Part shown: positions 1 through 56,385 of the stretch, one piece after another | Numbering within the stretch: position 1 is the stretch's first letter | Layout: each line of letters begins with the position of its first letter | Assembly (NCBI GenBank): GCA_937867025.1 | Contig: CALMKH010000023.1 | Span: 1-56,385 of the forward strand | Direction of reading: 5' to 3' | DNA from: an uncultured Bacteroidota bacterium | Lineage (GTDB): Bacteria; Bacteroidota; Bacteroidia; NS11-12g; UBA955 | DNA length: 56,385 bases | Notes under the pieces: model-generated | The model's input: the letters and a program-made list of their open reading frames with translations, nothing else | Databases searched by the model: none | What the model was told of the DNA's origin: nothing | Program-made: the position numbers and the translations under genes

Positions 1-2
1 AG

Positions 3-170
3 GTAAACATTTTTCGGGATATGGAAGATTATCTGCTTGTTAAAGTACAATTCAAAAAGAAGAATATACCCATCATAGACAAAAATGTTTATCTATCAAC
101 AAATAAGTTCAGTATTTCTTTAATAAATAATGTCTTAACCGGCCTTTTGAGACCGCTTCTAATAACTTAA
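3..170 (+). CDS. C-terminal end of an unidentified protein (cut by left edge)
   Basis: Frame 3 is open from the first bases to a TAA at 168-170, giving about 55 residues that run off the left edge. The segment begins VNIFRDMEDYLLVKV and is rich in alternating hydrophobic and polar residues with an Asn/Ser-rich stretch (YLSTNKFSISLINN), which suggests beta structure. There is no in-frame start in a convincing place, so this is read as the tail of a gene starting outside the window. It meets the minus-strand sorting-domain remnant tail to tail with a 4-base overlap. I do not recognise the family, and no function is assigned. Confidence 0.5.
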   Translation, partial: VNIFRDMEDYLLVKVQFKKKNIPIIDKNVYLSTNKFSISLINNVLTGLLRPLLIT

Positions 171-328
171 AATGGAACTATCACGATTACTCCGTTTTCA
201 TGTATTTGGCAACCATACCGCCACACCTGAACCATGTAAAGCCCCGGGGCCCATGACCTGATATCGATCTCCAGCCTGCCGGCGCCGGAATGCGATGTTA
301 ATATTTCTGCCTTTAAAAAATCGCCATT
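167..328 (-). pseudogene. Remnant of a T9SS C-terminal sorting domain
   Basis: On the minus strand 53 sense codons precede a TAA at 167-169. The frame is blocked upstream by a stop at 329-331 and has no plausible start. The translation contains LEIDIRSWAPGLYMVQVW followed by a short Gly-containing turn and a terminal hydrophobic strand (VIVIV). This is the pattern of the last half of a type A sorting domain (hydrophobic strand, then P/A-G-x-Y-hydrophobic-V, then a final strand), which directs secreted proteins to the type IX secretion system. The rest of the protein is absent, so I infer a decayed or rearranged gene end. It could be a chance match, but the G-L-Y-M-V-Q-V core makes that less likely. 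Confidence 0.5.
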
Positions 329-359
329 TTAAGGCGTCAATGAGACAAGGTAGAAATGA

Positions 360-656
360 GTGAACACCAAGGGAGTATACATAAAAAAAGGTGGCACTTG
401 GGGCATCACATTCGGAACTGCCATTAACATGAGGCTGAAACGAAAAACTTACCTGAGGCTTGGATTTGATATGCTCCTGATAGATTACAGGCCTCAGGAG
501 TACGAAACCCTGGAAAAGGAATCAGTCAATTTTCCAAACAATAATACACTTTATAAAAAGACATTTAATTCAAATGGGCCTTCTTCCAAACATATAGCGC
601 CTTCCTTCAGCTTTTATAGTACAAATATCACCGCCGGGTTCATGTTTATATTTTAG
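360..656 (+). pseudogene. Probable remnant of an outer-membrane beta-barrel gene
   Basis: The 98-codon frame begins at a GTG directly after an in-frame TGA (357-359), so it has no natural 5' end. An ATG at 356 lies in a different frame and terminates within about 25 codons. The translation alternates aromatic and polar residues (KTYLRLGFDMLLIDYR) and ends with ITAGFMFIF, the aromatic C-terminal strand pattern of outer-membrane barrels. I infer the C-terminal remnant of a barrel whose 5' part has been lost, next to the sorting-domain remnant. An intact small gene is possible but less likely. Confidence 0.35.
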
Positions 657-818
657 TGTTCTGCTTTCTGTCCTGCAGTGGTTTGATGCTTTGATATATC
701 TTTTGGCTTTTTAATCAATTGCCTGTCGAATATTATTTAATGGATGTATATCGGCACAAACAAGTGTACAACTTGAACGCAGCCACAAGCAAAACTGTTT
801 TACATAATACTTTAAAAC

Positions 819-1850
819 TTACCGAAAGGGACTGTCCGGAATATAAATATCAAAAGTTGTCCCTATGTTCAATTTGGCCTGGGCCAGAATAATGCCATTG
901 TGACTTTCAACTATCTTCCTGACAATGGCCAGTCCTATACCTGTCCCGGCATATTCTTCCTTTGGGCGAAGCTTTTTAAACATTTCAAAGATATACTCCT
1001 TGAACCGGGACTCGAAACCAATCCCGTTATCTTCGAACGCGATATGACAATACCTCATCTTCGAGTCAATCTTGCCCTTCAGGGACGGATTGTCGGTTTC
1101 CAATTCCTCGCCTGTTTTGATCCTGCTCCTGATGACAAGTACCGGCCGAGTTCCCGGTCTTGCAAACTTTAGTGCGTTGCCTACCAGATTATGCATTAAC
1201 TGGCGAAACTGAAACTGGATAACGAAAGCCATACCCAAGCCTTCAGAATTTATACTGGCCTGTTTTTCCTCAATCATTTCAGAAAATTGTATTTTTATTT
1301 CATCCATTATGGAATTGAGGTCAATACACTTGAATTTCCTGTCAGCAGTATTAATGCGGGAAAAGGCCAGCAAGTCCTCTATAAGTTGTTGCATCAGCGC
1401 CGAAGATGATTGGATTTTTTTGAGGTATATTTTTCCGCTTTCGCTTAAGTTTTCTATTTCCTTTGCCAGCAACCTGTCGGCAAAGTTTCTGATCTTGCGC
1501 AGGGGTTCCTGCAGGTCGTGACTGGAAACATAGGCAAAAGAATGGAGTTCCTTATTTATGATCTCCAGTTCAGTGGCCCGTTTTTCCTTTTCCTGATTCT
1601 GGTACGCAAGTTCCCTGTTGGCAATGATCAATTCAGTGGCAAGCTTTTCCTTTTCCCTGTTCTGAGCGGCGAGTTTCCTGTTTATAATAACCAATTCAGC
1701 CGCGCGTTTTTCCTTTTCTTCATTCTCATAAGCAAGCTCTTTATAAGCAATAACCAATTCATCGGAGCGTTTTTCTGTTCCCTCGTCCTCAAAAGCGAGT
1801 TTACTGTTTAGAGGTTCGGGGTGGCTAATACGTTGTTCTTTAAATTTCAA
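819..1850 (-). CDS. Cytoplasmic sensor histidine kinase with a coiled-coil input region
   Basis: A 343-residue histidine kinase. Residues about 24-103 form a coiled coil of nearly four copies of a 22-residue unit (EKEKRATELxIxNxELAxxN). This is followed by a HisKA H-box with the phosphorylated histidine at residue 111 (SHDLQEPLRKI), an N-box (HNLVGNALKF), and the ATP-binding G1 (EDNGIGF), F and G2 (GTGIGLAIV) boxes. No membrane segment, PAS or GAF domain is present, so it acts in the cytosol and the stimulus is unknown. No response regulator is adjacent; the partner is probably encoded elsewhere. The start is a TTG because an in-frame stop lies about 17 codons upstream and no ATG/GTG is available between. 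The kinase assignment is secure; the pathway is not known. Confidence 0.9.
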   Translation of the reverse strand: MKFKEQRISHPEPLNSKLAFEDEGTEKRSDELVIAYKELAYENEEKEKRAAELVIINRKLAAQNREKEKLATELIIANRELAYQNQEKEKRATELEIINKELHSFAYVSSHDLQEPLRKIRNFADRLLAKEIENLSESGKIYLKKIQSSSALMQQLIEDLLAFSRINTADRKFKCIDLNSIMDEIKIQFSEMIEEKQASINSEGLGMAFVIQFQFRQLMHNLVGNALKFARPGTRPVLVIRSRIKTGEELETDNPSLKGKIDSKMRYCHIAFEDNGIGFESRFKEYIFEMFKKLRPKEEYAGTGIGLAIVRKIVESHNGIILAQAKLNIGTTFDIYIPDSPFR

Positions 1851-2227
1851 ACCTGGATTTCTTTTTGCTGATACTTCATCATTCTGAAATATTAAAGGAG
1901 ATTATTTTTCTGCGGGAACAGATGAGAAAAATTCTTGCAGATGTAATCGGGATTACCTGAAATATTCTTGGCAGAACAAAGATAAGCATATTTACACCCG
2001 TATCAGCGTCAAAAGCAAATAAAAACCTGCTGTTGACCGTTGAACTACCGGATTTGCCGGTTTTAAGGAGCCCTGGGAACCACAGGTTGTGCGATGCGCA
2101 TGGCGCCCTCTTTTAACAAGAATAGCCAGATATTTGGTTTTATTTCCCCTGGTATAACATCTTGTTCCTGAAAATGAAACGGGCGATTAATACTGAAACT
2201 ATAGCATTTGAGACGATGCCCTGTCAA
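1851..2227. other. Intergenic stretch without a supported gene
   Basis: About 380 bases between the kinase start and the end of the next minus-strand gene. Stops occur in all frames and I see no convincing hairpin terminator or TAnnTTTG promoter. A short CCGG-containing imperfect repeat near 2045-2070 is too weak to call. Nothing else is supported. Confidence 0.5.
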
Positions 2228-2503
2228 TCAGATCATCAATTCAATGACCAGTGTTTTAATTGACCCGGATCCACTCGAATCAATTTCGATTTGAATCTGT
2301 ATGCCCCGTATTGTAAATCGTTGCTTAAAAACACTTATTTCCTGCCCTATACTTACATATTGTGGTTTGACCGGAAAGCGGATATCCTCCAGTGGATATT
2401 TGGTGGAATTGAAAATTTCTTCCTCGCCTTGCTTCACTATTATTTTAACAAGTTCTATCCCATATGGGATCTTTCCGAAGGGAAAATCGCGATCGAAGCT
2501 CAT
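2228..2503 (-). CDS. Small conserved-looking protein of unknown function
   Basis: A 91-residue soluble protein with no signal peptide or membrane segment. It has alternating hydrophobic strands (YGIELVKIIVK, IRGIQIQIEIDSSG) and ends with a hydrophobic VIELMI, suggesting a small beta-rich fold. I do not recognise the family. It is called a real gene mainly because a perfect TATCTTTG -7 element ends only four bases before its ATG, which would give a leaderless message. It is followed by another kinase-free stretch and preceded, 34 bases away, by the DUF3788 gene on the same strand. Confidence 0.6.
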   Translation of the reverse strand: MSFDRDFPFGKIPYGIELVKIIVKQGEEEIFNSTKYPLEDIRFPVKPQYVSIGQEISVFKQRFTIRGIQIQIEIDSSGSGSIKTLVIELMI

Positions 2504-2507
2504 GTTT

Positions 2508-2515
2508 CAAAGATA
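2508..2515 (-). promoter_or_regulatory. Promoter -7 element (TATCTTTG) for the 91-residue gene
   Basis: The minus strand reads TATCTTTG, a perfect match to the Bacteroidota -7 consensus TAnnTTTG, followed by four bases and the ATG. Transcription is therefore predicted to begin at or next to the start codon. No clear TTG -33 box is seen at the ideal spacing. Confidence 0.55.
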
Positions 2516-2537
2516 CAAAATTTCTGACAATAACCGT

Positions 2538-2954
2538 TTAACCGGATATTTTGATCTTGATTAATTTCAGGATGTCTTCTACAGGTGTCTGGTCTTTCAC
2601 GTCTATCCGTATACCACGTCCTTCTGCATATGGCCTGGCCTGCTTTAATTCCGTTTTAATGGATTCCGCGATATCGCTTTCCAGGATCTGATCCACAGCT
2701 TTCTGTCCAAATACAAATGCGGCTTTAAAAAAGTTGTCCCTTGGAAGCAAATAAATTATAACCCTCTTCTTATCCTTTATCCTGTAGCTCCATCCATATT
2801 TCTCTCCAGAAAAGTTCCATTCGGAAGTCGCTTGAGGACTGTTCTTCTTAGTGTAGTCTTCAAAGCGTTCCCACATGGGAAATGTCACACCCAGTGCACG
2901 CTTCAGGTCTTGAATGACCGGCATGGTGCCTTTATCGGTAAATATGCTCTTCAT
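2538..2954 (-). CDS. DUF3788 family protein
   Basis: A 138-residue cytosolic protein matching the DUF3788 pattern as I remember it: a central Trp-rich segment (SEWNFSGEKYGWSYRIKDKK), then a hydrophobic strand ending in YLLPRDNFFKAAFVFG, then a helix (KAVDQILESDIAESIK) and the GRGIRIDV segment near the C-terminus. The family is common in Firmicutes and Bacteroidota, is about 130-145 residues long, and has no established biochemical role. It sits in a run of small minus-strand genes next to a GyrI-like protein, and such ligand-sensing-like small proteins often occur together, but no shared function can be claimed. Confidence 0.8.
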   Translation of the reverse strand: MKSIFTDKGTMPVIQDLKRALGVTFPMWERFEDYTKKNSPQATSEWNFSGEKYGWSYRIKDKKRVIIYLLPRDNFFKAAFVFGQKAVDQILESDIAESIKTELKQARPYAEGRGIRIDVKDQTPVEDILKLIKIKISG

Positions 2955-3077
2955 AATTCCGGCGGTTTATGATCGTCTGCAGCCATACAGATGCTTATGC
3001 CGGTAAAAATCGCAAAATTCCGCAAAAAAACAATACCGGCATGCCGAAATTAGTTACCCGGAGATGCATGCAGTATC

Positions 3078-3551
3078 TCACCTGACTATATAATATACGT
3101 TGGTCTTCCATTTAGCGGGATCAGGCTCCTTCATAGGGTCGGAGAAATATTCCTCAAGCACCCAGGCCTTTTGCAAATGATGATCTTCAACGTATTTATC
3201 CAGTTGGCCATACACTTCCGCCATGTTTTCATAGGGGCCGTAATAGGTGACCATAAGGGCTTTTGACTGCGGAATAGTAATCTTTTCAAATCCAGGCAAG
3301 GCTCCGTACGAGTCTGGGATGACAACAGCGGCGCCTAAGTCTGTTTCCCCTTTCTGTGGATCGACAGAAAAGTAAATGGCAAAAGGAGGATCTGTTGGAT
3401 TGAGGCCTGACTTGTTCAATGTGGAATAAATATCTTTGTAAGCCCCGGCAAAAAACTGGCTTAACTTGTCGAAATGCAATACCGCCCTGCGCATAACAAA
3501 TGTCCTGGCAGTCCAGTCGATCTCTTGAATCTGGTGTATCTTGTTGTTCAT
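3078..3551 (-). CDS. GyrI-like (AraC effector-binding domain) small-molecule binding protein
   Basis: A 157-residue stand-alone GyrI-like domain. The features seen are the early RTFVMRRAVLHFDKLSQFF strand-helix segment, the FAIYFSVDPQ strand, the IPQSKALMVTYYGPYENMAEVYGQL segment typical of the family (strand, G-x-Y, helix), and the final strand with a conserved Glu in LEEYFSDP. The family binds small hydrophobic compounds, either fused to AraC/MerR-type regulators or as separate proteins. No DNA-binding domain is present here. A near-consensus CATATTTG lies eight bases before the ATG. The ligand is unknown. Confidence 0.8.
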   Translation of the reverse strand: MNNKIHQIQEIDWTARTFVMRRAVLHFDKLSQFFAGAYKDIYSTLNKSGLNPTDPPFAIYFSVDPQKGETDLGAAVVIPDSYGALPGFEKITIPQSKALMVTYYGPYENMAEVYGQLDKYVEDHHLQKAWVLEEYFSDPMKEPDPAKWKTNVYYIVR

Positions 3552-3714
3552 AATACCAGCAAATATGCAATGGAAAAAATCCGGTTGTTGTGCCGGATAT
3601 CATGCCATACCCTGAATATTGTCATGCGTCAGGACGGTATGAATGTGCTGGCAGGCAATACATGAAAGCATACCCTTGAGACATTTGAAGGATCAGTCTT
3701 TTTTTCCACATGTC

Positions 3715-3746
3715 TTGGAAATGCGCAGGCTCCTCCTATACTTTTG
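3715..3746 (+). promoter_or_regulatory. Promoter (TTG-N21-TACTTTTG) for the propeller sensor kinase operon
   Basis: TTG at 3715-3717 and TACTTTTG at 3739-3746 are separated by 21 bases, within the 17-23 range reported for Bacteroidota promoters. Transcription would begin near 3751, leaving a leader of about 75 bases before the ATG at 3825. Confidence 0.5.
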
Positions 3747-3824
3747 GCGGCAGGGTGGAGGGAAGGGGCGGGAATGTCATCCATACGAAGCTTAATAAAT
3801 CATCTCCTGCCATACTGAAAATTA

Positions 3825-6758
3825 ATGGTTAACCGGTTCAATAACTTAAGAAGAGAGCTGTTGTTTTGCAGGGTTTTCACCATACTTTGCAGCCTGATGT
3901 ACACGGTCGCCACGTTTGCATTGTCGCCAAATGTGAACTGGTATTCAGTCAATGAAGGCTTGTCGCAGAGCATGGTCACCTGCTTTTATAAGGACAGGAA
4001 GGGCCTGATGTGGATAGGCACGGGCGATGGGCTAAACAGTTTTGATGGCAGGAACTTTGTAAAGTACAGGAAGAATCTTCCCAATTCACAAGGGCTTCAG
4101 AACAGCACCATTCGGCAGATAACGGAGGATGAACAGGGGAGGCTATGGGTGGCCACAGATCACGAGGTTTACATATTCGATCCGGCAAAGGGTGTGTTTA
4201 GTGAACAGCTTAATACCGGTACAGGTCTGGGAGGCTGGCGAATACTGGATTTTAAGCGTGGCGTTGCCACGATATTCTCAGCAGGCAGCGGTGTCTTTCA
4301 TTACCATCCTGAGCGCAGGTTCCTCGATACTTTCGGGATGGCCAGGGACCGCATGCGACACAATTATCATGTGGTTCCGCTTTCCGATAAGGTTATGATA
4401 CTGGCAGGGTCTGAGGGCATATCGAAAGCCACCTTCGAGGGCAACCGGCTGACCGGCGTTGACATGCTTGTTTCAGGGGATTTCCATGCTATTGAACGGT
4501 TTGGAGGCAGTATAGTTTCGGCCTGCAGAGACAAGCTGGTCATGATCGACAGCCATCTGAATGTGTCGGTTATTCCCATCCGCTTGCAGGATGATGTCTA
4601 CAGTGTTATCCAATACAGGGGTCAACTCCTGGCAGGTACAGCCAAAGCATTATTCAGGATCAATCCCGTAACAGGCCAAACCGATAAACTGAATATCGGA
4701 AACAGGGAGCAACTGGTAAAAGTACTTTGGTCGGATATGCACAACTTGTGGATTGGGACGGATGGGGCGGGTTTCGGGATATGGTCGTCCCAAAGGAATA
4801 AATTCGTGTATTTTGATCTGAAAGAAGGGAGTGAAGACAAGCCCAACTCGGTATTCGGGATTGTAGCGACTAAAAAATATATATGGCATTTCGTACAAAA
4901 CAGGGGTGTGGTTTTGACCGATTATGAAGGCAGGATCATTACCGAACTGAAGGGCCCTGAAAATTGTTTTGCCGGCCGGTTCCTCTGCATGAGAAAGTCG
5001 GGAAACACGGTATATATAGGTTCAGCCTGCGGTTTGTATGAAGTAGATGAGAATGGCCTGTCACCCCGGAAACTTACGCGCTTCCGGGATACTGTCCTCG
5101 ATGTGGTGCGCAGTGGCGGGCGACTATACACATTCGGGTACGGGATAAAGGAATACAATGTCCATGGAACTGAGCTCGTGTACCGTAACAGTTACAATCA
5201 CAATTCCGTCAGTGCCACAATGATCAAGTGTGCCGTGAGCCACAATCAAATGATCTGGGGTACTGACGGCCTTCTTGTGTTCAGCTTTAATGAAAACGAC
5301 CGCAGGTTAACAGAGTTTCGTTTCGGAAACAATTTCCCGAGGATAATTTCAGTGGTTGTTACACCTAAAAATGAGCTGGCCCTGGCCACATATAACGGTG
5401 TGTATGTGTATGACATGAATGAGCTGCATAAAAACACTCCCAGGCATGTCTTAAAGGGAGAAATGATCTATGGCATGGTGGCAAGCGGCAACAGGCTCTG
5501 GTGTTCAAGCAATTCCGGTATTTATGTGCTGGACGGCAACTACCGCGTTGACAGGCATTTTATGCTGGCGGATGGATTGCAGTCGCTCGAATTCAATTCA
5601 AAGGGATACGATAAAACGAACGAGGGCCTGATCTTTTTCGGAGGCATCAACGGCACCAACATGGTGCATGAGGACGAATTGAAGGAAAATACCGCTGTTC
5701 CGAGACTCATGATCAACAGCGTGTCCGTAAATGAGCAGGAAGTCGTTGCATCCTCCTATGCATCCACCTTAAAGCTCAGGTATGACGACAACGTTTTTTC
5801 AGCCAGGATCACTGCCCTTGAATATGCCATACCTGAACGCGTAAGATACCAGTATAAGCTCGAGGGTTGGGATAAGACCTGGAGCAACCCGAGCGCAGGC
5901 GGTTATGTGCGCTACACCGGCACAAGGCCAGGGAATTACAGCCTGTATGCAAGGGCCTGCAACGGGGATGGCATCTGGGGCCAACCGGTGCTTCTCTTTC
6001 ATGTACATGTCGTGCCTCCATGGTGGGCTACCTGGTGGTTCCGGATAACGGGACTGACTATATTTATCCTGATAGGCGGTCTCGCGGTCAGGTATATTGC
6101 AAGGAGAAAGCTGAAGCAACAACTGGCAGTTCTGGAAAAAGGGCAAATGCTGGAAGCTGAAAGAAGCCGCATATCGCGCGACATGCATGATGACCTCGGT
6201 GTAGAGCTCACCAAAATCAACCTCCTGAGCAAACATGTGCTGATGAAAGAGAAGGACAGGACTGAAAATATCCGGAAAATTGCAGACACTTCAGATACGC
6301 TGATTCAGAACATGCGCGAGATCATCTGGGCCCTGAACACCAATAACGACACCCTGGCCATCACGGCTGCCTATCTGCATGAATATGCCCTTAACCTGCT
6401 TGAAGAGCACCCTGTTCAACTGCAATTTGAGACACAAATGCAGAATGAGGATATGATACTGGGAGCCACCACTCGAAGAAACCTCTTTCTTATTTATAAG
6501 GAAGCACTCAATAACATCCTGAAACATTCCGGGGCGACACAGGTAATGGTTAAGATTGTGGGGGACCAGCATTCCGTAACGCTCAGCATAGAGGATAACG
6601 GCAGGGGGTTCAATACGCATGAACGCAGGCAGGATGCCAACGGCCTCCTGAATATGCAGACCAGGGCAAGGGAAATAAACGCGCGGATGGAAATTAAGTC
6701 TGTTCCCGGCGCAGGGACTTCATTACGACTGCACCTGGCAACGCCCGGTACATCATAA
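3825..6758 (+). CDS. Two-component-propeller sensor histidine kinase (Reg_prop, Y_Y_Y, HisKA_3)
   Basis: A 977-residue inner-membrane sensor kinase. An N-terminal signal/anchor (about 13-33) leads to a periplasmic region of beta-propeller blades (Reg_prop motifs such as GLMWIGTGDGLNSFDG and LWIGTDGAGFG) up to about residue 650. A Y_Y_Y domain follows (YQYKLEGWDKTW, RPGNYSLYARACN), then one transmembrane helix near 735-757. The cytosolic part is a NarL-type kinase: H-box with His788 (SRDMHDDLGVEL), then HATPase motifs (EALNNILKHS, IEDNGRGF, GLLNMQTRA). Unlike the Bacteroides hybrid systems there is no fused receiver or AraC domain. The response regulator 15 bases downstream is its probable partner. 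The family often senses saccharides or other extracellular ligands; the ligand here is unknown. Confidence 0.92.
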   Translation: MVNRFNNLRRELLFCRVFTILCSLMYTVATFALSPNVNWYSVNEGLSQSMVTCFYKDRKGLMWIGTGDGLNSFDGRNFVKYRKNLPNSQGLQNSTIRQITEDEQGRLWVATDHEVYIFDPAKGVFSEQLNTGTGLGGWRILDFKRGVATIFSAGSGVFHYHPERRFLDTFGMARDRMRHNYHVVPLSDKVMILAGSEGISKATFEGNRLTGVDMLVSGDFHAIERFGGSIVSACRDKLVMIDSHLNVSVIPIRLQDDVYSVIQYRGQLLAGTAKALFRINPVTGQTDKLNIGNREQLVKVLWSDMHNLWIGTDGAGFGIWSSQRNKFVYFDLKEGSEDKPNSVFGIVATKKYIWHFVQNRGVVLTDYEGRIITELKGPENCFAGRFLCMRKSGNTVYIGSACGLYEVDENGLSPRKLTRFRDTVLDVVRSGGRLYTFGYGIKEYNVHGTELVYRNSYNHNSVSATMIKCAVSHNQMIWGTDGLLVFSFNENDRRLTEFRFGNNFPRIISVVVTPKNELALATYNGVYVYDMNELHKNTPRHVLKGEMIYGMVASGNRLWCSSNSGIYVLDGNYRVDRHFMLADGLQSLEFNSKGYDKTNEGLIFFGGINGTNMVHEDELKENTAVPRLMINSVSVNEQEVVASSYASTLKLRYDDNVFSARITALEYAIPERVRYQYKLEGWDKTWSNPSAGGYVRYTGTRPGNYSLYARACNGDGIWGQPVLLFHVHVVPPWWATWWFRITGLTIFILIGGLAVRYIARRKLKQQLAVLEKGQMLEAERSRISRDMHDDLGVELTKINLLSKHVLMKEKDRTENIRKIADTSDTLIQNMREIIWALNTNNDTLAITAAYLHEYALNLLEEHPVQLQFETQMQNEDMILGATTRRNLFLIYKEALNNILKHSGATQVMVKIVGDQHSVTLSIEDNGRGFNTHERRQDANGLLNMQTRAREINARMEIKSVPGAGTSLRLHLATPGTS

Positions 6759-6773
6759 TGTTATTGAAGGATT

Positions 6774-7424
6774 ATGAATAAAGACGGAACATTGCATAGT
6801 ATGATCAAGGTGGTGATTGTTGAAGACGACCCTCAGCTCAACGGGCAGTTGTGCGATATTGTCAAAGATATGCAGGACGGGGTTTTCCTCAGGAGTTTTA
6901 CAAATGCGGAGGATGCGCTCATCACCTTGCCTGAATTGCAGGCCGACGTGGTCGTGATGGATATCAATCTGCCCGGCATTTCCGGGATAGAATGCACACG
7001 TTCGCTTAAGGAAATACTGCCTTCTTTACAGGTTTTGATGTGCAGTGTATACGATGATGACGACCGTTTGTTTGAATCCCTGAGGGCAGGCGCCACAGGT
7101 TACCTCCTGAAATCGGAGGTGCTGGAAAAGCTTGCGGATGCCGTCAGGATGCTGATGCTTGGAGGTTCTCCCATGAGTCCGGGCATTGCCAGAAGGGTTA
7201 TCAGTTTCCTGCAGCAACCGCCCCGGCCTACGAGGCATATCGAATTGCTGACCACCAGGGAAAAGGAAATACTCGACTGGCTGAGCAAGGGTTATCGTTA
7301 CAAGGAAATAGCGTCAGGCTTGAGCCTTTCCATAGACACCATAAGAAAACACGTGCGGAATATTTATTACAAGCTGCAGGTGCAAAGCCGCACCGATGCA
7401 CTGAACAAGATATTTCCGAAATAA
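6774..7424 (+). CDS. NarL/LuxR-type response regulator
   Basis: A 216-residue response regulator. The receiver domain begins at IKVVIVEDD, with phosphoacceptor Asp63 in VVMDINLPG and the conserved Lys in GYLLKSE. The C-terminal GerE/LuxR helix-turn-helix (LTTREKEILDWLSKGYRYKEIA ... SIDTIRKHVRNIYYKL) binds DNA. It is 15 bases downstream of the HisKA_3 kinase, and this pairing of HisKA_3 with NarL-type regulators is standard, so a phosphotransfer pair is a strong inference. An internal ATG at 6801 gives an N-terminus closer to the family norm (MIKVVIVEDD) and may be the true start. Target genes cannot be read from the sequence. Confidence 0.92.
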   Translation: MNKDGTLHSMIKVVIVEDDPQLNGQLCDIVKDMQDGVFLRSFTNAEDALITLPELQADVVVMDINLPGISGIECTRSLKEILPSLQVLMCSVYDDDDRLFESLRAGATGYLLKSEVLEKLADAVRMLMLGGSPMSPGIARRVISFLQQPPRPTRHIELLTTREKEILDWLSKGYRYKEIASGLSLSIDTIRKHVRNIYYKLQVQSRTDALNKIFPK

Positions 7425-7753
7425 GTCAGACACGGAGGGCAATGTCCTGGCATCAGCGGGCTACAAGGCAAATCCGGCCGGCATTCTGAATTCTTTAGCA
7501 TCGGTGTACCCGAACCTGTATGTTGTGTATTTCGCACCGATCACGTCATATGGCGAATAAAGTGGCCGCAGCCGGGTTCAAATAACGCATACGGATGCCA
7601 GGCATTCAATTACGTGAAAGTATTATTATGGAATGGAAACTGCATCAGCAGGTTTAAAATTCGTAATGTAAAATAAAACATTTACAAATAAATCAGCAGA
7701 AACACGTATTTTTCAATGCAGAAAAGTGTTATGACAAGGCAAAAAAAGCTTGT
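7425..7753. other. Convergent intergenic stretch, no gene supported
   Basis: About 330 bases between the 3' ends of the response regulator and the VKOR-like gene. The regulator frame stays open for 83 codons after its TAA (to a TAA at 7674-7676), but the stretch has no start codon and no recognisable motif, so it is not called. No clear hairpin-plus-T-tract terminator is visible. The last 100 bases are A/T-rich. Confidence 0.5.
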
Positions 7754-9103
7754 TCAGATAATAAACCTGTTGTATGCCCCGTAATCATTCACAACCCTGC
7801 CTTTGCGAAAACTCAGCAATATCAGGATCAGGCCGCACAGTATTTCGTTCACAAGCGAAACAAATGACGGGAATCCAAGGGCAATGGGAGCTATGATGAT
7901 CCATGCGCCCAAAACGATATTGAAAAACCTGGCAGCCCTGGATACTTCACCCATCGCTATGACTGAAAATGTGATGATAAGGGCTCCGGCGGTGTGATCG
8001 CTGTCGGCAAGGGCGTTGTTGTAACCTAGCGCGGCAGGAGAAAGCATAAGCCAGATCCCGGCCAGGGATGTCACCACGAGATTCCAGGGAATGGACATGC
8101 CCGAAAAAATATTCCTGAAAATTGTTCCGGGCGGCATGACGGCTTCTTCCTTTTGGGGCTCTGCACCGGGGATGGAGCCTCCGTGCCAGAAAGCCTGCCA
8201 GAAAGGCTGTCCGCTCTTTTTGCTCTGCTTAAGGAACATGACAGAGGCGATCACTTCATCAAATGCGCAGGGTATCATGACCAGCATGGCTATTGCGGTC
8301 AGAAGACACATAAAACACCAGGCACCCACGACAGTAGGCTGAAGGATGATAAGCGTGATGCTGACGGCCCCCAGGGGTATGATCAGTATGCCAAAGAGAA
8401 TGACCGCCCAGGGCATTGTCCTCCAACGGTTGACACCTCCGATATAGCCCATCATGGCATCGAGCATATACGAAAACGCCCCAAGGCCTGCATCCGATAC
8501 GGGAAACGATTTGGAGATGTCGGAATCCAGTACATTATGCGTTCCCTGACCGAACAGGGGATCCCAAACCGCATCAATATATCCGAGCTGGTAAGCAGCC
8601 AGGTATGATGAGGCAAAAAAACCGAACCAGCCTAAACAGATGATGGGTATTCGCTGCTCCCAGGAGGAAGGGTTGACGTTCCAGCCGGGGGGAATATCCG
8701 GTCCTTCCGCTTCATGGAGTTTTGCTCCGGGAACCCCGGGAGTAATGATGGAAAATGTCATCACCAGTATGCCGACCAGCATGTCATTCTGATAAGTGGA
8801 AAGCTGCGGCGCCCAAAGCATCACCGGAGCGATGTTCAGCCACAGGCCGGTGAATGCAAGGACCCATGGGGCCCATAAGCGCGTGGGATTCAATGCCAAT
8901 AAGCTGAACACGCAGATAAGCAGGCCGCATGCCAGGTCGTTCAGTTCGGGTTTGCCGAATGTGCTGCTGAAAATCAAGGAACCGGCGGCCAGCCACATGC
9001 CGAGAAAAAAATTGGCGGAATACATCCAGGCGATTTTCCTGTGATGACTGTTATGCGCCTGTATCCTTTCCGGGCTTATGGCATATGTGTACTGTCCGTT
9101 CAC
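7754..9103 (-). CDS. SPW repeat / vitamin K epoxide reductase-like membrane protein
   Basis: A 449-residue polytopic inner-membrane protein. Two SPW-type helical pairs (about 25-125, with LALNPTRLWAPWVLAFTGLWLN, and about 345-435, with GIWLMLSPAALG) flank a central VKOR-like domain (about 150-290). That domain carries the RWRTMPW segment and the active-site CxxC as WCFMC (Cys263, Cys266). The loop where classical bacterial VKORs have a second cysteine pair reads FGQGTHNVLDSD and has none, so disulfide relay through the loop is unlikely in the usual form. Classical VKOR oxidises DsbA-like proteins with quinone; whether this subfamily does is unknown. The start is a GTG one base after the stop of the upstream epimerase, so the two are co-translated. 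As I recall, some bacteria fuse these two proteins. Confidence 0.75.
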   Translation of the reverse strand: MNGQYTYAISPERIQAHNSHHRKIAWMYSANFFLGMWLAAGSLIFSSTFGKPELNDLACGLLICVFSLLALNPTRLWAPWVLAFTGLWLNIAPVMLWAPQLSTYQNDMLVGILVMTFSIITPGVPGAKLHEAEGPDIPPGWNVNPSSWEQRIPIICLGWFGFFASSYLAAYQLGYIDAVWDPLFGQGTHNVLDSDISKSFPVSDAGLGAFSYMLDAMMGYIGGVNRWRTMPWAVILFGILIIPLGAVSITLIILQPTVVGAWCFMCLLTAIAMLVMIPCAFDEVIASVMFLKQSKKSGQPFWQAFWHGGSIPGAEPQKEEAVMPPGTIFRNIFSGMSIPWNLVVTSLAGIWLMLSPAALGYNNALADSDHTAGALIITFSVIAMGEVSRAARFFNIVLGAWIIIAPIALGFPSFVSLVNEILCGLILILLSFRKGRVVNDYGAYNRFII

Positions 9104-9104
9104 C

Positions 9105-10190
9105 CTATTTCAGTTTGTTAACTTTTAACCAGGCTTCCGGATCTTTTTTGAGCGAAGCTATGATTTTAGGGAGCGTCTGTTTCAATGAATGTTTAGGCTC
9201 CCAGCCGAGCAGCTCCCTGGCTTTGCTGATATCAATCTCCATATGGTCGTCTGTCAGGTCTATCATCCAGGGTTTGATAAAGTTTTTGCCAAACAGGTTC
9301 TGAATCCAGGCGCCTATCTTCGCCATCAGCTTGGGGATTTTATAGGTCTTCCATTTCCTGTTATGCAACAGCATGCCTATTTCGTTTTGAAGATAACCAT
9401 AGGAAAGGGTCACATCTTCGCCAATATTTATGACGGTTTCATGGGGAAGCTGTTTGCGTTTTTTTATAGCCAGTTCTATGGCTTCCACAAGGTCGTCAAG
9501 ATGTACAAATGGATTGCCGTATGATAGATTTCCAGGATAAAAATGGCTGCTAATCTGCTTTTCGTATATGCGCTGGATGTGATTGGTGATAGGGATGGAA
9601 TGCCCCTCGTCATTGTAAACGCCGGCTATTCTCAGGATGACCACCGGAATGTCTTCGTTTTCGGCCTGTATCACTTTCTGGGCTTTCACCTTTGACTCTG
9701 GGTAGTCCCATTTCGGCAACAAGGGTGACTCCTCTGTTATTTTGTGCTGTGGAGGCTGAGGGGCATATACCAGCAGGCTGCTTGAGAAGATAAACTGCTC
9801 AACCTTCAGGTCTTTGTGCTTCAAAGCTTCAATAAGCCTTTCGGAACCCTTAACAGTTATCTCGTCGTACAGGTCGCTTGGCCTCCCTTCAAAATCGTAG
9901 TACGCAGCCAGGTGAACCACCGAGGCTATCCTTGAACCGAAGTCGCTTTTGATCCTGGCAATGACAGAATGAACGTCTTCTTCTGAAGCCAGGTCCATCT
10001 TGTAAGATTTCAGCGGATCGGGATCATTAGATGCCGGTTCGCGGTCGAGGCTCAATACGCCATAATTCCGGGCAAGGCGATCCACCACAGCCTTTCCGAT
10101 AAGGCCGGTGCCTCCTGTGACGAGGATAAGTTCCCTTGCAGAGTCCCTGTCAGGACCTGCAGGCTGCGCCGCATAGTTAGATTCAGGCAT
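9105..10190 (-). CDS. NAD-dependent epimerase/dehydratase (extended SDR)
   Basis: A 361-residue extended short-chain dehydrogenase. The N-terminal Rossmann motif TGGTGLIG lies at about residues 25-32, an acidic residue after strand 2 (LSLDRE) favours NAD(H), and the catalytic YxxxK is present (WDYPESKVKAQ) with a preceding Ser-rich strand (FIFSSSLLVY). The C-terminal part has the substrate-domain pattern ISKARELLGWEPKHSLKQ. The natural substrate, probably a nucleotide sugar or other hydroxyl compound, cannot be inferred. The stop codon is one base from the GTG start of the SPW/VKOR-like gene, so the products probably act together at the membrane. Confidence 0.85.
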   Translation of the reverse strand: MPESNYAAQPAGPDRDSARELILVTGGTGLIGKAVVDRLARNYGVLSLDREPASNDPDPLKSYKMDLASEEDVHSVIARIKSDFGSRIASVVHLAAYYDFEGRPSDLYDEITVKGSERLIEALKHKDLKVEQFIFSSSLLVYAPQPPQHKITEESPLLPKWDYPESKVKAQKVIQAENEDIPVVILRIAGVYNDEGHSIPITNHIQRIYEKQISSHFYPGNLSYGNPFVHLDDLVEAIELAIKKRKQLPHETVINIGEDVTLSYGYLQNEIGMLLHNRKWKTYKIPKLMAKIGAWIQNLFGKNFIKPWMIDLTDDHMEIDISKARELLGWEPKHSLKQTLPKIIASLKKDPEAWLKVNKLK

Positions 10191-10369
10191 TCTTTGGTGT
10201 TATCTTACAAAATTCATTCTTTCCCTGCCATAAAATCTTGCGGCTAAATCACAATATGTTGCATGATTTCCAGTAAAGATTTCACGGAGTGTATGACGAA
10301 AGTGAAGGTGCGGGATATTCCTTTCAGGAATCAAACGGATATGTGTCGATGATTTTACAGGTTGCAGCC

Positions 10370-11539
10370 CTAGGTAATATCGTAAATTTCCTGGTCAACC
10401 GGTATGACCTTTCTCAGTGTCAGTTTAAGCCAGATATACCCACATATGGCGGAAAGGCATGACGCAGCGAGAATGGCGATCTTGGCCGCATTTACCATCG
10501 TATGGTTGTCGAAGGCCAGCAAACTTATAAAAATAGACATTGTAAACCCAATACCGCCCAGGAAGCCTGCACCCAGGATATGTGTTTTCTTTAGGTCACC
10601 CGGCAAAGCGCAAAGCCGGAAAGCTATGCCAAGAAGGATAAATAAACAAATGCCTGCCGGTTTCCCCACAAACAGGCCGAGAATGATACCAATGCCGGCA
10701 GGGTCGTTAAGTTGTGTATACCAGTCGCTGCTAACAGGGATGGATGTGTTCGCAAGGGCGAATAAAGGCAGTATCACAAAAGCGACAGGTTTGTGCAGAA
10801 CATGCTGAATAACGTATGAAGGAGACGTTTTTCCACCATCGCCGAAAGGTATGGCAAATGCCAGCAGCACGCCTGTAATGGTGGGATGGATGCCTGAATC
10901 CAGCATAAAAAACCACATAGTTGCGCCACCAGCCAGGTATATGACAAGATAATATATCTTCAGACGGTTACAAACGATCATAACTGCAAAAATCCCTAAA
11001 GCGACAAGCAGGCTGATAAAATTTAAAGTACCGGTGTAAAACAGGGCGATAACGATTATGGCGCCGAGATCGTCTATCACGGCAAACGCCGTAATGAAGA
11101 CCTTAAGCGAGGCGGGAACTTTATTGCCGAGCAATGACAAGACTCCAAGGGCAAATGCAATATCCGTAGCCATAGGAATTCCTGCACCTGACTGGGATGG
11201 CATTCCATAATTAATCAGCAGGAATATACAGGCAGGGACAATCATTCCACCGATAGCTCCGGCAATGGGCATGGCGGCATTTTTTATGTTGGATAGTTCG
11301 CCGATGTAAATCTCCCGCTCGAGTTCAAGTCCTATCAGAAGAAAAAAGATAGTCATCAGGCCATCATTTATCCAATGTGTTATGCTATGGCCGGCGAATT
11401 CAAAGTCCCAAAACCCCGTATATACATTTCCAAGTGAAGAATTTGCTATGACAATGGATAAAAGTGTAACCAGGATCAATAGTAAGCCTCCGGCCTTTTC
11501 ACTCCTGAAAAAATCATTAAAGAGATCAGTCAGTTTCAT
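10370..11539 (-). CDS. nhaA: Na+/H+ antiporter NhaA
   Basis: A 389-residue inner-membrane antiporter that exports Na+ in exchange for protons, for sodium and alkaline pH tolerance. Family signatures are plain: FNDFFRSEKAGGLLLI at the N-terminus, DGLMTIFFLLIGLELERE, GIPMATDIAFALGVL, the ion-binding Asp pair in AVIDDLGAI (equivalent to E. coli Asp163/Asp164), and FLGGIGFTMSIFIS. The length matches the family. The longest frame begins at a TTG (11548), but that codon lies inside a TACCTTTG promoter element, so the ATG at 11539 is chosen; it gives the usual MKLTDLF-like start and a leaderless message. No downstream partner gene is needed. Confidence 0.95.
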   Translation of the reverse strand: MKLTDLFNDFFRSEKAGGLLLILVTLLSIVIANSSLGNVYTGFWDFEFAGHSITHWINDGLMTIFFLLIGLELEREIYIGELSNIKNAAMPIAGAIGGMIVPACIFLLINYGMPSQSGAGIPMATDIAFALGVLSLLGNKVPASLKVFITAFAVIDDLGAIIVIALFYTGTLNFISLLVALGIFAVMIVCNRLKIYYLVIYLAGGATMWFFMLDSGIHPTITGVLLAFAIPFGDGGKTSPSYVIQHVLHKPVAFVILPLFALANTSIPVSSDWYTQLNDPAGIGIILGLFVGKPAGICLFILLGIAFRLCALPGDLKKTHILGAGFLGGIGFTMSIFISLLAFDNHTMVNAAKIAILAASCLSAICGYIWLKLTLRKVIPVDQEIYDIT

Positions 11540-11545
11540 GGACTT

Positions 11546-11553
11546 CAAAGGTA
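11546..11553 (-). promoter_or_regulatory. Promoter -7 element (TACCTTTG) for nhaA
   Basis: The minus strand reads TACCTTTG, a perfect TAnnTTTG, ending six bases before the ATG at 11539. The upstream TTG candidate start overlaps this element, which decides the start codon. The predicted transcript has essentially no leader. Confidence 0.6.
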
Positions 11554-11621
11554 TGAAAAATAATCCTATTGACGGTTTCCATACCCGGACCGCGAACTGC
11601 GGTTTTTTTCAGTGGAGGATT

Positions 11622-12722
11622 TTAATGATCCGGGTCTGAATTCCTGTTTATTCTTGCCTGCCTGAGTTTTTCTATGGGTGCGGCAATAAAATGATTCAAT
11701 AAGATAGAGAGACCTAAGGTTCCCATCGTTACTGTCAGGCCACTGAGGTGAAACCCGAATGACTGGACACACAGGATGATAAATATATGCGAAATGTAAA
11801 TAGGGTAGGACAATTCACCTATCCAGGCATCGGTTTTCAAGTGTTTAAAAATCCGGAACACCAGGGGCAATGCAGCGAGCACACCCACATAATATAATAT
11901 TTCCTTATGCCATTCGCTGAAACCCATGGTCGGTATTTTGGAATACAGTATGGTAAATGCAAACACCCATAAACATGCCAGGGCAGAGACCCAGGAAGGG
12001 ATACGCATTGTTTCGGTGAACTTTAATAAGCGGTATGACAGATAGCCGGCCAGGAAGAACATGAGTTCAGCAGGGAAAAACCGGTAAATCCAAGGATCGT
12101 GTTTAAAACCGAGACCAAAATATATATAAAGCTTTGTTGCAAGGGAAACGGCAAACAGGGCCAGGACGGGTTTGATGCCTTTCTTCAGAATGAAAGGAGC
12201 AAGAACGTAAAACATCATCTCTAATCCCAATGACCAGGCTTGCGGGACAAACAATGAATGATACAGGGCCGGGCCGGTTTGCGTAAAATCCGAAGTAAAG
12301 AACAGGTTTCCGCTTTCGGGCGTTATACCCATGAACATGACTGCGTCCTGACCGAAGATCAGCAGATTTGTAAAGATAAGGAAAAACAGCGATGTGAAAC
12401 TGTGATTGATTGAATAATACTGGTTAAAGATCGGCGTATTGGCGACTCCATCCCTGAAGGCAACGACTGTGCAGGTTATAATCGTTAAGAGCAGTATTGT
12501 CCAGTATATGGGGAATAATCGCAGGAACCTGTTGCTGATAAACAATGCATATGAATTATTCTTGCCGGTATACTTTTCATTCAATACCATGGACATGTAA
12601 AATCCCGAGATGATAAAAAAGGTTTTAACGGCGATGAGTCCCCCTACAAAATGAAACCCTGCTATAGGGCCTGCATGTGCGATGACGACAGATAAAGCGA
12701 GTATTAATCTGAGTATTCCCAT
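11622..12722 (-). CDS. Acyltransferase 3 family (OafA/YrhL-like) membrane protein
   Basis: A 366-residue polytopic membrane acyltransferase. The first helix carries the essential His of the family (LSVVIAHAGPI, about residue 16), followed by VKTFFIISGFYMSMV and the conserved Arg segment SNRFLRLFPIYW. About ten hydrophobic helices follow. Family members O-acylate (often acetylate) surface sugars such as LPS, exopolysaccharide or peptidoglycan using cytosolic acyl-CoA. Only four bases separate it from the FkbM methyltransferase upstream, indicating one operon, and both enzymes commonly decorate surface glycans. The acceptor is unknown. Confidence 0.88.
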   Translation of the reverse strand: MGILRLILALSVVIAHAGPIAGFHFVGGLIAVKTFFIISGFYMSMVLNEKYTGKNNSYALFISNRFLRLFPIYWTILLLTIITCTVVAFRDGVANTPIFNQYYSINHSFTSLFFLIFTNLLIFGQDAVMFMGITPESGNLFFTSDFTQTGPALYHSLFVPQAWSLGLEMMFYVLAPFILKKGIKPVLALFAVSLATKLYIYFGLGFKHDPWIYRFFPAELMFFLAGYLSYRLLKFTETMRIPSWVSALACLWVFAFTILYSKIPTMGFSEWHKEILYYVGVLAALPLVFRIFKHLKTDAWIGELSYPIYISHIFIILCVQSFGFHLSGLTVTMGTLGLSILLNHFIAAPIEKLRQARINRNSDPDH

Positions 12723-12726
12723 TAGA

Positions 12727-13569
12727 TTATAAAAAATTGGATATGCGAATTTTTATGCTTTCCATTGAAAACCGTTTTGAGACTTTGATCCTGGGAAAGC
12801 TGATATCAGGATTAACAGCCACGATCAGGCCGTCCGTTGAAAAGCTCTCAGCCAGGGTGTGTTCGGCAATGATGCGGTAGCCATGTGATTTCAGCAGTTC
12901 CAGACAATTGAAATGAAGGGGTTCGGAATGGGTTGAAATAAAAATAAATCCTATACTCCTGCCTGACAGGCTTTTCTCGGCGCCTTTCAGCATCTCCAGT
13001 TCGGCACCCTGAATATCTGCATGCAATATGTTTAAAAAGGCTATCTGTTTTTCATCGAGGAAACCGTCGACATGAATCTGGAGCCGCTCGTAATATGTTC
13101 CATCCCAGTTTTTGAATGGTGCTTTTTTTGAAGTGAACCTTCCCACAAAAGCCTGAGTGAAATCACCCTGCATATTGTTGAGCCGGAAATTTTCCACGCC
13201 TTTCTCCATCATGTCAGGCATAGGTTCCACCATATAATTCCGACCATGCGGAACCTGTGATTTGAACCACATGGAATAATACGCCCAGAATGAACCCAGT
13301 TCCAGCATTGTGGCATGTTCAGGAATGGCTTTCAATACCTCGTAAAATACTTTTTCTTCCTGGGGTTCGTGAACACCTTTAAGCTGTTCTATGATCCGGA
13401 CGTTAAATTCACCGTAATGACTGTCGGTAAACACTTTTACCCCGTTATGCATCAGCTGGAATGACCTGCCGGTATGGTCATTGATAATCCTGCCGGCTTC
13501 TTTGATTTTGGGAATTCCATCAGAGTCCCTGCACCTGATGGCAATTTGTATTCTCTCCTCCGTCTCCAT
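12727..13569 (-). CDS. FkbM family SAM-dependent methyltransferase
   Basis: A 280-residue methyltransferase. SAM-binding motif I is seen as MLELGSFWAYYSMWF, with a following acidic-residue strand end (YMVEPMPD), and the FkbM signature LHADIQGAELEMLKGAEK toward the C-terminal part. The family O-methylates sugars and other natural-product hydroxyls. Its place just before an acyltransferase suggests modification of a surface polysaccharide, which is inference. The frame could begin at TTG 13578 or GTG 13575; ATG 13569 is preferred because it is the only ATG and lies a plausible 17 bases downstream of a TAGTTTTG promoter element. Confidence 0.85.
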   Translation of the reverse strand: METEERIQIAIRCRDSDGIPKIKEAGRIINDHTGRSFQLMHNGVKVFTDSHYGEFNVRIIEQLKGVHEPQEEKVFYEVLKAIPEHATMLELGSFWAYYSMWFKSQVPHGRNYMVEPMPDMMEKGVENFRLNNMQGDFTQAFVGRFTSKKAPFKNWDGTYYERLQIHVDGFLDEKQIAFLNILHADIQGAELEMLKGAEKSLSGRSIGFIFISTHSEPLHFNCLELLKSHGYRIIAEHTLAESFSTDGLIVAVNPDISFPRIKVSKRFSMESIKIRISNFL

Positions 13570-13586
13570 CTTCACCAATTCGGAGG

Positions 13587-13594
13587 CAAAACTA
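13587..13594 (-). promoter_or_regulatory. Promoter -7 element (TAGTTTTG) for the FkbM-acyltransferase operon
   Basis: The minus strand reads TAGTTTTG, matching TAnnTTTG, with predicted transcription start near 13581, eight to seventeen bases before the candidate start codons. No good -33 TTG at 17-23 bases was found. Confidence 0.45.
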
Positions 13595-13748
13595 TGGAAA
13601 TGGATAAGTATTTCTATATCAATGTGTTATTTAGCCGAAAAATACGCTTTTTCGCTTAAGTGTTTTCTGTGTTCTATTTTAGAATTGCAAGGATTGGAAA
13701 AATAGTTCCGCACATATGAACGCACGGGAGTGATGAAATAAGTCTTGT

Positions 13749-15536
13749 CTATCCATATAAAGGCTTGTCCAGTTTTCTGGCAAGTCTGAACACTGCATTC
13801 ATAAGTCCAACATGACTGTATGTCTGTGGGAAATTTCCCCATTGGCTGCCGTCCAGGCCAACGTCTTCGCTGAACAGGCCTAAATGATTGGAGGTCCTGA
13901 TCAGGTTTTCCAACGCTTTATTGGCATCATCAAGCCTTCCGATGCATGCCAGGGCTTCGGCATACCAGAATGCGCAAACCAGGAAAGTAGATTCGGGCCT
14001 GCCGAAATCATCCTCGTGCCTGTACCTGTATATAAAGCCGTTTTCGGTTTTTAATTCCCGTTCAATAGCTGTTATATGGTCGTGCGCTTTCGCGGAATTC
14101 GGGTCCAGATAACCCATTGATACCAGTTTCAGGCAGCTGGCATCCATATGATCACTGCCTATGGCTTGCGTATAGGCTTTTTTTTCCGCACTATAGCATT
14201 TTTCAATCTGTTCGGATGATAAGAGGATCAGGTTCCGGGCTTTCTTTATCAGGGATTCATCATTCATCTCCGTGCCGATCTTCAGAGCGGCCCTGCTGCC
14301 GGCCCAATGGAAAAGAAAGGTATAACAGTGCAACTGCATGCTGTTCCTGAACTCCCACAATCCCGCATCAGGCGTGTAAAGTGTTTCTTCGATCTTATCC
14401 AGGAGAAAGTGAATGATCTGGAGAGGTTTGTTTGCCGAATGGATTGACAGGCGTTTGTCGACATATAACGGCATAAGGCTCACAAGAACCTGGCCATACA
14501 CATCGTTCTGAATATGCGTGTAAGCCTCATTTCCCAGCCTGACCGGCGCGTTATTGTCCATGTAGCCTTTAAGGCCGGTAATGGTTTCGGTAAGCACTTT
14601 TTCGCCGGTGATAGAGTAAAGCGGCTGTATCCGCGCTTTTTCAGTGGCGATGATATTCTCGATATACTGAAAATACTTCTGGGACTCTTCAAAATGACCT
14701 ATGCTGTTTAGGGCATACAGGGTGTAATACGTATCGCGCATCCAGCAATATCTGTAATCCCAGTTCCTGCCTGATTGATCGAACTCCGGCAAACTCATGC
14801 TGCCGGATGCGATAATGCCACCTGTGTCTTCGTACTGGTGCAGTTTCAGTACAAGGGACGATCTGATAATAGCTTCCTGGTAAATGGAAGGAATAGAAGT
14901 GGTTTTTACCCATTCACGCCAGTAACTGACCGTCTTCTTCAGAAAGGATTCAAACGTGTCTGTGAGTCCCGACTCAAGAGGTAACTCGCAAGAGAACAGC
15001 AGGTACCTGGGCTCAGAGAGCACAAAAGCTTTTTCATCGACAATATTGTTCAGCGATATGTCGGTGGTAAGCCTGATATGCGGACCAATGTTCATGTACC
15101 TGATATGGTTGCTGCCAAGTAAAACTTCAGGCAGGGCACGCCCGTATTCGCCGACAGGCCGGCACACAACCCTCACCATCGGCCTGCCTTCAAGAGGTTC
15201 GATTTTCCTGAGCAGCATTAAAGGACGGAAATACCTGTCATTCTGGTAAAAACGCGGGGCAAAGTCGGTGACCCGGAAAGCACCGTCCGCGCATTCGAAT
15301 TCGGTGCACAGCACGTTGGTGTTTTCAAGGTAATACTGCCTGTGCTGAATGATGTCCTCTGCCGGGGAGATCCGGAAGGTTCCGCCCTTTTCACTATCGA
15401 GCAGTGAACCAAAAAGAAAACTGCTGTCAAATCTCGGCATGCACATCCATTTTACTTCGGCATACATGTCAATATACGCCATAAAAGAACAATTGCCGAC
15501 AATGCCCATATTGTATGTATGCTGTTTGCCGTTCAT
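13749..15536 (-). CDS. Glycoside hydrolase family 15 (glucoamylase/trehalase-like)
   Basis: A 595-residue cytosolic GH15 enzyme. An N-terminal beta-sandwich domain (MGIVGNCSFMAYID, WMCMPRFDSSFLFGSLLD) precedes the (alpha/alpha)6 catalytic barrel with the hallmark GRNWDYRYCWMRDTYYTLYA near residue 260 and a C-terminal GLFSEDVGLDGSQWGNFPQTYSHVG, where family members carry the catalytic base. There is no signal peptide. GH15 members cleave alpha-glucosides; some prokaryotic ones hydrolyse trehalose. Its ATG overlaps the TGA of the trehalose-phosphate synthase/phosphatase gene by four bases, so a trehalose-related substrate is the natural inference, though maltodextrin hydrolysis is not excluded. 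Confidence 0.9.
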   Translation of the reverse strand: MNGKQHTYNMGIVGNCSFMAYIDMYAEVKWMCMPRFDSSFLFGSLLDSEKGGTFRISPAEDIIQHRQYYLENTNVLCTEFECADGAFRVTDFAPRFYQNDRYFRPLMLLRKIEPLEGRPMVRVVCRPVGEYGRALPEVLLGSNHIRYMNIGPHIRLTTDISLNNIVDEKAFVLSEPRYLLFSCELPLESGLTDTFESFLKKTVSYWREWVKTTSIPSIYQEAIIRSSLVLKLHQYEDTGGIIASGSMSLPEFDQSGRNWDYRYCWMRDTYYTLYALNSIGHFEESQKYFQYIENIIATEKARIQPLYSITGEKVLTETITGLKGYMDNNAPVRLGNEAYTHIQNDVYGQVLVSLMPLYVDKRLSIHSANKPLQIIHFLLDKIEETLYTPDAGLWEFRNSMQLHCYTFLFHWAGSRAALKIGTEMNDESLIKKARNLILLSSEQIEKCYSAEKKAYTQAIGSDHMDASCLKLVSMGYLDPNSAKAHDHITAIERELKTENGFIYRYRHEDDFGRPESTFLVCAFWYAEALACIGRLDDANKALENLIRTSNHLGLFSEDVGLDGSQWGNFPQTYSHVGLMNAVFRLARKLDKPLYG

Positions 15537-17704
15537 AACTTATCGGGTAACTGGCTAAGAAAAGCGATAACGGATTCTATTCGTTCAATACGGTATCTGG
15601 CAATGCTGCCGGCTTCACCAACCTTGACGGTAATGGCATCATAATGTTGCATTACTTCAAACAGGAATTCATCGGTCATGTCGTCGCCCACAGCCAGGCA
15701 AAAGTCGAAATCCCTGACATTGAAAGCATGCAGCACGGCTGTACCCTTATTGATCTGTGCGGGTTTGACTTCAATGACTTTATTTCCATCAATGATATGG
15801 GTGTTTGCGCCGGTAAGATAGTCGTGCAGCAGGCTTATCAGTTCCCGTGATTGTGAGAAACCGCTATAAGGATCAGAATTCCTGTAATGCCAGCATAACG
15901 AAAAATTTTTTTCTTCAACAAAAGCTCCGCTGCAATTGTCCGCAAATATCTGCATGATCCTGTGGACCCCATCCTTCCATATGAGTGGATCAACAATGGT
16001 GGAATGCCAGCTTTTCTGCCTGACAAAGCAGCCATGCTCGGCAATGAGCATAACAGGAAGATGACCGAACCACTCCTCCAGGGTTTGCCTGTCTCTTCCG
16101 CTTATAAGAACCACTTCATTCCCGGGATCGAGCGCCAACAGGGATAATACATCCAGCACATCCTGCCCGGGCCTTGCCATATGCGGAACCGGCTGAAATG
16201 CAGCCAGGGTGCCATCATAGTCCAGGAGTATCAGCCGCTTATGTGCCTTCAGGTATTTCCGGCGTATCATTCCTTTCGTCTCATCATGCATCCGGTCAGG
16301 GTATATTTTCCGCGCACATACTTCTTCGAGTTCCCTTATGAAATTATTTCCCCATCTCAGCACATCGTGCTTCCTGACCTGGTTGCGCATATTGGTCATT
16401 CTGAGCCTGCGCTCATCGAGTGTCATGCTCAGCGCCATTTTTATTTTCACAGATATTTCTTCTTCATCCAAGGGGTTGAAGAGCAGGGCGTCTGTCAGTT
16501 CTTTTGCCGCACCGGTCATGTCGCTCAGGAGCAATACACCATCTTCGTCACTCCTTGAGGCAACAAATTCCTTGGATACCAGGTTCATGCCGTCACGCAA
16601 TGGTGAAATAAGGGCAATGTCGCAACCCGTATATAAGCCGGTAAGTTCCTGAAAATTCAGTGAACCGTAATGGTACACCACCGGCGTCCACTGTGTCGTT
16701 CCGAATTTGCCGTTGATCTCGCTGATCAGCATTTCGATCATTTGTTTTCTTTCAATATATTTTCTGATCACTTCCCTTGAAGGCACAGCTACCAGGATGA
16801 ATACGATCTTTTCGCGCCACTCCGGATAATCATTTATGAAACGGGCGAAGCCTCTCAGCCTGAAACTGATGCCCTTGGTATAATCGAGGCGGTCCACGGA
16901 AAAAATGATGCTTTTATCCTGGTAAACCGATTTCAGTTTAGCGCGTTCCTGTTCTATCAGGGGATCCAGCAGGGCGTTGGTAAATTTATCAAAATCCACA
17001 CTGATGGGAAAGACCCCGACACGTACCGGCCTGTTGTTGTACAGGAGTTCGAACTGCTTATGCTGCAATCCCGCGATCATTTGTGCGGTAGTCAGGAAAT
17101 GCTGGGCGTATTCGTATGTATGAAACCCAATAAGATCGGCACTCAGCATGCCTTTTACAAGTGTGTCCCGGCAGTATTTAGGCAATAAGCGTATAAGCTC
17201 GTAAGCGGGAAACGGGATATGCAGGAAAAAACCTATCCGGGCGTCGGGTTTGATTTTCCTTATCATTTCTGCCAATGGCATCAGCTGGTAATCGTGTATC
17301 CAGATGATATCCCCCGGGCCTATGATCTTGCATGCTTCTTCCGCCAGGATGGTATTGGCCTGCATATACGCCGTGAAATGAGATGGCTTGAACTCTACAA
17401 AGGCTGGGAAGTAATGAAACAGGGGCCATAGTACAGTGTTTGAGAATCCATTGTAAAAGCCGTAGTTGACGTTCTTGTCCAAAAAAACCGGATGTAATGC
17501 GAAATTGCTGCTGAAGCGTGTTTTCCCTTCATGATAATCTGCCTTCAGGAAGTCGGCCACTCCTACCCAATGCAATTCGTTCGACTCATTTTTCAGGGAC
17601 AGCACAGCACTTACCAGTCCTCCGGCAGAAGACCGGACATCAATATTGCCCTCAATACGCCTGAAGGATACCGGTAACCTGTAAGAAATATTAATGATTT
17701 TCAT
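15533..17704 (-). CDS. Bifunctional trehalose-6-phosphate synthase/phosphatase (OtsA-OtsB fusion)
   Basis: A 723-residue cytosolic fusion. Residues 1 to about 480 are a GT20 synthase that joins UDP-glucose and glucose-6-phosphate: N-terminal NISYRLPVS, the WIHDYQLMPL segment, VDRLDYTKGI and the C-terminal RDGMNLVSKEFVASR. Residues from about 490 are an HAD phosphatase (LLDYDGTLAAF, nucleophile Asp in DYDGT; later AVGDDMTDEFLF) that releases trehalose. Trehalose protects against osmotic and drying stress. A GTG at 17728 extends the frame by eight residues, but ATG 17704 gives the usual family start. The 3' end overlaps the GH15 gene by four bases, so synthesis and breakdown are translationally coupled. 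Confidence 0.93.
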   Translation of the reverse strand: MKIINISYRLPVSFRRIEGNIDVRSSAGGLVSAVLSLKNESNELHWVGVADFLKADYHEGKTRFSSNFALHPVFLDKNVNYGFYNGFSNTVLWPLFHYFPAFVEFKPSHFTAYMQANTILAEEACKIIGPGDIIWIHDYQLMPLAEMIRKIKPDARIGFFLHIPFPAYELIRLLPKYCRDTLVKGMLSADLIGFHTYEYAQHFLTTAQMIAGLQHKQFELLYNNRPVRVGVFPISVDFDKFTNALLDPLIEQERAKLKSVYQDKSIIFSVDRLDYTKGISFRLRGFARFINDYPEWREKIVFILVAVPSREVIRKYIERKQMIEMLISEINGKFGTTQWTPVVYHYGSLNFQELTGLYTGCDIALISPLRDGMNLVSKEFVASRSDEDGVLLLSDMTGAAKELTDALLFNPLDEEEISVKIKMALSMTLDERRLRMTNMRNQVRKHDVLRWGNNFIRELEEVCARKIYPDRMHDETKGMIRRKYLKAHKRLILLDYDGTLAAFQPVPHMARPGQDVLDVLSLLALDPGNEVVLISGRDRQTLEEWFGHLPVMLIAEHGCFVRQKSWHSTIVDPLIWKDGVHRIMQIFADNCSGAFVEEKNFSLCWHYRNSDPYSGFSQSRELISLLHDYLTGANTHIIDGNKVIEVKPAQINKGTAVLHAFNVRDFDFCLAVGDDMTDEFLFEVMQHYDAITVKVGEAGSIARYRIERIESVIAFLSQLPDKL

Positions 17705-17877
17705 GCCGGGAACAGGTGATAACGACACCAGTGCAATATTAAAGAAGGAAACTCATAACAGAATTGATCAGGATCATGAATTGCAAACAGTCCAGGAAGA
17801 GTGGCTGGTGTTTTTCCCGGCGTTGAACATCGATGTAAAAACAGCAGGTAAGGGATTGGACATTCTTGAGGCGCATA

Positions 17878-18237
17878 TCAGGTAGCGAGCCTGCGGATCG
17901 CTTCTTGCACAGTTCCCACAAAATTGACATATCCCCGCTTGTTGCTTTCAAAAATAAAATCCCGGAGACTAAGGCTGGGTATGTTGCTGAAATCACCGAC
18001 TATGGCCAGCCGTACCCGGTAATTGGAAAATTTTTGCAGAATTTCACCGGCCACCCCGGTTTTCAGATCAAAGAATTCGGAACTGATGTTTTTTTTATGC
18101 AATATCACCTTGTCATGCCCCCGGAAATAGAGATCCCCGACAAGGTTCAGCCCCGCATCAGTAGAATGGATGATGAGTTGCTCTGCCAGCACTTCTGCTA
18201 TCGCCTGGCCTTCAGGTTCGTGTAGTTTTATTTCCAT
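17878..18237 (-). CDS. DUF4180 family protein
   Basis: A 119-residue soluble protein matching the DUF4180 pattern: a strand-helix start (EPEGQAIAEV), NLVGDLYFRGHDKVILHKKNI in the middle, the hallmark EFFDLKTGVAGEILQKFSNYRVRLAIVGDFS, and the ending SLRDFIFESNKRGYVNFV. The length is typical. The fold resembles STAS-like small domains, but the biochemical role is not established. It is a single gene; a near-consensus TATTCTTG at 18263-18270 (minus strand) may be its promoter. Confidence 0.85.
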   Translation of the reverse strand: MEIKLHEPEGQAIAEVLAEQLIIHSTDAGLNLVGDLYFRGHDKVILHKKNISSEFFDLKTGVAGEILQKFSNYRVRLAIVGDFSNIPSLSLRDFIFESNKRGYVNFVGTVQEAIRRLAT

Positions 18238-18532
18238 AGCCGGCTATTCGTTTTGAAAGATGCAAGAATAAACTTTTTTTATAAAAGCGACTTAAATATT
18301 TTAATAAAATTATCGGTATAAAAATTTATTTGCCACGTATAATTATTTCGCCTGATATGGATAAACGAAAACTGCTTATTGTATGAAACACCTTGGGTGA
18401 GGATCGTAATTATACCATCGCGTTTACACCTTGTCCCAGTACCAAGTCTTAGGTAATCTGGAACGACGGAATCTGTTCAACGGTAAATATAGCAATTGTT
18501 TATAATAGTTAACTATATTTGTCAGGTCACCC
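18238..18532. other. Divergent intergenic region
   Basis: About 295 A/T-rich bases between the divergent DUF4180 and membrane-protein genes. It holds a possible -7 element on the minus strand (TATTCTTG, 18263-18270) and one on the plus strand (18514-18521, listed separately). No open frame of interest is present. Confidence 0.5.
18514..18521 (+). promoter_or_regulatory. Promoter -7 element (TATATTTG) for the membrane protein gene
   Basis: TATATTTG matches TAnnTTTG and ends 11 bases before the ATG at 18533. A TTG at 18496-18498 lies 15 bases upstream, slightly closer than the usual -33 spacing. Confidence 0.5.
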
Positions 18533-19207
18533 ATGAACCGCATTGCCGAATTCCTGCCTATTCTTACCACCCTGCTCGCGGCGGTTTTCACGCGTGAAAT
18601 GTTCCAGCATTACCGCCGGAGGAAGACCAAATATTTTTTATGGTGGACAATCGGTATTATCACTTTCGGACTGGGAACATTATCTGAAAGTATCAATTTA
18701 CTTTTCGGGTGGTCGGAATTCAACCTCAGGTTCTGGTACATTACAGGCGCACTGCTGGGAGGTTTCACCCTGGCCCAGGGTACAGTATATCTGCTGATGC
18801 CGGAAAGATTCGGTGACTGGACCACAGTCATATGGATTATTTTTGTATGCGTGGCCGCCACATGCGTTATTCTGACACCGTTGACCATTCCCGAAGATTT
18901 TAACGGCAAACTGAGCGGAGAAGTGTTTGAATGGCAATGGGTAAGACTGTTTTCACCATTCATAAACACCTATGCATTTGTTTTTTCTTTCGGTGGTGCG
19001 GTGTATTCGGCCAACAAATATTTTCAGCAGATCGATAAGGAGGCACGTTTTATCGGAAATATTTACATTTCAGCCGGAACATTGTTGCCGGGCATAGGAG
19101 GATTTTATACCAAGATAGGATATGTGGAAGTGCTTTTTGTAACCGAGCTGATCGGTCTGTTCCTCATTTACAGGGGATACCGGATCATTAAGTTTAACCG
19201 TGAATAA
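18533..19207 (+). CDS. Multi-pass integral membrane protein of unknown function
   Basis: A 224-residue protein with about seven hydrophobic helices: IAEFLPILTTLLAAVF, YFLWWTIGIITFGLGTL, YITGALLGGFTLAQGTVYLL, VIWIIFVCVAATCVIL, INTYAFVFSFGGAVY, NIYISAGTLLPGIGGF and VLFVTELIGLFLIY. A short basic segment after helix 1 (YRRRKTK) fits a positive-inside arrangement. The layout resembles seven-helix sensor or uncharacterised membrane modules, but there is no kinase or other output domain. I do not recognise the family. A TATATTTG promoter directly upstream supports a monocistronic gene. Confidence 0.75.
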   Translation: MNRIAEFLPILTTLLAAVFTREMFQHYRRRKTKYFLWWTIGIITFGLGTLSESINLLFGWSEFNLRFWYITGALLGGFTLAQGTVYLLMPERFGDWTTVIWIIFVCVAATCVILTPLTIPEDFNGKLSGEVFEWQWVRLFSPFINTYAFVFSFGGAVYSANKYFQQIDKEARFIGNIYISAGTLLPGIGGFYTKIGYVEVLFVTELIGLFLIYRGYRIIKFNRE

Positions 19208-19741
19208 CTCTGCACTGCCGGGCAGATAACCTAAGCGGCATGAGGGCAGGAGATAAGGTTCGGATATGAAATAACCCCAAGACATCATCATACTTGCGAA
19301 ATATATTGGATCACCGGTTGTAAATGAAAGTGTTGCGGTGGGCTCAGAAAAGCAGTACTCCCAGCAATGCGAGTTTGAACTGCAATTTGATCAGACGGGT
19401 AGAAATTCTAACATTTTTTATCATGGTATTTGTGTAATTATTCTTATTAAGTAAATTAGCTTAAAATCTAGGTCTTTTTGCTATAATAGTAAATAAACTC
19501 ATTGATAATCAACTAATTATACTCAAAGATAAAAATCAGATCCCAATAACAAAATTAATTTTATACGTATTGTGCAACGTATTAAGAATCACCTTGTTAT
19601 TTTTTAAAAAGAACGTAAAAAAACACGAAAAAATCATAAAGATATATTGGAAAATACCGCATGCGGGGGCATGGCATAATTCAAACTGACACAAAAAAAG
19701 GCAGGAATATTTCCTGCCTTTCAAGTTCATTCAGATACGTA
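19208..19741. other. Convergent intergenic region with a terminator at its right end
   Basis: About 530 bases, markedly A/T-rich between 19400 and 19660, between two convergent genes. Apart from the terminator at 19693-19721 I see nothing supported: no ORF with a credible N-terminus, no tandem repeat and no RNA gene. Confidence 0.5.
19693..19721 (-). terminator. Intrinsic terminator downstream of the porin-like gene
   Basis: On the minus strand the arms GAAAGGCAGGAA and TTCCTGCCTTT fold into a G/C-containing hairpin followed by a T7 tract, 20 bases after the stop of the beta-barrel gene. The shape is that of a rho-independent terminator. Confidence 0.8.
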
Positions 19742-20479
19742 TTAAAATGGTGCGGATGGAGGAGGAGGTGGTGCCATTCCGCCGGTTTTGCCAATGAAAT
19801 ATTTTAATCCTATATTGACTATAACACCATTCACTCCGACAACCCAATTGCTGGCTGTGCTGTTTGTCCGATTATCACCCGTGGTACTTTCAGTCTTTGT
19901 GGTATTGAAGCTGATCAATCCGAAGTTGCTGTTGAAAGCCAGGTTTTCCCTGACAAAAAAGAGCAAACCGGTATTAAACCCGAAGGTGGACAGATTGGTT
20001 TTGTTGTCGGTCGTAGTCGAGGTACCGTTCACCAGGGTAGTGGTGGTTTTTCCGTTTCCGGATCCAACGCCGAACTGAATACCGCCATAGCAGGCAAAAT
20101 TCCTGTCATTCCTGAAATAATAGTTTCCAAAGATACCGACACCATTCAAAGGGCTTTCAATCTTTTGTTCTTTTTGGGCGGTAGGAACGTTCGGCGGATA
20201 AAAGTCATTGGTTGTGGTGCTTTTTGTGATAGCCAGGGCGAGACCACCTTCTATCCTGTCGGTGAAAAAGTAGCTGAAAGCAGGTACAAAGGCAAAACCG
20301 CTTCTTTTCTGGCCAAATGTCGTAGTAGTTGCACCGGTGGGGACAAAGGTAGCTGTGTTTTCAGTCTTGCCACCGTTTAAACCGATAGTGCCTGTAAGAG
20401 CCATGGCTCCTTTGTTAATCTGTGCAAATAGTCCTGTGGACATACTTACACACAAAACAGATAGAATTAATCTTTTCAT
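19742..20479 (-). CDS. Outer-membrane beta-barrel protein with a proline-rich tail
   Basis: A 245-residue exported protein. A signal peptide (about 1-19, ending TGLFAQ) is followed by amphipathic strands typical of a small outer-membrane barrel (FAFVPAFSYFFTDRIEGGLAL, GVGIFGNYYFR, LSTFGFNTGLLFFVRENLAF, VVGVNGVIVNIGLKYFIG). Two Thr/Asn-rich loops (TTTTLVNGTSTTTDNKT, TTKTESTTGDNRT) would face outward. After the last strand comes a short tail MAPPPPPSAPF, unusual because barrels normally end at an aromatic strand. Function beyond an OmpA-like/porin-like barrel is unknown. It is flanked by its own promoter and terminator, so monocistronic. Confidence 0.8.
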   Translation of the reverse strand: MKRLILSVLCVSMSTGLFAQINKGAMALTGTIGLNGGKTENTATFVPTGATTTTFGQKRSGFAFVPAFSYFFTDRIEGGLALAITKSTTTNDFYPPNVPTAQKEQKIESPLNGVGIFGNYYFRNDRNFACYGGIQFGVGSGNGKTTTTLVNGTSTTTDNKTNLSTFGFNTGLLFFVRENLAFNSNFGLISFNTTKTESTTGDNRTNSTASNWVVGVNGVIVNIGLKYFIGKTGGMAPPPPPSAPF

Positions 20480-20499
20480 AAGTGTATAATTTTAAGGCA

Positions 20500-20507
20500 A
20501 ATGTAAA
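20500..20507 (-). promoter_or_regulatory. Promoter -7 element (TACATTTG) for the porin-like gene
   Basis: The minus strand reads TACATTTG, matching TAnnTTTG, 20 bases before the ATG at 20479; the predicted leader is about 15 bases. Confidence 0.5.
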
Positions 20508-20901
20508 CCATTAAACCATATAAAAAATATGGGTGGATAAAATGTGCTGTAAAGTTGTCCGGTTGTAAGCCTGGCACGACCCTTGACAAACTATGCAGAT
20601 GCCTGATAATCAAAGCTAAATGACAGATTTTCAGATATTCTTCTGAAAAATTATGAGATTCGTCATACTATGTATATGACCTGTAATCTGGAATTATTTT
20701 ACGGTTTTTGCTTATTTAACGTATTGTTAACCTTGACTGATCATTTTGGGAGAAATGCTGATGTCCGTTTTTGAGGCAATTTCTACATATAAAAATGCAC
20801 TGCAAAAACCGGTGATTTAGCCATGACAGGTAACTGATCAATATTTTTATTTATTTTTCGATTATTTATTTTAACTTGCATTGAAAATTAACAAACTTCT
20901 C
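20508..20901. other. Divergent intergenic region upstream of the LamG gene
   Basis: About 390 A/T-rich bases. A TAACTTG at 20872-20878 (one base short of TAnnTTTG) is a possible -7 element for the plus-strand gene and would place the transcription start between the TTG at 20881 and the ATG at 20902, favouring the ATG. Nothing else is supported. Confidence 0.4.
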
Positions 20902-23241
20902 ATGAAGGCAAGGCTGTTTTTTCCCTGTTTATTACTGGCCGGACTATTGGCCCAGTCTTTATCCGCACAGGATCTGACGCCTTCCCAATGGCCGCACCTG
21001 AAGGGTTACTGGACATTCCAGGATCAGGGCAAGCTTACAAAGGCCACGGTAGGCAATGACCTTGCCCTCGTGGGCTCCCATCAGCATCTTGGCGGACCAT
21101 CCTTATACGATACTGCTGTGCGCATCACCATAGGCAATTATTACAAATGCCTGCATAATATGGCTCCGAACGGGGGAGGAGATTCTGTCAACCGTTATAC
21201 ACTGATGTTCGATTTCAGGATACTCAGCCTGCAGAAATGGCACACGTTTTTTCAAACGGATACAACTAACAAGAACGATGGGGAATGTTTTATAAGACCT
21301 GTAAATTCCGCCACGCCGGGAGCTATTGGTGTTGGTGCTACGGGCTATTCCTACGACAGGGTCAAGCCGAATACCTGGTATCGCCTGGTGATTTCCGTGA
21401 ACCACGGTCATTTTTACCGGTATTACCTCAATGGGAAACTCCTTCATGAAGGCGACACGCAGGAAGTGGATGGAAGGTTTGCCCTGACGCCGCAACTTTT
21501 GTTGTTTGCGGATGAAAACCAGGAAGACGATACAATGGATATTGCTTCTGTGGCGGTATTTGACACCTGCCTTTCACAGGCTGATGCCGCCCGGCTGGGC
21601 ACGATAGATCCATGCGCCAGGAATCCCATGACTCTCTCATTAGGCACAGATACGGTCATATGCGGAGACAACCTACTTAGCAAATCGCTCGGTTATGGGT
21701 ATACCTATAAATGGTCGACCGGGGACACATCTTCCACAGTCAGCTTCAGTATGAAAAAACATGGGAGCGGACAAAAGACGATATGGGTGAAAAAGACTGA
21801 TGTCAATAATTGCGTTTTGCTGGATACATTTGTTTTGGGGATTTACAATACACCACCGCTCAACCTTGGAAAAGACACAGGTTTCTGTGAAGGGCAGAAG
21901 CTCAGGATAACGGCTGGCAGTGCAGGGGGAAACAGTTTTGTCTGGACAATGCTCCCTGCAGGATCCATCGTTTCCAAAATCAATAATTTTACCATTGACA
22001 CTACAGGCAGTTATGCAGTGTTAATGACAAACCAGTCCGGCTGTTCCAGTTCAGATACCATACAGGTTACCGTATTCAGTCTTCCGCCAAAACCTGCTGT
22101 AGCAACATCTAATAAAGACATATGCCAGGGGGATACGGCTGTTATTTCGGGTCCGGCAGGATATAAAACGTATATCTGGAGCAATGGACAAAATGCTCCT
22201 TCTATTTCTATTCAGCAGTCTGAGACTGTGAGTTTAAAGGTTCGCGATTACAATGGCTGTGAGAGTCCGTTCTCTGATGACATGCAAATAACCATGCACA
22301 ACAATCCGGAAGCTCCTGAACTGAAATTTTTTCCGGATACATCGGCCTGTGAAGGCGACAGCATCATTGTTTCCGTTCAGGGTGCGGCATCGTCTTATCT
22401 TTGGAATGATGGCCAGGGACCGGCAGTAAGGAACATTAAAGCAAGCGGTTCGTTTTATGTGACCATCAAGGATCAGATGGGTTGCCAGAGTCCCGTCTCA
22501 GACACCCTTAACATTACATTCAACCCCCGGCCTGCAAAACCCGTCATAGAACTTATGGGGTTGCTTAACCAATGCCTCGGAGACAGTGTGACCCTTCGTT
22601 GCAAAGATTCGTCAGCGCATTACGAATGGAGCAATAATGGCATTGAAAAACACATGGTTTCAACATCAACGGAAACCTTCAGGGTAAGACTGCGCAACCG
22701 GTTTGAATGCCGTGGCGAATGGTCCGACAGCATTACCGTCCTTTTCCATTCCATACCTCCCAGGCCCGAGGTGCAAACATTGGGTCAGGATAGCCTCACC
22801 TGCAGTATACATGCCAAAAGGTATCAATGGATCATAGATGGCAATACAGGGGACGACACCATGAAATCTGTCAAGGGCATCGACAAGGCCTCATTTATGG
22901 TAAAGACAGGATCAGATTACTGCTGGTCGCAGCCTTCCGAATCGTTCATTTTTGAAAAGAGCAGCATAGAACCGACCCTGACGTCAAGGATTATGTTCCG
23001 CATCAGTCCCAACCCGGCTGATGAAGTGATAAAACTGCAGATGGTAAATCTCCGGGGCAATAGTACTGTCGCCATCCGCATCAGCGATCTTCCGGGCAAA
23101 ATGGTTCTGGATCTTAACACGGATCCTGATAAAATCAAGTCGGGATTGGAGCTAGACCTCGGTCACTGGCCTGCCGGAATGTATTTTGTAAGGGTAAGCA
23201 CCCTGCAGGGGGTCTATACCGCGAGATTTATGCTGAGATGA
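20902..23241 (+). CDS. LamG-domain surface protein with a T9SS type A sorting domain
   Basis: A 779-residue secreted protein. A signal peptide (MKARLFFPCLLLAGLLAQ, cleaved near LSAQ) is followed by a concanavalin/LamG-like domain (about 30-240, with SVNRYTLMFDFRI and WYRLVISVNHGHFYRYYLNG), then about five Ig-like/PKD-like repeats each with a PPxP linker, paired Cys and a YxWSNG-type core. The C-terminal sorting domain begins at FRISPNPADEVIKLQ and ends GMYFVRVSTLQGVYTARFMLR. It should pass Sec, then the type IX system, and be anchored at the surface; carbohydrate or matrix binding is inferred from LamG. A TTG at 20881 would add seven residues; the ATG is chosen because it gives a standard signal peptide. 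Confidence 0.88.
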   Translation: MKARLFFPCLLLAGLLAQSLSAQDLTPSQWPHLKGYWTFQDQGKLTKATVGNDLALVGSHQHLGGPSLYDTAVRITIGNYYKCLHNMAPNGGGDSVNRYTLMFDFRILSLQKWHTFFQTDTTNKNDGECFIRPVNSATPGAIGVGATGYSYDRVKPNTWYRLVISVNHGHFYRYYLNGKLLHEGDTQEVDGRFALTPQLLLFADENQEDDTMDIASVAVFDTCLSQADAARLGTIDPCARNPMTLSLGTDTVICGDNLLSKSLGYGYTYKWSTGDTSSTVSFSMKKHGSGQKTIWVKKTDVNNCVLLDTFVLGIYNTPPLNLGKDTGFCEGQKLRITAGSAGGNSFVWTMLPAGSIVSKINNFTIDTTGSYAVLMTNQSGCSSSDTIQVTVFSLPPKPAVATSNKDICQGDTAVISGPAGYKTYIWSNGQNAPSISIQQSETVSLKVRDYNGCESPFSDDMQITMHNNPEAPELKFFPDTSACEGDSIIVSVQGAASSYLWNDGQGPAVRNIKASGSFYVTIKDQMGCQSPVSDTLNITFNPRPAKPVIELMGLLNQCLGDSVTLRCKDSSAHYEWSNNGIEKHMVSTSTETFRVRLRNRFECRGEWSDSITVLFHSIPPRPEVQTLGQDSLTCSIHAKRYQWIIDGNTGDDTMKSVKGIDKASFMVKTGSDYCWSQPSESFIFEKSSIEPTLTSRIMFRISPNPADEVIKLQMVNLRGNSTVAIRISDLPGKMVLDLNTDPDKIKSGLELDLGHWPAGMYFVRVSTLQGVYTARFMLR

Positions 23242-23243
23242 AG

Positions 23244-23261
23244 AATGGACAATTGTCCATT
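23244..23261. repeat. 18-bp perfect palindrome between convergent genes
   Basis: AATGGACAATTGTCCATT is self-complementary and is followed by TATCAATTATCAATTGTC, which repeats the CAATTGTC half. It lies between the convergent LamG and MFS genes. It may act as a bidirectional terminator (short A/T tracts only) or be part of an interspersed AATTGTC-type repeat; the window alone cannot tell. Confidence 0.5.
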
Positions 23262-23262
23262 A

Positions 23263-24672
23263 TCAATTATCAATTGTCTTATCATTCCTTATTCTGGCCA
23301 GCAGCAGTGATCCGATGATGAAGAAAACCATCAGCGACAGGACCGAGTACCTCAGGTTGGGCTGAATTTCTTTTTCCATGCCCGCCATGTCTATAACAAG
23401 TACCATAAGATATTTTGTGAAACCGAATACAAATGTGCCTATGACGATGGCGATCTTTTCAGAGAATTCATAGAAACTGAAGTACGACGCATGATCCATG
23501 GTGTCACCCGGTATCATTTTGGCATACGTGCTTCGCGAAAGGCTTTGAATTCCTCCCATCACAAATCCCACTACCGAAGCCAGCAGGTAAAAGGCATTGA
23601 TGCTGGTAATGTAATACGCAGCAATGCAGATAACCACCCAGACCATATTCAGAATGAGCAGGGCGTAAATATTGCCTATTATCCTGGACAATTTTGCAAA
23701 CAGGTATGCGCCCGGTATGGCAATAAGCTGTATCAGCAGCACAGTAATGATTAAATTCTGTGTTGGCATCTTCAGCTCCACGTCTGCAAAAAGAGTGGCT
23801 ACATACATAACGGTTTGAACCCCCATGCTGTAGAAGAAAAAGCCACCCAGAAATTTTCTGATCAGTCCGGATTGCCTGATCTGCATAAAGACCTGGCGTA
23901 GTTCCCTGTAACCTTTTGAAAAGGAAATACGCGCACTGGTGCCCGTCCTGCCCGGAAGATAATAAAACGGAATCAGTGAAAATCCCATCCACCACACACC
24001 GACACAAATAAACGCGAGCGAGCTGGCCGAGCCGGCATAGAAACCTTTGGCTTTTTTTAATGCCTCTTCTTCGGTAAGGGCGGGGTTGGCTGTCAGCAAT
24101 TCCTGCACTTTGCCGCTGACATCATACAGCAGGTCGGGTTTTATAATAAAGAGGAGATTGGCGACAAGTAAAATAACTCCTCCTATGTATCCCATGGAAA
24201 ACCCTTTGGCGCTAAGCTTGTCAAACCTATCTTCCGTGGCGATTTCCGGCAGATAGGCATTATAGAACACAATGCTACCCGCATAACCTATGGTGCCGAG
24301 GATAAAAGTGGAAACCCCGATCCATGTATGGTCGCTGTCAAAAAAGCTCATGCCCAGGCAGCTCATGCTTCCGATAATCACAAAAGCACGCATGAAGGAT
24401 TTTTTATTTCCTGCACTGTCAGCTATGCCGCCCAGGATAGGGTTTATCAGTGCGACCACGAGGAATGCAAACGAAAGGCAATATGTGAAAACAATGGAAG
24501 AATCTTCGAAATGAAAGCCCAGGATATCCACCCCTGCTTTTGTCTGGCTGGTCCAGTATATGGGGAAAACGGCCGAGGTGATGGTCAGTGGGAACACACT
24601 GTTTGCCCAGTCGTACATGCACCAGGCATTGGTTATTTTGGGATTGTTTTTTTCTATGGTTGGAGTTTGCAT
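23263..24672 (-). CDS. MFS transporter, UMF1 family
   Basis: A 469-residue inner-membrane transporter with about twelve helices. The N-terminus NAWCMYDWANSVFPLTITSAVFPIYW is characteristic of the UMF1 (Atg22-like) family, whose members have a conserved YDWANS segment. Further support is NPILGGIADSAGNKKSF (MFS motif A region), the large central loop with the KAKGFYAGSASS stretch, and GGIQSLSRSTYAKMIP, a conserved segment of the second half. The family is usually called an MFS effluxer or amino-acid exporter, but substrates in Bacteroidota are not established. A TATTTTTG promoter lies 19 bases upstream, inside the end of the preceding methyltransferase gene. Confidence 0.88.
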   Translation of the reverse strand: MQTPTIEKNNPKITNAWCMYDWANSVFPLTITSAVFPIYWTSQTKAGVDILGFHFEDSSIVFTYCLSFAFLVVALINPILGGIADSAGNKKSFMRAFVIIGSMSCLGMSFFDSDHTWIGVSTFILGTIGYAGSIVFYNAYLPEIATEDRFDKLSAKGFSMGYIGGVILLVANLLFIIKPDLLYDVSGKVQELLTANPALTEEEALKKAKGFYAGSASSLAFICVGVWWMGFSLIPFYYLPGRTGTSARISFSKGYRELRQVFMQIRQSGLIRKFLGGFFFYSMGVQTVMYVATLFADVELKMPTQNLIITVLLIQLIAIPGAYLFAKLSRIIGNIYALLILNMVWVVICIAAYYITSINAFYLLASVVGFVMGGIQSLSRSTYAKMIPGDTMDHASYFSFYEFSEKIAIVIGTFVFGFTKYLMVLVIDMAGMEKEIQPNLRYSVLSLMVFFIIGSLLLARIRNDKTIDN

Positions 24673-24681
24673 GTTAATGGA

Positions 24682-25332
24682 TTAACGGAAGCAAAAATAT
24701 ATTTTATTGAGGTGTTCGCTATGGGTACGGGAATAAAATCCGGAAAAGACTTCACTCAGGCAGTTTTCGAATATCCTGCTTTCGTGAGACTCCATGTTCA
24801 TGGTGTTTCGCATATAAATGCCCTTGTCGGCCAGGAGCGCTGAATTGCCGGAAAGGTATTCGCGTGTGATGCAGAAATCGGGCATGCGGTTGTCCCAGAA
24901 TATGTCGTCGATAATCAGGTCGAACGAGGCAGCGGGCAGATGTTTTATCTCCTCCGTCACGTTCCCTTTTATCACCCGGAGGTTGTGGTATTTGCCAAGA
25001 TCAAAATGCCGGTAAGCGATATCAACCAGTTCAGGATCGATTTCAATGGCAGTGACCTGGTAGGGATGCCTGCACTTGTTGGCGAGGATGCTGAGAGCGC
25101 TTCCGCCGCCCAGGCCCAGCATGAGGATATTGGAGGGTTTGTGTTGGCGAAGGACTTCGGAAATGCCTTTGAGCATGATCTGGTGAAGGCTTCCGAAACT
25201 GTAATTGGCGTTTTCGCTGTTCAATACCTTGGATCCGTTCTCAAAATTGATCTCATAGGTTTGTCCCAGACTGGTTTTACCTTTCAGAATGGTCTGTTGG
25301 AAGACATAACTCAAAATTTTTCTTGAATCCAA
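24682..25332 (-). CDS. Spermidine synthase-like SAM-dependent methyltransferase
   Basis: A 216-residue cytosolic protein with a polyamine-synthase-type Rossmann domain: motif I as NILMLGLGGGSALSIL, an acidic end of strand 2 (AIEIDPELVDIA), and FDLIIDDIFWD at the catalytic strand. An N-terminal beta part (KTSLGQTYEINFENG) matches the usual small domain. The longest frame runs 37 codons further upstream but overlaps the preceding beta-barrel gene out of frame. The TTG at 25330-25332, four bases after that gene's TGA, is chosen; it starts near the ILSYVFQQ segment that resembles family N-termini. The substrate is unknown: a true aminopropyltransferase or another methyltransferase. Confidence 0.75.
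   Translation of the reverse strand: MDSRKILSYVFQQTILKGKTSLGQTYEINFENGSKVLNSENANYSFGSLHQIMLKGISEVLRQHKPSNILMLGLGGGSALSILANKCRHPYQVTAIEIDPELVDIAYRHFDLGKYHNLRVIKGNVTEEIKHLPAASFDLIIDDIFWDNRMPDFCITREYLSGNSALLADKGIYMRNTMNMESHESRIFENCLSEVFSGFYSRTHSEHLNKIYFCFR
24692..24699 (-). promoter_or_regulatory. Promoter -7 element (TATTTTTG) for the UMF1 transporter
   Basis: The minus strand reads TATTTTTG, matching TAnnTTTG, inside the last codons of the methyltransferase gene and 19 bases before the transporter ATG. The transporter could thus be transcribed alone as well as by readthrough. Confidence 0.45.
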
Positions 25333-25336
25333 GTTG

Positions 25337-26179
25337 TCAGAATAAAAATAAAAAACCTGCCTGTATACTGATGCTGTTATCTGAAACGCGGTATGCAAGG
25401 CGATCGGTGGCCTGGTTCTTGTTAAACCTTGCAGGCAACACATCGCGGTTGTTTCTTATCTCCGTCACATCCTTATGATAAACCGTTTCGCGGGAAGCCA
25501 CATCCGGATACACTTCTTCGATGCTGAGGCCTTTCGTGCCGGAATAGGAATCCACCTTGCGGCTCTTGACCGAATGATGCAGGATATTGACATCTGCATT
25601 CAGGAAAAACCTGATCCCTGAGGTTACACTTGTGCTGAGGCCCACGGAGCCGTTGAATCCGAAAGATGGATAATGTTTTACCTTGAGTATGGTAACAGAC
25701 TCACCCGACGAATCCCTCACATCATACTGCTCTTGGGCCGAACTGAGCAAAGGGAGGATAACCCCTGCAGAAACATTGACCTTGAATGTCCTCACCGCAG
25801 TAACATACGAAATCCTGGTGATGAAGCGAAGGGAATTGAGGGTCGCAGTGGCTGCCCTGTAATATGTTCCGGTGTCCCGGATAAGGCCTGTTACGACAGG
25901 ATTGCCCCCGAGATGATTGAAGCCCGCTGAGACATACCAGTTGGAACTGTCTGGGTATACATGCAGCATCAACTGCCTGCTGATGCCGCTTGCAAGGGAG
26001 TATTTTTTTTCTGAGCGGAACGGCAGGTCATTGTTCTTCAGGCCGTTTATGCCGAACTGGTGTCCGAATTCAATGCTGGCGCCGAATTTCTGTGCATTCA
26101 GGCCGGTGATGCACAGAAGGCATATTACAAAGGATAATAGCCTGATTCCGGATGGTATGATATGAAACTTCAAATTCAA
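25337..26179 (-). CDS. Outer-membrane beta-barrel-like exported protein
   Basis: A 280-residue exported protein. The N-terminus is a signal peptide (GIRLLSFVICLLCITGLNAQ) followed by alternating-polarity strands (WYVSAGFNHLGGN, LNSLRFITRISYVTAV, TFKVNVSAGVILPLL, IRFFLNADVNIL) and a C-terminal SISIQAGFLFLF, the aromatic end typical of outer-membrane barrels. The start is a TTG because no ATG exists in the first 30 codons, and a TATATTTG promoter ends eight bases upstream. It is four bases from the methyltransferase start, so the two form an operon. The specific function is unknown. Confidence 0.72.
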   Translation of the reverse strand: MNLKFHIIPSGIRLLSFVICLLCITGLNAQKFGASIEFGHQFGINGLKNNDLPFRSEKKYSLASGISRQLMLHVYPDSSNWYVSAGFNHLGGNPVVTGLIRDTGTYYRAATATLNSLRFITRISYVTAVRTFKVNVSAGVILPLLSSAQEQYDVRDSSGESVTILKVKHYPSFGFNGSVGLSTSVTSGIRFFLNADVNILHHSVKSRKVDSYSGTKGLSIEEVYPDVASRETVYHKDVTEIRNNRDVLPARFNKNQATDRLAYRVSDNSISIQAGFLFLF

Positions 26180-26187
26180 ATCAAATG

Positions 26188-26195
26188 CAAATATA
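26188..26195 (-). promoter_or_regulatory. Promoter -7 element (TATATTTG) for the barrel-methyltransferase operon
   Basis: The minus strand reads TATATTTG, a perfect TAnnTTTG, eight bases before the TTG start at 26179; the leader would be only a few bases. Confidence 0.5.
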
Positions 26196-26214
26196 GTTTT
26201 TTTGATCTATACCT

Positions 26215-26298
26215 GTACCAGTTAGGTTTTCGAACCTAACGGTACGGCATTACTCATTCTACAGAGTGTTTTCTTCGAAAACCTACTTAGAATGAGTA
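26215..26298. repeat. Two adjacent hairpins with mutually complementary loops/stems
   Basis: Hairpin 1 (26215-26245) has arms GTACC/GGTAC and GTTAGGTT/AACCTAAC around a TTCG loop. Hairpin 2 (26251-26298) has outer arms TACTCATTCT/AGAATGAGTA and inner arms GTTTTC/GAAAAC. TAGGTTTTCGAA in the first (26223-26234) is perfectly complementary to TTCGAAAACCTA in the second (26274-26285), so the pair is itself an inverted repeat. The element lies between the divergent promoters of the barrel operon and purQ, outside both predicted transcripts. It resembles a REP/BIME-type or small inverted-repeat element rather than a terminator. Confidence 0.65.
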
Positions 26299-26371
26299 TA
26301 ATTGGACCATTTCACTCCAATATACCCATAATATTCCTAAATACCAAATCTGAATTCTTAAATCTATTTTG

Positions 26372-26379
26372 TATCTTTG
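26372..26379 (+). promoter_or_regulatory. Promoter -7 element (TATCTTTG) for purQ
   Basis: TATCTTTG is a perfect TAnnTTTG ending five bases before the ATG at 26385. It lies inside the longer open frame that starts at 26292, so it excludes that upstream start and predicts a leaderless or near-leaderless purQ message. Confidence 0.6.
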
Positions 26380-26384
26380 CAGTG

Positions 26385-27083
26385 ATGAAATTAGGCGTGG
26401 TAATTTTTCCCGGCAGCAACTGCGACAGGGACCTGATTGAAACCCTTTCGGACGTTTCCGGCCAGGAGGTTGTGGAATTATGGCATAAGGATACGGACCT
26501 GAAAGGGGTGGACATGGTGTTTATACCCGGAGGGTTTACATATGGTGATTACCTGAGGACAGGCGCTATTGCCAAACTGAGTCCCATTATGCAGAGTGTC
26601 ATAGCGCACGCTGAAAAGGGTGGTTTTGTCATGGGCATCTGCAATGGCTTCCAGATACTTTGCGAGAGCGGCCTGTTACCCGGAGCATTGCTGAGGAATA
26701 CCAACATGAAATTCGAGTGCCGCAACATATTTCTCAAACCGGTCAATACCAACCTGATAATCACTGCCAAGCTGGATAAGAATAAGGCGTATAAAGTGCC
26801 TATTGCGCATGGCGAAGGCCGTTATTATGCAGACGCCGATACCCTGAAAAAACTTGAGGACAACCAGCAGGTGGTTTTCAGGTATTGTTCTGAAAGCGGT
26901 GAAATTGACGAGGCTTCCAATCCGAACGGCTCACTGAATAATATCGCGGGCATTTGCAATGAGGGAAGAAACGTATTCGGCATGATGCCGCACCCTGAAA
27001 GATGTTCATCCAGCCTCCTGGGTAATACGGATGGCAGGCTGATCTTCGAAAGTATCATCGAACGGGCCGGCGTGTTAAGCTAG
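26385..27083 (+). CDS. purQ: Phosphoribosylformylglycinamidine synthase subunit PurQ
   Basis: A 232-residue class I glutamine amidotransferase that supplies ammonia for the fourth step of purine synthesis (FGAR to FGAM) together with PurL and PurS. It shows the family start KLGVVIFPGSNCDRD, the nucleophile Cys86 in GICNGFQIL, and the His/Glu of the triad in MMPHPERCSS near the C-terminus. The length is typical. The ATG at 26385 is chosen over 26292 because of the promoter position and family N-termini. purL and purS are not in the window, so the small-subunit system is encoded at more than one locus. Confidence 0.95.
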   Translation: MKLGVVIFPGSNCDRDLIETLSDVSGQEVVELWHKDTDLKGVDMVFIPGGFTYGDYLRTGAIAKLSPIMQSVIAHAEKGGFVMGICNGFQILCESGLLPGALLRNTNMKFECRNIFLKPVNTNLIITAKLDKNKAYKVPIAHGEGRYYADADTLKKLEDNQQVVFRYCSESGEIDEASNPNGSLNNIAGICNEGRNVFGMMPHPERCSSSLLGNTDGRLIFESIIERAGVLS

Positions 27084-27220
27084 GCATCGTTTTTTAAAAT
27101 CCTTTTTAAATCACAAATCACTTCAGGGATTTATTTCCCTGCAGACAGGCTCATCCGGGTTATTGTGCATTCCATTCACTTCCGGATTAACATGGGCTAC
27201 ACACGTAATTCAGAAACAAA

Positions 27221-27250
27221 AAAAAATGCCGTCCGGAGACGGCATTTTTT
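27221..27250. terminator. Bidirectional intrinsic terminator between purQ and the giant operon
   Basis: The arms AAAAAATGCCGTC and GACGGCATTTTTT enclose a CGGA loop. The stem is perfect, G/C-rich near the loop, and gives a T6 tract on both strands. It lies between the convergent purQ gene and the 3' end of the M4/SprB gene (27269) and can terminate both. Confidence 0.85.
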
Positions 27251-27268
27251 CATCAAATATTATATCCT

Positions 27269-30200
27269 TTATTTCACGAATATAAGTCTCCTGTTCTGTA
27301 CACCTCTCGAATTCCTGATCTTGATGATGTACGTTCCGTCGGCAAATGAATCATACAGGTCGAAGGAATGAATATCTTTTCCTACTACATTAAAGTTCAT
27401 GAACATTTTGCCGGTCATGTCAAATACTTCTATGGTGATTGGTTCGTCCAGGCCAAGTGCAGATAAGTTGGTGATCACCACATTTCCTGCGCTAGGATTA
27501 GGCTGCACTGCAATTGAAGCAGGTTCCGGAGCGTCGATGACAAGCACTGTGTCGATCTTCGAACATCCTTTGGCGTCGGTGACAGTCACTATGAACATTC
27601 CGGTTCCCAGGTTGACAGCGGTATCTGTGGCCTGGCTCCTTGAATCATCCCACTTGATGGTGTACGGCGCTGTTCCGCCTTGTATTTCCACCCAAGCATA
27701 GCCATTGGTTGCTGACTTGGTGGCGGATGTGCCATAAGCCTGCAGCAACAGTTCGGGTGGTTCGGGAACAACAGCAGTATCCCTGAATACGCAACTGTTG
27801 ACGTCTGTCACGGTCACATGATAGGAACCCTGTACGAGTCCGCTGATGTTCTGCGAGGAGGCCCCGTTGCTCCAGTTAAACGTGTAACCAGGAGTTCCGC
27901 CGGATGGCAGCAGGCTTATTGCGCCTGTGTTATCGCCGTAACAATCCACGTCGTCCACTGTCATTGCAGCGGTAAGCGGTGCGGCTGGCTCTGTAAGGGT
28001 AATGCTGTCCTTCAGGATACAGTTGTTGGAGTCTGTGACGGTGAGTACGTATTTGCCCTGCGGCACATTGGTGAGATCTTTGGTCAGCGCGCCGTTCGAC
28101 CAGTTGAATACATATGGTAAGGTACCGCCGCTGATATTGGCTGTCACCGAACCGTCATTTCCGCCGAAACAGTTGATATTATCATTAACGAGGGCGGACG
28201 CCAGCGGAGCTGAAGGCTGACGGACTGTAACAGTGTCTTTCAGTATGCAATTGTTGGCATCTGTCACGGTCACCATATAATCGCCTTTTATCAATGTATT
28301 GATATCTTCTGTTGAAGCCGCATTCGACCACGCAAAGGTGTACGGAGATGTTCCTCCTGATACAGTCAGGTCAGCGCTTCCGTCATTGCCTCCGAAACAT
28401 TTTACATCCAGTATAGTGACAGTGTTGCTCAGCGGAGCAAGTGGCTGGGTCAGGACAGAAGTATCCAGCAGGAAGCAGTTGTTCTTGTCTGTTATGCGGA
28501 TGGAGTAGGTGCCTTCCTTGACATTGTTCAGGTCTTCGGTTGTGGCGCTGTTGTTCCAGGCGAAACTGTACGGTATGGTACCGCCTGTAACGGTCAGGTC
28601 AATCTGTCCGTCGGAACCGTCGTAACAGTTGATATGATCCAGTGCCTTGCTGAGGGCAAGCGGTGCGGTAGGTTCTTTAATGGTGAGTGTATCCCTGCGC
28701 ACGCAGCTGTTGCCGTCGGTGATAACGACGCTGTAGACGCCCTTAATCTTTCCTGAGATGGCTGATGTGTTCTCGCCGCTCGACCACTGATACGTATAAG
28801 GCAGTGTGCCGCCGGTACCCAGGGCAGTGATGCTTCCGTCATTGCCTCCGAAGCACAGCACGTCATTTACCGTAATGTTTGATAGCAGCAGGGTTGGTTC
28901 GTTAATGACAACGGTATCCCTGTCGGTACATGCATTGGCATCTGTTACGCGCACAATATAGGTGCCTTTCACAAGGTTGGTGATATCCTGTGTGGTGGCG
29001 CTGTTGCTCCACTGATAGGTGTAAGGTGTGACGCCGCCTGTGACGCTCAGGTCAATACTTCCTGTATTGCCTGCAAAACATTTCACATCCTGGAATGTGT
29101 GTGTGGCTACGAGCAGGGCAGGTTCTGTAATGTTGACCGTGTCGTTGGCCACGCAACCGTTATTGTCGGCTACTACGACCGTGTATTTTCCGGCAACAAG
29201 TCCATTGAGGTCCTGGGTGCCGCCGCCATTGCTCCACATGTAGATATATGGAGTGGTGCCTCCTGTTACTGTCAGGTCGATGCTTCCATCATTACCGTTC
29301 TTGCATTTCACATTCTGGAATGTATGGGTAGCGATAAGCAGCGCAGGTTCTGTGATCACAACCGTATCCCTGCGTATGCAGCCGTTGGCATCAGTGATCC
29401 TCACTGTATAAGTGCCTGCAACAAGTGAGCTTATGTCCTGCGTAACGGCGCTGTTGTTCCAAAGATATGCGTAAGGGCTTACTCCTCCGGTAACAGTCAG
29501 GTCGATGCTGCCGGTATTGCCATTTTTACACCTGACATTCTGGAAGGTCTTGCTTGAAACCAGGAGTGCCGGTTCGGTGATGATCACTGTGTCGCGGACA
29601 ATACAACTGTTGCCGTCTGTCACCCTTACAGTGTATGTGCCGGCTGTGAGCGAACTCAGATCCTGGGTGGTGGCCGATGTATTCCAGAGATAGGTATACG
29701 GCGTGGTTCCACCACTGACGCTCAGGTCAATGCTTCCGTTATTGCCATTCTTGCACAGGACATGCTGGAATGTTTTAGTGGAGACAAGAAGGGTAGGTTC
29801 GGTGATGATCACCGTGTCGCGGGCTATGCAGCCGTTGAAATCGGTCACCCTCACAGTGTATGTGCCGGCAGTAAGGGAAGCCAGATCCTGGGTGGTGGCA
29901 CTGTTACTCCACAGGTAGTTGTATGGTGTTGTTCCGCCGCTTACGGACAGATCGATGCTTCCTGTGTTGCCGTTTTTACACCTGACATTCTGGAACGATT
30001 TGCTTGTGACCAGTAATGCAGGTTCGGTAATAATAATGGTATCTTTCTTCGTGCAGGCATTGGCATCGGTTATCGTTACAATGTAGGTGCCTGCTGTCAG
30101 TCCGCTGATATCCTGCGTGGTAGCGCTGTTGCTCCACAGGTAGGTATACGGTGTTGTTCCGCCGGTTACAGTCATATCAATGCTGCCTGTGTTGCCGTTT

Positions 30201-33200
30201 TTGCACCCTACATTCTGTACGGTCCTGGTTGTAGCAAGTTTGGCAGGCTGTGTGATGACTGTGGTATCGCGCAGAACGCAACTGTTCGCGTCGGTAATCC
30301 TTACAATGTAAGTGCCGGCTGTGAGAGACGACAAATCCTGGGTGGTAGTGCTGTTGCTCCACAGGTAGCTGTAAGGCGATACCCCGCCGCTGACGGTCAG
30401 GTCGATGCTGGCATTGTTTCCGCCGTTACAGGTGACATGCACAGGTGTCTTGCCGGCAACCAGCAAGGTTGGCTCTGTGATCGTTGCGGTGTCGCGCGCT
30501 ATGCAGCCGTTGGCGTCTGTGACCAGAACCGTGTAGGTGCCTGCGGCAATATTGCTGAGGTCCTGGGTTGTGGCGCTATTGCTCCAGAGATATGTATAAG
30601 GAGTGGTACCTCCGCTCACACTCAGGTCGATGCTGCCTGTGCTGTTTCCTTTACAAGCCACATTGCTGGGGGACTTGGAAGTGATCAGCAATGCTGGTTC
30701 GGTGATAACAACTGTATCGCGTCTTACGCATGCGTTTGCATCTGTTATCACAACCGTATAGGTTCCTGCGGAGAGTCCGGAAAGGTCTTCTGTAGTTGCG
30801 CTGTTGCTCCAGAGGTAACTGTATGGAGTAGTGCCCCCGGTGACTGTCAGGTTGATCGACGCGTCGCTGCCACCTTTACATTTTACGTTCTGTGTGGTTT
30901 TGGTGCTTACGAGCAGGGCAGGTTCGGTCACAATGCTGGTATCCCTGAGGATGCAACCGTTGAAGTCAGTGATCCTCACACTATAAGTGCCTGCAACAAG
31001 TGAAGAAATATCTTCAGTGGTTGCACTGTTGCTCCAGAGGTATGAGTAAGGGCTTACGCCTCCGTTCACTGTCAGGTTAATGCTTCCGTTGCTTTCATTC
31101 TTGCATTTGACATTGGCAATGGTCTTGCCGGCGGCAAGCAATGCAGGTTCAGTGATGACAACCGTATCGCGTGCGATGCAACCGTTGTTATCGGTTATTC
31201 TCACAGTATATGTGCCGGCAGTCAGCGCGCTGATATCCTGGGTGGTAGCGCTGTTGCTCCATAAGTAGCTGTATGGCGATGTGCCTCCGCTGACACTGAG
31301 GTCGATGCTGGCATTGTTGCCGTTTTTGCACAACACGTTGACACTGCTTTTGCTGCTGACAAGCAGGGCAGGTTCGGTGATCACTGTTGTGTCTCTTAAT
31401 GCACATCCGTTGGCATCCGTGATCAGCACGCTGTAGGTGCCTGCGGACAGGGACGACAGATCCTGGGTGGAGGCGCTGTTGCTCCATACATATGTATACG
31501 CTGTAGTTCCGCCGCTTACCGTCAGATCAATGCTTCCGTCGTTTCCGCTCTTGCATTTCACATGCAGGAGATTTTTTGTAACGGTTAGCAGGGCAGGTTC
31601 AGTAATGATCACTGTATCTCTGCGGATACAGTTGTTTGCATCTGTTATCACAACGGTATAGGTTCCTGCGGCAAGACTACTTACATCCTGGGTTGTTGCG
31701 CTATTGCTCCATACGTATGTGTATGGGGGCACGCCTCCGCTGACGGTCAGGTCGATACTGCCGTCGCTGCCATTTTTACATTTCACGTTGACACTTGTCT
31801 TGCTGCTGGTAAGCAGGGCAGGTTCAGTAATAAGGGTTGTGTCCCGGGCGATACAGCTTCTGTTATCGGTAACAGTGAGCATGTAAGTTCCGGCGGTAAG
31901 GGTCGAAATGTCCTCGGTAGAGGCGCTGTTGCTCCATAGGTATGAATATGGAGCGGTACCTCCGCTGACACCGATATTGATACTGCCATCATTTCCGTTC
32001 TTGCATTTCACATGATCGAAAGTTTTGCTGATAACAATCTTGCCGGGTTCTGTAATGACAGATGTATCTCTCACAAAACAACCTCTTTTGTCTGTTATCA
32101 ATATATGATAAGTGCCTGCGGACAATCCGGAAAGGCTTTGTGTAGTATCTGATGTATTCCAAAGGAAGGTGTAAGGACTCTTGCCCCCGGATGTTGAAAG
32201 GGTAATTGAACCATTGGTGTTACCGAAACAGGCGATATTCGATACGGTTTTTGAAGCGATGGTAGGTCGTATAGCCTTTGTCACAGTGACCTCATCAGAT
32301 GCTGTACAGTTGAAACTGTTGGTTACCGTTACACTATAAGCACCTTCCGTATTCACCCCTATGGTTTGTGACGTGCTGTTGTTGTTCCACAGGTAGGAGG
32401 CATATCCCGAGCCGGCATCAAGTACCAGGTTAATGCTGGAACCTTCGCAATAGAAGGTATCATTGCCGAGATTAACTGCCGGGATGGGTCTTACAATGAA
32501 TAACCTGGTGCTGTCGAGCACGCTGCCGGTGGTTGGTGAAACAGCCCTGATGCGGACATTGGCAGATCCTGAAGTAATGTTAGGTACCTTCCACCTGAAA
32601 ATCGTATCTGCTCCGCTTAAACCGGTCTGAAGGGTTACATACGCCTGATTGCCAACGGAGTATTGAAGGTTAAAGGTTGTTATAGGCACTTTTTTCCAGG
32701 TGAGGTCGAGGGTATCGTTCACGCAGATGCTGAGTCCGCTGTCCAGCGCATTCAGGAAGTTCTTTGGTGAAATGGTGATCACAAGATCAGGATTGGTCTT
32801 TGCCGCTTCCTTGTTCTCAACATTGTCTGATGCAACCGTATAGAATTTGTAAAGACTTCCGCTGTTGCCCCTGAATATAACGAAGGTATCGGTGATGTTC
32901 TTTGCATAGGAGATATATGGGCCGTTATTTTCTGATACCAGGAGTTCCACTCCTCCGACGCCGCTTCCCCCATTGTCATCCTGAGCTTCAAAGGTGATAG
33001 GGAATTGCAGGGAGTCGATAATCGGCGGCATTGAATCGATACTGCTCACGGGAGCTTTTGCATCGATGATATTATGTATCCTCGGGGTAAAGATGGAAGG
33101 GTTGTTGTCAAATACAATCTCTGCTTTCGCCCTCAGGCTGTCACCTGTTACAGTATTTGTTTTTGCCTTGATGGTGAAATCGACGAAACCTTCTCCGTTG

Positions 33201-35776
33201 TGTTTGGAAGTATCATTGACCGGAAGGAAGCCCCGTGTTCCTGATGTCGGTGGTAAACCTGTTGCAGGATCAATGGACTCAAATATCCAGAACGCCTTTT
33301 TGGATGATACGTCTATACCGGCCGTTACATCTACGTAAATGCCGAGTGAATCCCTCAGATCCAGTCGTTGCTGGTAAGTTGACACGTTGTTTGGCACGCT
33401 GAAAGTCCAGTTGTTGAAACCGAAGCTGGAAACCCTGAAGGTATTCATGTCCATATTGTTGTCGATCGGCAGGTCAACTGATACCCTGCTGGCTGGAGCA
33501 GTTGCGAATTTGGGATCGTTTTCAAAGCGTACCTTATAGGTTTGAGTTGCAAATTTTGAAACGAATTTCTTGTCCCCATAGCTGGGTGGCCCGATGATAT
33601 CGTTCGGGTCATAGGAGCAGAGTATCGGGATGAAGAAGACAAAAGCGCTTTTTTGTCCTTTGCATCCGTTCTTGTCGGTTATGGTAGCTGTTTTGGTACC
33701 CGATGATCCTATGGAACCTTGTGAAGCTACCAGCAACCGCCCGTTCGGCCAGCTGTAAGTATACGGTGGCGTGCCGCCTGAGCCGCTCACGTCAAGATAG
33801 ATTTCCGGACGGCGATCGCAAGGTCTTACATAGATACCTCCTCCGCTTATGCTACCGTCTACTTTCTCCGGTGCCTTTACCTCAGTTTCATCAACCACTT
33901 CGCATTTTGCGACAGTGTCTTTCACCCAGGCTACATATTTTCCGGTATCAAGACCTGTCAGGTCTTTGCTGGTGGATAAAACTGCATTGGTTGTATCTCC
34001 TTTATACCATTTGTATTCAAACGGTCCGTTCGATTTCTTGACAGTCAGCTTGATCTCACCGTCTTTGGAATCAATACATTTGGCATCTTTCACATCAAAT
34101 TCCAGTTCGATGGAATCAGGGCAGCACTTATCGCCTACATTCACAGCGAACCAGGCGTTGCAAACCTGTTTGTATTCTTCCGAAGTTTTGCCGTACAGGT
34201 CTTCGGCTGCCAGCAGGGTAGCTTTTCTGGCACCCTTGTAGTCCGAGGTGGCGATCAGGTAGCGTCTGAGGGCCTTGAAAGCGATCTTTTCAGCCTTGGC
34301 CCTGCCAATACCTGTTACATCATAATTGTCGTTGGCATCATTTGTTCCACTTCCGCCAATGGTGAGCAGGTAATACCAGTAAGCGGCCACCTGCGAGTTG
34401 AAATGGACGCCTCCGAAATCGTAAGCAGCTGTAGTGCTGCGCCAGTTTCCTCCTTTATAGGTATCTGGCAATGACCAGGGGCATGAACAATTCTTGGGGT
34501 CGGACATCAGTCGTTCCTGTGAAAAGCCATTTCCTGATTTTTGCAGGTCTTCGAACAGTGCCCAGTTACCGCTGTTTCCTTTTGCGTAAAACTCGATATT
34601 GGCGCCGAAAATATCAGCCCAGCCTTCATTTAATGCACCGCTTTCGCCCTGGTAAATAAGGCCTGCTGTTCTTGAGATGATGGCATGTGTAAATTCGTGT
34701 CCGCATATATCCAGGGAAACCCAGGCATTGGTCTTGTTGTCCCCGTCGCCGAACTTCATGGCCTTGTCCCCATTGGCCCAGAAGGCATTGGCGACATTAT
34801 TGCCGTAATGCACCCAGTTGGTGATGGTGGAACCTGCATTGTCGTAGGAGTTCCATGAGTGCGTGTTCTTGTAGTAGTCATACACCTTTACAATGCCATA
34901 GTGAACGTCCACAGCAGCCTTTTGCCTTACGCTATCCCACACGTTGTTCGGATCGTTGAAATTGACAGGTGCGCTGGTTCTTCCATTGCAGTCAAGTGTT
35001 TTGATCTTATTGATGGAATCGTAAAGAACATACCGGTTGGGAAGGGTTGTAGTATTGATATTGACATTCCCTGAATACAGGCTCGCCCCTGTTCCGTTAG
35101 CCGGGTGAAGGTTGTTGATCATATTAACCACTTGTCCTTTTTCAACATCTACGAATACCTCATATTCTGCAGGCTCGGTTGTAATAACCGTAATAATGCA
35201 GGTCAGTACCCATTTTCCTGTGAAGATATTTCCGGCAGGCGCATAGCAAAAACGGAACGTCGGTTTCAGCTCATCGGGAGATTTACCCTGATTCCTGTAG
35301 AAATTGATCTCAAAGGAGTCAAGCCACCTGTAAGGTTTGTCGCCCAGGTGTTGCAGGGCCAGGTCAATGTAAGGCTGGGGATCGTTTACCGGAATCGGCT
35401 TGAAATCCACATCTCTCGGTGTCCCTATAATAGCCGTTATGACGTTGTCCTTGCTGCGCTTCACAATCAGGTCGCTGCCGTACAAGATCCTTCCATTGAA
35501 ATACTGGTCGTATTTGGCGAAAGTAAATCCGTCTTCGGAAAAAGTTTCCCTTATATTATATACAGGAACAGCATCCAGATGATATACGCTTTTCATGATT
35601 TCGAATAAGCGGATATCATTCACTTTGTTCCATTCCCTGGATGGTTTAACAAAGAATATGTCACCATTTGAATTGTATTCCACATCTTCATAACGATATT
35701 CCTGTCCGAACATGAACTGGCATGAAAGCATCATGAAGGTCGCTAAAATATATCTTGTTATAGTCATTGTTTTCAT
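27269..35776 (-). CDS. Giant secreted M4 metallopeptidase with SprB repeats and T9SS sorting domain
   Basis: A 2835-residue surface protein. Order: signal peptide (to about 25); FTP/PepSY-type propeptide (to about 220); M4 thermolysin-like domain with zinc ligands in HEFTH (His360, His364) and Glu384 in GALNEGWAD, exactly 20 residues after His364 as in thermolysin; a first SprB-like unit (about 545-640); a CSYDPNDIIGP-type beta domain (about 720-920); Ig-like domains (about 930-1170); then about 20 SprB repeats of 74-76 residues plus one degenerate copy; finally a type A sorting domain (PNPSAGNVVITNLSALG ... ADGTYIIKIRNS). The peptidase should be active on the cell surface. It follows the 4379-residue gene by seven bases, in one operon. 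SprB repeats occur in gliding adhesins; combining them with an M4 peptidase is unusual. Confidence 0.9.
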   Translation of the reverse strand: MKTMTITRYILATFMMLSCQFMFGQEYRYEDVEYNSNGDIFFVKPSREWNKVNDIRLFEIMKSVYHLDAVPVYNIRETFSEDGFTFAKYDQYFNGRILYGSDLIVKRSKDNVITAIIGTPRDVDFKPIPVNDPQPYIDLALQHLGDKPYRWLDSFEINFYRNQGKSPDELKPTFRFCYAPAGNIFTGKWVLTCIITVITTEPAEYEVFVDVEKGQVVNMINNLHPANGTGASLYSGNVNINTTTLPNRYVLYDSINKIKTLDCNGRTSAPVNFNDPNNVWDSVRQKAAVDVHYGIVKVYDYYKNTHSWNSYDNAGSTITNWVHYGNNVANAFWANGDKAMKFGDGDNKTNAWVSLDICGHEFTHAIISRTAGLIYQGESGALNEGWADIFGANIEFYAKGNSGNWALFEDLQKSGNGFSQERLMSDPKNCSCPWSLPDTYKGGNWRSTTAAYDFGGVHFNSQVAAYWYYLLTIGGSGTNDANDNYDVTGIGRAKAEKIAFKALRRYLIATSDYKGARKATLLAAEDLYGKTSEEYKQVCNAWFAVNVGDKCCPDSIELEFDVKDAKCIDSKDGEIKLTVKKSNGPFEYKWYKGDTTNAVLSTSKDLTGLDTGKYVAWVKDTVAKCEVVDETEVKAPEKVDGSISGGGIYVRPCDRRPEIYLDVSGSGGTPPYTYSWPNGRLLVASQGSIGSSGTKTATITDKNGCKGQKSAFVFFIPILCSYDPNDIIGPPSYGDKKFVSKFATQTYKVRFENDPKFATAPASRVSVDLPIDNNMDMNTFRVSSFGFNNWTFSVPNNVSTYQQRLDLRDSLGIYVDVTAGIDVSSKKAFWIFESIDPATGLPPTSGTRGFLPVNDTSKHNGEGFVDFTIKAKTNTVTGDSLRAKAEIVFDNNPSIFTPRIHNIIDAKAPVSSIDSMPPIIDSLQFPITFEAQDDNGGSGVGGVELLVSENNGPYISYAKNITDTFVIFRGNSGSLYKFYTVASDNVENKEAAKTNPDLVITISPKNFLNALDSGLSICVNDTLDLTWKKVPITTFNLQYSVGNQAYVTLQTGLSGADTIFRWKVPNITSGSANVRIRAVSPTTGSVLDSTRLFIVRPIPAVNLGNDTFYCEGSSINLVLDAGSGYASYLWNNNSTSQTIGVNTEGAYSVTVTNSFNCTASDEVTVTKAIRPTIASKTVSNIACFGNTNGSITLSTSGGKSPYTFLWNTSDTTQSLSGLSAGTYHILITDKRGCFVRDTSVITEPGKIVISKTFDHVKCKNGNDGSINIGVSGGTAPYSYLWSNSASTEDISTLTAGTYMLTVTDNRSCIARDTTLITEPALLTSSKTSVNVKCKNGSDGSIDLTVSGGVPPYTYVWSNSATTQDVSSLAAGTYTVVITDANNCIRRDTVIITEPALLTVTKNLLHVKCKSGNDGSIDLTVSGGTTAYTYVWSNSASTQDLSSLSAGTYSVLITDANGCALRDTTVITEPALLVSSKSSVNVLCKNGNNASIDLSVSGGTSPYSYLWSNSATTQDISALTAGTYTVRITDNNGCIARDTVVITEPALLAAGKTIANVKCKNESNGSINLTVNGGVSPYSYLWSNSATTEDISSLVAGTYSVRITDFNGCILRDTSIVTEPALLVSTKTTQNVKCKGGSDASINLTVTGGTTPYSYLWSNSATTEDLSGLSAGTYTVVITDANACVRRDTVVITEPALLITSKSPSNVACKGNSTGSIDLSVSGGTTPYTYLWSNSATTQDLSNIAAGTYTVLVTDANGCIARDTATITEPTLLVAGKTPVHVTCNGGNNASIDLTVSGGVSPYSYLWSNSTTTQDLSSLTAGTYIVRITDANSCVLRDTTVITQPAKLATTRTVQNVGCKNGNTGSIDMTVTGGTTPYTYLWSNSATTQDISGLTAGTYIVTITDANACTKKDTIIITEPALLVTSKSFQNVRCKNGNTGSIDLSVSGGTTPYNYLWSNSATTQDLASLTAGTYTVRVTDFNGCIARDTVIITEPTLLVSTKTFQHVLCKNGNNGSIDLSVSGGTTPYTYLWNTSATTQDLSSLTAGTYTVRVTDGNSCIVRDTVIITEPALLVSSKTFQNVRCKNGNTGSIDLTVTGGVSPYAYLWNNSAVTQDISSLVAGTYTVRITDANGCIRRDTVVITEPALLIATHTFQNVKCKNGNDGSIDLTVTGGTTPYIYMWSNGGGTQDLNGLVAGKYTVVVADNNGCVANDTVNITEPALLVATHTFQDVKCFAGNTGSIDLSVTGGVTPYTYQWSNSATTQDITNLVKGTYIVRVTDANACTDRDTVVINEPTLLLSNITVNDVLCFGGNDGSITALGTGGTLPYTYQWSSGENTSAISGKIKGVYSVVITDGNSCVRRDTLTIKEPTAPLALSKALDHINCYDGSDGQIDLTVTGGTIPYSFAWNNSATTEDLNNVKEGTYSIRITDKNNCFLLDTSVLTQPLAPLSNTVTILDVKCFGGNDGSADLTVSGGTSPYTFAWSNAASTEDINTLIKGDYMVTVTDANNCILKDTVTVRQPSAPLASALVNDNINCFGGNDGSVTANISGGTLPYVFNWSNGALTKDLTNVPQGKYVLTVTDSNNCILKDSITLTEPAAPLTAAMTVDDVDCYGDNTGAISLLPSGGTPGYTFNWSNGASSQNISGLVQGSYHVTVTDVNSCVFRDTAVVPEPPELLLQAYGTSATKSATNGYAWVEIQGGTAPYTIKWDDSRSQATDTAVNLGTGMFIVTVTDAKGCSKIDTVLVIDAPEPASIAVQPNPSAGNVVITNLSALGLDEPITIEVFDMTGKMFMNFNVVGKDIHSFDLYDSFADGTYIIKIRNSRGVQNRRLIFVK
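27521..32252 (-). repeat. SprB repeat array (about 21 units of ~225 bp) inside the M4 peptidase gene
   Basis: Twenty clear units and one degenerate terminal unit. Each has the pattern C-K/F-x-G-N-x-G-S-I, GGTxPYxYxWSN, AGTYTVxITDxNxC, RDTVxITEP. Units 2-15 share linkers of the type ITEPALL, while units 16-20 share xPxAPL, indicating two repeat families and stepwise duplication. Units 10-13 are the most alike (NVRCKNGNTGSIDL). DNA identity between units is high enough to risk assembly collapse or copy-number change. Confidence 0.9.
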
Positions 35777-35783
35777 AATCGTC

Positions 35784-38700
35784 TTAGTTATTTGGTAATA
35801 TAATGGTGAATCCTAAAGCTGTACTAGAAATTGAATAGATCATAACGCTGCCTTCACTTCCGGCCCGAAGCACTCCTGCCGGCCCGCTGTCATTTTCAAG
35901 AATGACTTTTAAGTTTATCGCTTTTTGTGTAAGACCCGGCTGTGTCAGTGAGATCGGCGCACCGCCGTTGCTTATGATTTCAAGGAAGCTGTTAACGAGG
36001 TCGACATTGCCCGTATTCCTGTAATTGATCTGGAAGGCATTCAATACATTGGTTCTCGAATTGGACGGACGCTGTACATCTATTACTACGGATGCAGGCT
36101 CAGTTGTTACCACTTTCAATCCGCGCCTCAGCATGGCTGTTTGTTCTTCTTTTTCTGCGATGACATTGTAAAGGCCGGTCGGTACCTGCACGAGCTTGAA
36201 TGTCGCATAAGCGACAGTCGGGTCTGCAACGATCAGTCCGGCATCTCCTCCCTGGGCGCTCGGATCAAGAGCGTTCATCTCTATATACAGTACGCCTGAG
36301 CTGTCTACAGTTGAAGGGTTGCCAGCAAATGCGGAATCTATGGCAATCCGGAATACGGTATTCTCAGTGAACTTGGCTCCTTCGATCTTTAAGGTCACCT
36401 GACCGTTGTTACCAACACTCACTGGCGTGACTTTCCTGATCTCGAAGTTGAGCTTCCTGGCCAGGAGTGTCACTTTCTGGAAGTTTGCAGTTGATGTGTT
36501 TCCATACGCCATAATATAATAGATACCTGTGTCGGCCGCCGGAATCAGTATCTCCTGGTTGCCGTAGAACGGAGTGGAGAATGCGTGATCAAAATTAGAC
36601 CTTGTAGGCACTTCGTTCAACCGGGCGTAAAGCTCATTATGACCGTTCACGGAGTCACCCTTTATGGTAATGAGGATGGATTCGCCTTTCAGTGAATCAG
36701 GAACTATCAGACGGTAATACAGGTTCTTGTCGTCATGAAGCGTATCATTGGTAAGAACATTAAGTGGCAGGACAGGAACATTAATGTCGATCGCATTGCC
36801 GTATCCGGTATTGTTTGTATCCCTGCTTTCATTGATATTATCCCTTACATCCGTGAATACGATGAAGTAGTGGGTACCGGTCTTGATGCCGTTGATATAC
36901 CCTCCGGCCGACAAATTACGCGTGGCGTTCGGAACCAGGCTCGACTGATCCTGCCTGCTTGCAAACAATACATCCGTTCCATCGAAAATAGTGTCTTCCG
37001 AAATGTAGATATTATCGGTTCTTGTACCGTTGATAGGGTTGCTTCCCCTGTTCCTGATCTGGTAGGACACGTTGACATAACCTCCGGCAATGGCGCTTGA
37101 AGGTGCAGTTACGGAACTTACGACAAGATCACCCGGCGGGGCCTGGCTTATGGTCATAACAGAGGCCTGTACGTTATTGTTCTCTGCATTATGCTCATAT
37201 TCCCTGTTTCCGTCATCTGTTTTTATCAGGACAATATATGCGCCCGTTATATCAGGTATGAACAGGCTTACAGTATCTGTATAGGAAGCTTTTTTCAGGA
37301 GGTTTCCTGCACGGGTACCATTGCCAAGGTTGATATCTGAATTGTCAATGGTATAATCTGTTGAGAGGTATACCCTGTCAGTCCATGATCCGGCTCTGGT
37401 TGTCGTATCACCCTTGTTCTCCACTTTCCAGATAAACTGTGCTGGCTGTCCGGCCGTGGCGGTCGAAGGAACATTCCAGGCAGTGATCTGCAGGTCTGAA
37501 GAGAGGGACAGGATCACCTTAATTGTTTTTGCAATTCCTGAACCGTTGCGCGCCACCCTGGTATTGTTTGAGGTGTCGTCATCATTGTTGTCATTCCTTG
37601 CATCGGTTTTCACCAGCAGGTAGTATGTGCCGCTTATGCCGTTAGGTGTAGTGTATACCAGGTTGCGGGTATAGGTGCTATCCTTGTCAAGCGGTGTGAA
37701 AATAGAGGTTTCACCGACAAACCTGTCGCTTCCGTCAAGGATGGAATCGCTTGAGAGGTAGGTCCTGTCGACCCATGTATTGGCTATGGTTTTGGCGAGG
37801 CCTACATTCTTGACTTTCCAGGTGATCGACAGATTGTTTCCGGAGAATACCGAATCAGGAGCTGTGATCGAGGTAACAGTCAGATCAACGGGCGGATAAC
37901 CTTTAATGAAGATTTTCGAACTGCGTTTGATGTTGTTGTTTTCAAACAGGTACTCATAGCGGACATCCGATGCATCCGTAAAGACATAGAAATAATAATT
38001 GCCTGCAGACAGCGCTGTTGGAATATCCACATCCTGTGTAATGCTGTATGTTGAATCCACGAGCAGGGTGGAGGCGATATTATTGGTTTTGAGCAGTGTG
38101 ACTTTAGAGGGGTTGTAAATGGAGTCTTTCGACATGTACACCCTGTCTTTCCACACCGGTATTGCAGAGCGGTTGCCTTTGTTCTGTACAGTATAGGTTA
38201 TACTGGCCTTTTTGCCGGCTTCCGAAGTATCAGGCCTGTTTACCGTTAAAACGCGCAAATCAGGATAAGGAGCAAGGTGAACGGTCATAACGCTGCTCCT
38301 GCGGGTATTATTGGTATCCTTGCCGTTTTCGTAGATGTTGTTATCGGCATCGGCAACCACATACACATACCTGCTGCCTTTGGTTCCGTCAGGAATTCTT
38401 GCAAATTTAGTTCTGAGCAGACTGTCGCCCGGATTTAATGCGGCATTATAATGAACGGTTTCAAGCAGTATCACGGAGTCAGGGTGGAATTTGTTATGAC
38501 GTGATATATAGATCTTGTCATTTCTGCCGCTGAAAATCTGTTTGCCTAAACCGTCATTTCTCACCTTCCAGTTCACCTGGATCAGTTTTCCGCTGGTGTC
38601 GGATGCCGGAACATTTACATTATAAATGATGAGATCCGGATTCAGGACGCGGGTTGTTTTCCTTGATATGTTATTGGTATCGTTGACACCTTCAAACTGG

Positions 38701-41700
38701 AGGTTGCCTGCGTCGGCGAAAACGTACACAAAATAACTTCCTGTAATGTTATCCGGTATGGTAACCGACTGCGAACAGGTTATGGTATCATCACTGCCTA
38801 TGTTATATCTCCACCATCCGCCTATGTAAATAGAGTTATTGGCATTGAATGGCGTTGTTTTACTTACATATGCCTGGTCATACCACGAATTAGTGGTGGC
38901 CGATCCTCCCTGGTTGATAAGATCGTAAGTCAGGTTTACAACCTCTTTGTTGCTGACAGAATCTTCTATGACTATATTTCTTACAATAAGGTCAGGCGGA
39001 GGGGTGAGGATAACTTTCAACGAGTCGCTGATCCTGTCATTATTGTTTTCGTTGGCATGCTCGTAAATGGCATTATAAGGATCAGTCCTGACGATTATAT
39101 AATAACCTCCTGAAATATTGTTAGGCAGGGGAACCGTGGTTTGTACCGTATATGAACTGTCGGGATCAAGGGCTCCGGTGTGCTGTAAGCTGCGGACATG
39201 GGTGCCTCCGACGACTGAATCAGAATGCAGGTACACATGGTCATACCAGCTGCTGCCCCGGGTGTTGCCTGTGCCACTGTTCTTCACAGTATAACGAACG
39301 TTGATGGTTTGTCCTGAAAATGCCTGCGAAGGCTTGATGATGGAAGTTACCTGGAGGTCAGGCGGAGGGGTAAGGCTTACATTGATGCCAAGCGAATCGC
39401 TCTTGTTGTTGTTGCCCTCATCCGATTCAAGTATATAACCGTATCCGTCTGTACGGACAATAATGTGATGTATGCCACTGATGCCATTAGGCAGAGTAAC
39501 GTTAGCGGACTGGGTATAAGATTGTGAAGCACTGAGTGAGGTGAGGTTAATCACACCGGTCAGCAATATGTCGCTTCCGTCAAGAATATTGTCTTTCGAC
39601 AGGTAAACCAGGTCGTACCAGTAACCTGAACCGGTAGAACCCGCACCTCTGTTTTTGGTGACCCATGATACCGAAATCGAATTTCCGGAGAATGCTGTCA
39701 GCGGCGAGTTTACTGTTGTGGCCAATACGTCCGGCAGGTGCCTGACCGTAAACCTTTGCACCGGTCCGGGAGTTGAGCAGGAAGGGTTGCGGGCAATGAT
39801 CTGCCACTTATAGGTTTGTCCGTAGCCCAGCCCGGTTGTGATCTGTTTGCTTATCTGTGTCAGTCCCGAATAGGCTGCCGTAGGAGGCCTGGTATTCACC
39901 GAATCGGGCCAGATATAGATATCATACAGTGTAGCGCCGTTGACCGGTGACCATGACAATGAGAATGGGAAATCCAGGTTCTTTGAGCTGTCTGAAGGGA
40001 TCATGATGCCTACCGAATCAGGAACCTGGTAGTTGGTCACCTTTACCTTAAGGGTGTCATTCAGGCGATATTGTTCGGCAGAAGCATCCGTCCAGACAAT
40101 AAAATTGTAATCTCCCACAGGTTTGGTGTTTACCTTGCCGGTAAATGTAAAGGTCTTGCTAAAGCCCGGCAATATGGAATCCGTAAAGGTCTGGGAAATT
40201 ACACTTCCGTTGTTGACCCTGTAACGCACAGGGAAATTCTTCTGCGTATTGCTGCCGTAGTTGAAGACTGTCACGTTCAGCAGTTGGGAATCGATCTCAC
40301 AGCCGTTGACGGGATTGGTGACTGCCAGGATAGACAGGTTGTTTGGCAGACTGTTGAATTCATCGGCTCCGATATCCGGCCTTGTGGCATTCCGGGTGTT
40401 TTTGTCGATATCGTCTGTTATTCCTGAGATCGGGGTTGCAGCGCTGTCAAGACTGATCAGTGTCGTATGGAGATCCGTATCGGTGATGAAATTCGGATTG
40501 ACGGACACGGAATTGGCATCTCTCGATACTCCCGATTTCCAGGCTGAGAGAGTTGTATAGTTATTGGAGCCAACAAAACCGATATTGGTACCTGATGTAT
40601 ACAGGTCGTTGTAATTGCTTAATGTAGGAACATTGTTGGCGTGTATGGCATAAGTGCCGGCCTTGTTACTCAGTATATTGTTCCTCAGGTCTGTATTGTT
40701 GGCCGACTGGAACCTTATACAGGCCGAGGTCGAAGAGCTGGCAGTGCCATACAGGTTGATGCTGTTAAAGAATATGCTGGTATAATTTGAACTGATAAGA
40801 TTTATTCCATGATAATAAGGGTCTGCAAGGGAAATGAAATTGTTGAATATCATTCCTTTTTTAGACGATGTGCCCTGGTGGTTATTAATATATATGCCTG
40901 TAGTGTAAGGGTATGAGCTGCTGAGCTTGTTATAACTTATTACCACGTCGTTGCTGACATCATTCATGTAGATCAGCTGGTCACCTGTATTAGTCAGAGG
41001 AGTAATGATATTGCGCCTTATTGCAGGGGCATTCATATACTGCATATAGATGCCTGAATACCTGAAGGAATTGATCGTGTTATTTTCAATCACCATGCCT
41101 GTTTCCTGCAGGGTGGATGAGGAGCCGCCTCCATAAACCTGTATGCCGTAGTATCCACCGCTTATTACGTTATTGAGGATCTTTGTATTATCATCCCTGT
41201 CGGAACCTGAAAGCACTCCAACCCCGTTGTAATATGACAAGGACATCAGTATCCTGTTATTCAGGATGCGGTTATTTGCAGCGCCGTTATCAATAGACAC
41301 CACTGTGCTGTAATACGAGTTGGTGGCTGACATGGTCATTTTACTGATGGTAATATTATCGGCTCCTTTCAGGGAGAAAATATAGTTGTTGTTATAATTT
41401 GGTGCACTGTATTGCAGTGTTACCTTGCTGCTGTCGCCTGATTCGGAGGTGAATGTCACAGGCCTGCTGACGGAAGAGCCGGGATACTGAAGAATCTGTA
41501 CCTGTTCATTATATGTGCCGTTTCTTACCTTGAATATCACCGTGTCAAGAACACCGCCGAGCATCAGGGCATTCCTGGCGTCATTAAAGGTATTGAAATC
41601 CGGAAGAGATCCGCCAATGGTATAGATGCCGTCCAGCCCGCTGTAAATATTGGATTTGGTGAGTGTATCGTTGTAATTCAGTGTGTCTGTTACGCCGTTT

Positions 41701-44700
41701 GGAGATGTTGGCCATGCTCTCAGGGTGTAATTAACGCCGCCGGTGAACGAGAAAGAGCCGATGCTGACAGTATCCGAGCCGCCGGATTTGATAGCCCCGC
41801 TCCAGCTGTAATTAGTTTGTGAAACACCATTCATGGTCCATTTTATCGTTGCGTTCTTGAGTGTATCTGAACCGAAGTTGTTCAGGATGACACGAACAGT
41901 GCGGGATCCGCTTGCAAACGGAGCATTGGGCCCTCCATAAGCCGATATACCGGCATCATTCGGGGATGGAATTTCAAATTCATCGGCTCCGATATCAGGG
42001 GTCAGGCTATCGCGTTTGTTGCCATCAAAATCTTTTTTCACGTCGGAAAGTGACTTTCCGGCTTTGTTCAGGTCAACAGCCCTAACGTGCAGATCAGTGC
42101 CCGACACAAAGAACGGATCGACTGAGATAGAATTGCCGTCTTTTGAGTTGGCCGATTTCAGCGCCGCGAGATCGCTGCGGTCGCCACCCCAGTACGCCAG
42201 GTATGAACCATTCGTGCGGTAACAGTTGTGGTTGGATTCGACAATTGTACCGGTAGAACTGGTGTAAAGCGCATAGCCGCTGCCGGTATGATCGAAGATG
42301 TTGTTGACGGATCGTATGTTATTGCTTGATGAATGCTGTATGGCATATGAAGAGGTGTACGTTGAAGCGACGCGGACGTTGTTGTTGTAAAAATTGATGT
42401 ACGAGCCGCTGTAATTATATATTCCATAAGCGTCATACTGTCCCAGAAGGCTTATCATGTTGTTTGAAACAATCGAAGGCCTGGAAGAATAGCTGTTGCA
42501 TGAATAGAGGTACAATCCCATATATCCTGATGGAAGTATGATGTTGTTGCCTGAAATGTTCATGGTTCCCCGTGCAACCTCCAGGCGCACGCCAAAGCCG
42601 TACTGGTACGTGCCCATAGTGATTTTGTTCGATGTAACGGCCGGAGTGTCTGTATAGTTCAGGAAAATGGCATTGTAATAAGGCGTTTCAAACGTATTGT
42701 TATGTACCTTTATATTCTTGTCGTATACTCCGTTGTTATAACCATAGGCGTAGATTCCGTAGGCACCGTTTTTAAACACGTTGGATGTGAAATGGTTGTT
42801 GTCATTGTTCCTGCTGTTAGTAATGGTAGAATAAACAATGGCGTGGTTGGCTCCGGATCCTGTGGATGAAACGCCCTCAAGGATATTGTTTTCCAATGAG
42901 GTCAATGTTGCCCCGTTCTCGAGATAGAATACAGTGGCGTAGGTTGAATTGACAGCACTGACGGTCATCTTGCGGAATGTGATGCCCCTGGCGCCGTTCA
43001 GTCTCACTGTATAATTATTGGAAGATCCTGCGGAGTTGGTCAGAGTAACAAGCGTGCTGTCGAGGTTTTCAGACTGGAACACGATGTCATTTCTCTCAGC
43101 CGCACCGGTTATGGCAGGAATATCCAGCTGTTCGTTGTAAGTACCGTTCCTTACATTAAACAATACGCTTCCTATGATGCCTCCGCGTTTCATGGCATCA
43201 ACCGCATCGGTAAAGGTATTGAAGTCAGGACTTGCCCCGCCGATGGTGTATGTTCCGCTCAAGGCAGGATACTGATTGACTGCTGATGCCGTGTCATTGT
43301 AATTCACGGTGTCATTGTAACTGTTGGGTAGCGAAGTCCAGGCTTTAAGGCTGTAAGCGCTGTCCGGATCAAAATTTTTTGTTCCCAGTATAACATGGAC
43401 TGTATCATTGGAGGCCAGTGAGCCGCTCCAGCTATAGCTGGTTTGCGCAGTCCCGTTGAACACCCAGCCGATGTTGACACTGCTGATGGAATTCATTCCG
43501 AAGTTTTTCAGCACCACTTTTACGAATTGTGTATCGGGCAGGAAAGGGGTCTTAGGGGTTATGATATCGGAAATACCTGCATCCAGCGCGGGAGGGTCAA
43601 ATTCATCCGCACCTATGTCAGGTGTTGAATCGCGCAGGTCACCTTCAAAGTCGGTGGTAAGACCTGTGTACCGGTCCGCTTTCGCATTGAGCCCGATTTC
43701 CCGGATGTGCAGATTGGTTGTTCCGGTAAACAACGGGTTGATCGAAAGTGAATTGGCATCTGTTCCGGATGCTGACCTGAATGAAGCAAGGTCCGTATAA
43801 TATATATTGTTCCTTCTTGCCAGGTTGGAACCTGATGACCTGAAGTTGTTCTTATCCGATTTCTGAATGGCTGAAGAGTTATAAATATTGATCGCCACGC
43901 CGGCTCCTGTATTTTCTATAATATTATTCAGCACATTCTGCGAACTTCCCGATTCAAGGTACATGCCTATTGAACTGGAATTTGTGGAAGTGCCAAGGCG
44001 TATGGTGTTGTTGATAAAATGGCCCCTGTTGACATTGTACATATAGAAACCGTAAACGTCACCGGATCCGCCCAGGTTCACCATGTTGTTTGCGACAAGT
44101 ATGGTATCGCCATTCCCATAACCTGAATAGATATAAATTCCGTATCTTCCGTAATCAGGACGTTTGATATTGTTCCTGGTGATCCGCACTTTATTATAGA
44201 GTTGCTCGCCCCTTATGGCCATAAAGTCGGAATATGTGGAGGTCGAGGAAATGGTGTTGAAGTCGACTACCGGTCCGTCCTGATAGATCAGCGCTACCGG
44301 ATTATAGAACTGGTTCAGGAATGTATTGTTTGTGATCCTCGTGCCGGACTCCCTGTAATTGGGCGGGCCGTAGCCATACCAGTACACGCCGTAACTTCCG
44401 CCCTCAAACACGTTCCTGTCAAATTCATTATATTGTTCGGTCGTGTTGCTGTTGAAAGAGCCTACCAGCGCCATGCTTGAGCTGGTAGTATTGCTTGTGC
44501 TGTTTTTAATGCGGTTGTTGTTCAGCTTATTGTAGCTGGCGTTTTCTTCAAACCGGAACACCACGCCGTTGCTTGAATTGAGCGACATGATGGTGAGGTT
44601 CCTGAATGTTATATTGGAGGCTCCTTCAAAGAACACCACATAATTCGTGTCGGAGAACGTGGAGTTGTATTGAAGGGTGACGCTTGTACTGTCGAGGTTG

Positions 44701-47700
44701 GAGCTTTCGAATATAACGCTTCCGGGCTGGTTGGCGCCATCGATCGGTGTCAGTACCAGTTGTTCCGTATATGTTCCCGACCTGACCCTGAACCGCACCC
44801 CGCCAGAGATGCCAGCTTCTTTCATCGCTTGGATGGCGGCCTTGAAAGTTGTGAAATCAGGCGTTGTGCCACCAATGGTATACACACCGCTCATGGCGGT
44901 TTTTTTATTCTTTATCCTGAAGGTGTCGTTGGATTTTTTCTGATCGGTAAGGTTGTTCGGCTGTGACGTCCAGGCAGTGAGATTGTTGACGCTGTCTCTT
45001 TTGAAGATGTAATTGCCGATGATCACCTGGGCGGTATCGCCTGAACCAAGGGTGTCATTCAGGGTGACGATCGCAAAGGTATCACTGTTGATCTTGCAAT
45101 GCACGCGTACAGATGTCAGGGTGTCAAGTCCGCGGTTTGTAACAATTACCTTGATCTGGACAGTGTCCGGTATAATGGCTCCGGCAGGGCTTATAAACCC
45201 GGTAACACCGGCATCCCTGGTAACAGGCACAAATTCGTCAGCGCCTATATCCGGCGTAGCGGAACGTGTTTCGCCGTCAATATCCCTGGTGACGAAATGA
45301 AGTTTTTTAGCTCTTGCGTTGAGGTTCACCTGCTCTACGTGCAGATCACTGTTGGATATAAAGCCCGGATCTACGGACCGTGAGTTGCTGTCAATGCCGT
45401 CAGCCAGCATGGAAGCCAGGTCGGAATATGAATTCGAGTTGATCTCTGTGAGGGTTGATCCGGTGCTGTAATAGTTGTTGTGGTCGTGAACAGTCTGGTA
45501 AGGTGACTGGATTCTCGCAGCCAGACCGCCTTTTGAGTTCACAAAAATATTGTTAAGTATTTTTGAATAATAAGGGTATACCAGCCTGGCGCCTATAGCC
45601 CCCGAACGCGTTCCATGCTGATGAACATTGTTGTTGGTGATATAGGCATTTTCTGTACTGTATATATAAAGGGCGTATTCTGCATTATCTCCGCCCACAT
45701 TTATAAAGTTATTGAAAATATAGCTGGAGTCAGTTGAATTGTTAGCCTCCAGATACTGAATATAAACCCCTGCATATTCTGATTTATCAGGGCCGGATAT
45801 GCGGTTCCCCGATATCCTGTTAGTGCCATACAGCTGGTAGATATAGAGACCATAGTGCCCGCTATATGCAGAGTTTGACCTTATGATGTTGTCCCTGAAT
45901 GTAAAGTTGGTTGACCTGTCTACATATAAGCCTGCATAATAGGCATCTTCCAACAGGTTGCCTGTTAACGACAGGTTGGTGTTTCCATAGGTATACATGG
46001 CCACGGATCCGTTCTTGAAACGGTTTCCGGCAAAGCTTATATTCAGGCCAGACTGGTCATTATATACCAGGCAATTGTAATAGTCATTGGTATTGGTCGT
46101 CGAGGCCGACTCCAGGACACAATGGAAGAAATCGACGTTCGATGTCCCGTTGTCAAGGGTCACAGCGCGTGTGGCCGTGCTGCTGCTTGTGCTCTTGATG
46201 GTCATATGCCTGAACGTCACCCACTGGGCAGCATCAAGATAGACAACCTCATAAGCCGAATAGCTGGTTCCAAAGCTCAGGGTGACCAGCGAGCTGTCTT
46301 TGTTCTGCGATTCAAATACGATGGCATTTTTTCTTGTGGCGCCCTGTATGGCCGGAATGGCGATGCGTTCGTTATACGTGCCATTCCTTACCTTGAACAG
46401 TACGGAATCGATAATGCCGCCGTCTGTCATGGCGGAAACGGCTGCTGTAAAGGTGCTGAAGTCAGGTGTTGTTCCACCAATAGTATACACACCGCTCAGG
46501 GCAGGTTTGCCTGATCGAGTGGCGGTGTCATTGAAATTCATGGTATCGGTAACGCTGTTCGGACTGCTGGTCCACACCTTGACATTATAGTTTGTATTGG
46601 TGAGGAACCTGTGCATGCCGATGCACAGCTCGGCAGTATCCCCTGAAAGCAGGTTGCCCGACCAGTTATAGGTAGTTTTGGCAGTGCCATTGATACTCCA
46701 TCTCACCTGTACCGAATTCAGGGTGTCCTCGCCGTGGTTCTTGAGTATGACGCGCACGCAGACACTGTCGGCCTTATACGGGAATATGCCTGCAATACCT
46801 GCATCCGCCGGCACAAGACTAAATTCGTCTGCTCCGATATCCGGATTGGTGCTGCTCCTGTTCTCGCCATCAATATCTTTAGTGATCCGGGCATCAGGTG
46901 TCGCGTTGCGGTTCATGTCCGATGAATAGGCATGCAGGTTGAGAGTGGTTTTGTAATTAGGATTTCCGAATGTGGAGGCGGAATCAAGGCTTGTAGAACT
47001 CTTCCAGCCGGCAAGTCCGCTAATGGTCGTGTTATAGTAAAAGGTGGGTGCGGTTGGTGAATAGAAGTTGTTGCGATCGGATGCTTCAATATTTTTAGTG
47101 CCGGAATACGATACGTACATAATGTTGCCCGTGCCATTTTGGGATACCGAATTGTTGCGTACCCTGATATTGCTGCCGTTGTAAATGTACAGGTTGCTGT
47201 AACCGCTGTAAAACGTGTTGCTGTACGTGCTGTTGTTATAAAAGTCTATATAATAGGAATAATACGAGTTCCATGCATAGGCATCTACATACGCAGCCTT
47301 TCCGGCGACAAGGAAGTTATTGGCTATGAGATTCCTGAAACTGCCGGTCCTGTTGACATTGTCCGTATAAATGGCTCCGCTGGCTCCATTGGGTTGCAGT
47401 ATCCTGTTGCCCATAACGGTAATGTTCCTGTTGTTATAGAAATAAATACCGTATCCGCTTGTATAAGCAGTATTTTCCCTTGACAAAAGATTGCCGCTGA
47501 TCTGTACCTTGCTAAAATAATAACAGAAAATATTCGAATAATACTGGTCGATAAAATTGCTTCCGGTGATGCTGAGGTCAGACACGGTGTTGGATGTGGT
47601 CCAGTAGAATCCCGTACTTCCTGATTTAAATTCACATTTGTCTATCTGTATTTTCCTGCTCGTGTTTCCTGTCAGCGAATTGGCCATGAACAGGGCATGG

Positions 47701-48923
47701 TTGGTTGATGTGGTGGAAACGGTAGAGCCTGATATGCGGCAGTTCATGAATGAAAGGTTCAGGAAAGTGCCGCCGATATCCACAACCCGTCCGTATGTTG
47801 AGCCAAGGGCTTCAAGTGTCAGCTGTGCAAACTTGACATGTGCCGCATTTTTGAGTTGAACCGTATAGTTAGTGCCCGATGCAAAGGACGCGTAATATAT
47901 GGTAACGTCCGAGCTGTCACCTGTGGAAGACCTGAAAGTCACGGTTTTAACCGAATCCGTTCCCGGGATAGGGCCAATGATCAATTGTTCGTTGTATGAG
48001 CCGGGCCGGATATTGATCACTACAGGTCCGCAAACACCATTCGCCTGCAGGTCATTGATGGCTGCCTGCACCGATCCGTAATCCGGATTGCTGCCCCCGA
48101 CCGTGAGCGTGTCTCCAAGGCTGGGTTTGATATATGCTATCAGGGTATCGTTCCTGGTCGCGGTGTCTGTCGCACCGTTCGGCAGGGAGGTCCAGACTTT
48201 AAGTGTATCGCGCCTTCCTGCGACAAGCGTTTTGGAGCCTAGTGTTATCCTGGCTTTGTTTGAACCCGAGCCACCTATTGTATCCAGAACGGAATTATGC
48301 CTGTATGTGGTTTGAGTAACCCCGTTGTATGTCCAGTTCACCTTGACAGAGTCGATGCGGTTCCTGCCGGTGTTGCCAATGGTGACGACAATGTTGCGGG
48401 CACCCGGACACACCCTGTAGGGCGAATCAATGGAATACATGGCAGCATCGTTGGTGGCAGTGCTTGAATATGTGCGTATGACAACAATCCTGTCAGCGCA
48501 GAGCTGTATGCCTGAGAATGTCAGGAAATTGGTGTCATTGTACTGGTAAGATCCCAGCAGGTTAAAATCTGCGGAAATCGTATCCACGGTACAGCTGTTG
48601 CATTGACACGAATATGCAGGACTGATCACACCAAGGGTGTCCCCGTTCATCATGGCATAAAAATTACCCGACCCGCAGGAGGTATGGTAAATCTTTACGA
48701 CGATTTTTGTCAGCCGTCCCGGCGAACCGTTGCCGATAAGCAAATGCTGCTTTGAGGTAAAGCAATCGTAATTGCTGCCACAAATGAGACAGCCGCTGCT
48801 GCCGTTTGTGTTGTAGTCATACACGGTGGTGTCGCGCAACTGGGCATTAGCCGGGGTTGAGGCGCAGAAAAGTAAAAAGACGAGAAATAGGGGGGTAATG
48901 AAGCTTTGTAGTTTTAGTCTCAT
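35784..48923 (-). CDS. Giant secreted protein: five beta-helix modules plus eight CARDB repeats, no sorting domain seen
   Basis: A 4379-residue exported protein. A signal peptide (about 1-27, ending ANAQ) precedes a Cys-rich domain with about nine cysteines (CLIC, CQCNSC). Five modules of about 540 residues follow, each an Ig/CARDB-like domain (DAGI, WxxNG, VWTSxPN) plus a right-handed parallel beta-helix opening with YTIGGxxPDFxTF and closing with PDIGADEF. Next come an Ig-like segment, eight CARDB repeats (PDLxVxxVxxP, WxDxxYxSxD, about 123 residues each), a pre-peptidase-C-like domain and a final beta region ending GFTIILPNN. No type A or type B sorting domain is visible, although its operon partner has one. 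The role is probably adhesion or glycan binding; beta-helices may bind or cleave polysaccharide, but no catalytic set is evident. Confidence 0.85.
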   Translation of the reverse strand: MRLKLQSFITPLFLVFLLFCASTPANAQLRDTTVYDYNTNGSSGCLICGSNYDCFTSKQHLLIGNGSPGRLTKIVVKIYHTSCGSGNFYAMMNGDTLGVISPAYSCQCNSCTVDTISADFNLLGSYQYNDTNFLTFSGIQLCADRIVVIRTYSSTATNDAAMYSIDSPYRVCPGARNIVVTIGNTGRNRIDSVKVNWTYNGVTQTTYRHNSVLDTIGGSGSNKARITLGSKTLVAGRRDTLKVWTSLPNGATDTATRNDTLIAYIKPSLGDTLTVGGSNPDYGSVQAAINDLQANGVCGPVVINIRPGSYNEQLIIGPIPGTDSVKTVTFRSSTGDSSDVTIYYASFASGTNYTVQLKNAAHVKFAQLTLEALGSTYGRVVDIGGTFLNLSFMNCRISGSTVSTTSTNHALFMANSLTGNTSRKIQIDKCEFKSGSTGFYWTTSNTVSDLSITGSNFIDQYYSNIFCYYFSKVQISGNLLSRENTAYTSGYGIYFYNNRNITVMGNRILQPNGASGAIYTDNVNRTGSFRNLIANNFLVAGKAAYVDAYAWNSYYSYYIDFYNNSTYSNTFYSGYSNLYIYNGSNIRVRNNSVSQNGTGNIMYVSYSGTKNIEASDRNNFYSPTAPTFYYNTTISGLAGWKSSTSLDSASTFGNPNYKTTLNLHAYSSDMNRNATPDARITKDIDGENRSSTNPDIGADEFSLVPADAGIAGIFPYKADSVCVRVILKNHGEDTLNSVQVRWSINGTAKTTYNWSGNLLSGDTAELCIGMHRFLTNTNYNVKVWTSSPNSVTDTMNFNDTATRSGKPALSGVYTIGGTTPDFSTFTAAVSAMTDGGIIDSVLFKVRNGTYNERIAIPAIQGATRKNAIVFESQNKDSSLVTLSFGTSYSAYEVVYLDAAQWVTFRHMTIKSTSSSTATRAVTLDNGTSNVDFFHCVLESASTTNTNDYYNCLVYNDQSGLNISFAGNRFKNGSVAMYTYGNTNLSLTGNLLEDAYYAGLYVDRSTNFTFRDNIIRSNSAYSGHYGLYIYQLYGTNRISGNRISGPDKSEYAGVYIQYLEANNSTDSSYIFNNFINVGGDNAEYALYIYSTENAYITNNNVHQHGTRSGAIGARLVYPYYSKILNNIFVNSKGGLAARIQSPYQTVHDHNNYYSTGSTLTEINSNSYSDLASMLADGIDSNSRSVDPGFISNSDLHVEQVNLNARAKKLHFVTRDIDGETRSATPDIGADEFVPVTRDAGVTGFISPAGAIIPDTVQIKVIVTNRGLDTLTSVRVHCKINSDTFAIVTLNDTLGSGDTAQVIIGNYIFKRDSVNNLTAWTSQPNNLTDQKKSNDTFRIKNKKTAMSGVYTIGGTTPDFTTFKAAIQAMKEAGISGGVRFRVRSGTYTEQLVLTPIDGANQPGSVIFESSNLDSTSVTLQYNSTFSDTNYVVFFEGASNITFRNLTIMSLNSSNGVVFRFEENASYNKLNNNRIKNSTSNTTSSSMALVGSFNSNTTEQYNEFDRNVFEGGSYGVYWYGYGPPNYRESGTRITNNTFLNQFYNPVALIYQDGPVVDFNTISSTSTYSDFMAIRGEQLYNKVRITRNNIKRPDYGRYGIYIYSGYGNGDTILVANNMVNLGGSGDVYGFYMYNVNRGHFINNTIRLGTSTNSSSIGMYLESGSSQNVLNNIIENTGAGVAINIYNSSAIQKSDKNNFRSSGSNLARRNNIYYTDLASFRSASGTDANSLSINPLFTGTTNLHIREIGLNAKADRYTGLTTDFEGDLRDSTPDIGADEFDPPALDAGISDIITPKTPFLPDTQFVKVVLKNFGMNSISSVNIGWVFNGTAQTSYSWSGSLASNDTVHVILGTKNFDPDSAYSLKAWTSLPNSYNDTVNYNDTASAVNQYPALSGTYTIGGASPDFNTFTDAVDAMKRGGIIGSVLFNVRNGTYNEQLDIPAITGAAERNDIVFQSENLDSTLVTLTNSAGSSNNYTVRLNGARGITFRKMTVSAVNSTYATVFYLENGATLTSLENNILEGVSSTGSGANHAIVYSTITNSRNNDNNHFTSNVFKNGAYGIYAYGYNNGVYDKNIKVHNNTFETPYYNAIFLNYTDTPAVTSNKITMGTYQYGFGVRLEVARGTMNISGNNIILPSGYMGLYLYSCNSYSSRPSIVSNNMISLLGQYDAYGIYNYSGSYINFYNNNVRVASTYTSSYAIQHSSSNNIRSVNNIFDHTGSGYALYTSSTGTIVESNHNCYRTNGSYLAYWGGDRSDLAALKSANSKDGNSISVDPFFVSGTDLHVRAVDLNKAGKSLSDVKKDFDGNKRDSLTPDIGADEFEIPSPNDAGISAYGGPNAPFASGSRTVRVILNNFGSDTLKNATIKWTMNGVSQTNYSWSGAIKSGGSDTVSIGSFSFTGGVNYTLRAWPTSPNGVTDTLNYNDTLTKSNIYSGLDGIYTIGGSLPDFNTFNDARNALMLGGVLDTVIFKVRNGTYNEQVQILQYPGSSVSRPVTFTSESGDSSKVTLQYSAPNYNNNYIFSLKGADNITISKMTMSATNSYYSTVVSIDNGAANNRILNNRILMSLSYYNGVGVLSGSDRDDNTKILNNVISGGYYGIQVYGGGSSSTLQETGMVIENNTINSFRYSGIYMQYMNAPAIRRNIITPLTNTGDQLIYMNDVSNDVVISYNKLSSSYPYTTGIYINNHQGTSSKKGMIFNNFISLADPYYHGINLISSNYTSIFFNSINLYGTASSSTSACIRFQSANNTDLRNNILSNKAGTYAIHANNVPTLSNYNDLYTSGTNIGFVGSNNYTTLSAWKSGVSRDANSVSVNPNFITDTDLHTTLISLDSAATPISGITDDIDKNTRNATRPDIGADEFNSLPNNLSILAVTNPVNGCEIDSQLLNVTVFNYGSNTQKNFPVRYRVNNGSVISQTFTDSILPGFSKTFTFTGKVNTKPVGDYNFIVWTDASAEQYRLNDTLKVKVTNYQVPDSVGIMIPSDSSKNLDFPFSLSWSPVNGATLYDIYIWPDSVNTRPPTAAYSGLTQISKQITTGLGYGQTYKWQIIARNPSCSTPGPVQRFTVRHLPDVLATTVNSPLTAFSGNSISVSWVTKNRGAGSTGSGYWYDLVYLSKDNILDGSDILLTGVINLTSLSASQSYTQSANVTLPNGISGIHHIIVRTDGYGYILESDEGNNNKSDSLGINVSLTPPPDLQVTSIIKPSQAFSGQTINVRYTVKNSGTGNTRGSSWYDHVYLHSDSVVGGTHVRSLQHTGALDPDSSYTVQTTVPLPNNISGGYYIIVRTDPYNAIYEHANENNNDRISDSLKVILTPPPDLIVRNIVIEDSVSNKEVVNLTYDLINQGGSATTNSWYDQAYVSKTTPFNANNSIYIGGWWRYNIGSDDTITCSQSVTIPDNITGSYFVYVFADAGNLQFEGVNDTNNISRKTTRVLNPDLIIYNVNVPASDTSGKLIQVNWKVRNDGLGKQIFSGRNDKIYISRHNKFHPDSVILLETVHYNAALNPGDSLLRTKFARIPDGTKGSRYVYVVADADNNIYENGKDTNNTRRSSVMTVHLAPYPDLRVLTVNRPDTSEAGKKASITYTVQNKGNRSAIPVWKDRVYMSKDSIYNPSKVTLLKTNNIASTLLVDSTYSITQDVDIPTALSAGNYYFYVFTDASDVRYEYLFENNNIKRSSKIFIKGYPPVDLTVTSITAPDSVFSGNNLSITWKVKNVGLAKTIANTWVDRTYLSSDSILDGSDRFVGETSIFTPLDKDSTYTRNLVYTTPNGISGTYYLLVKTDARNDNNDDDTSNNTRVARNGSGIAKTIKVILSLSSDLQITAWNVPSTATAGQPAQFIWKVENKGDTTTRAGSWTDRVYLSTDYTIDNSDINLGNGTRAGNLLKKASYTDTVSLFIPDITGAYIVLIKTDDGNREYEHNAENNNVQASVMTISQAPPGDLVVSSVTAPSSAIAGGYVNVSYQIRNRGSNPINGTRTDNIYISEDTIFDGTDVLFASRQDQSSLVPNATRNLSAGGYINGIKTGTHYFIVFTDVRDNINESRDTNNTGYGNAIDINVPVLPLNVLTNDTLHDDKNLYYRLIVPDSLKGESILITIKGDSVNGHNELYARLNEVPTRSNFDHAFSTPFYGNQEILIPAADTGIYYIMAYGNTSTANFQKVTLLARKLNFEIRKVTPVSVGNNGQVTLKIEGAKFTENTVFRIAIDSAFAGNPSTVDSSGVLYIEMNALDPSAQGGDAGLIVADPTVAYATFKLVQVPTGLYNVIAEKEEQTAMLRRGLKVVTTEPASVVIDVQRPSNSRTNVLNAFQINYRNTGNVDLVNSFLEIISNGGAPISLTQPGLTQKAINLKVILENDSGPAGVLRAGSEGSVMIYSISSTALGFTIILPNN
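36785..39741 (-). repeat. Eight tandem CARDB repeats in the 4379-residue protein
   Basis: Eight units of about 370 bp (123 residues) sharing PDL at the start, a central VKNxG motif, WxDxxYxS, and a final YxxxVxTDxxNxxxE-N-N turn. CARDB domains are Ig-like adhesion modules that often carry surface proteins. Units are diverged and alignable by motif, so they are older than the SprB copies. Confidence 0.85.
40360..48420 (-). repeat. Five tandem ~1.6-kb CARDB/beta-helix modules
   Basis: The module ends (PDIGADEF) fall near residues 696, 1226, 1769, 2313 and 2850, a spacing of 530-545 residues. Each module starts with an Ig/CARDB-like domain, then IGGxxPDF and a beta-helix rich in short NxI/NxF rungs such as ISGNxI and IxNNTF. 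The regular spacing shows tandem duplication of a two-domain unit. Confidence 0.88.
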
Positions 48924-49468
48924 AAGCAGTGTAGTAAGGTTTTAAAAAGCGGTTAACAGGCGGTAAAAACCTATACAGCAATACGGTTTCAGGCTGATAG
49001 GAGAGGTCAAAAGTAGAGCATAATTTCGCAAAACCAAAATTATTTTAATGCTAAAAAATTACTAAAAAAGCAAATTTTTAAGTCACTAGAAATCAACCAT
49101 TGGAGGGGTTTAGTGCGGAAAAAAAGACACTTTTCGCGTCGTTTTTTGCATGAAGCGGTATACTTAATTTTAAGTATTTTTACCCGGAAAAGAAGATGAA
49201 AAGTCAGAAAATTGTCACTTTTTGATTAAATTTTATCAGAAAAAGCTAGTAAAAAGTACTAAAATTTATTTCATGATATAATCCCTTGCAGATCAGTGTC
49301 CTGAATTGCTGAATGGTGAAAAATTCTTATCCTGTTAAAATACGCCGGATGCGTTATTGCAGAAATATGAATTGCATATCATTTTTGTATGCCGGCTGAG
49401 CAAAAAATGACAATACACAAATAATGAAGGAAGAACAGGGGCGAAACAGTTTGTTTGGCCCTGTTTTT
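48924..49468. other. Region between the giant operon start and ligD end
   Basis: About 545 A/T-rich bases. It contains the operon promoter (49008-49037), an 80-base leader before the giant gene, and a terminator near 49431-49470. No convincing open frame is present. Several A/T runs and short inverted repeats around 49100-49280 are not strong enough to call. Confidence 0.5.
49008..49037 (-). promoter_or_regulatory. Promoter (TTG-N19-TACTTTTG) of the giant two-gene operon
   Basis: On the minus strand TTG (49035-49037) and TACTTTTG (49008-49015) are separated by 19 bases, the best-matching Bacteroidota promoter in the window. Transcription should begin near 49003, giving a leader of about 80 bases and a transcript of about 21.8 kb to the terminator at 27221-27250. 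Confidence 0.65.
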
Positions 49469-49470
49469 TT
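49431..49470. terminator. Hairpin terminator at the 3' end of ligD
   Basis: The arms AACAGGG and CCCTGTT are separated by an 18-base loop, with T7 on the plus strand and a T-rich TTCTTCCTTC on the minus strand. It overlaps the ligD stop region and can separate ligD from the leftward giant operon. The large loop lowers confidence. Confidence 0.5.
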
Positions 49471-51634
49471 AATGATGAAACTTCTTTACAATCTTTTCAA
49501 GATCAATTCCCTTTCCCAGCACGGGCTTAAAAATATCTCCCTCGTTACTGATGCGGGCAAGCGCATTGAAGATCGTGAAATCCGTCATTTTCAGACCTTT
49601 TTTCACTTCCTCCCAATGCAAGGGCATTGAAACGGTGGCGCCGGGTTTAGGCCGTAACGAATATGCACATGCAATCGTGGCCTGCGCACGGTTCTGAAGA
49701 AAGTCAATATACATTTTGCCGTTCCTGTTTTTTACAGCTCTTTCAATGCTGGTGAATTTAGGTATTTCCCTGTGTACCATTGTAGCGATTACCCGGGCAA
49801 ACTCCCTGGATTGTTCGTATGTGTATTTAGCGCCTAACGGGATATAAATATGCAGCCCGTTTGAACCGCTGGTTTTACAGTAGCCCTTTACTCCCAGGTC
49901 GTCCAGAATCATTTTAGTGACGTTCGCTGCCTCTATCACCTGATCGAATGAATTTTTGTCGGGATCCAGATCGATAACGCACCAGTCGGGGTGATCAGGA
50001 CTCTGTTTCCGGCTGCTCCAGGGATTCATCTCGATACAACCAAGCGAAGCCATCAGCATAAGGCTCGCTTCATTGTTGACGACCAGGAAATGTTTGTCGC
50101 GCAAGTCGGTATCGCTGTGGTAAAGATACGTATCTATCCAATCAGGTACTTTCCCGGTAACGTCCTTCTGGTAAAAACTCTCGCCGGTAATGCCGTTGGG
50201 GTGACGGTTAAGCGACTGAGGCCTGTCTTTCAAATAAGGAAGGATATACGGAGCCACCTGGTAATAATAGTTAAGCATGTCGCGCTTGGTGACCTTTTCC
50301 CTGGGCCAGTACAGTTTGCTGAGATTAGTGAATTTCAGCTCATGCCCGCCAATCTTTCTCACCTGTTGTTTATCTGTGGGGTTGAGCAGGGTTTTCCGTG
50401 CGCCTTTAACAGGAGGTATTATTAATTTTTTTTCGGAAAGATTCTGAACGGTCTTCACCACTTTTTCGCTTGATGATGCCTGTTCCCTGACCACTTCCCG
50501 CGCTTTTTTATCAGTGCGCATGCCTTCAAATGAGGGGTGTCGCATAATGCCGTCACCGGTCATTTCGGTATAACTTACCTCGCACACCAGTTGCGGTTTG
50601 AGGAACACAGCGGTGGCGTTAGGGGGATCGGGCCTGAAACGCGACGGTTTGTTAATGTCGGGAAGTTCGGAGAAGGGCGGATGATCCGTTACCAGTGGCT
50701 TGAACAACTGCATCATTTCCTTTTGGGTCTTGTCATTAAAGCCCGTGCCTACTTTTCCGGTATACACAAGTTCTTTGCCTTCAAAGACCCCGACTAGCAG
50801 TGAGCTGAACAGTTTGGACGTACCGTCGTTTACGGTATAACCTCCTATCACCATTTCCTGGCGTTTATTGGCTTTTATCTTCAGCCACTCCTTGGTCCGG
50901 ATACCCGGGTAATACAAGCTGTCTGTCTTCTTCGCAATAATGCCTTCAAGGTTCATTTGCCTTGCTGCCTCAAAGAATTCGGCTCCGGATTCACCGAAAT
51001 TTTCGCTCATCCTGATAATGCCTTTCTGCGGCAGTATCGCACGAAGTATTTCTCTTCTCTTTTCCAGCGGCACTTCTGTAAGCATACGACCGTCATACCA
51101 TAACACGTCAAACACATAAAAGAACAGTTCACCGTCAGCTTCACTTCTCCAGTTCTGCAAATTTCCGAAATGCGAGATACCGCTGTCGTTTATTACGGCT
51201 ATCTCGCCGTCTATGATGGCATTGATGCCCCATTCCCCACATGCTTTGGTAATGGGGTAGAACTTTTCATTGAAGGACTTGTTGTTGCGGGATTTGAGTT
51301 CAACCCTGCCTTTGTTCATGAAAGCCATGGCGCGGTATCCATCCCACTTGATCTCGTAAGTCCAGCCGGGTTCATTGAACGGTTTGTCCACCAGTGTGGC
51401 TAACATCGGGGGCATATCCCATGTAAATTTTGCAGTTTTGCCCAGTGCAAGCAATTCTTCAATATTGCCGGCCTGTTTTTTTGCTGCCTTCGGCGCATCT
51501 GATGTTCTTCCCGCACCGTTTTTCTTTTCAGCATGAGTTTTCTTCCTGTTTTTGGGCGCTTGTTTCACCGCCTTGCCGGAAGGTTTGGGCGATGTCTTAG
51601 CACGGATATTCTGTTTCGGTTTGCTTAGCCCCAT
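49469..51634 (-). CDS. ligD: DNA ligase D (ATP-dependent ligase + polymerase/primase)
   Basis: A 721-residue non-homologous end-joining enzyme. Residues 1-60 are Lys/Ala-rich and disordered. The ligase domain (about 70-390) has the adenylated Lys96 in KWDGYR, DGEIAV, EGIIAKK, and WLKIKANKRQE, plus an OB-fold. The polymerase domain (about 430-715) has a YWPREKVTKRD start, the metal-binding VIDLDPDKN and KTSGSNGLHIYIPL. The 3'-phosphoesterase domain found in many LigD proteins is absent. LigD works with Ku to join broken ends; no ku gene is in the window. It lies eight bases downstream of the KGG-repeat gene, in one operon, which suggests expression under stress or stationary phase. Confidence 0.95.
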   Translation of the reverse strand: MGLSKPKQNIRAKTSPKPSGKAVKQAPKNRKKTHAEKKNGAGRTSDAPKAAKKQAGNIEELLALGKTAKFTWDMPPMLATLVDKPFNEPGWTYEIKWDGYRAMAFMNKGRVELKSRNNKSFNEKFYPITKACGEWGINAIIDGEIAVINDSGISHFGNLQNWRSEADGELFFYVFDVLWYDGRMLTEVPLEKRREILRAILPQKGIIRMSENFGESGAEFFEAARQMNLEGIIAKKTDSLYYPGIRTKEWLKIKANKRQEMVIGGYTVNDGTSKLFSSLLVGVFEGKELVYTGKVGTGFNDKTQKEMMQLFKPLVTDHPPFSELPDINKPSRFRPDPPNATAVFLKPQLVCEVSYTEMTGDGIMRHPSFEGMRTDKKAREVVREQASSSEKVVKTVQNLSEKKLIIPPVKGARKTLLNPTDKQQVRKIGGHELKFTNLSKLYWPREKVTKRDMLNYYYQVAPYILPYLKDRPQSLNRHPNGITGESFYQKDVTGKVPDWIDTYLYHSDTDLRDKHFLVVNNEASLMLMASLGCIEMNPWSSRKQSPDHPDWCVIDLDPDKNSFDQVIEAANVTKMILDDLGVKGYCKTSGSNGLHIYIPLGAKYTYEQSREFARVIATMVHREIPKFTSIERAVKNRNGKMYIDFLQNRAQATIACAYSLRPKPGATVSMPLHWEEVKKGLKMTDFTIFNALARISNEGDIFKPVLGKGIDLEKIVKKFHH

Positions 51635-51642
51635 CAGACGGA

Positions 51643-52659
51643 TTATTTTTTCCTGGCGGTCTTTGCAGTTTTGCCGCTTTTGCTTTTTGCCTTGGTTTTA
51701 GCGGTCGTACTGCTTTTTTTGGTTTTGACTGCAGACGATGCGGAAGCTGAAGTGATGCGTGTTCTCTTCGAGGCCGATGCAGTGGCCGTGGTCCTGCGTG
51801 CGGATTTGGCAGCCGATGCTGTGGTATTCCTGCCATCATTCTTATGTGATGATAAGCCTCCCAACCGTGCTATCTTCCTGACCTTCTCGGGATCCATGCT
51901 GGCAAACCCCCTGCGGCTGGTGCCGGTTTTTTTCTTTGTTTCCGCCTGGCTTCTCGCGCCGGATCCGCTGTGGGACGAAAGGCCGCCCATGCGCGCTATT
52001 TCACGAACCTGCTCAGGATCCATGCTGGCAAAACCTCTGCGGCTTGTCCTGTTATCCTGCTCTTCTAAAGGTTCCTGGTCAAACTCTTCAAAAGCACGTT
52101 GATCTTCAGGCCAATGTGCAGGCTGGGAAGAACCCCTGCGTCCTGTTTCGCCGAAATTCGGTCTTTCCATATTTTCAAAACCCCTGTTCCGCTGTGCATA
52201 TGGGTTATTGCCAAACCTTCCGGGATTGACCCTATTATTTTTATCATATTGTCCATAACGGTTGCCATTTTGCCCATTGTCATCGAAACCCTGGTCGAAA
52301 TACCCCTGATTCCTGCCCTGATGGCGATATGATCCTGTGTCGTAATAGTCCCGTTCATCATCAGGCTGATCAGTGTAATTGCCCATATTTCCAAATTCTT
52401 CCCGATTCCTGTTGTCAAACGGAATATTGCGATTTTCCAAACGCCTGTTCTGGGCGAATCTTTCTTCTTCGTTGCCATAATTTTCAAACTCCCTGTTCCT
52501 GTCATTTTCATAATATCCGAAATCCTCATTGTGCTCATTCCTGTACCCCTGGAAATTTTCCCTGTTAACAGGCTTATTGTTACGGCGTCTGTTCTGCCCG
52601 AATCGGTCGTACAAGTCCCTGTTGCCGGTTTGCGGACCCCTGTTTTGTCTTGTATTCAT
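51643..52659 (-). CDS. KGG-repeat protein with disordered N-terminus and histone-H1-like tail
   Basis: A 338-residue soluble, very hydrophilic protein. Residues 1 to about 200 are low-complexity, rich in Asn, Arg, Gly, Gln, Tyr, Glu and Asp, without hydrophobic core. Two KGG (stress-induced acidophilic) motifs follow, each RRGFASMDPExVRxIARxGGLSSH, separated by about 20 residues. The last 75 residues are Lys/Ala/Ser/Thr-rich like bacterial histone-H1-type tails and should bind DNA non-specifically. KGG motifs mark stress-induced proteins in many bacteria. The gene ends eight bases before ligD, so joint expression with end-joining repair is likely; a DNA-end bridging or condensing role is inference. 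Confidence 0.8.
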   Translation of the reverse strand: MNTRQNRGPQTGNRDLYDRFGQNRRRNNKPVNRENFQGYRNEHNEDFGYYENDRNREFENYGNEEERFAQNRRLENRNIPFDNRNREEFGNMGNYTDQPDDERDYYDTGSYRHQGRNQGYFDQGFDDNGQNGNRYGQYDKNNRVNPGRFGNNPYAQRNRGFENMERPNFGETGRRGSSQPAHWPEDQRAFEEFDQEPLEEQDNRTSRRGFASMDPEQVREIARMGGLSSHSGSGARSQAETKKKTGTSRRGFASMDPEKVRKIARLGGLSSHKNDGRNTTASAAKSARRTTATASASKRTRITSASASSAVKTKKSSTTAKTKAKSKSGKTAKTARKK

Positions 52660-52919
52660 AATTGTTGGTTTTTAAATCAACAAAGCTCAAAATTTTGTCC
52701 TGGACCTTCTTTATAACAATTCATTTTTATCTTATAGCTTCTCCATACGGAAAAGATTGTAACTATCCGGTTAATGGTTATTAATATACCGGACAGTATG
52801 GCCAATTCCTCAACTGACGGCGTGTATACCATGGTTATCCGTATCATTCTGCCCGCAATCCTGAAAAAAAATAAAAATTTATTTCTGCTCAGGCAACGAA
52901 TGCACACAAGCCTGTGTCT

Positions 52920-52940
52920 ACGGATAGTAAAACTATCCGT
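52920..52940. repeat. Perfect inverted repeat, candidate operator
   Basis: The arms ACGGATAGT and ACTATCCGT are perfectly complementary around an AAA spacer. Related words recur nearby (ACTATCCGG at 52761, ATCCGTAT at 52836, ATACGGA at 52745 in reverse). No T-tract follows, so a protein-binding site is more likely than a terminator. Confidence 0.5.
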
Positions 52941-52976
52941 ATGTTCAGGAAAAATATCTCTAAATTGCTAAACAAA

Positions 52977-53102
52977 ATGGCTTTCAGCCGTCGCTCAAAA
53001 CGTTCTGCCGCAAGTCTGATTTCCAATGATGCTCACATTCTATTCCAGCCCGCCGATATGAAGGGGCTTAAAAATATGCGAAAGCGTTTGGGAAAAGATT
53101 GA
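52977..53102 (+). CDS. Possible 41-residue basic peptide
   Basis: An open frame beginning ATG gives a strongly basic peptide (MAFSRRSKRSAASLIS) ending MRKRLGKD. A TAAATTG resembling a -7 box lies six to ten bases upstream. The frame also extends upstream to an ATG at 52941 and a GTG at 52914. There is no family match that I know, and it runs opposite to its neighbours. It may be a small DNA- or RNA-binding peptide or chance. Confidence 0.25.
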   Translation: MAFSRRSKRSAASLISNDAHILFQPADMKGLKNMRKRLGKD

Positions 53103-53108
53103 TCCGTT

Positions 53109-53447
53109 TTAACTTCCCCTGAATTCTTCCTGATTCTCGTGGTTATCGCCGCCGAGGCTGTAATGATTATTCTCCTCATCCTCACTTCCGATCTCCTCCA
53201 GGGGATCATCCAGTTCGGCGCCCGGAATATCGAGATCTGAGCCGGAAACATCTTCTTCGAAATTTTTCTCACTCATCACACCCGGAGTTTCATAGGTTTT
53301 CAGCCTGGAGGGATCTTCAGGGTCGATCTCGCTTTCTTCCTTGAATTGGTAATAAATATCCTCGCTTGCCGGGTAAGGAGGGTACCCCGGAAATTGTTCT
53401 TGCTGCGGTTGTATATCGCTGCTTTTATTTTGCTTTTTTGGTTCCAT
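53109..53447 (-). CDS. Small acidic conserved protein of unknown function
   Basis: A 112-residue, strongly acidic, probably disordered protein. The N-terminus is Pro/Gln-rich (QPQQEQFPGYPPYPASEDIYYQ) and the C-terminal half has SGSDLDIPGAELDD and GSEDEENNHYSLGGD. As I recall, this C-terminal pattern recurs in hypothetical proteins of many Bacteroidota, so it is a real conserved gene. No catalytic residue is evident. It lies on the same strand as, and upstream of, the KGG-ligD pair, about 450 bases away. Confidence 0.7.
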   Translation of the reverse strand: MEPKKQNKSSDIQPQQEQFPGYPPYPASEDIYYQFKEESEIDPEDPSRLKTYETPGVMSEKNFEEDVSGSDLDIPGAELDDPLEEIGSEDEENNHYSLGGDNHENQEEFRGS

Positions 53448-53575
53448 AGTATGTCAGATTGTTTTTATATTGTCTAAATGGCAGTCCGTTACAAAATTGA
53501 GAAAAAATGCCGCCTGAAGATTATATGTTTTATGAAAAAGCTTGCAAGTTTCCAAGGGAGAATGATAAACTTACC

Positions 53576-54040
53576 CTACACGCCCAGGTTCAGCATAAAA
53601 AAATCCCTTTTCAGGTATGGCTCCTGGCAATGGCCGTTGAATGTTATTATTTTATGCAGTATCCGTTTGAGAACGTTAAAGTCATGCGGTTTCTTTATGC
53701 ATACGTTAGCGCCCGACACCAGTAGTTCTTCCACATCGTTTTCATCGGTTGCAGTAGAATACATGCAAATGCAGAGGTCCTTGTACCGTTCATTCTGCCG
53801 TATGTTTACAAGGCATTCCCTTCCGCCCATGACAGGCATATTCATATCCAGGAACAGGATATCCGGGATAGGTTCTGAGTTATCCAGATAGTCCAGGGTC
53901 TCCCGGCCATTCCTTACCGTGTGGATATCAACATCCAGGTTCAATTCTCCGAATGCTTCAAGGAAGGTATTGGTGTCATCAGTATCGTCATCAGCGAACA
54001 ATACTGAAAACTGTTTGTTTTCTTTTAGTTTACCTTTCAT
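53576..54040 (-). CDS. Single-domain response regulator (CheY-like)
   Basis: A 154-residue stand-alone receiver domain. It has the acidic triad FADDDTDD, the phosphoacceptor Asp65 in LFLDMNMPV, a Thr switch in MYSTATDE and the Lys in CIKKPHD. There is no output domain, so it acts through protein contacts or in a phosphorelay. The open frame extends 41 codons further upstream, but these do not resemble the family and ATG 54040 gives the usual start before the first strand. No kinase is adjacent; the kinase at 819-1850, which also lacks a partner, is too far away to link on position alone. Confidence 0.88.
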   Translation of the reverse strand: MKGKLKENKQFSVLFADDDTDDTNTFLEAFGELNLDVDIHTVRNGRETLDYLDNSEPIPDILFLDMNMPVMGGRECLVNIRQNERYKDLCICMYSTATDENDVEELLVSGANVCIKKPHDFNVLKRILHKIITFNGHCQEPYLKRDFFMLNLGV

Positions 54041-54464
54041 GGAGATAAAATTTTTTAGTTTGACTACTAATTGAAAATAGCAAATTTGAGATATGCAATC
54101 CTCAACCATATTATAACATTTTGGAATTAACTTGTATTTAATGCCTCTTTGCCGGAGGTGCATTCTTCCTTGCTCAGGTAAAACGGTTAGCCTGGTGTGC
54201 CTGGCACTCTGTGTAATTAAGCGTGGTGAAGCCTGCCTGTGCAGTGGATCAGCGACACGTTCGGAAAATGGAGGATGGGATGGTAATAATGATGATGCGT
54301 TTCATAGTGAGGCAATATTAATCTAATTATTTTATAATTGGAAGAAAAATATGTTTTTTTATTTAGCATGTATGATCTGCATGCCCGTATTAAATTATAA
54401 GATAAACATGCCAGGATATAATCGCATATATCCGCACGGGGTTCAAATTTGCATTAAAAATACC
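54041..54464. other. Divergent intergenic region upstream of the SDR gene
   Basis: About 420 bases with the 5' regions of the receiver and SDR genes. A CAAATTTG (one mismatch to TAnnTTTG) at about 54444-54451 could drive the SDR gene. A 64-codon plus-strand frame at 54132-54326 is Cys-rich and low in protein-like features and is not called. Confidence 0.4.
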
Positions 54465-55277
54465 ATGAAGCAACAGGATAAAACAGTGCTGATAACAGGA
54501 GCAAGCAGCGGGATCGGTCTTGAACTCGCCAGGTTATTCGCACAGAACAGGTTCAATATGGTGATCGTGGCACGGCACAGCGAACACCTTCAGAAAACGG
54601 CGGAGGAATTGCGGGCGCTTGGAAGCGGGACTGTCACCATTATTTCCAAGGACCTGTCTCTTCCCGGTTCAGCGCGCGACGTGTACAACGAAACGACGCG
54701 CCAGGGTATACGCGTCAATATCCTGGTGAATGATGCGGGGGTGGGTACGTATGGACTTTTTACGGAGACAGACCTGGAAAAGGAGCTGGCACTTATACAT
54801 TTGAATATCGTATCCCTGGTAACCCTCACAAAGCTGTACCTGAAAGACATGTTAGCGTCGAAAGGCGGCCGCATACTTCAGCTGGCTTCAGTTGCGGCGT
54901 ATCAGCCGACCCCCAGGCTGGCCGTATATGCCGCTACCAAGGCGTTCATACTTTCATTCAGCGACGCACTGGGAACAGAGCTCGAGGGCAGTCCCGTAAC
55001 AGTGACAACACTTATTCCTAATGCTACAGATACTGATTTCTTCAGGAAGGCCGGCATGGAACATACAAAGGCGGCGTTGAACGACCCGGAGGATCCGGCA
55101 GTTGTTGCCAGGGTCGGGTATGAAGCCCTGATGAAGGGTGATGCCCATGCCCTGCCTCCCGGGGTCAAGAAAGAGGTAGTGAAGAGTTCGGTGCTTCCGA
55201 ACAGGGTTGTAGCCAGGCAGGCCGAAAAACAGGTTCAGGAAGAAGAACCCCGAAAAAGTAAAAAAGCCAAATCTTAG
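54465..55277 (+). CDS. Short-chain dehydrogenase/reductase (SDR)
   Basis: A 270-residue classical SDR. The nucleotide-binding motif is TGASSGIG near the N-terminus, followed by LVNDAGVG (the NAG motif region), the catalytic Ser in LASVAAY and YxxxK as VYAATKAF. The basic residues after strand 2 (VARHSEH) favour NADP(H). The family reduces or oxidises diverse ketones and alcohols; the substrate is unknown. The C-terminal 25 residues form a charged tail (QEEEPRKSKKAKS) beyond the fold. ATG 54465 is chosen over 54351 because it starts right before the Rossmann fold (MKQQDKTVLITG). Confidence 0.88.
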   Translation: MKQQDKTVLITGASSGIGLELARLFAQNRFNMVIVARHSEHLQKTAEELRALGSGTVTIISKDLSLPGSARDVYNETTRQGIRVNILVNDAGVGTYGLFTETDLEKELALIHLNIVSLVTLTKLYLKDMLASKGGRILQLASVAAYQPTPRLAVYAATKAFILSFSDALGTELEGSPVTVTTLIPNATDTDFFRKAGMEHTKAALNDPEDPAVVARVGYEALMKGDAHALPPGVKKEVVKSSVLPNRVVARQAEKQVQEEEPRKSKKAKS

Positions 55278-55307
55278 AATATGTATCTTTTGGTTTTTCT
55301 GAAAGGT

Positions 55308-55335
55308 AAAAGAGGTGTGTCACACACCTCTTTTT
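55308..55335. terminator. Bidirectional terminator between the SDR and glycosyltransferase genes
   Basis: The arms AAAAGAGGTGTGT and ACACACCTCTTTT are perfectly complementary around a single C (breathing opens a usable loop), with a T5 run on the plus strand and T-rich sequence on the minus strand. It lies between the convergent 3' ends. Confidence 0.8.
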
Positions 55336-55356
55336 AGTATGTTTTAAGTATGCTGA

Positions 55357-56385
55357 TCAGCTAAGGATCATTTGAGCCGCATGTTTCCACGTGTACTGTT
55401 CCGACACTTTCCGGTGGAAGGCGCGGGCAATCAGGGTCCTTAGCCTTTTATCCGATACCAGCGAATTCATGGCTTTTGCAATGGAGTGCTCGTCGGGAGT
55501 GGTAAGTATCGCGTCAACATCCTTTTCCATAACGTCCAGGACAGGGGCGGTAAGGGGGGCTATAATCGGTTTGTTCATGGCGCCGTATTCGAAAATCTTG
55601 ACAGGTGAACCATACCAGTTTGACTTGACCATGACTGCTATGTCCATCAGGTCGATATAACTGAAGACATCTTCATTGGAAACACTGCCGGTAAATATGA
55701 TGCGATCTTCTAAATCCAGCTCCCTGCTAAGGGCTTTAAGTTCTGGAATAATTTCACCGTCACCGACTATCATAAGTACAGCATTTGGTTTTTCTCTGGC
55801 TGTGGAAGTAAAAGCCTTAATCAGCAGGTCCACGCCGTGATACGGAAAGATGGAGCCCACAAAGCCTATGATGATCTTGCCCTCGAGCTTGTATGTTTCA
55901 ATGAGGGAAGCCTTCAGTGCGGGGTTCGGAACAGCCTTGCGCATGTTCACGCAATTGGGCACCACCCTGATCTTGTCTTTTCCGTTGAGGTATTGCATGT
56001 AATATTCTTTTAGTACGCTCGATACCACATATACTTTGTCAGGATAGTTGGCCTGCATGTATTCGGAAGCCCTGGCTTTGTATTTCCATAAAGTGGGGAC
56101 TTTCTCAAATTTCCGTACCTCGTCCATAAACGGCGCATTAATCTCTATGTAATGCAGGCATTTTTTTTCCTTTGCAGCCTGAAGGCCTGACAACTGGAGA
56201 TAAGCAGCCCTCTCATACACAAGGTCGGGTTTGAACGTATCGATCTCATATGTGAGGATGGATTTCGCCTTCTTGTCAAATTGCATCAGGCGCAGCTCTT
56301 TCAGCGATCGCCAGATGATGGAAGGTACCGCTTTCTTCAGGACTGTTTTCAGCCTGTTTTTTCGGGATGGAAGGGTGGGTGAGGA
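55357..56385 (-). CDS. Family 4 glycosyltransferase, N-terminus beyond the right edge
   Basis: At least 342 residues of a GT-B fold glycosyltransferase; the frame is open to the window edge, so the start lies outside (an internal ATG at 56286 is not the start because the sequence before it, KAVPSIIWRSLKELRL, continues in frame). The C-terminal GT4 domain shows IGFVGSIFPYHGVDLLIKAF, IIFTGSVSNEDVFSYIDLMD and the donor-binding GSPVKIFEYGAMNKPIIAP. Such enzymes transfer sugars from nucleotide sugars during LPS, capsule or exopolysaccharide synthesis. Donor and acceptor are unknown; the neighbour outside the window may extend a glycan cluster. Confidence 0.9.
   Translation of the reverse strand, partial: SSPTLPSRKNRLKTVLKKAVPSIIWRSLKELRLMQFDKKAKSILTYEIDTFKPDLVYERAAYLQLSGLQAAKEKKCLHYIEINAPFMDEVRKFEKVPTLWKYKARASEYMQANYPDKVYVVSSVLKEYYMQYLNGKDKIRVVPNCVNMRKAVPNPALKASLIETYKLEGKIIIGFVGSIFPYHGVDLLIKAFTSTAREKPNAVLMIVGDGEIIPELKALSRELDLEDRIIFTGSVSNEDVFSYIDLMDIAVMVKSNWYGSPVKIFEYGAMNKPIIAPLTAPVLDVMEKDVDAILTTPDEHSIAKAMNSLVSDKRLRTLIARAFHRKVSEQYTWKHAAQMILS

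What the first reader, a model, noticed from the sequence alone, without database searches (positions are those of the whole stretch)
27269..48923. A 21.7-kb two-gene operon encoding a giant adhesin-like protein and an M4 protease with SprB repeats
Two giant secreted proteins (4379 and 2835 residues) are seven bases apart, share one good promoter and one terminator, and fill nearly 40 percent of the window. The first is a non-enzymatic-looking beta-helix/CARDB stalk; the second is a zinc peptidase on an SprB stalk anchored by T9SS. The pairing suggests a surface system in which one protein binds a target and the other cuts it, or in which the protease matures the large partner. I know of no description of this pair as a system.
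Basis: partly seen in the sequence, partly recalled or inferred. Interest (0 to 1): 0.8.

Follow-up and report, generated by a model that had tools for sequence, protein, structure and literature searches.

The report
Split giant surface protein with protease
Two giant neighbouring genes in this uncultured Bacteroidota bacterium appear to be two halves of one surface machine, a long fibre plus a cell-anchored base that carries an exchangeable payload (here a thermolysin-type protease), a layout that I found, with different payloads, across the phylum and could not find described.

Summary
The two genes are real: A (35784-48923, 4379 aa) and B (27269-35776, 2835 aa), seven bases apart. B is a complete thermolysin-type (M4) protease with SprB repeats and a T9SS tail; A has a signal peptide but no T9SS tail. 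A's last ~390 residues ("ATERM", no whole-region Pfam family) are followed downstream by one distinctive DUF7619 variant ("extDUF") in 49 of 49 loci with enough sequence. In 31 both lie in one polypeptide; in 18 they are separate, closely spaced genes, split just after ATERM. The segment between varies: M4, M23, RHS, RHS+M10, zincin-like or unknown. In an ATERM tree the split genes form one fully supported clade. I read the pair as an anciently split giant protein: A is the fibre, B the T9SS-anchored base with an exchangeable payload. Assembly of A on B and the protease's target are inferred, not shown.

The parts
35784..48923 (-). Gene A, 4379 aa, giant fibre protein; signal peptide, no T9SS C-terminal sorting domain
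   Evidence: no Por_Secre_tail hit in A, and the split homologues end just after ATERM
40074..48404 (-). A: repeated modules of a CARDB-like Ig domain plus right-handed beta-helix, each ending in a DIGADEF motif (5 exact copies; 7 in relatives)
36789..39716 (-). A: tandem CARDB repeats (8 Pfam stretches over the protein)
   Evidence: bounds approximate
35787..37016 (-). A: ATERM, the conserved C-terminal region (last CARDB plus all-beta domains; no Pfam model beyond a weak CARDB hit)
35777..35783 (-). A|B junction, 7 nt; spacing is about 1-40 nt or a short overlap in ten split loci examined base by base
27269..35776 (-). Gene B, 2835 aa, T9SS-sorted M4 peptidase with SprB stalk
35096..35776 (-). 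B: signal peptide and FTP-type propeptide
   Evidence: FTP 80-119; sequence
34136..35095 (-). B: payload, M4 (thermolysin) catalytic domain, B residues 228-547
   Evidence: E 2.8e-37 and 1.6e-38; thermolysin 5a3y, E 6e-55
34625..34699 (-). B: zinc site H360-E361-F-T-H364 ... E384; H458 matches thermolysin His231
33611..34135 (-). B: SprB-like repeats between payload and extDUF
   Evidence: sequence
33023..33610 (-). B: extDUF, an extended DUF7619 variant (DPNDIIGP...), the most conserved part of B
32237..33019 (-). B: Ig-like region after extDUF
   Evidence: sequence; bounds approximate
27527..32236 (-). B: array of SprB repeats (21 Pfam stretches over the protein)
27281..27502 (-). B: T9SS type A sorting domain (Por_Secre_tail)
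49008..49038 (-). Bacteroidota-type promoter match TTTG-N19-TACTTTTG, 85 nt upstream of A
   Evidence: a consensus match, not proof
27220..27251 (-). Terminator hairpin after B, shared with the convergent gene

Best explanation
A and B are two chains of one modular surface apparatus that arose by splitting a giant gene whose ancestral order was: fibre (beta-helix/CARDB) - ATERM - payload - extDUF - Ig - T9SS sorting domain. Both chains enter the periplasm by their own signal peptides. B crosses the outer membrane through the T9SS and is anchored by its type A sorting domain. A has no sorting domain and is inferred to be carried out with B, or docked onto B outside, through ATERM and the extDUF/Ig base. 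A then projects as a very long adhesive stalk, while the payload sits at the joint. In this genome the payload is an active-looking thermolysin; in relatives the same slot holds M23, RHS, RHS plus M10, zincin-like or unknown domains. Shown by sequence: architecture, constant linkage, payload exchange, a single split clade, intact active site. Inferred: direction of the change (splitting rather than fusion), docking, export route of A, substrate.
For: Linkage: 49/49 ATERM loci with enough downstream sequence have extDUF next on the same strand (31 fused, 18 split); the other 4 run off their contigs. The 19 loci were used neither in seeding the DUF model nor in finding the rule. Reciprocal: in the same 395-genome draw ATERM is in 17 genomes, extDUF in 20, 17 shared. 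The ORF break falls at the same domain boundary in all 18 split loci, including the cultured Lunatibacter salilacus. Split loci are one clade, SH-aLRT 100. ATERM and extDUF distances correlate in split loci, r 0.65, p 1e-4. The sorting domain is on the extDUF chain: 9 of 10 tested above cut-off, the tenth at 26.7 bits against 27. M4 proteins next to A all carry extDUF; 14 extended M4 comparators without A do not. Flanking genes of the pair are not shared. Payload identities. T9SS present: SprA 2446 bits, 149 CTD matches.
Against: No direct evidence that A and B touch. A has no known route across the outer membrane and could stay periplasmic. Split loci share ancestry, so 18 are not 18 independent events, and part of the r of 0.65 is shared descent. 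Most genomes are MAGs. Loss of the isopeptide Lys in extDUF removes one simple covalent link. Sixteen sampled congeners lack ATERM, so the pair is dispensable or horizontally moved.
Confidence: 0.62

Rival explanations
1. B is a maturation protease for A: it trims or releases the giant partner after export, and that is why the genes are coupled.
For: Adjacency and likely coexpression; complete M4 active site.
Against: Homologous A proteins with the same C-terminus are followed by RHS, M23-like or unknown payloads instead of M4; fused relatives keep ATERM and extDUF in one chain.
Confidence: 0.12
2. The unit is an interbacterial antagonism platform of polymorphic-toxin type; the M4 domain is an anti-competitor effector.
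For: RHS payloads in many loci; in Lunatibacter a 73-aa ORF overlaps the RHS stop codon, where an immunity gene would sit; payload exchange; the A-linked M4 domains differ far more (50-54% identity) than stand-alone M4 of the same genome pairs (75-81%).
Against: No immunity candidate next to the window pair; M4 is a usual degradative enzyme; many fused relatives carry only short helical or glycine-rich segments in the slot; the RHS tip and the small ORF have no Pfam support.
Confidence: 0.25
3. The unit is nutritional: A holds the cell on a particle, prey or polymer and the protease digests protein there.
For: Beta-helix/CARDB stalk plus a secreted thermolysin is an ordinary adhesion-plus-hydrolase logic.
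Against: Does not explain RHS in the same slot; no carbohydrate-binding or substrate-specific domain was detected by Pfam in A.
Confidence: 0.3
4. Two unrelated secreted proteins that merely share an operon.
For: Each has its own signal peptide and is a complete ORF.
Against: Constant ATERM-extDUF linkage in 49 loci, single-chain forms in 31 of them, unrelated flanks.
Confidence: 0.05

Closest known systems
T9SS type A substrates (Por_Secre_tail / TIGR04183)
   Same: B has a signal peptide and the sorting domain; the genome encodes SprA and has 149 sorting-domain matches.
   Different: A, the larger partner, lacks any sorting domain; the two together look like one split substrate.
Secreted M4 peptidases of Bacteroidota
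   Same: Signal peptide, FTP propeptide, complete thermolysin active site.
   Different: Stand-alone M4 proteins of the same order lack DUF7619; the A-linked M4 form their own group and diverge faster.
RHS proteins and polymorphic toxins, including the TANFOR class of Bacteroidetes (PMC7073777)
   Same: Constant delivery parts with an exchangeable payload; SprB/CTD proteins are found beside TANFOR toxins in that paper.
   Different: The payload lies between two constant modules rather than at a C-terminal tip; no TANFOR domain was reported by the Pfam scan of A or B; no immunity gene beside the window pair.
DUF7619 / intramolecular isopeptide domains (PMC12617251)
   Same: extDUF matches Pfam DUF7619, and its model resembles Gram-positive pilin and MSCRAMM domains.
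   Different: The reactive Lys of DPNxK is Ile here and the terminal Asn is Pro in the window; extra strands are inserted.
SprB gliding adhesin
   Same: SprB repeats and T9SS export.
   Different: B carries an enzyme head and a type A tail.

Membership tests
T9SS type A substrate | C-terminal Por_Secre_tail | tested here: met
   B only: E 3.8e-34 Pfam, 1.2e-44 TIGR04183. A: no hit, so A fails this test.
T9SS type A substrate | Genome encodes the T9SS translocon | tested here: met
   SprA TIGR04189, 2446 bits, C191
T9SS type A substrate | Surface location after tail cleavage | not testable with these tools
   needs proteomics
Peptidase family M4 | HExxH + downstream Glu zinc site, His231 equivalent | tested here: met
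   H360, E361, H364, E384, H458 invariant in the four aligned B proteins
Peptidase family M4 | FTP/PepSY-type propeptide | tested here: met
   PF07504 FTP at 80-119, 21.9 bits against a cut-off of 21
Polymorphic toxin system | Exchangeable effector joined to a constant delivery part | tested here: met
   M4, M23, RHS, RHS+M10 and others between ATERM and extDUF
Polymorphic toxin system | Effector at the C-terminal tip with adjacent immunity gene | tested here: not met
   window payload is the N-terminal head of B; the next gene downstream is a convergent amidotransferase; a candidate immunity ORF only in Lunatibacter
Isopeptide-forming DUF7619/CLIPPER domain | Lys-Asp-Asn triad | tested here: not met
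   DPNxK is DPNDI and the terminal VTN is FTP in the window; triad as listed in PMC12617251; assignment of the Lys and Asn columns is mine
SprB-type gliding adhesin | Type B (CHU_C) tail with sprC/D/F neighbours | tested here: not met
   type A tail; no such neighbour recognised in the window ORFs scanned; the definition is from general knowledge
Two-partner secretion (type Vb) | Adjacent TpsB/FhaC transporter | tested here: not met
   neighbours of the pair are LigD-like and a GATase-type amidotransferase
TANFOR polymorphic toxin | N-terminal TANFOR domain | tested here: inconclusive
   no Pfam hit of that kind; it was not checked that Pfam holds a TANFOR model

The most novel reading that the evidence does not exclude
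A phylum-wide class of modular surface effectors in which one giant chain was split into separately secreted fibre, payload and T9SS-anchored base, with the fibre (no sorting signal of its own) exported by piggy-backing on the base. That would be a new mode of T9SS export and a new effector-delivery platform.
Probability: 0.35. Interest if true: 0.85.

Novelty: new variant of a known kind. Interest (0 to 1): 0.68.

Why it matters
It turns two 'hypothetical giant proteins' into a recognisable class with constant parts (ATERM, extDUF) and a payload slot. These two modules can serve as search handles to list payloads, several of which had no Pfam hit, and to ask how a giant chain without a sorting domain reaches the surface. 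If A is exported through B, the T9SS would handle multi-chain substrates, which I have not seen reported in the papers I searched.

Tried and rejected
Assembly artefact or frameshift splitting one gene: rejected, because B has its own signal peptide and the break is at the same boundary in 18 loci from many genomes, one a cultured strain. Regional synteny as cause of adjacency: rejected. Covalent isopeptide link through extDUF: the Lys is missing. ATERM fold identity: the model (pLDDT 80) gave only Ig-like, uninformative PDB matches. Payload of L091 as a clan CD peptidase: only an impression from a CHGG...SCC pattern; no Pfam or PDB hit. My first DUF7619 model contained one misplaced seed; rebuilt and all counts redone. 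Sigma-70 promoter scan is uninformative in Bacteroidota. No paper found on the system: searches with DUF7619, CARDB, Rhs, SprB, T9SS and giant-protein terms; subscription journals and most preprints are not in that library. A viral-structure search was not collected.

Full report
Observation. The two ORFs are as described: A, 35784-48923 (-), 4379 aa, and B, 27269-35776 (-), 2835 aa, separated by 7 nt. Shuffled sequence of the same composition gives no ORF above 202 aa. Pfam finds eight CARDB stretches and right-handed beta-helix in A; in B an FTP propeptide motif, both M4 domains, 21 SprB stretches, DUF7619 and a T9SS sorting domain. The zinc ligands, the catalytic Glu and the His231 equivalent are intact and invariant in the four aligned B proteins. 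A terminator follows B and a Bacteroidota-type promoter match lies 85 nt before A. That match was looked for after the fact, and the pattern is expected 1.4 times per window; in the 571-nt upstream region, on one strand, this scales to roughly 0.01. Co-transcription was not tested.

The pair is conserved. Searching 59 relatives with B's protease region and with A's C-terminus gave three genomes of another family in the same order (G038, G040, G044) in which A is 5464-5475 aa and B 2125-2874 aa, in the same order, a few bases apart. A search of named genomes added Bacteroidetes bacterium UBA6063. A proteins are 42-44% and B proteins 47-49% identical to the window's in the three relatives. Upstream and downstream genes of the window pair are not shared with the relatives, so the pair, not the region, is conserved. 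Sixteen sampled congeners lack A's terminal region, so the pair is patchy, by loss or transfer; its G+C and third-position G+C are like those of its neighbours.

The wider rule. A's last ~390 residues (my name: ATERM) matched other proteins. I fetched each locus with a strong match and asked what lies downstream, using a model of the DUF7619 region of B (extDUF). In 49 of 49 loci with enough sequence, extDUF follows ATERM on the same strand within 0.6-5.7 kb; four further loci end at contig ends (L098 duplicates L087 and was not counted). A few of the weakest ATERM matches were not fetched. In 31 loci both modules are in one polypeptide, for example an Anaerolineae protein of at least 5527 aa and a second locus in the window's own genome (L150). 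In 18 loci they are separate genes, and A stops within 14 residues of the ATERM end, as in the window (in L179 the match is in two pieces, the second ending two residues before the stop). The 19 loci were not used to make either the rule or the extDUF model. Reciprocally, among the same 395 genomes ATERM occurs in 17 and extDUF in 20, all 17 shared (Fisher p 4e-27, which ignores relatedness). In the ATERM tree the split loci form one clade with SH-aLRT 100, so the split, or a reverse fusion, happened once and the gene order has been kept since. ATERM and extDUF distances correlate within the split loci (r 0.65, p 1e-4), though shared descent contributes.

The payload. Between the two modules lie, by Pfam: M4 (window and four others), M23 (L173, L174, L176; probably G062, where a contig ends and where Pfam gave no hit), RHS (Lunatibacter, Anaerolineae, Chlorobium-like genomes and others), RHS followed by an M10/RTX domain (L139, L151), a weakly supported M12-like zincin (L172), thrombospondin type 3 repeats, glycine-rich or helical segments, and unknown domains. 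Some RHS calls rest on reading the repeats in the printed sequence rather than on a Pfam run. On the ATERM tree the payload label needs at least 9 changes, so the slot is exchanged at low frequency. The A-linked M4 domains group apart from 31 stand-alone M4 domains (100/100, with a long-branch warning). For the same genome pairs they are 50-54% identical against 75-81% for stand-alone M4, so this protease diverges faster. Fourteen extended stand-alone M4 proteins of the order lack DUF7619, while those beside A have it.

How it probably works. In single-chain relatives the order is fibre, ATERM, payload, extDUF, Ig, and in Bacteroidota often a sorting domain. In split operons the sorting domain is on the extDUF chain (nine of ten above cut-off and one just below) and A has none. 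The simplest reading is that A and B still act as one assembly: B is exported by the T9SS (SprA present) and anchored, and A joins it through ATERM and the base of B, projecting as a long stalk with the protease at the joint. The extDUF model (pLDDT 92) resembles pilin and MSCRAMM domains, which fits a structural role. Its isopeptide Lys is lost (triad in PMC12617251), so I do not propose a covalent link. [quoted passage not shown] How A crosses the outer membrane is unknown, and this is the weakest step.

Function. Two uses fit: adhesion plus proteolysis for feeding, or antagonism of neighbours with exchangeable effectors. RHS payloads, a candidate immunity ORF in Lunatibacter and fast divergence of the protease lean to the second; the ordinary nature of thermolysin leans to the first. 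The maturation idea is less likely because the same A module works with other payloads.

Comparison with what is known. The parts are known families. I found no description of the constant ATERM/extDUF frame, its payload slot, or the split pair, within an open-access library that lacks many journals. TANFOR toxins (PMC7073777) share SprB/CTD neighbours but differ in layout. I therefore file this as a new variant of a known kind: modular secreted effectors and T9SS surface proteins, with a possible new export mode as the novel case.

Noticed in passing
G000:C150 (L150) and G000:C171 (L152): The window's genome holds two single-chain relatives of the A-payload-extDUF architecture, with helical or unknown segments in the slot; L152 runs off its contig and its ATERM match is weak.
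   Followed up: partly
L094:15343-15561: A 73-aa ORF overlaps the stop codon of the RHS gene of Lunatibacter salilacus, a typical place for an immunity gene; no Pfam support.
   Followed up: partly
L139 and L151 (G320): Two loci in one genome carry a truncated RHS followed by an M10-type metallopeptidase with RTX repeats, while other loci of the same genome carry full RHS in the same slot: an apparent payload switch.
   Followed up: partly
49469-51634 (-) and 51643-52659 (-): A LigD-type ATP-dependent ligase with primase-polymerase domain and, 8 nt upstream of it, a KGG stress-motif repeat protein.
   Followed up: no
13749-17728 (-): GH15 trehalase-like gene overlapping a trehalose-6-phosphate synthase/phosphatase fusion gene.
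   Followed up: no
G038, G040, G044 upstream of A (L048-L053): Small conserved secreted proteins of about 365 and 213 aa, and in two genomes 185 aa, precede A in the three relatives but not in the window; possible accessory factors.
   Followed up: no
L173:11897-12940, L174 and L097:1306-2367: A 340-354-aa secreted protein (weak DUF5711 match in L173) sits between A and the M23-payload gene in three loci.
   Followed up: no

What the first reader, a model, noticed from the sequence alone, without database searches (positions are those of the whole stretch)
49469..52659. KGG/histone-H1-like disordered protein in an operon with LigD
The protein combines a low-complexity N/R/G/Q/Y-rich region, two KGG stress motifs and an H1-like tail, and is eight bases upstream of ligD, whose own N-terminus is Lys-rich. 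This suggests an accessory factor that condenses DNA or holds ends together for ligation, perhaps by forming condensates. I know of no description of such a factor in bacterial end joining.
Basis: partly seen in the sequence, partly recalled or inferred. Interest (0 to 1): 0.75.

Follow-up and report, generated by a model that had tools for sequence, protein, structure and literature searches.

The report
Stress protein gene beside DNA-end-joining ligase
A disordered bacterial stress protein of a known type (KGG) sits just upstream of the genome's only end-joining DNA ligase; its relatives are normally paired with another stress gene, so the pairing most likely places DNA-break repair under stress control rather than revealing a dedicated repair factor.

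Summary
A 338-aa KGG protein (51643-52659, -) with two PF10685 motifs and a Lys/Ala/Ser/Thr-rich tail lies 8 bp upstream of a LIG-POL LigD (49469-51634, -). Among KGG proteins of at least 180 aa in other Bacteroidota, 24 of 27 are followed directly by a DUF892 (YciF-like) gene, the layout of the yciG-type stress operon; here ligD occupies that slot. No other genome examined has a KGG-ligD bicistron, and 0 of the 80 closest LigD loci carry KGG in the flanks held. KGG and LigD nevertheless cluster loosely: within 15 kb in 7 of 66 KGG-positive genomes of family f3 (0.86 expected), amid DUF892, Ku, catalase and DUF2383 genes. That pattern points to a stress island. LigD's Lys-rich N-terminus is the usual PE-LIG linker. 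The H1-like tail was seen in no other of 60 distinct KGG proteins. The window LigD carries the only ATP-dependent ligase domain found in its genome; Ku, a separate PE and a second POL lie on another contig with no LIG. Best reading: a stress-inducible operon coupling a hydrophilin-like protein to an end-joining ligase. A direct end-joining role remains possible but untested.

The parts
51643..52659 (-). KGG-repeat stress protein, 338 aa, predicted disordered
   Evidence: PF10685 x2, E 3e-15; charge-hydropathy test, GRAVY -1.7, Gly 9.5%
51970..52035 (-). first KGG motif
   Evidence: PF10685, 38.6 bits
51844..51909 (-). second KGG motif
   Evidence: PF10685, 28.2 bits
51646..51837 (-). Lys/Ala/Ser/Thr-rich C-terminal tail (64 aa, net +18), H1-like in composition only
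   Evidence: not seen in the 59 other distinct KGG proteins
49469..51634 (-). LigD, 721 aa: Lys-rich leader, LIG, POL; no PE domain
   Evidence: PF01068, PF04679, PF21686; TIGR02776 544.9 bits, TIGR02779, TIGR02778 over cut-off; KWDG at 96, DLDPD at 555
51425..51634 (-). Lys-rich leader of LigD, equivalent to the PE-LIG linker of relatives
51635..51642 (-). 8-base intergenic gap; no terminator-like site on this strand here

Best explanation
The upstream gene encodes a long, disordered Bacteroidota version of the YciG/KGG stress protein (hydrophilin-like). It is probably transcribed with the only end-joining ligase of this genome, in the place where its relatives carry a DUF892 (YciF-like) gene. 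The likely effect is that stress or dormancy raises both the protective KGG protein and the LIG-POL LigD, which then works with Ku and the separate PE and POL made from another locus. The basic tail probably gives the KGG protein general affinity for nucleic acid; it need not be an end-joining factor. Shown: gene layout, domains, DUF892 pairing in relatives, loose clustering with NHEJ genes, no other ATP-dependent ligase domain found. Inferred: co-transcription, stress induction, disorder, nucleic-acid binding.
For: Two KGG motifs. Long KGG genes in other Bacteroidota are followed by DUF892 in 24 of 27 cases, short ones in 0 of 30 (Pfam check of three such neighbours), with catalase next in some. 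KGG-LigD clustering within 15 kb in 7 of 66 f3 genomes against 0.86 expected, with Ku, DUF892, DUF2383 or catalase in the same stretches. Own Ku locus has a DUF892 and a DUF2383 gene near Ku. The only ATP-dependent ligase domain found in the genome is the window's. YciG, a KGG protein, is an RpoS-dependent hydrophilin in Salmonella (PMC5437024, passages), and ku-ligD belongs to the general stress regulon of Sphingopyxis (PMC7083833, passages).
Against: No expression data and no recognised stress promoter for this phylum; the promoter scan gave about as many sites as shuffles. The tight pair is known from one genome only. KGG is absent from the rest of its order as held (1 of 108), so no conservation supports the pair itself.
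Confidence: 0.6

Rival explanations
1. Dedicated end-joining accessory: the KGG protein's basic tail binds or bridges DNA ends, perhaps through condensates, and helps LigD.
For: 8-bp spacing; +18 tail seen in no other KGG protein sampled; own Ku has only a short basic end (KKKKK near its C-terminus), while extended disordered Ku arms in other bacteria affect DNA binding and ligation (PMC9638933, abstract and passages); KGG-LigD clustering beyond chance.
Against: No conserved tight pair; the usual partner is DUF892; relatives in NHEJ clusters lack such a tail; the LigD leader is a common linker.
Confidence: 0.15
2. Private rearrangement: the two genes are side by side by accident in one lineage, with no functional link.
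For: Seen in one genome only; KGG in 1 of 108 genomes of the order, LigD POL in 2 of 70 of the family.
Against: Same strand, 8-bp gap, and a tendency of KGG and NHEJ genes to cluster in another family. Base composition fits the host genome, so the arrangement is not obviously recent.
Confidence: 0.22

Closest known systems
yciG-yciF-yciE (katN) stress locus and KGG family PF10685
   Same: KGG motif, hydrophilic, glycine-containing protein; relatives in Bacteroidota precede a DUF892 gene, sometimes then catalase. That YciF and YciE are DUF892 proteins is recalled.
   Different: 338 aa instead of about 60 (length of Salmonella YciG from PMC5437024), basic C-terminal tail, and ligD in the DUF892 slot
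P. aeruginosa PA2134-PA2190 stress region with PA2146 (KGG)
   Same: KGG gene and katE in one region, and an NHEJ-linked gene (PA2150) in the predicted interactome of a neighbour (PMC9262955, passages); that PA2150 is Ku is recalled
   Different: not one operon of KGG and ligD as far as recalled; short KGG protein
Bacterial NHEJ (Ku + LigD)
   Same: LIG and POL domains over NCBIfam cut-offs, a Ku gene in the genome
   Different: split: Ku, separate PE and POL on C185/C253, LIG-POL here; a survey reported only conventional NHEJ in Bacteroidetes (PMC7719229, passages)

Membership tests
KGG stress proteins (PF10685) | KGG motif over the curated cut-off | tested here: met
   56.5 bits against 20.4, two stretches
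KGG stress proteins (PF10685) | stress-induced expression | not testable with these tools
   no expression data
yciG-yciF type operon (KGG then DUF892) | DUF892 gene directly downstream on the same strand | tested here: not met
   downstream gene is ligD; 24 of 27 long relatives do have it
Conventional LigD (PE-LIG-POL) | LIG and POL domains | tested here: met
   PF01068, PF21686; TIGR02776 over cut-off
Conventional LigD (PE-LIG-POL) | PE domain in the same protein | tested here: not met
   no LigD_N match; a separate PE protein lies at L126 10689-11279
Histone H1 / Hc1-like DNA-binding proteins | match to a histone family model | tested here: not met
   no such Pfam match at E<=1; no NCBIfam match at E<=0.01; resemblance is composition only
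Histone H1 / Hc1-like DNA-binding proteins | DNA binding or condensation | not testable with these tools
   needs purified protein
Hydrophilins | high glycine content and high hydrophilicity (as worded in PMC5437024; numerical thresholds recalled) | tested here: met
   Gly 9.5%, GRAVY -1.7
Conserved NHEJ accessory gene | found beside ligD or ku across lineages | tested here: inconclusive
   tight pair only here; loose clustering in 7 of 66 f3 genomes; 0 of 80 closest LigD loci; 0 of 15 LigD plasmids with KGG within 100 kb of ligD

The most novel reading that the evidence does not exclude
A KGG stress protein has acquired a basic H1-like arm and, encoded with the only NHEJ ligase of the cell, acts in trans as the DNA-gathering arm that this genome's short-tailed Ku lacks, holding or condensing ends for LigD under stress.
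Probability: 0.12. Interest if true: 0.75.

Novelty: new variant of a known kind. Interest (0 to 1): 0.4.

Why it matters
KGG proteins are widespread stress markers with no agreed mechanism. Their conserved pairing with DUF892 and their loose clustering with Ku/LigD in Bacteroidota place them in the same stress programme as end joining, and this one operon makes a direct test simple. The split NHEJ set (LIG supplied only by the window LigD, Ku/PE/POL elsewhere) is also an exception to the published statement that Bacteroidetes NHEJ is always conventional.

Tried and rejected
Recent transfer or assembly contamination as the source of the pair: the tetranucleotide profile of the whole window and of the 49-56 kb segment is closest to the host genome among the 19 groups compared, so contamination is unlikely. 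Leave-one-out control in the same call: 12 of 14 own stretches of 8 kb or more ranked own first; L210 (6th) and L217 (2nd) did not.

A Lys-rich LigD N-terminus as a sign of a special LigD: rejected. A Lys-rich stretch lies before the LIG domain in most relatives, as the PE-LIG linker or as the N-terminus of PE-less forms; one of 80 (L059) gave no ORF in that script, and a few (for example L034, cut by the contig end, L064 and L071) show almost no leader.

A first KGG regex and a two-sequence HMM were too weak: at the cut-off the HMM missed the KGG gene of G729. I rebuilt the HMM from 170 motif hits and repeated the scan; still 0 of 80. Limits: 16 of the 80 loci hold under 7 kb upstream, and contig lengths suggest that L077 and L086 are the loci of G871 and G561, where a KGG gene lies 7.9 and 8.2 kb from ligD, just outside the flank.

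KGG linkage on LigD plasmids: 15 of 939 matching records, chosen by me for diversity from 60 rows listed, were searched whole; one has KGG, about 147 kb from ligD. This says nothing of chromosomes outside Bacteroidota.

Genome-level co-occurrence in the phylum sample (10 of 14 KGG genomes have LigD against 48 of 381 others, Fisher p 1.4e-6) is weakened by relatedness: five of the ten are one genus.

A tree of 80 LigD rows (window plus 79 of the 80 relatives) left the window on a lone branch without a well-supported sister. The AlphaFold job for the KGG protein was never ready, so disorder rests on composition. Paper searches: KGG with LigD gave none, DUF892 with LigD none, 'bacterial Ku' with lysine-rich and LigD none, KGG with Ku70, bacterial and stress-induced none; only the held open-access library was searched.

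Full report
What is there. The window holds, on the minus strand, a 338-aa ORF at 51643-52659 and a 721-aa ORF at 49469-51634, with 8 bases between them. The first has two KGG motifs (PF10685, E 3e-15) and nothing else in Pfam at E<=1, and no NCBIfam match at E<=0.01. It divides into a 206-residue N/R/E/G/D/Q-rich part (net -7), the motif block, and a 64-residue A/T/K/S tail (net +18). By the charge-hydropathy rule it is disordered. The second is LigD with LIG and POL domains but no PE domain; the ligase KWDG and the polymerase DLDPD motifs are present (that these are the catalytic motifs is recalled).

The genome. The two KGG motifs are the only ones in the 3.69-Mb, 94%-complete assembly. KGG occurs in 1 of 70 genomes of the family, 1 of 108 of the order and 14 of 395 drawn from the phylum. 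LigD POL occurs in 2 of 70 of the family and 58 of 395 of the phylum. Ku lies on another contig, C185, in the order SDR, Ku, PE (196 aa), POL; POL runs into the contig end and what looks like its remainder opens C253. PE and POL are 6 bases apart, so no LIG gene lies between them, whereas congener G007 has Ku-PE-LIG-POL. A search for the ligase domain finds only the window's LigD. On this evidence the cell's end-joining ligase is the one in the KGG operon, with the reservation that the assembly is incomplete. Tetranucleotide use places the window, C185 and C253 with the host.

Is the neighbourhood conserved? Not tightly. None of the 80 closest LigD loci has a KGG motif in the sequence held (8-kb flanks, shorter in some); 9 of the 80 have Ku, 11 DUF892, 9 DUF2383 and 5 catalase nearby. 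Of 15 LigD plasmids searched whole, one has KGG, about 147 kb away. Loosely, yes: in family f3, 66 of 394 genomes have KGG, 61 of these 66 have LigD, and in 7 of 66 (six genera) a KGG motif lies within 15 kb of a POL domain, against 0.86 expected from random placement (Poisson P 3e-5, or 3e-4 counting the two congeners once, counts typed, contig breaks ignored). The baseline of LigD in f3 was not measured. None of these is a KGG-ligD bicistron; the nearest gaps are 2.7 to 2.9 kb. The stretches also hold Ku, DUF892, DUF2383 or catalase, except that of G561, where none of these was seen.

The usual partner. In the loci fetched for KGG motifs (27, 30, 20 stretches, some chosen because LigD was near), I kept one distinct protein per locus. 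Of those of at least 180 aa, 24 of 27 are followed on the same strand within 400 bases by DUF892; of shorter ones, 0 of 30 (the length limit was set after seeing the data; the DUF892 profile came from seven proteins, four of which were checked with Pfam). The exceptions are L091, L166 and L185. This is the yciG-yciF layout. The window protein is of the long kind but has ligD in that slot, while the genome has a DUF892 gene near Ku (L126 5888-6478).

The tail and the Lys-rich leader. Among 60 distinct KGG proteins including the window's, no other has a tail of 20 or more residues with over 8% Lys. It is therefore a private feature in this sample. The LigD leader corresponds to the Lys-rich PE-LIG linker of relatives, several of which are also PE-less.

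Mechanism. YciG, a KGG protein, is described as an RpoS-dependent hydrophilin (PMC5437024, passages), and ku-ligD as part of a general stress regulon in Sphingopyxis (PMC7083833, passages). In P. aeruginosa the KGG gene PA2146 belongs to a stress region with katE, and an NHEJ gene appears in the predicted interactome of a neighbour (PMC9262955, passages). The simplest reading is co-regulation: stress or dormancy, when no sister chromosome is at hand, switches on both a protective disordered protein and the ligase. The basic tail may bind nucleic acid. A specific role in end joining is possible, since the extended Ku C-terminus affects DNA binding and ligation elsewhere (PMC9638933, abstract and passages) and this Ku has only a short basic end, but nothing here shows it.

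Novelty. A new variant of a known kind: a KGG stress operon with ligD in place of DUF892, within a split NHEJ set. A published survey states that all Bacteroidetes with NHEJ have the conventional form (PMC7719229, passages); this genome is an exception.

Noticed in passing
G000 C185 (L126 9916-11690) and C253 (L127 start): Split NHEJ locus: SDR, Ku, stand-alone PE, stand-alone POL; no LIG between PE and POL, unlike congener G007 (L132).
   Followed up: yes
L132 9621-9941 (-): In congener G007 a 106-aa K/A-rich H1-like ORF lies about 100 bp from the end of the Ku-PE-LIG-POL genes, convergent; no Pfam or NCBIfam match. Another basic protein beside NHEJ genes in the same genus.
   Followed up: partly
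L093, L095-L100, L153-L155 and others: Long KGG proteins of Bacteroidota form a conserved pair with a downstream DUF892 gene, some followed by catalase; short KGG proteins do not.
   Followed up: yes
L126 5484-5858 (-) and L132 3110-3574 (-): N/Q- and T/P-rich low-complexity small ORF directly downstream of DUF892 near Ku in two congeners.
   Followed up: no
L198 5306-7075: A PE-LIG LigD form (589 aa, no POL hit) about 1.5 kb from a KGG-DUF892 pair in G811.
   Followed up: no
window 27269-35776 and 35784-48923 (-): Two giant adjacent ORFs of 2835 and 4379 aa; the second looks repetitive and secreted. Not analysed.
   Followed up: no
window 53109-53447 (-) and 53576-54163 (-): Acidic disordered-looking 112-aa ORF without Pfam match and a stand-alone response regulator (PF00072) upstream of the KGG gene; possible regulators or members of the same stress cluster.
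   Followed up: partly
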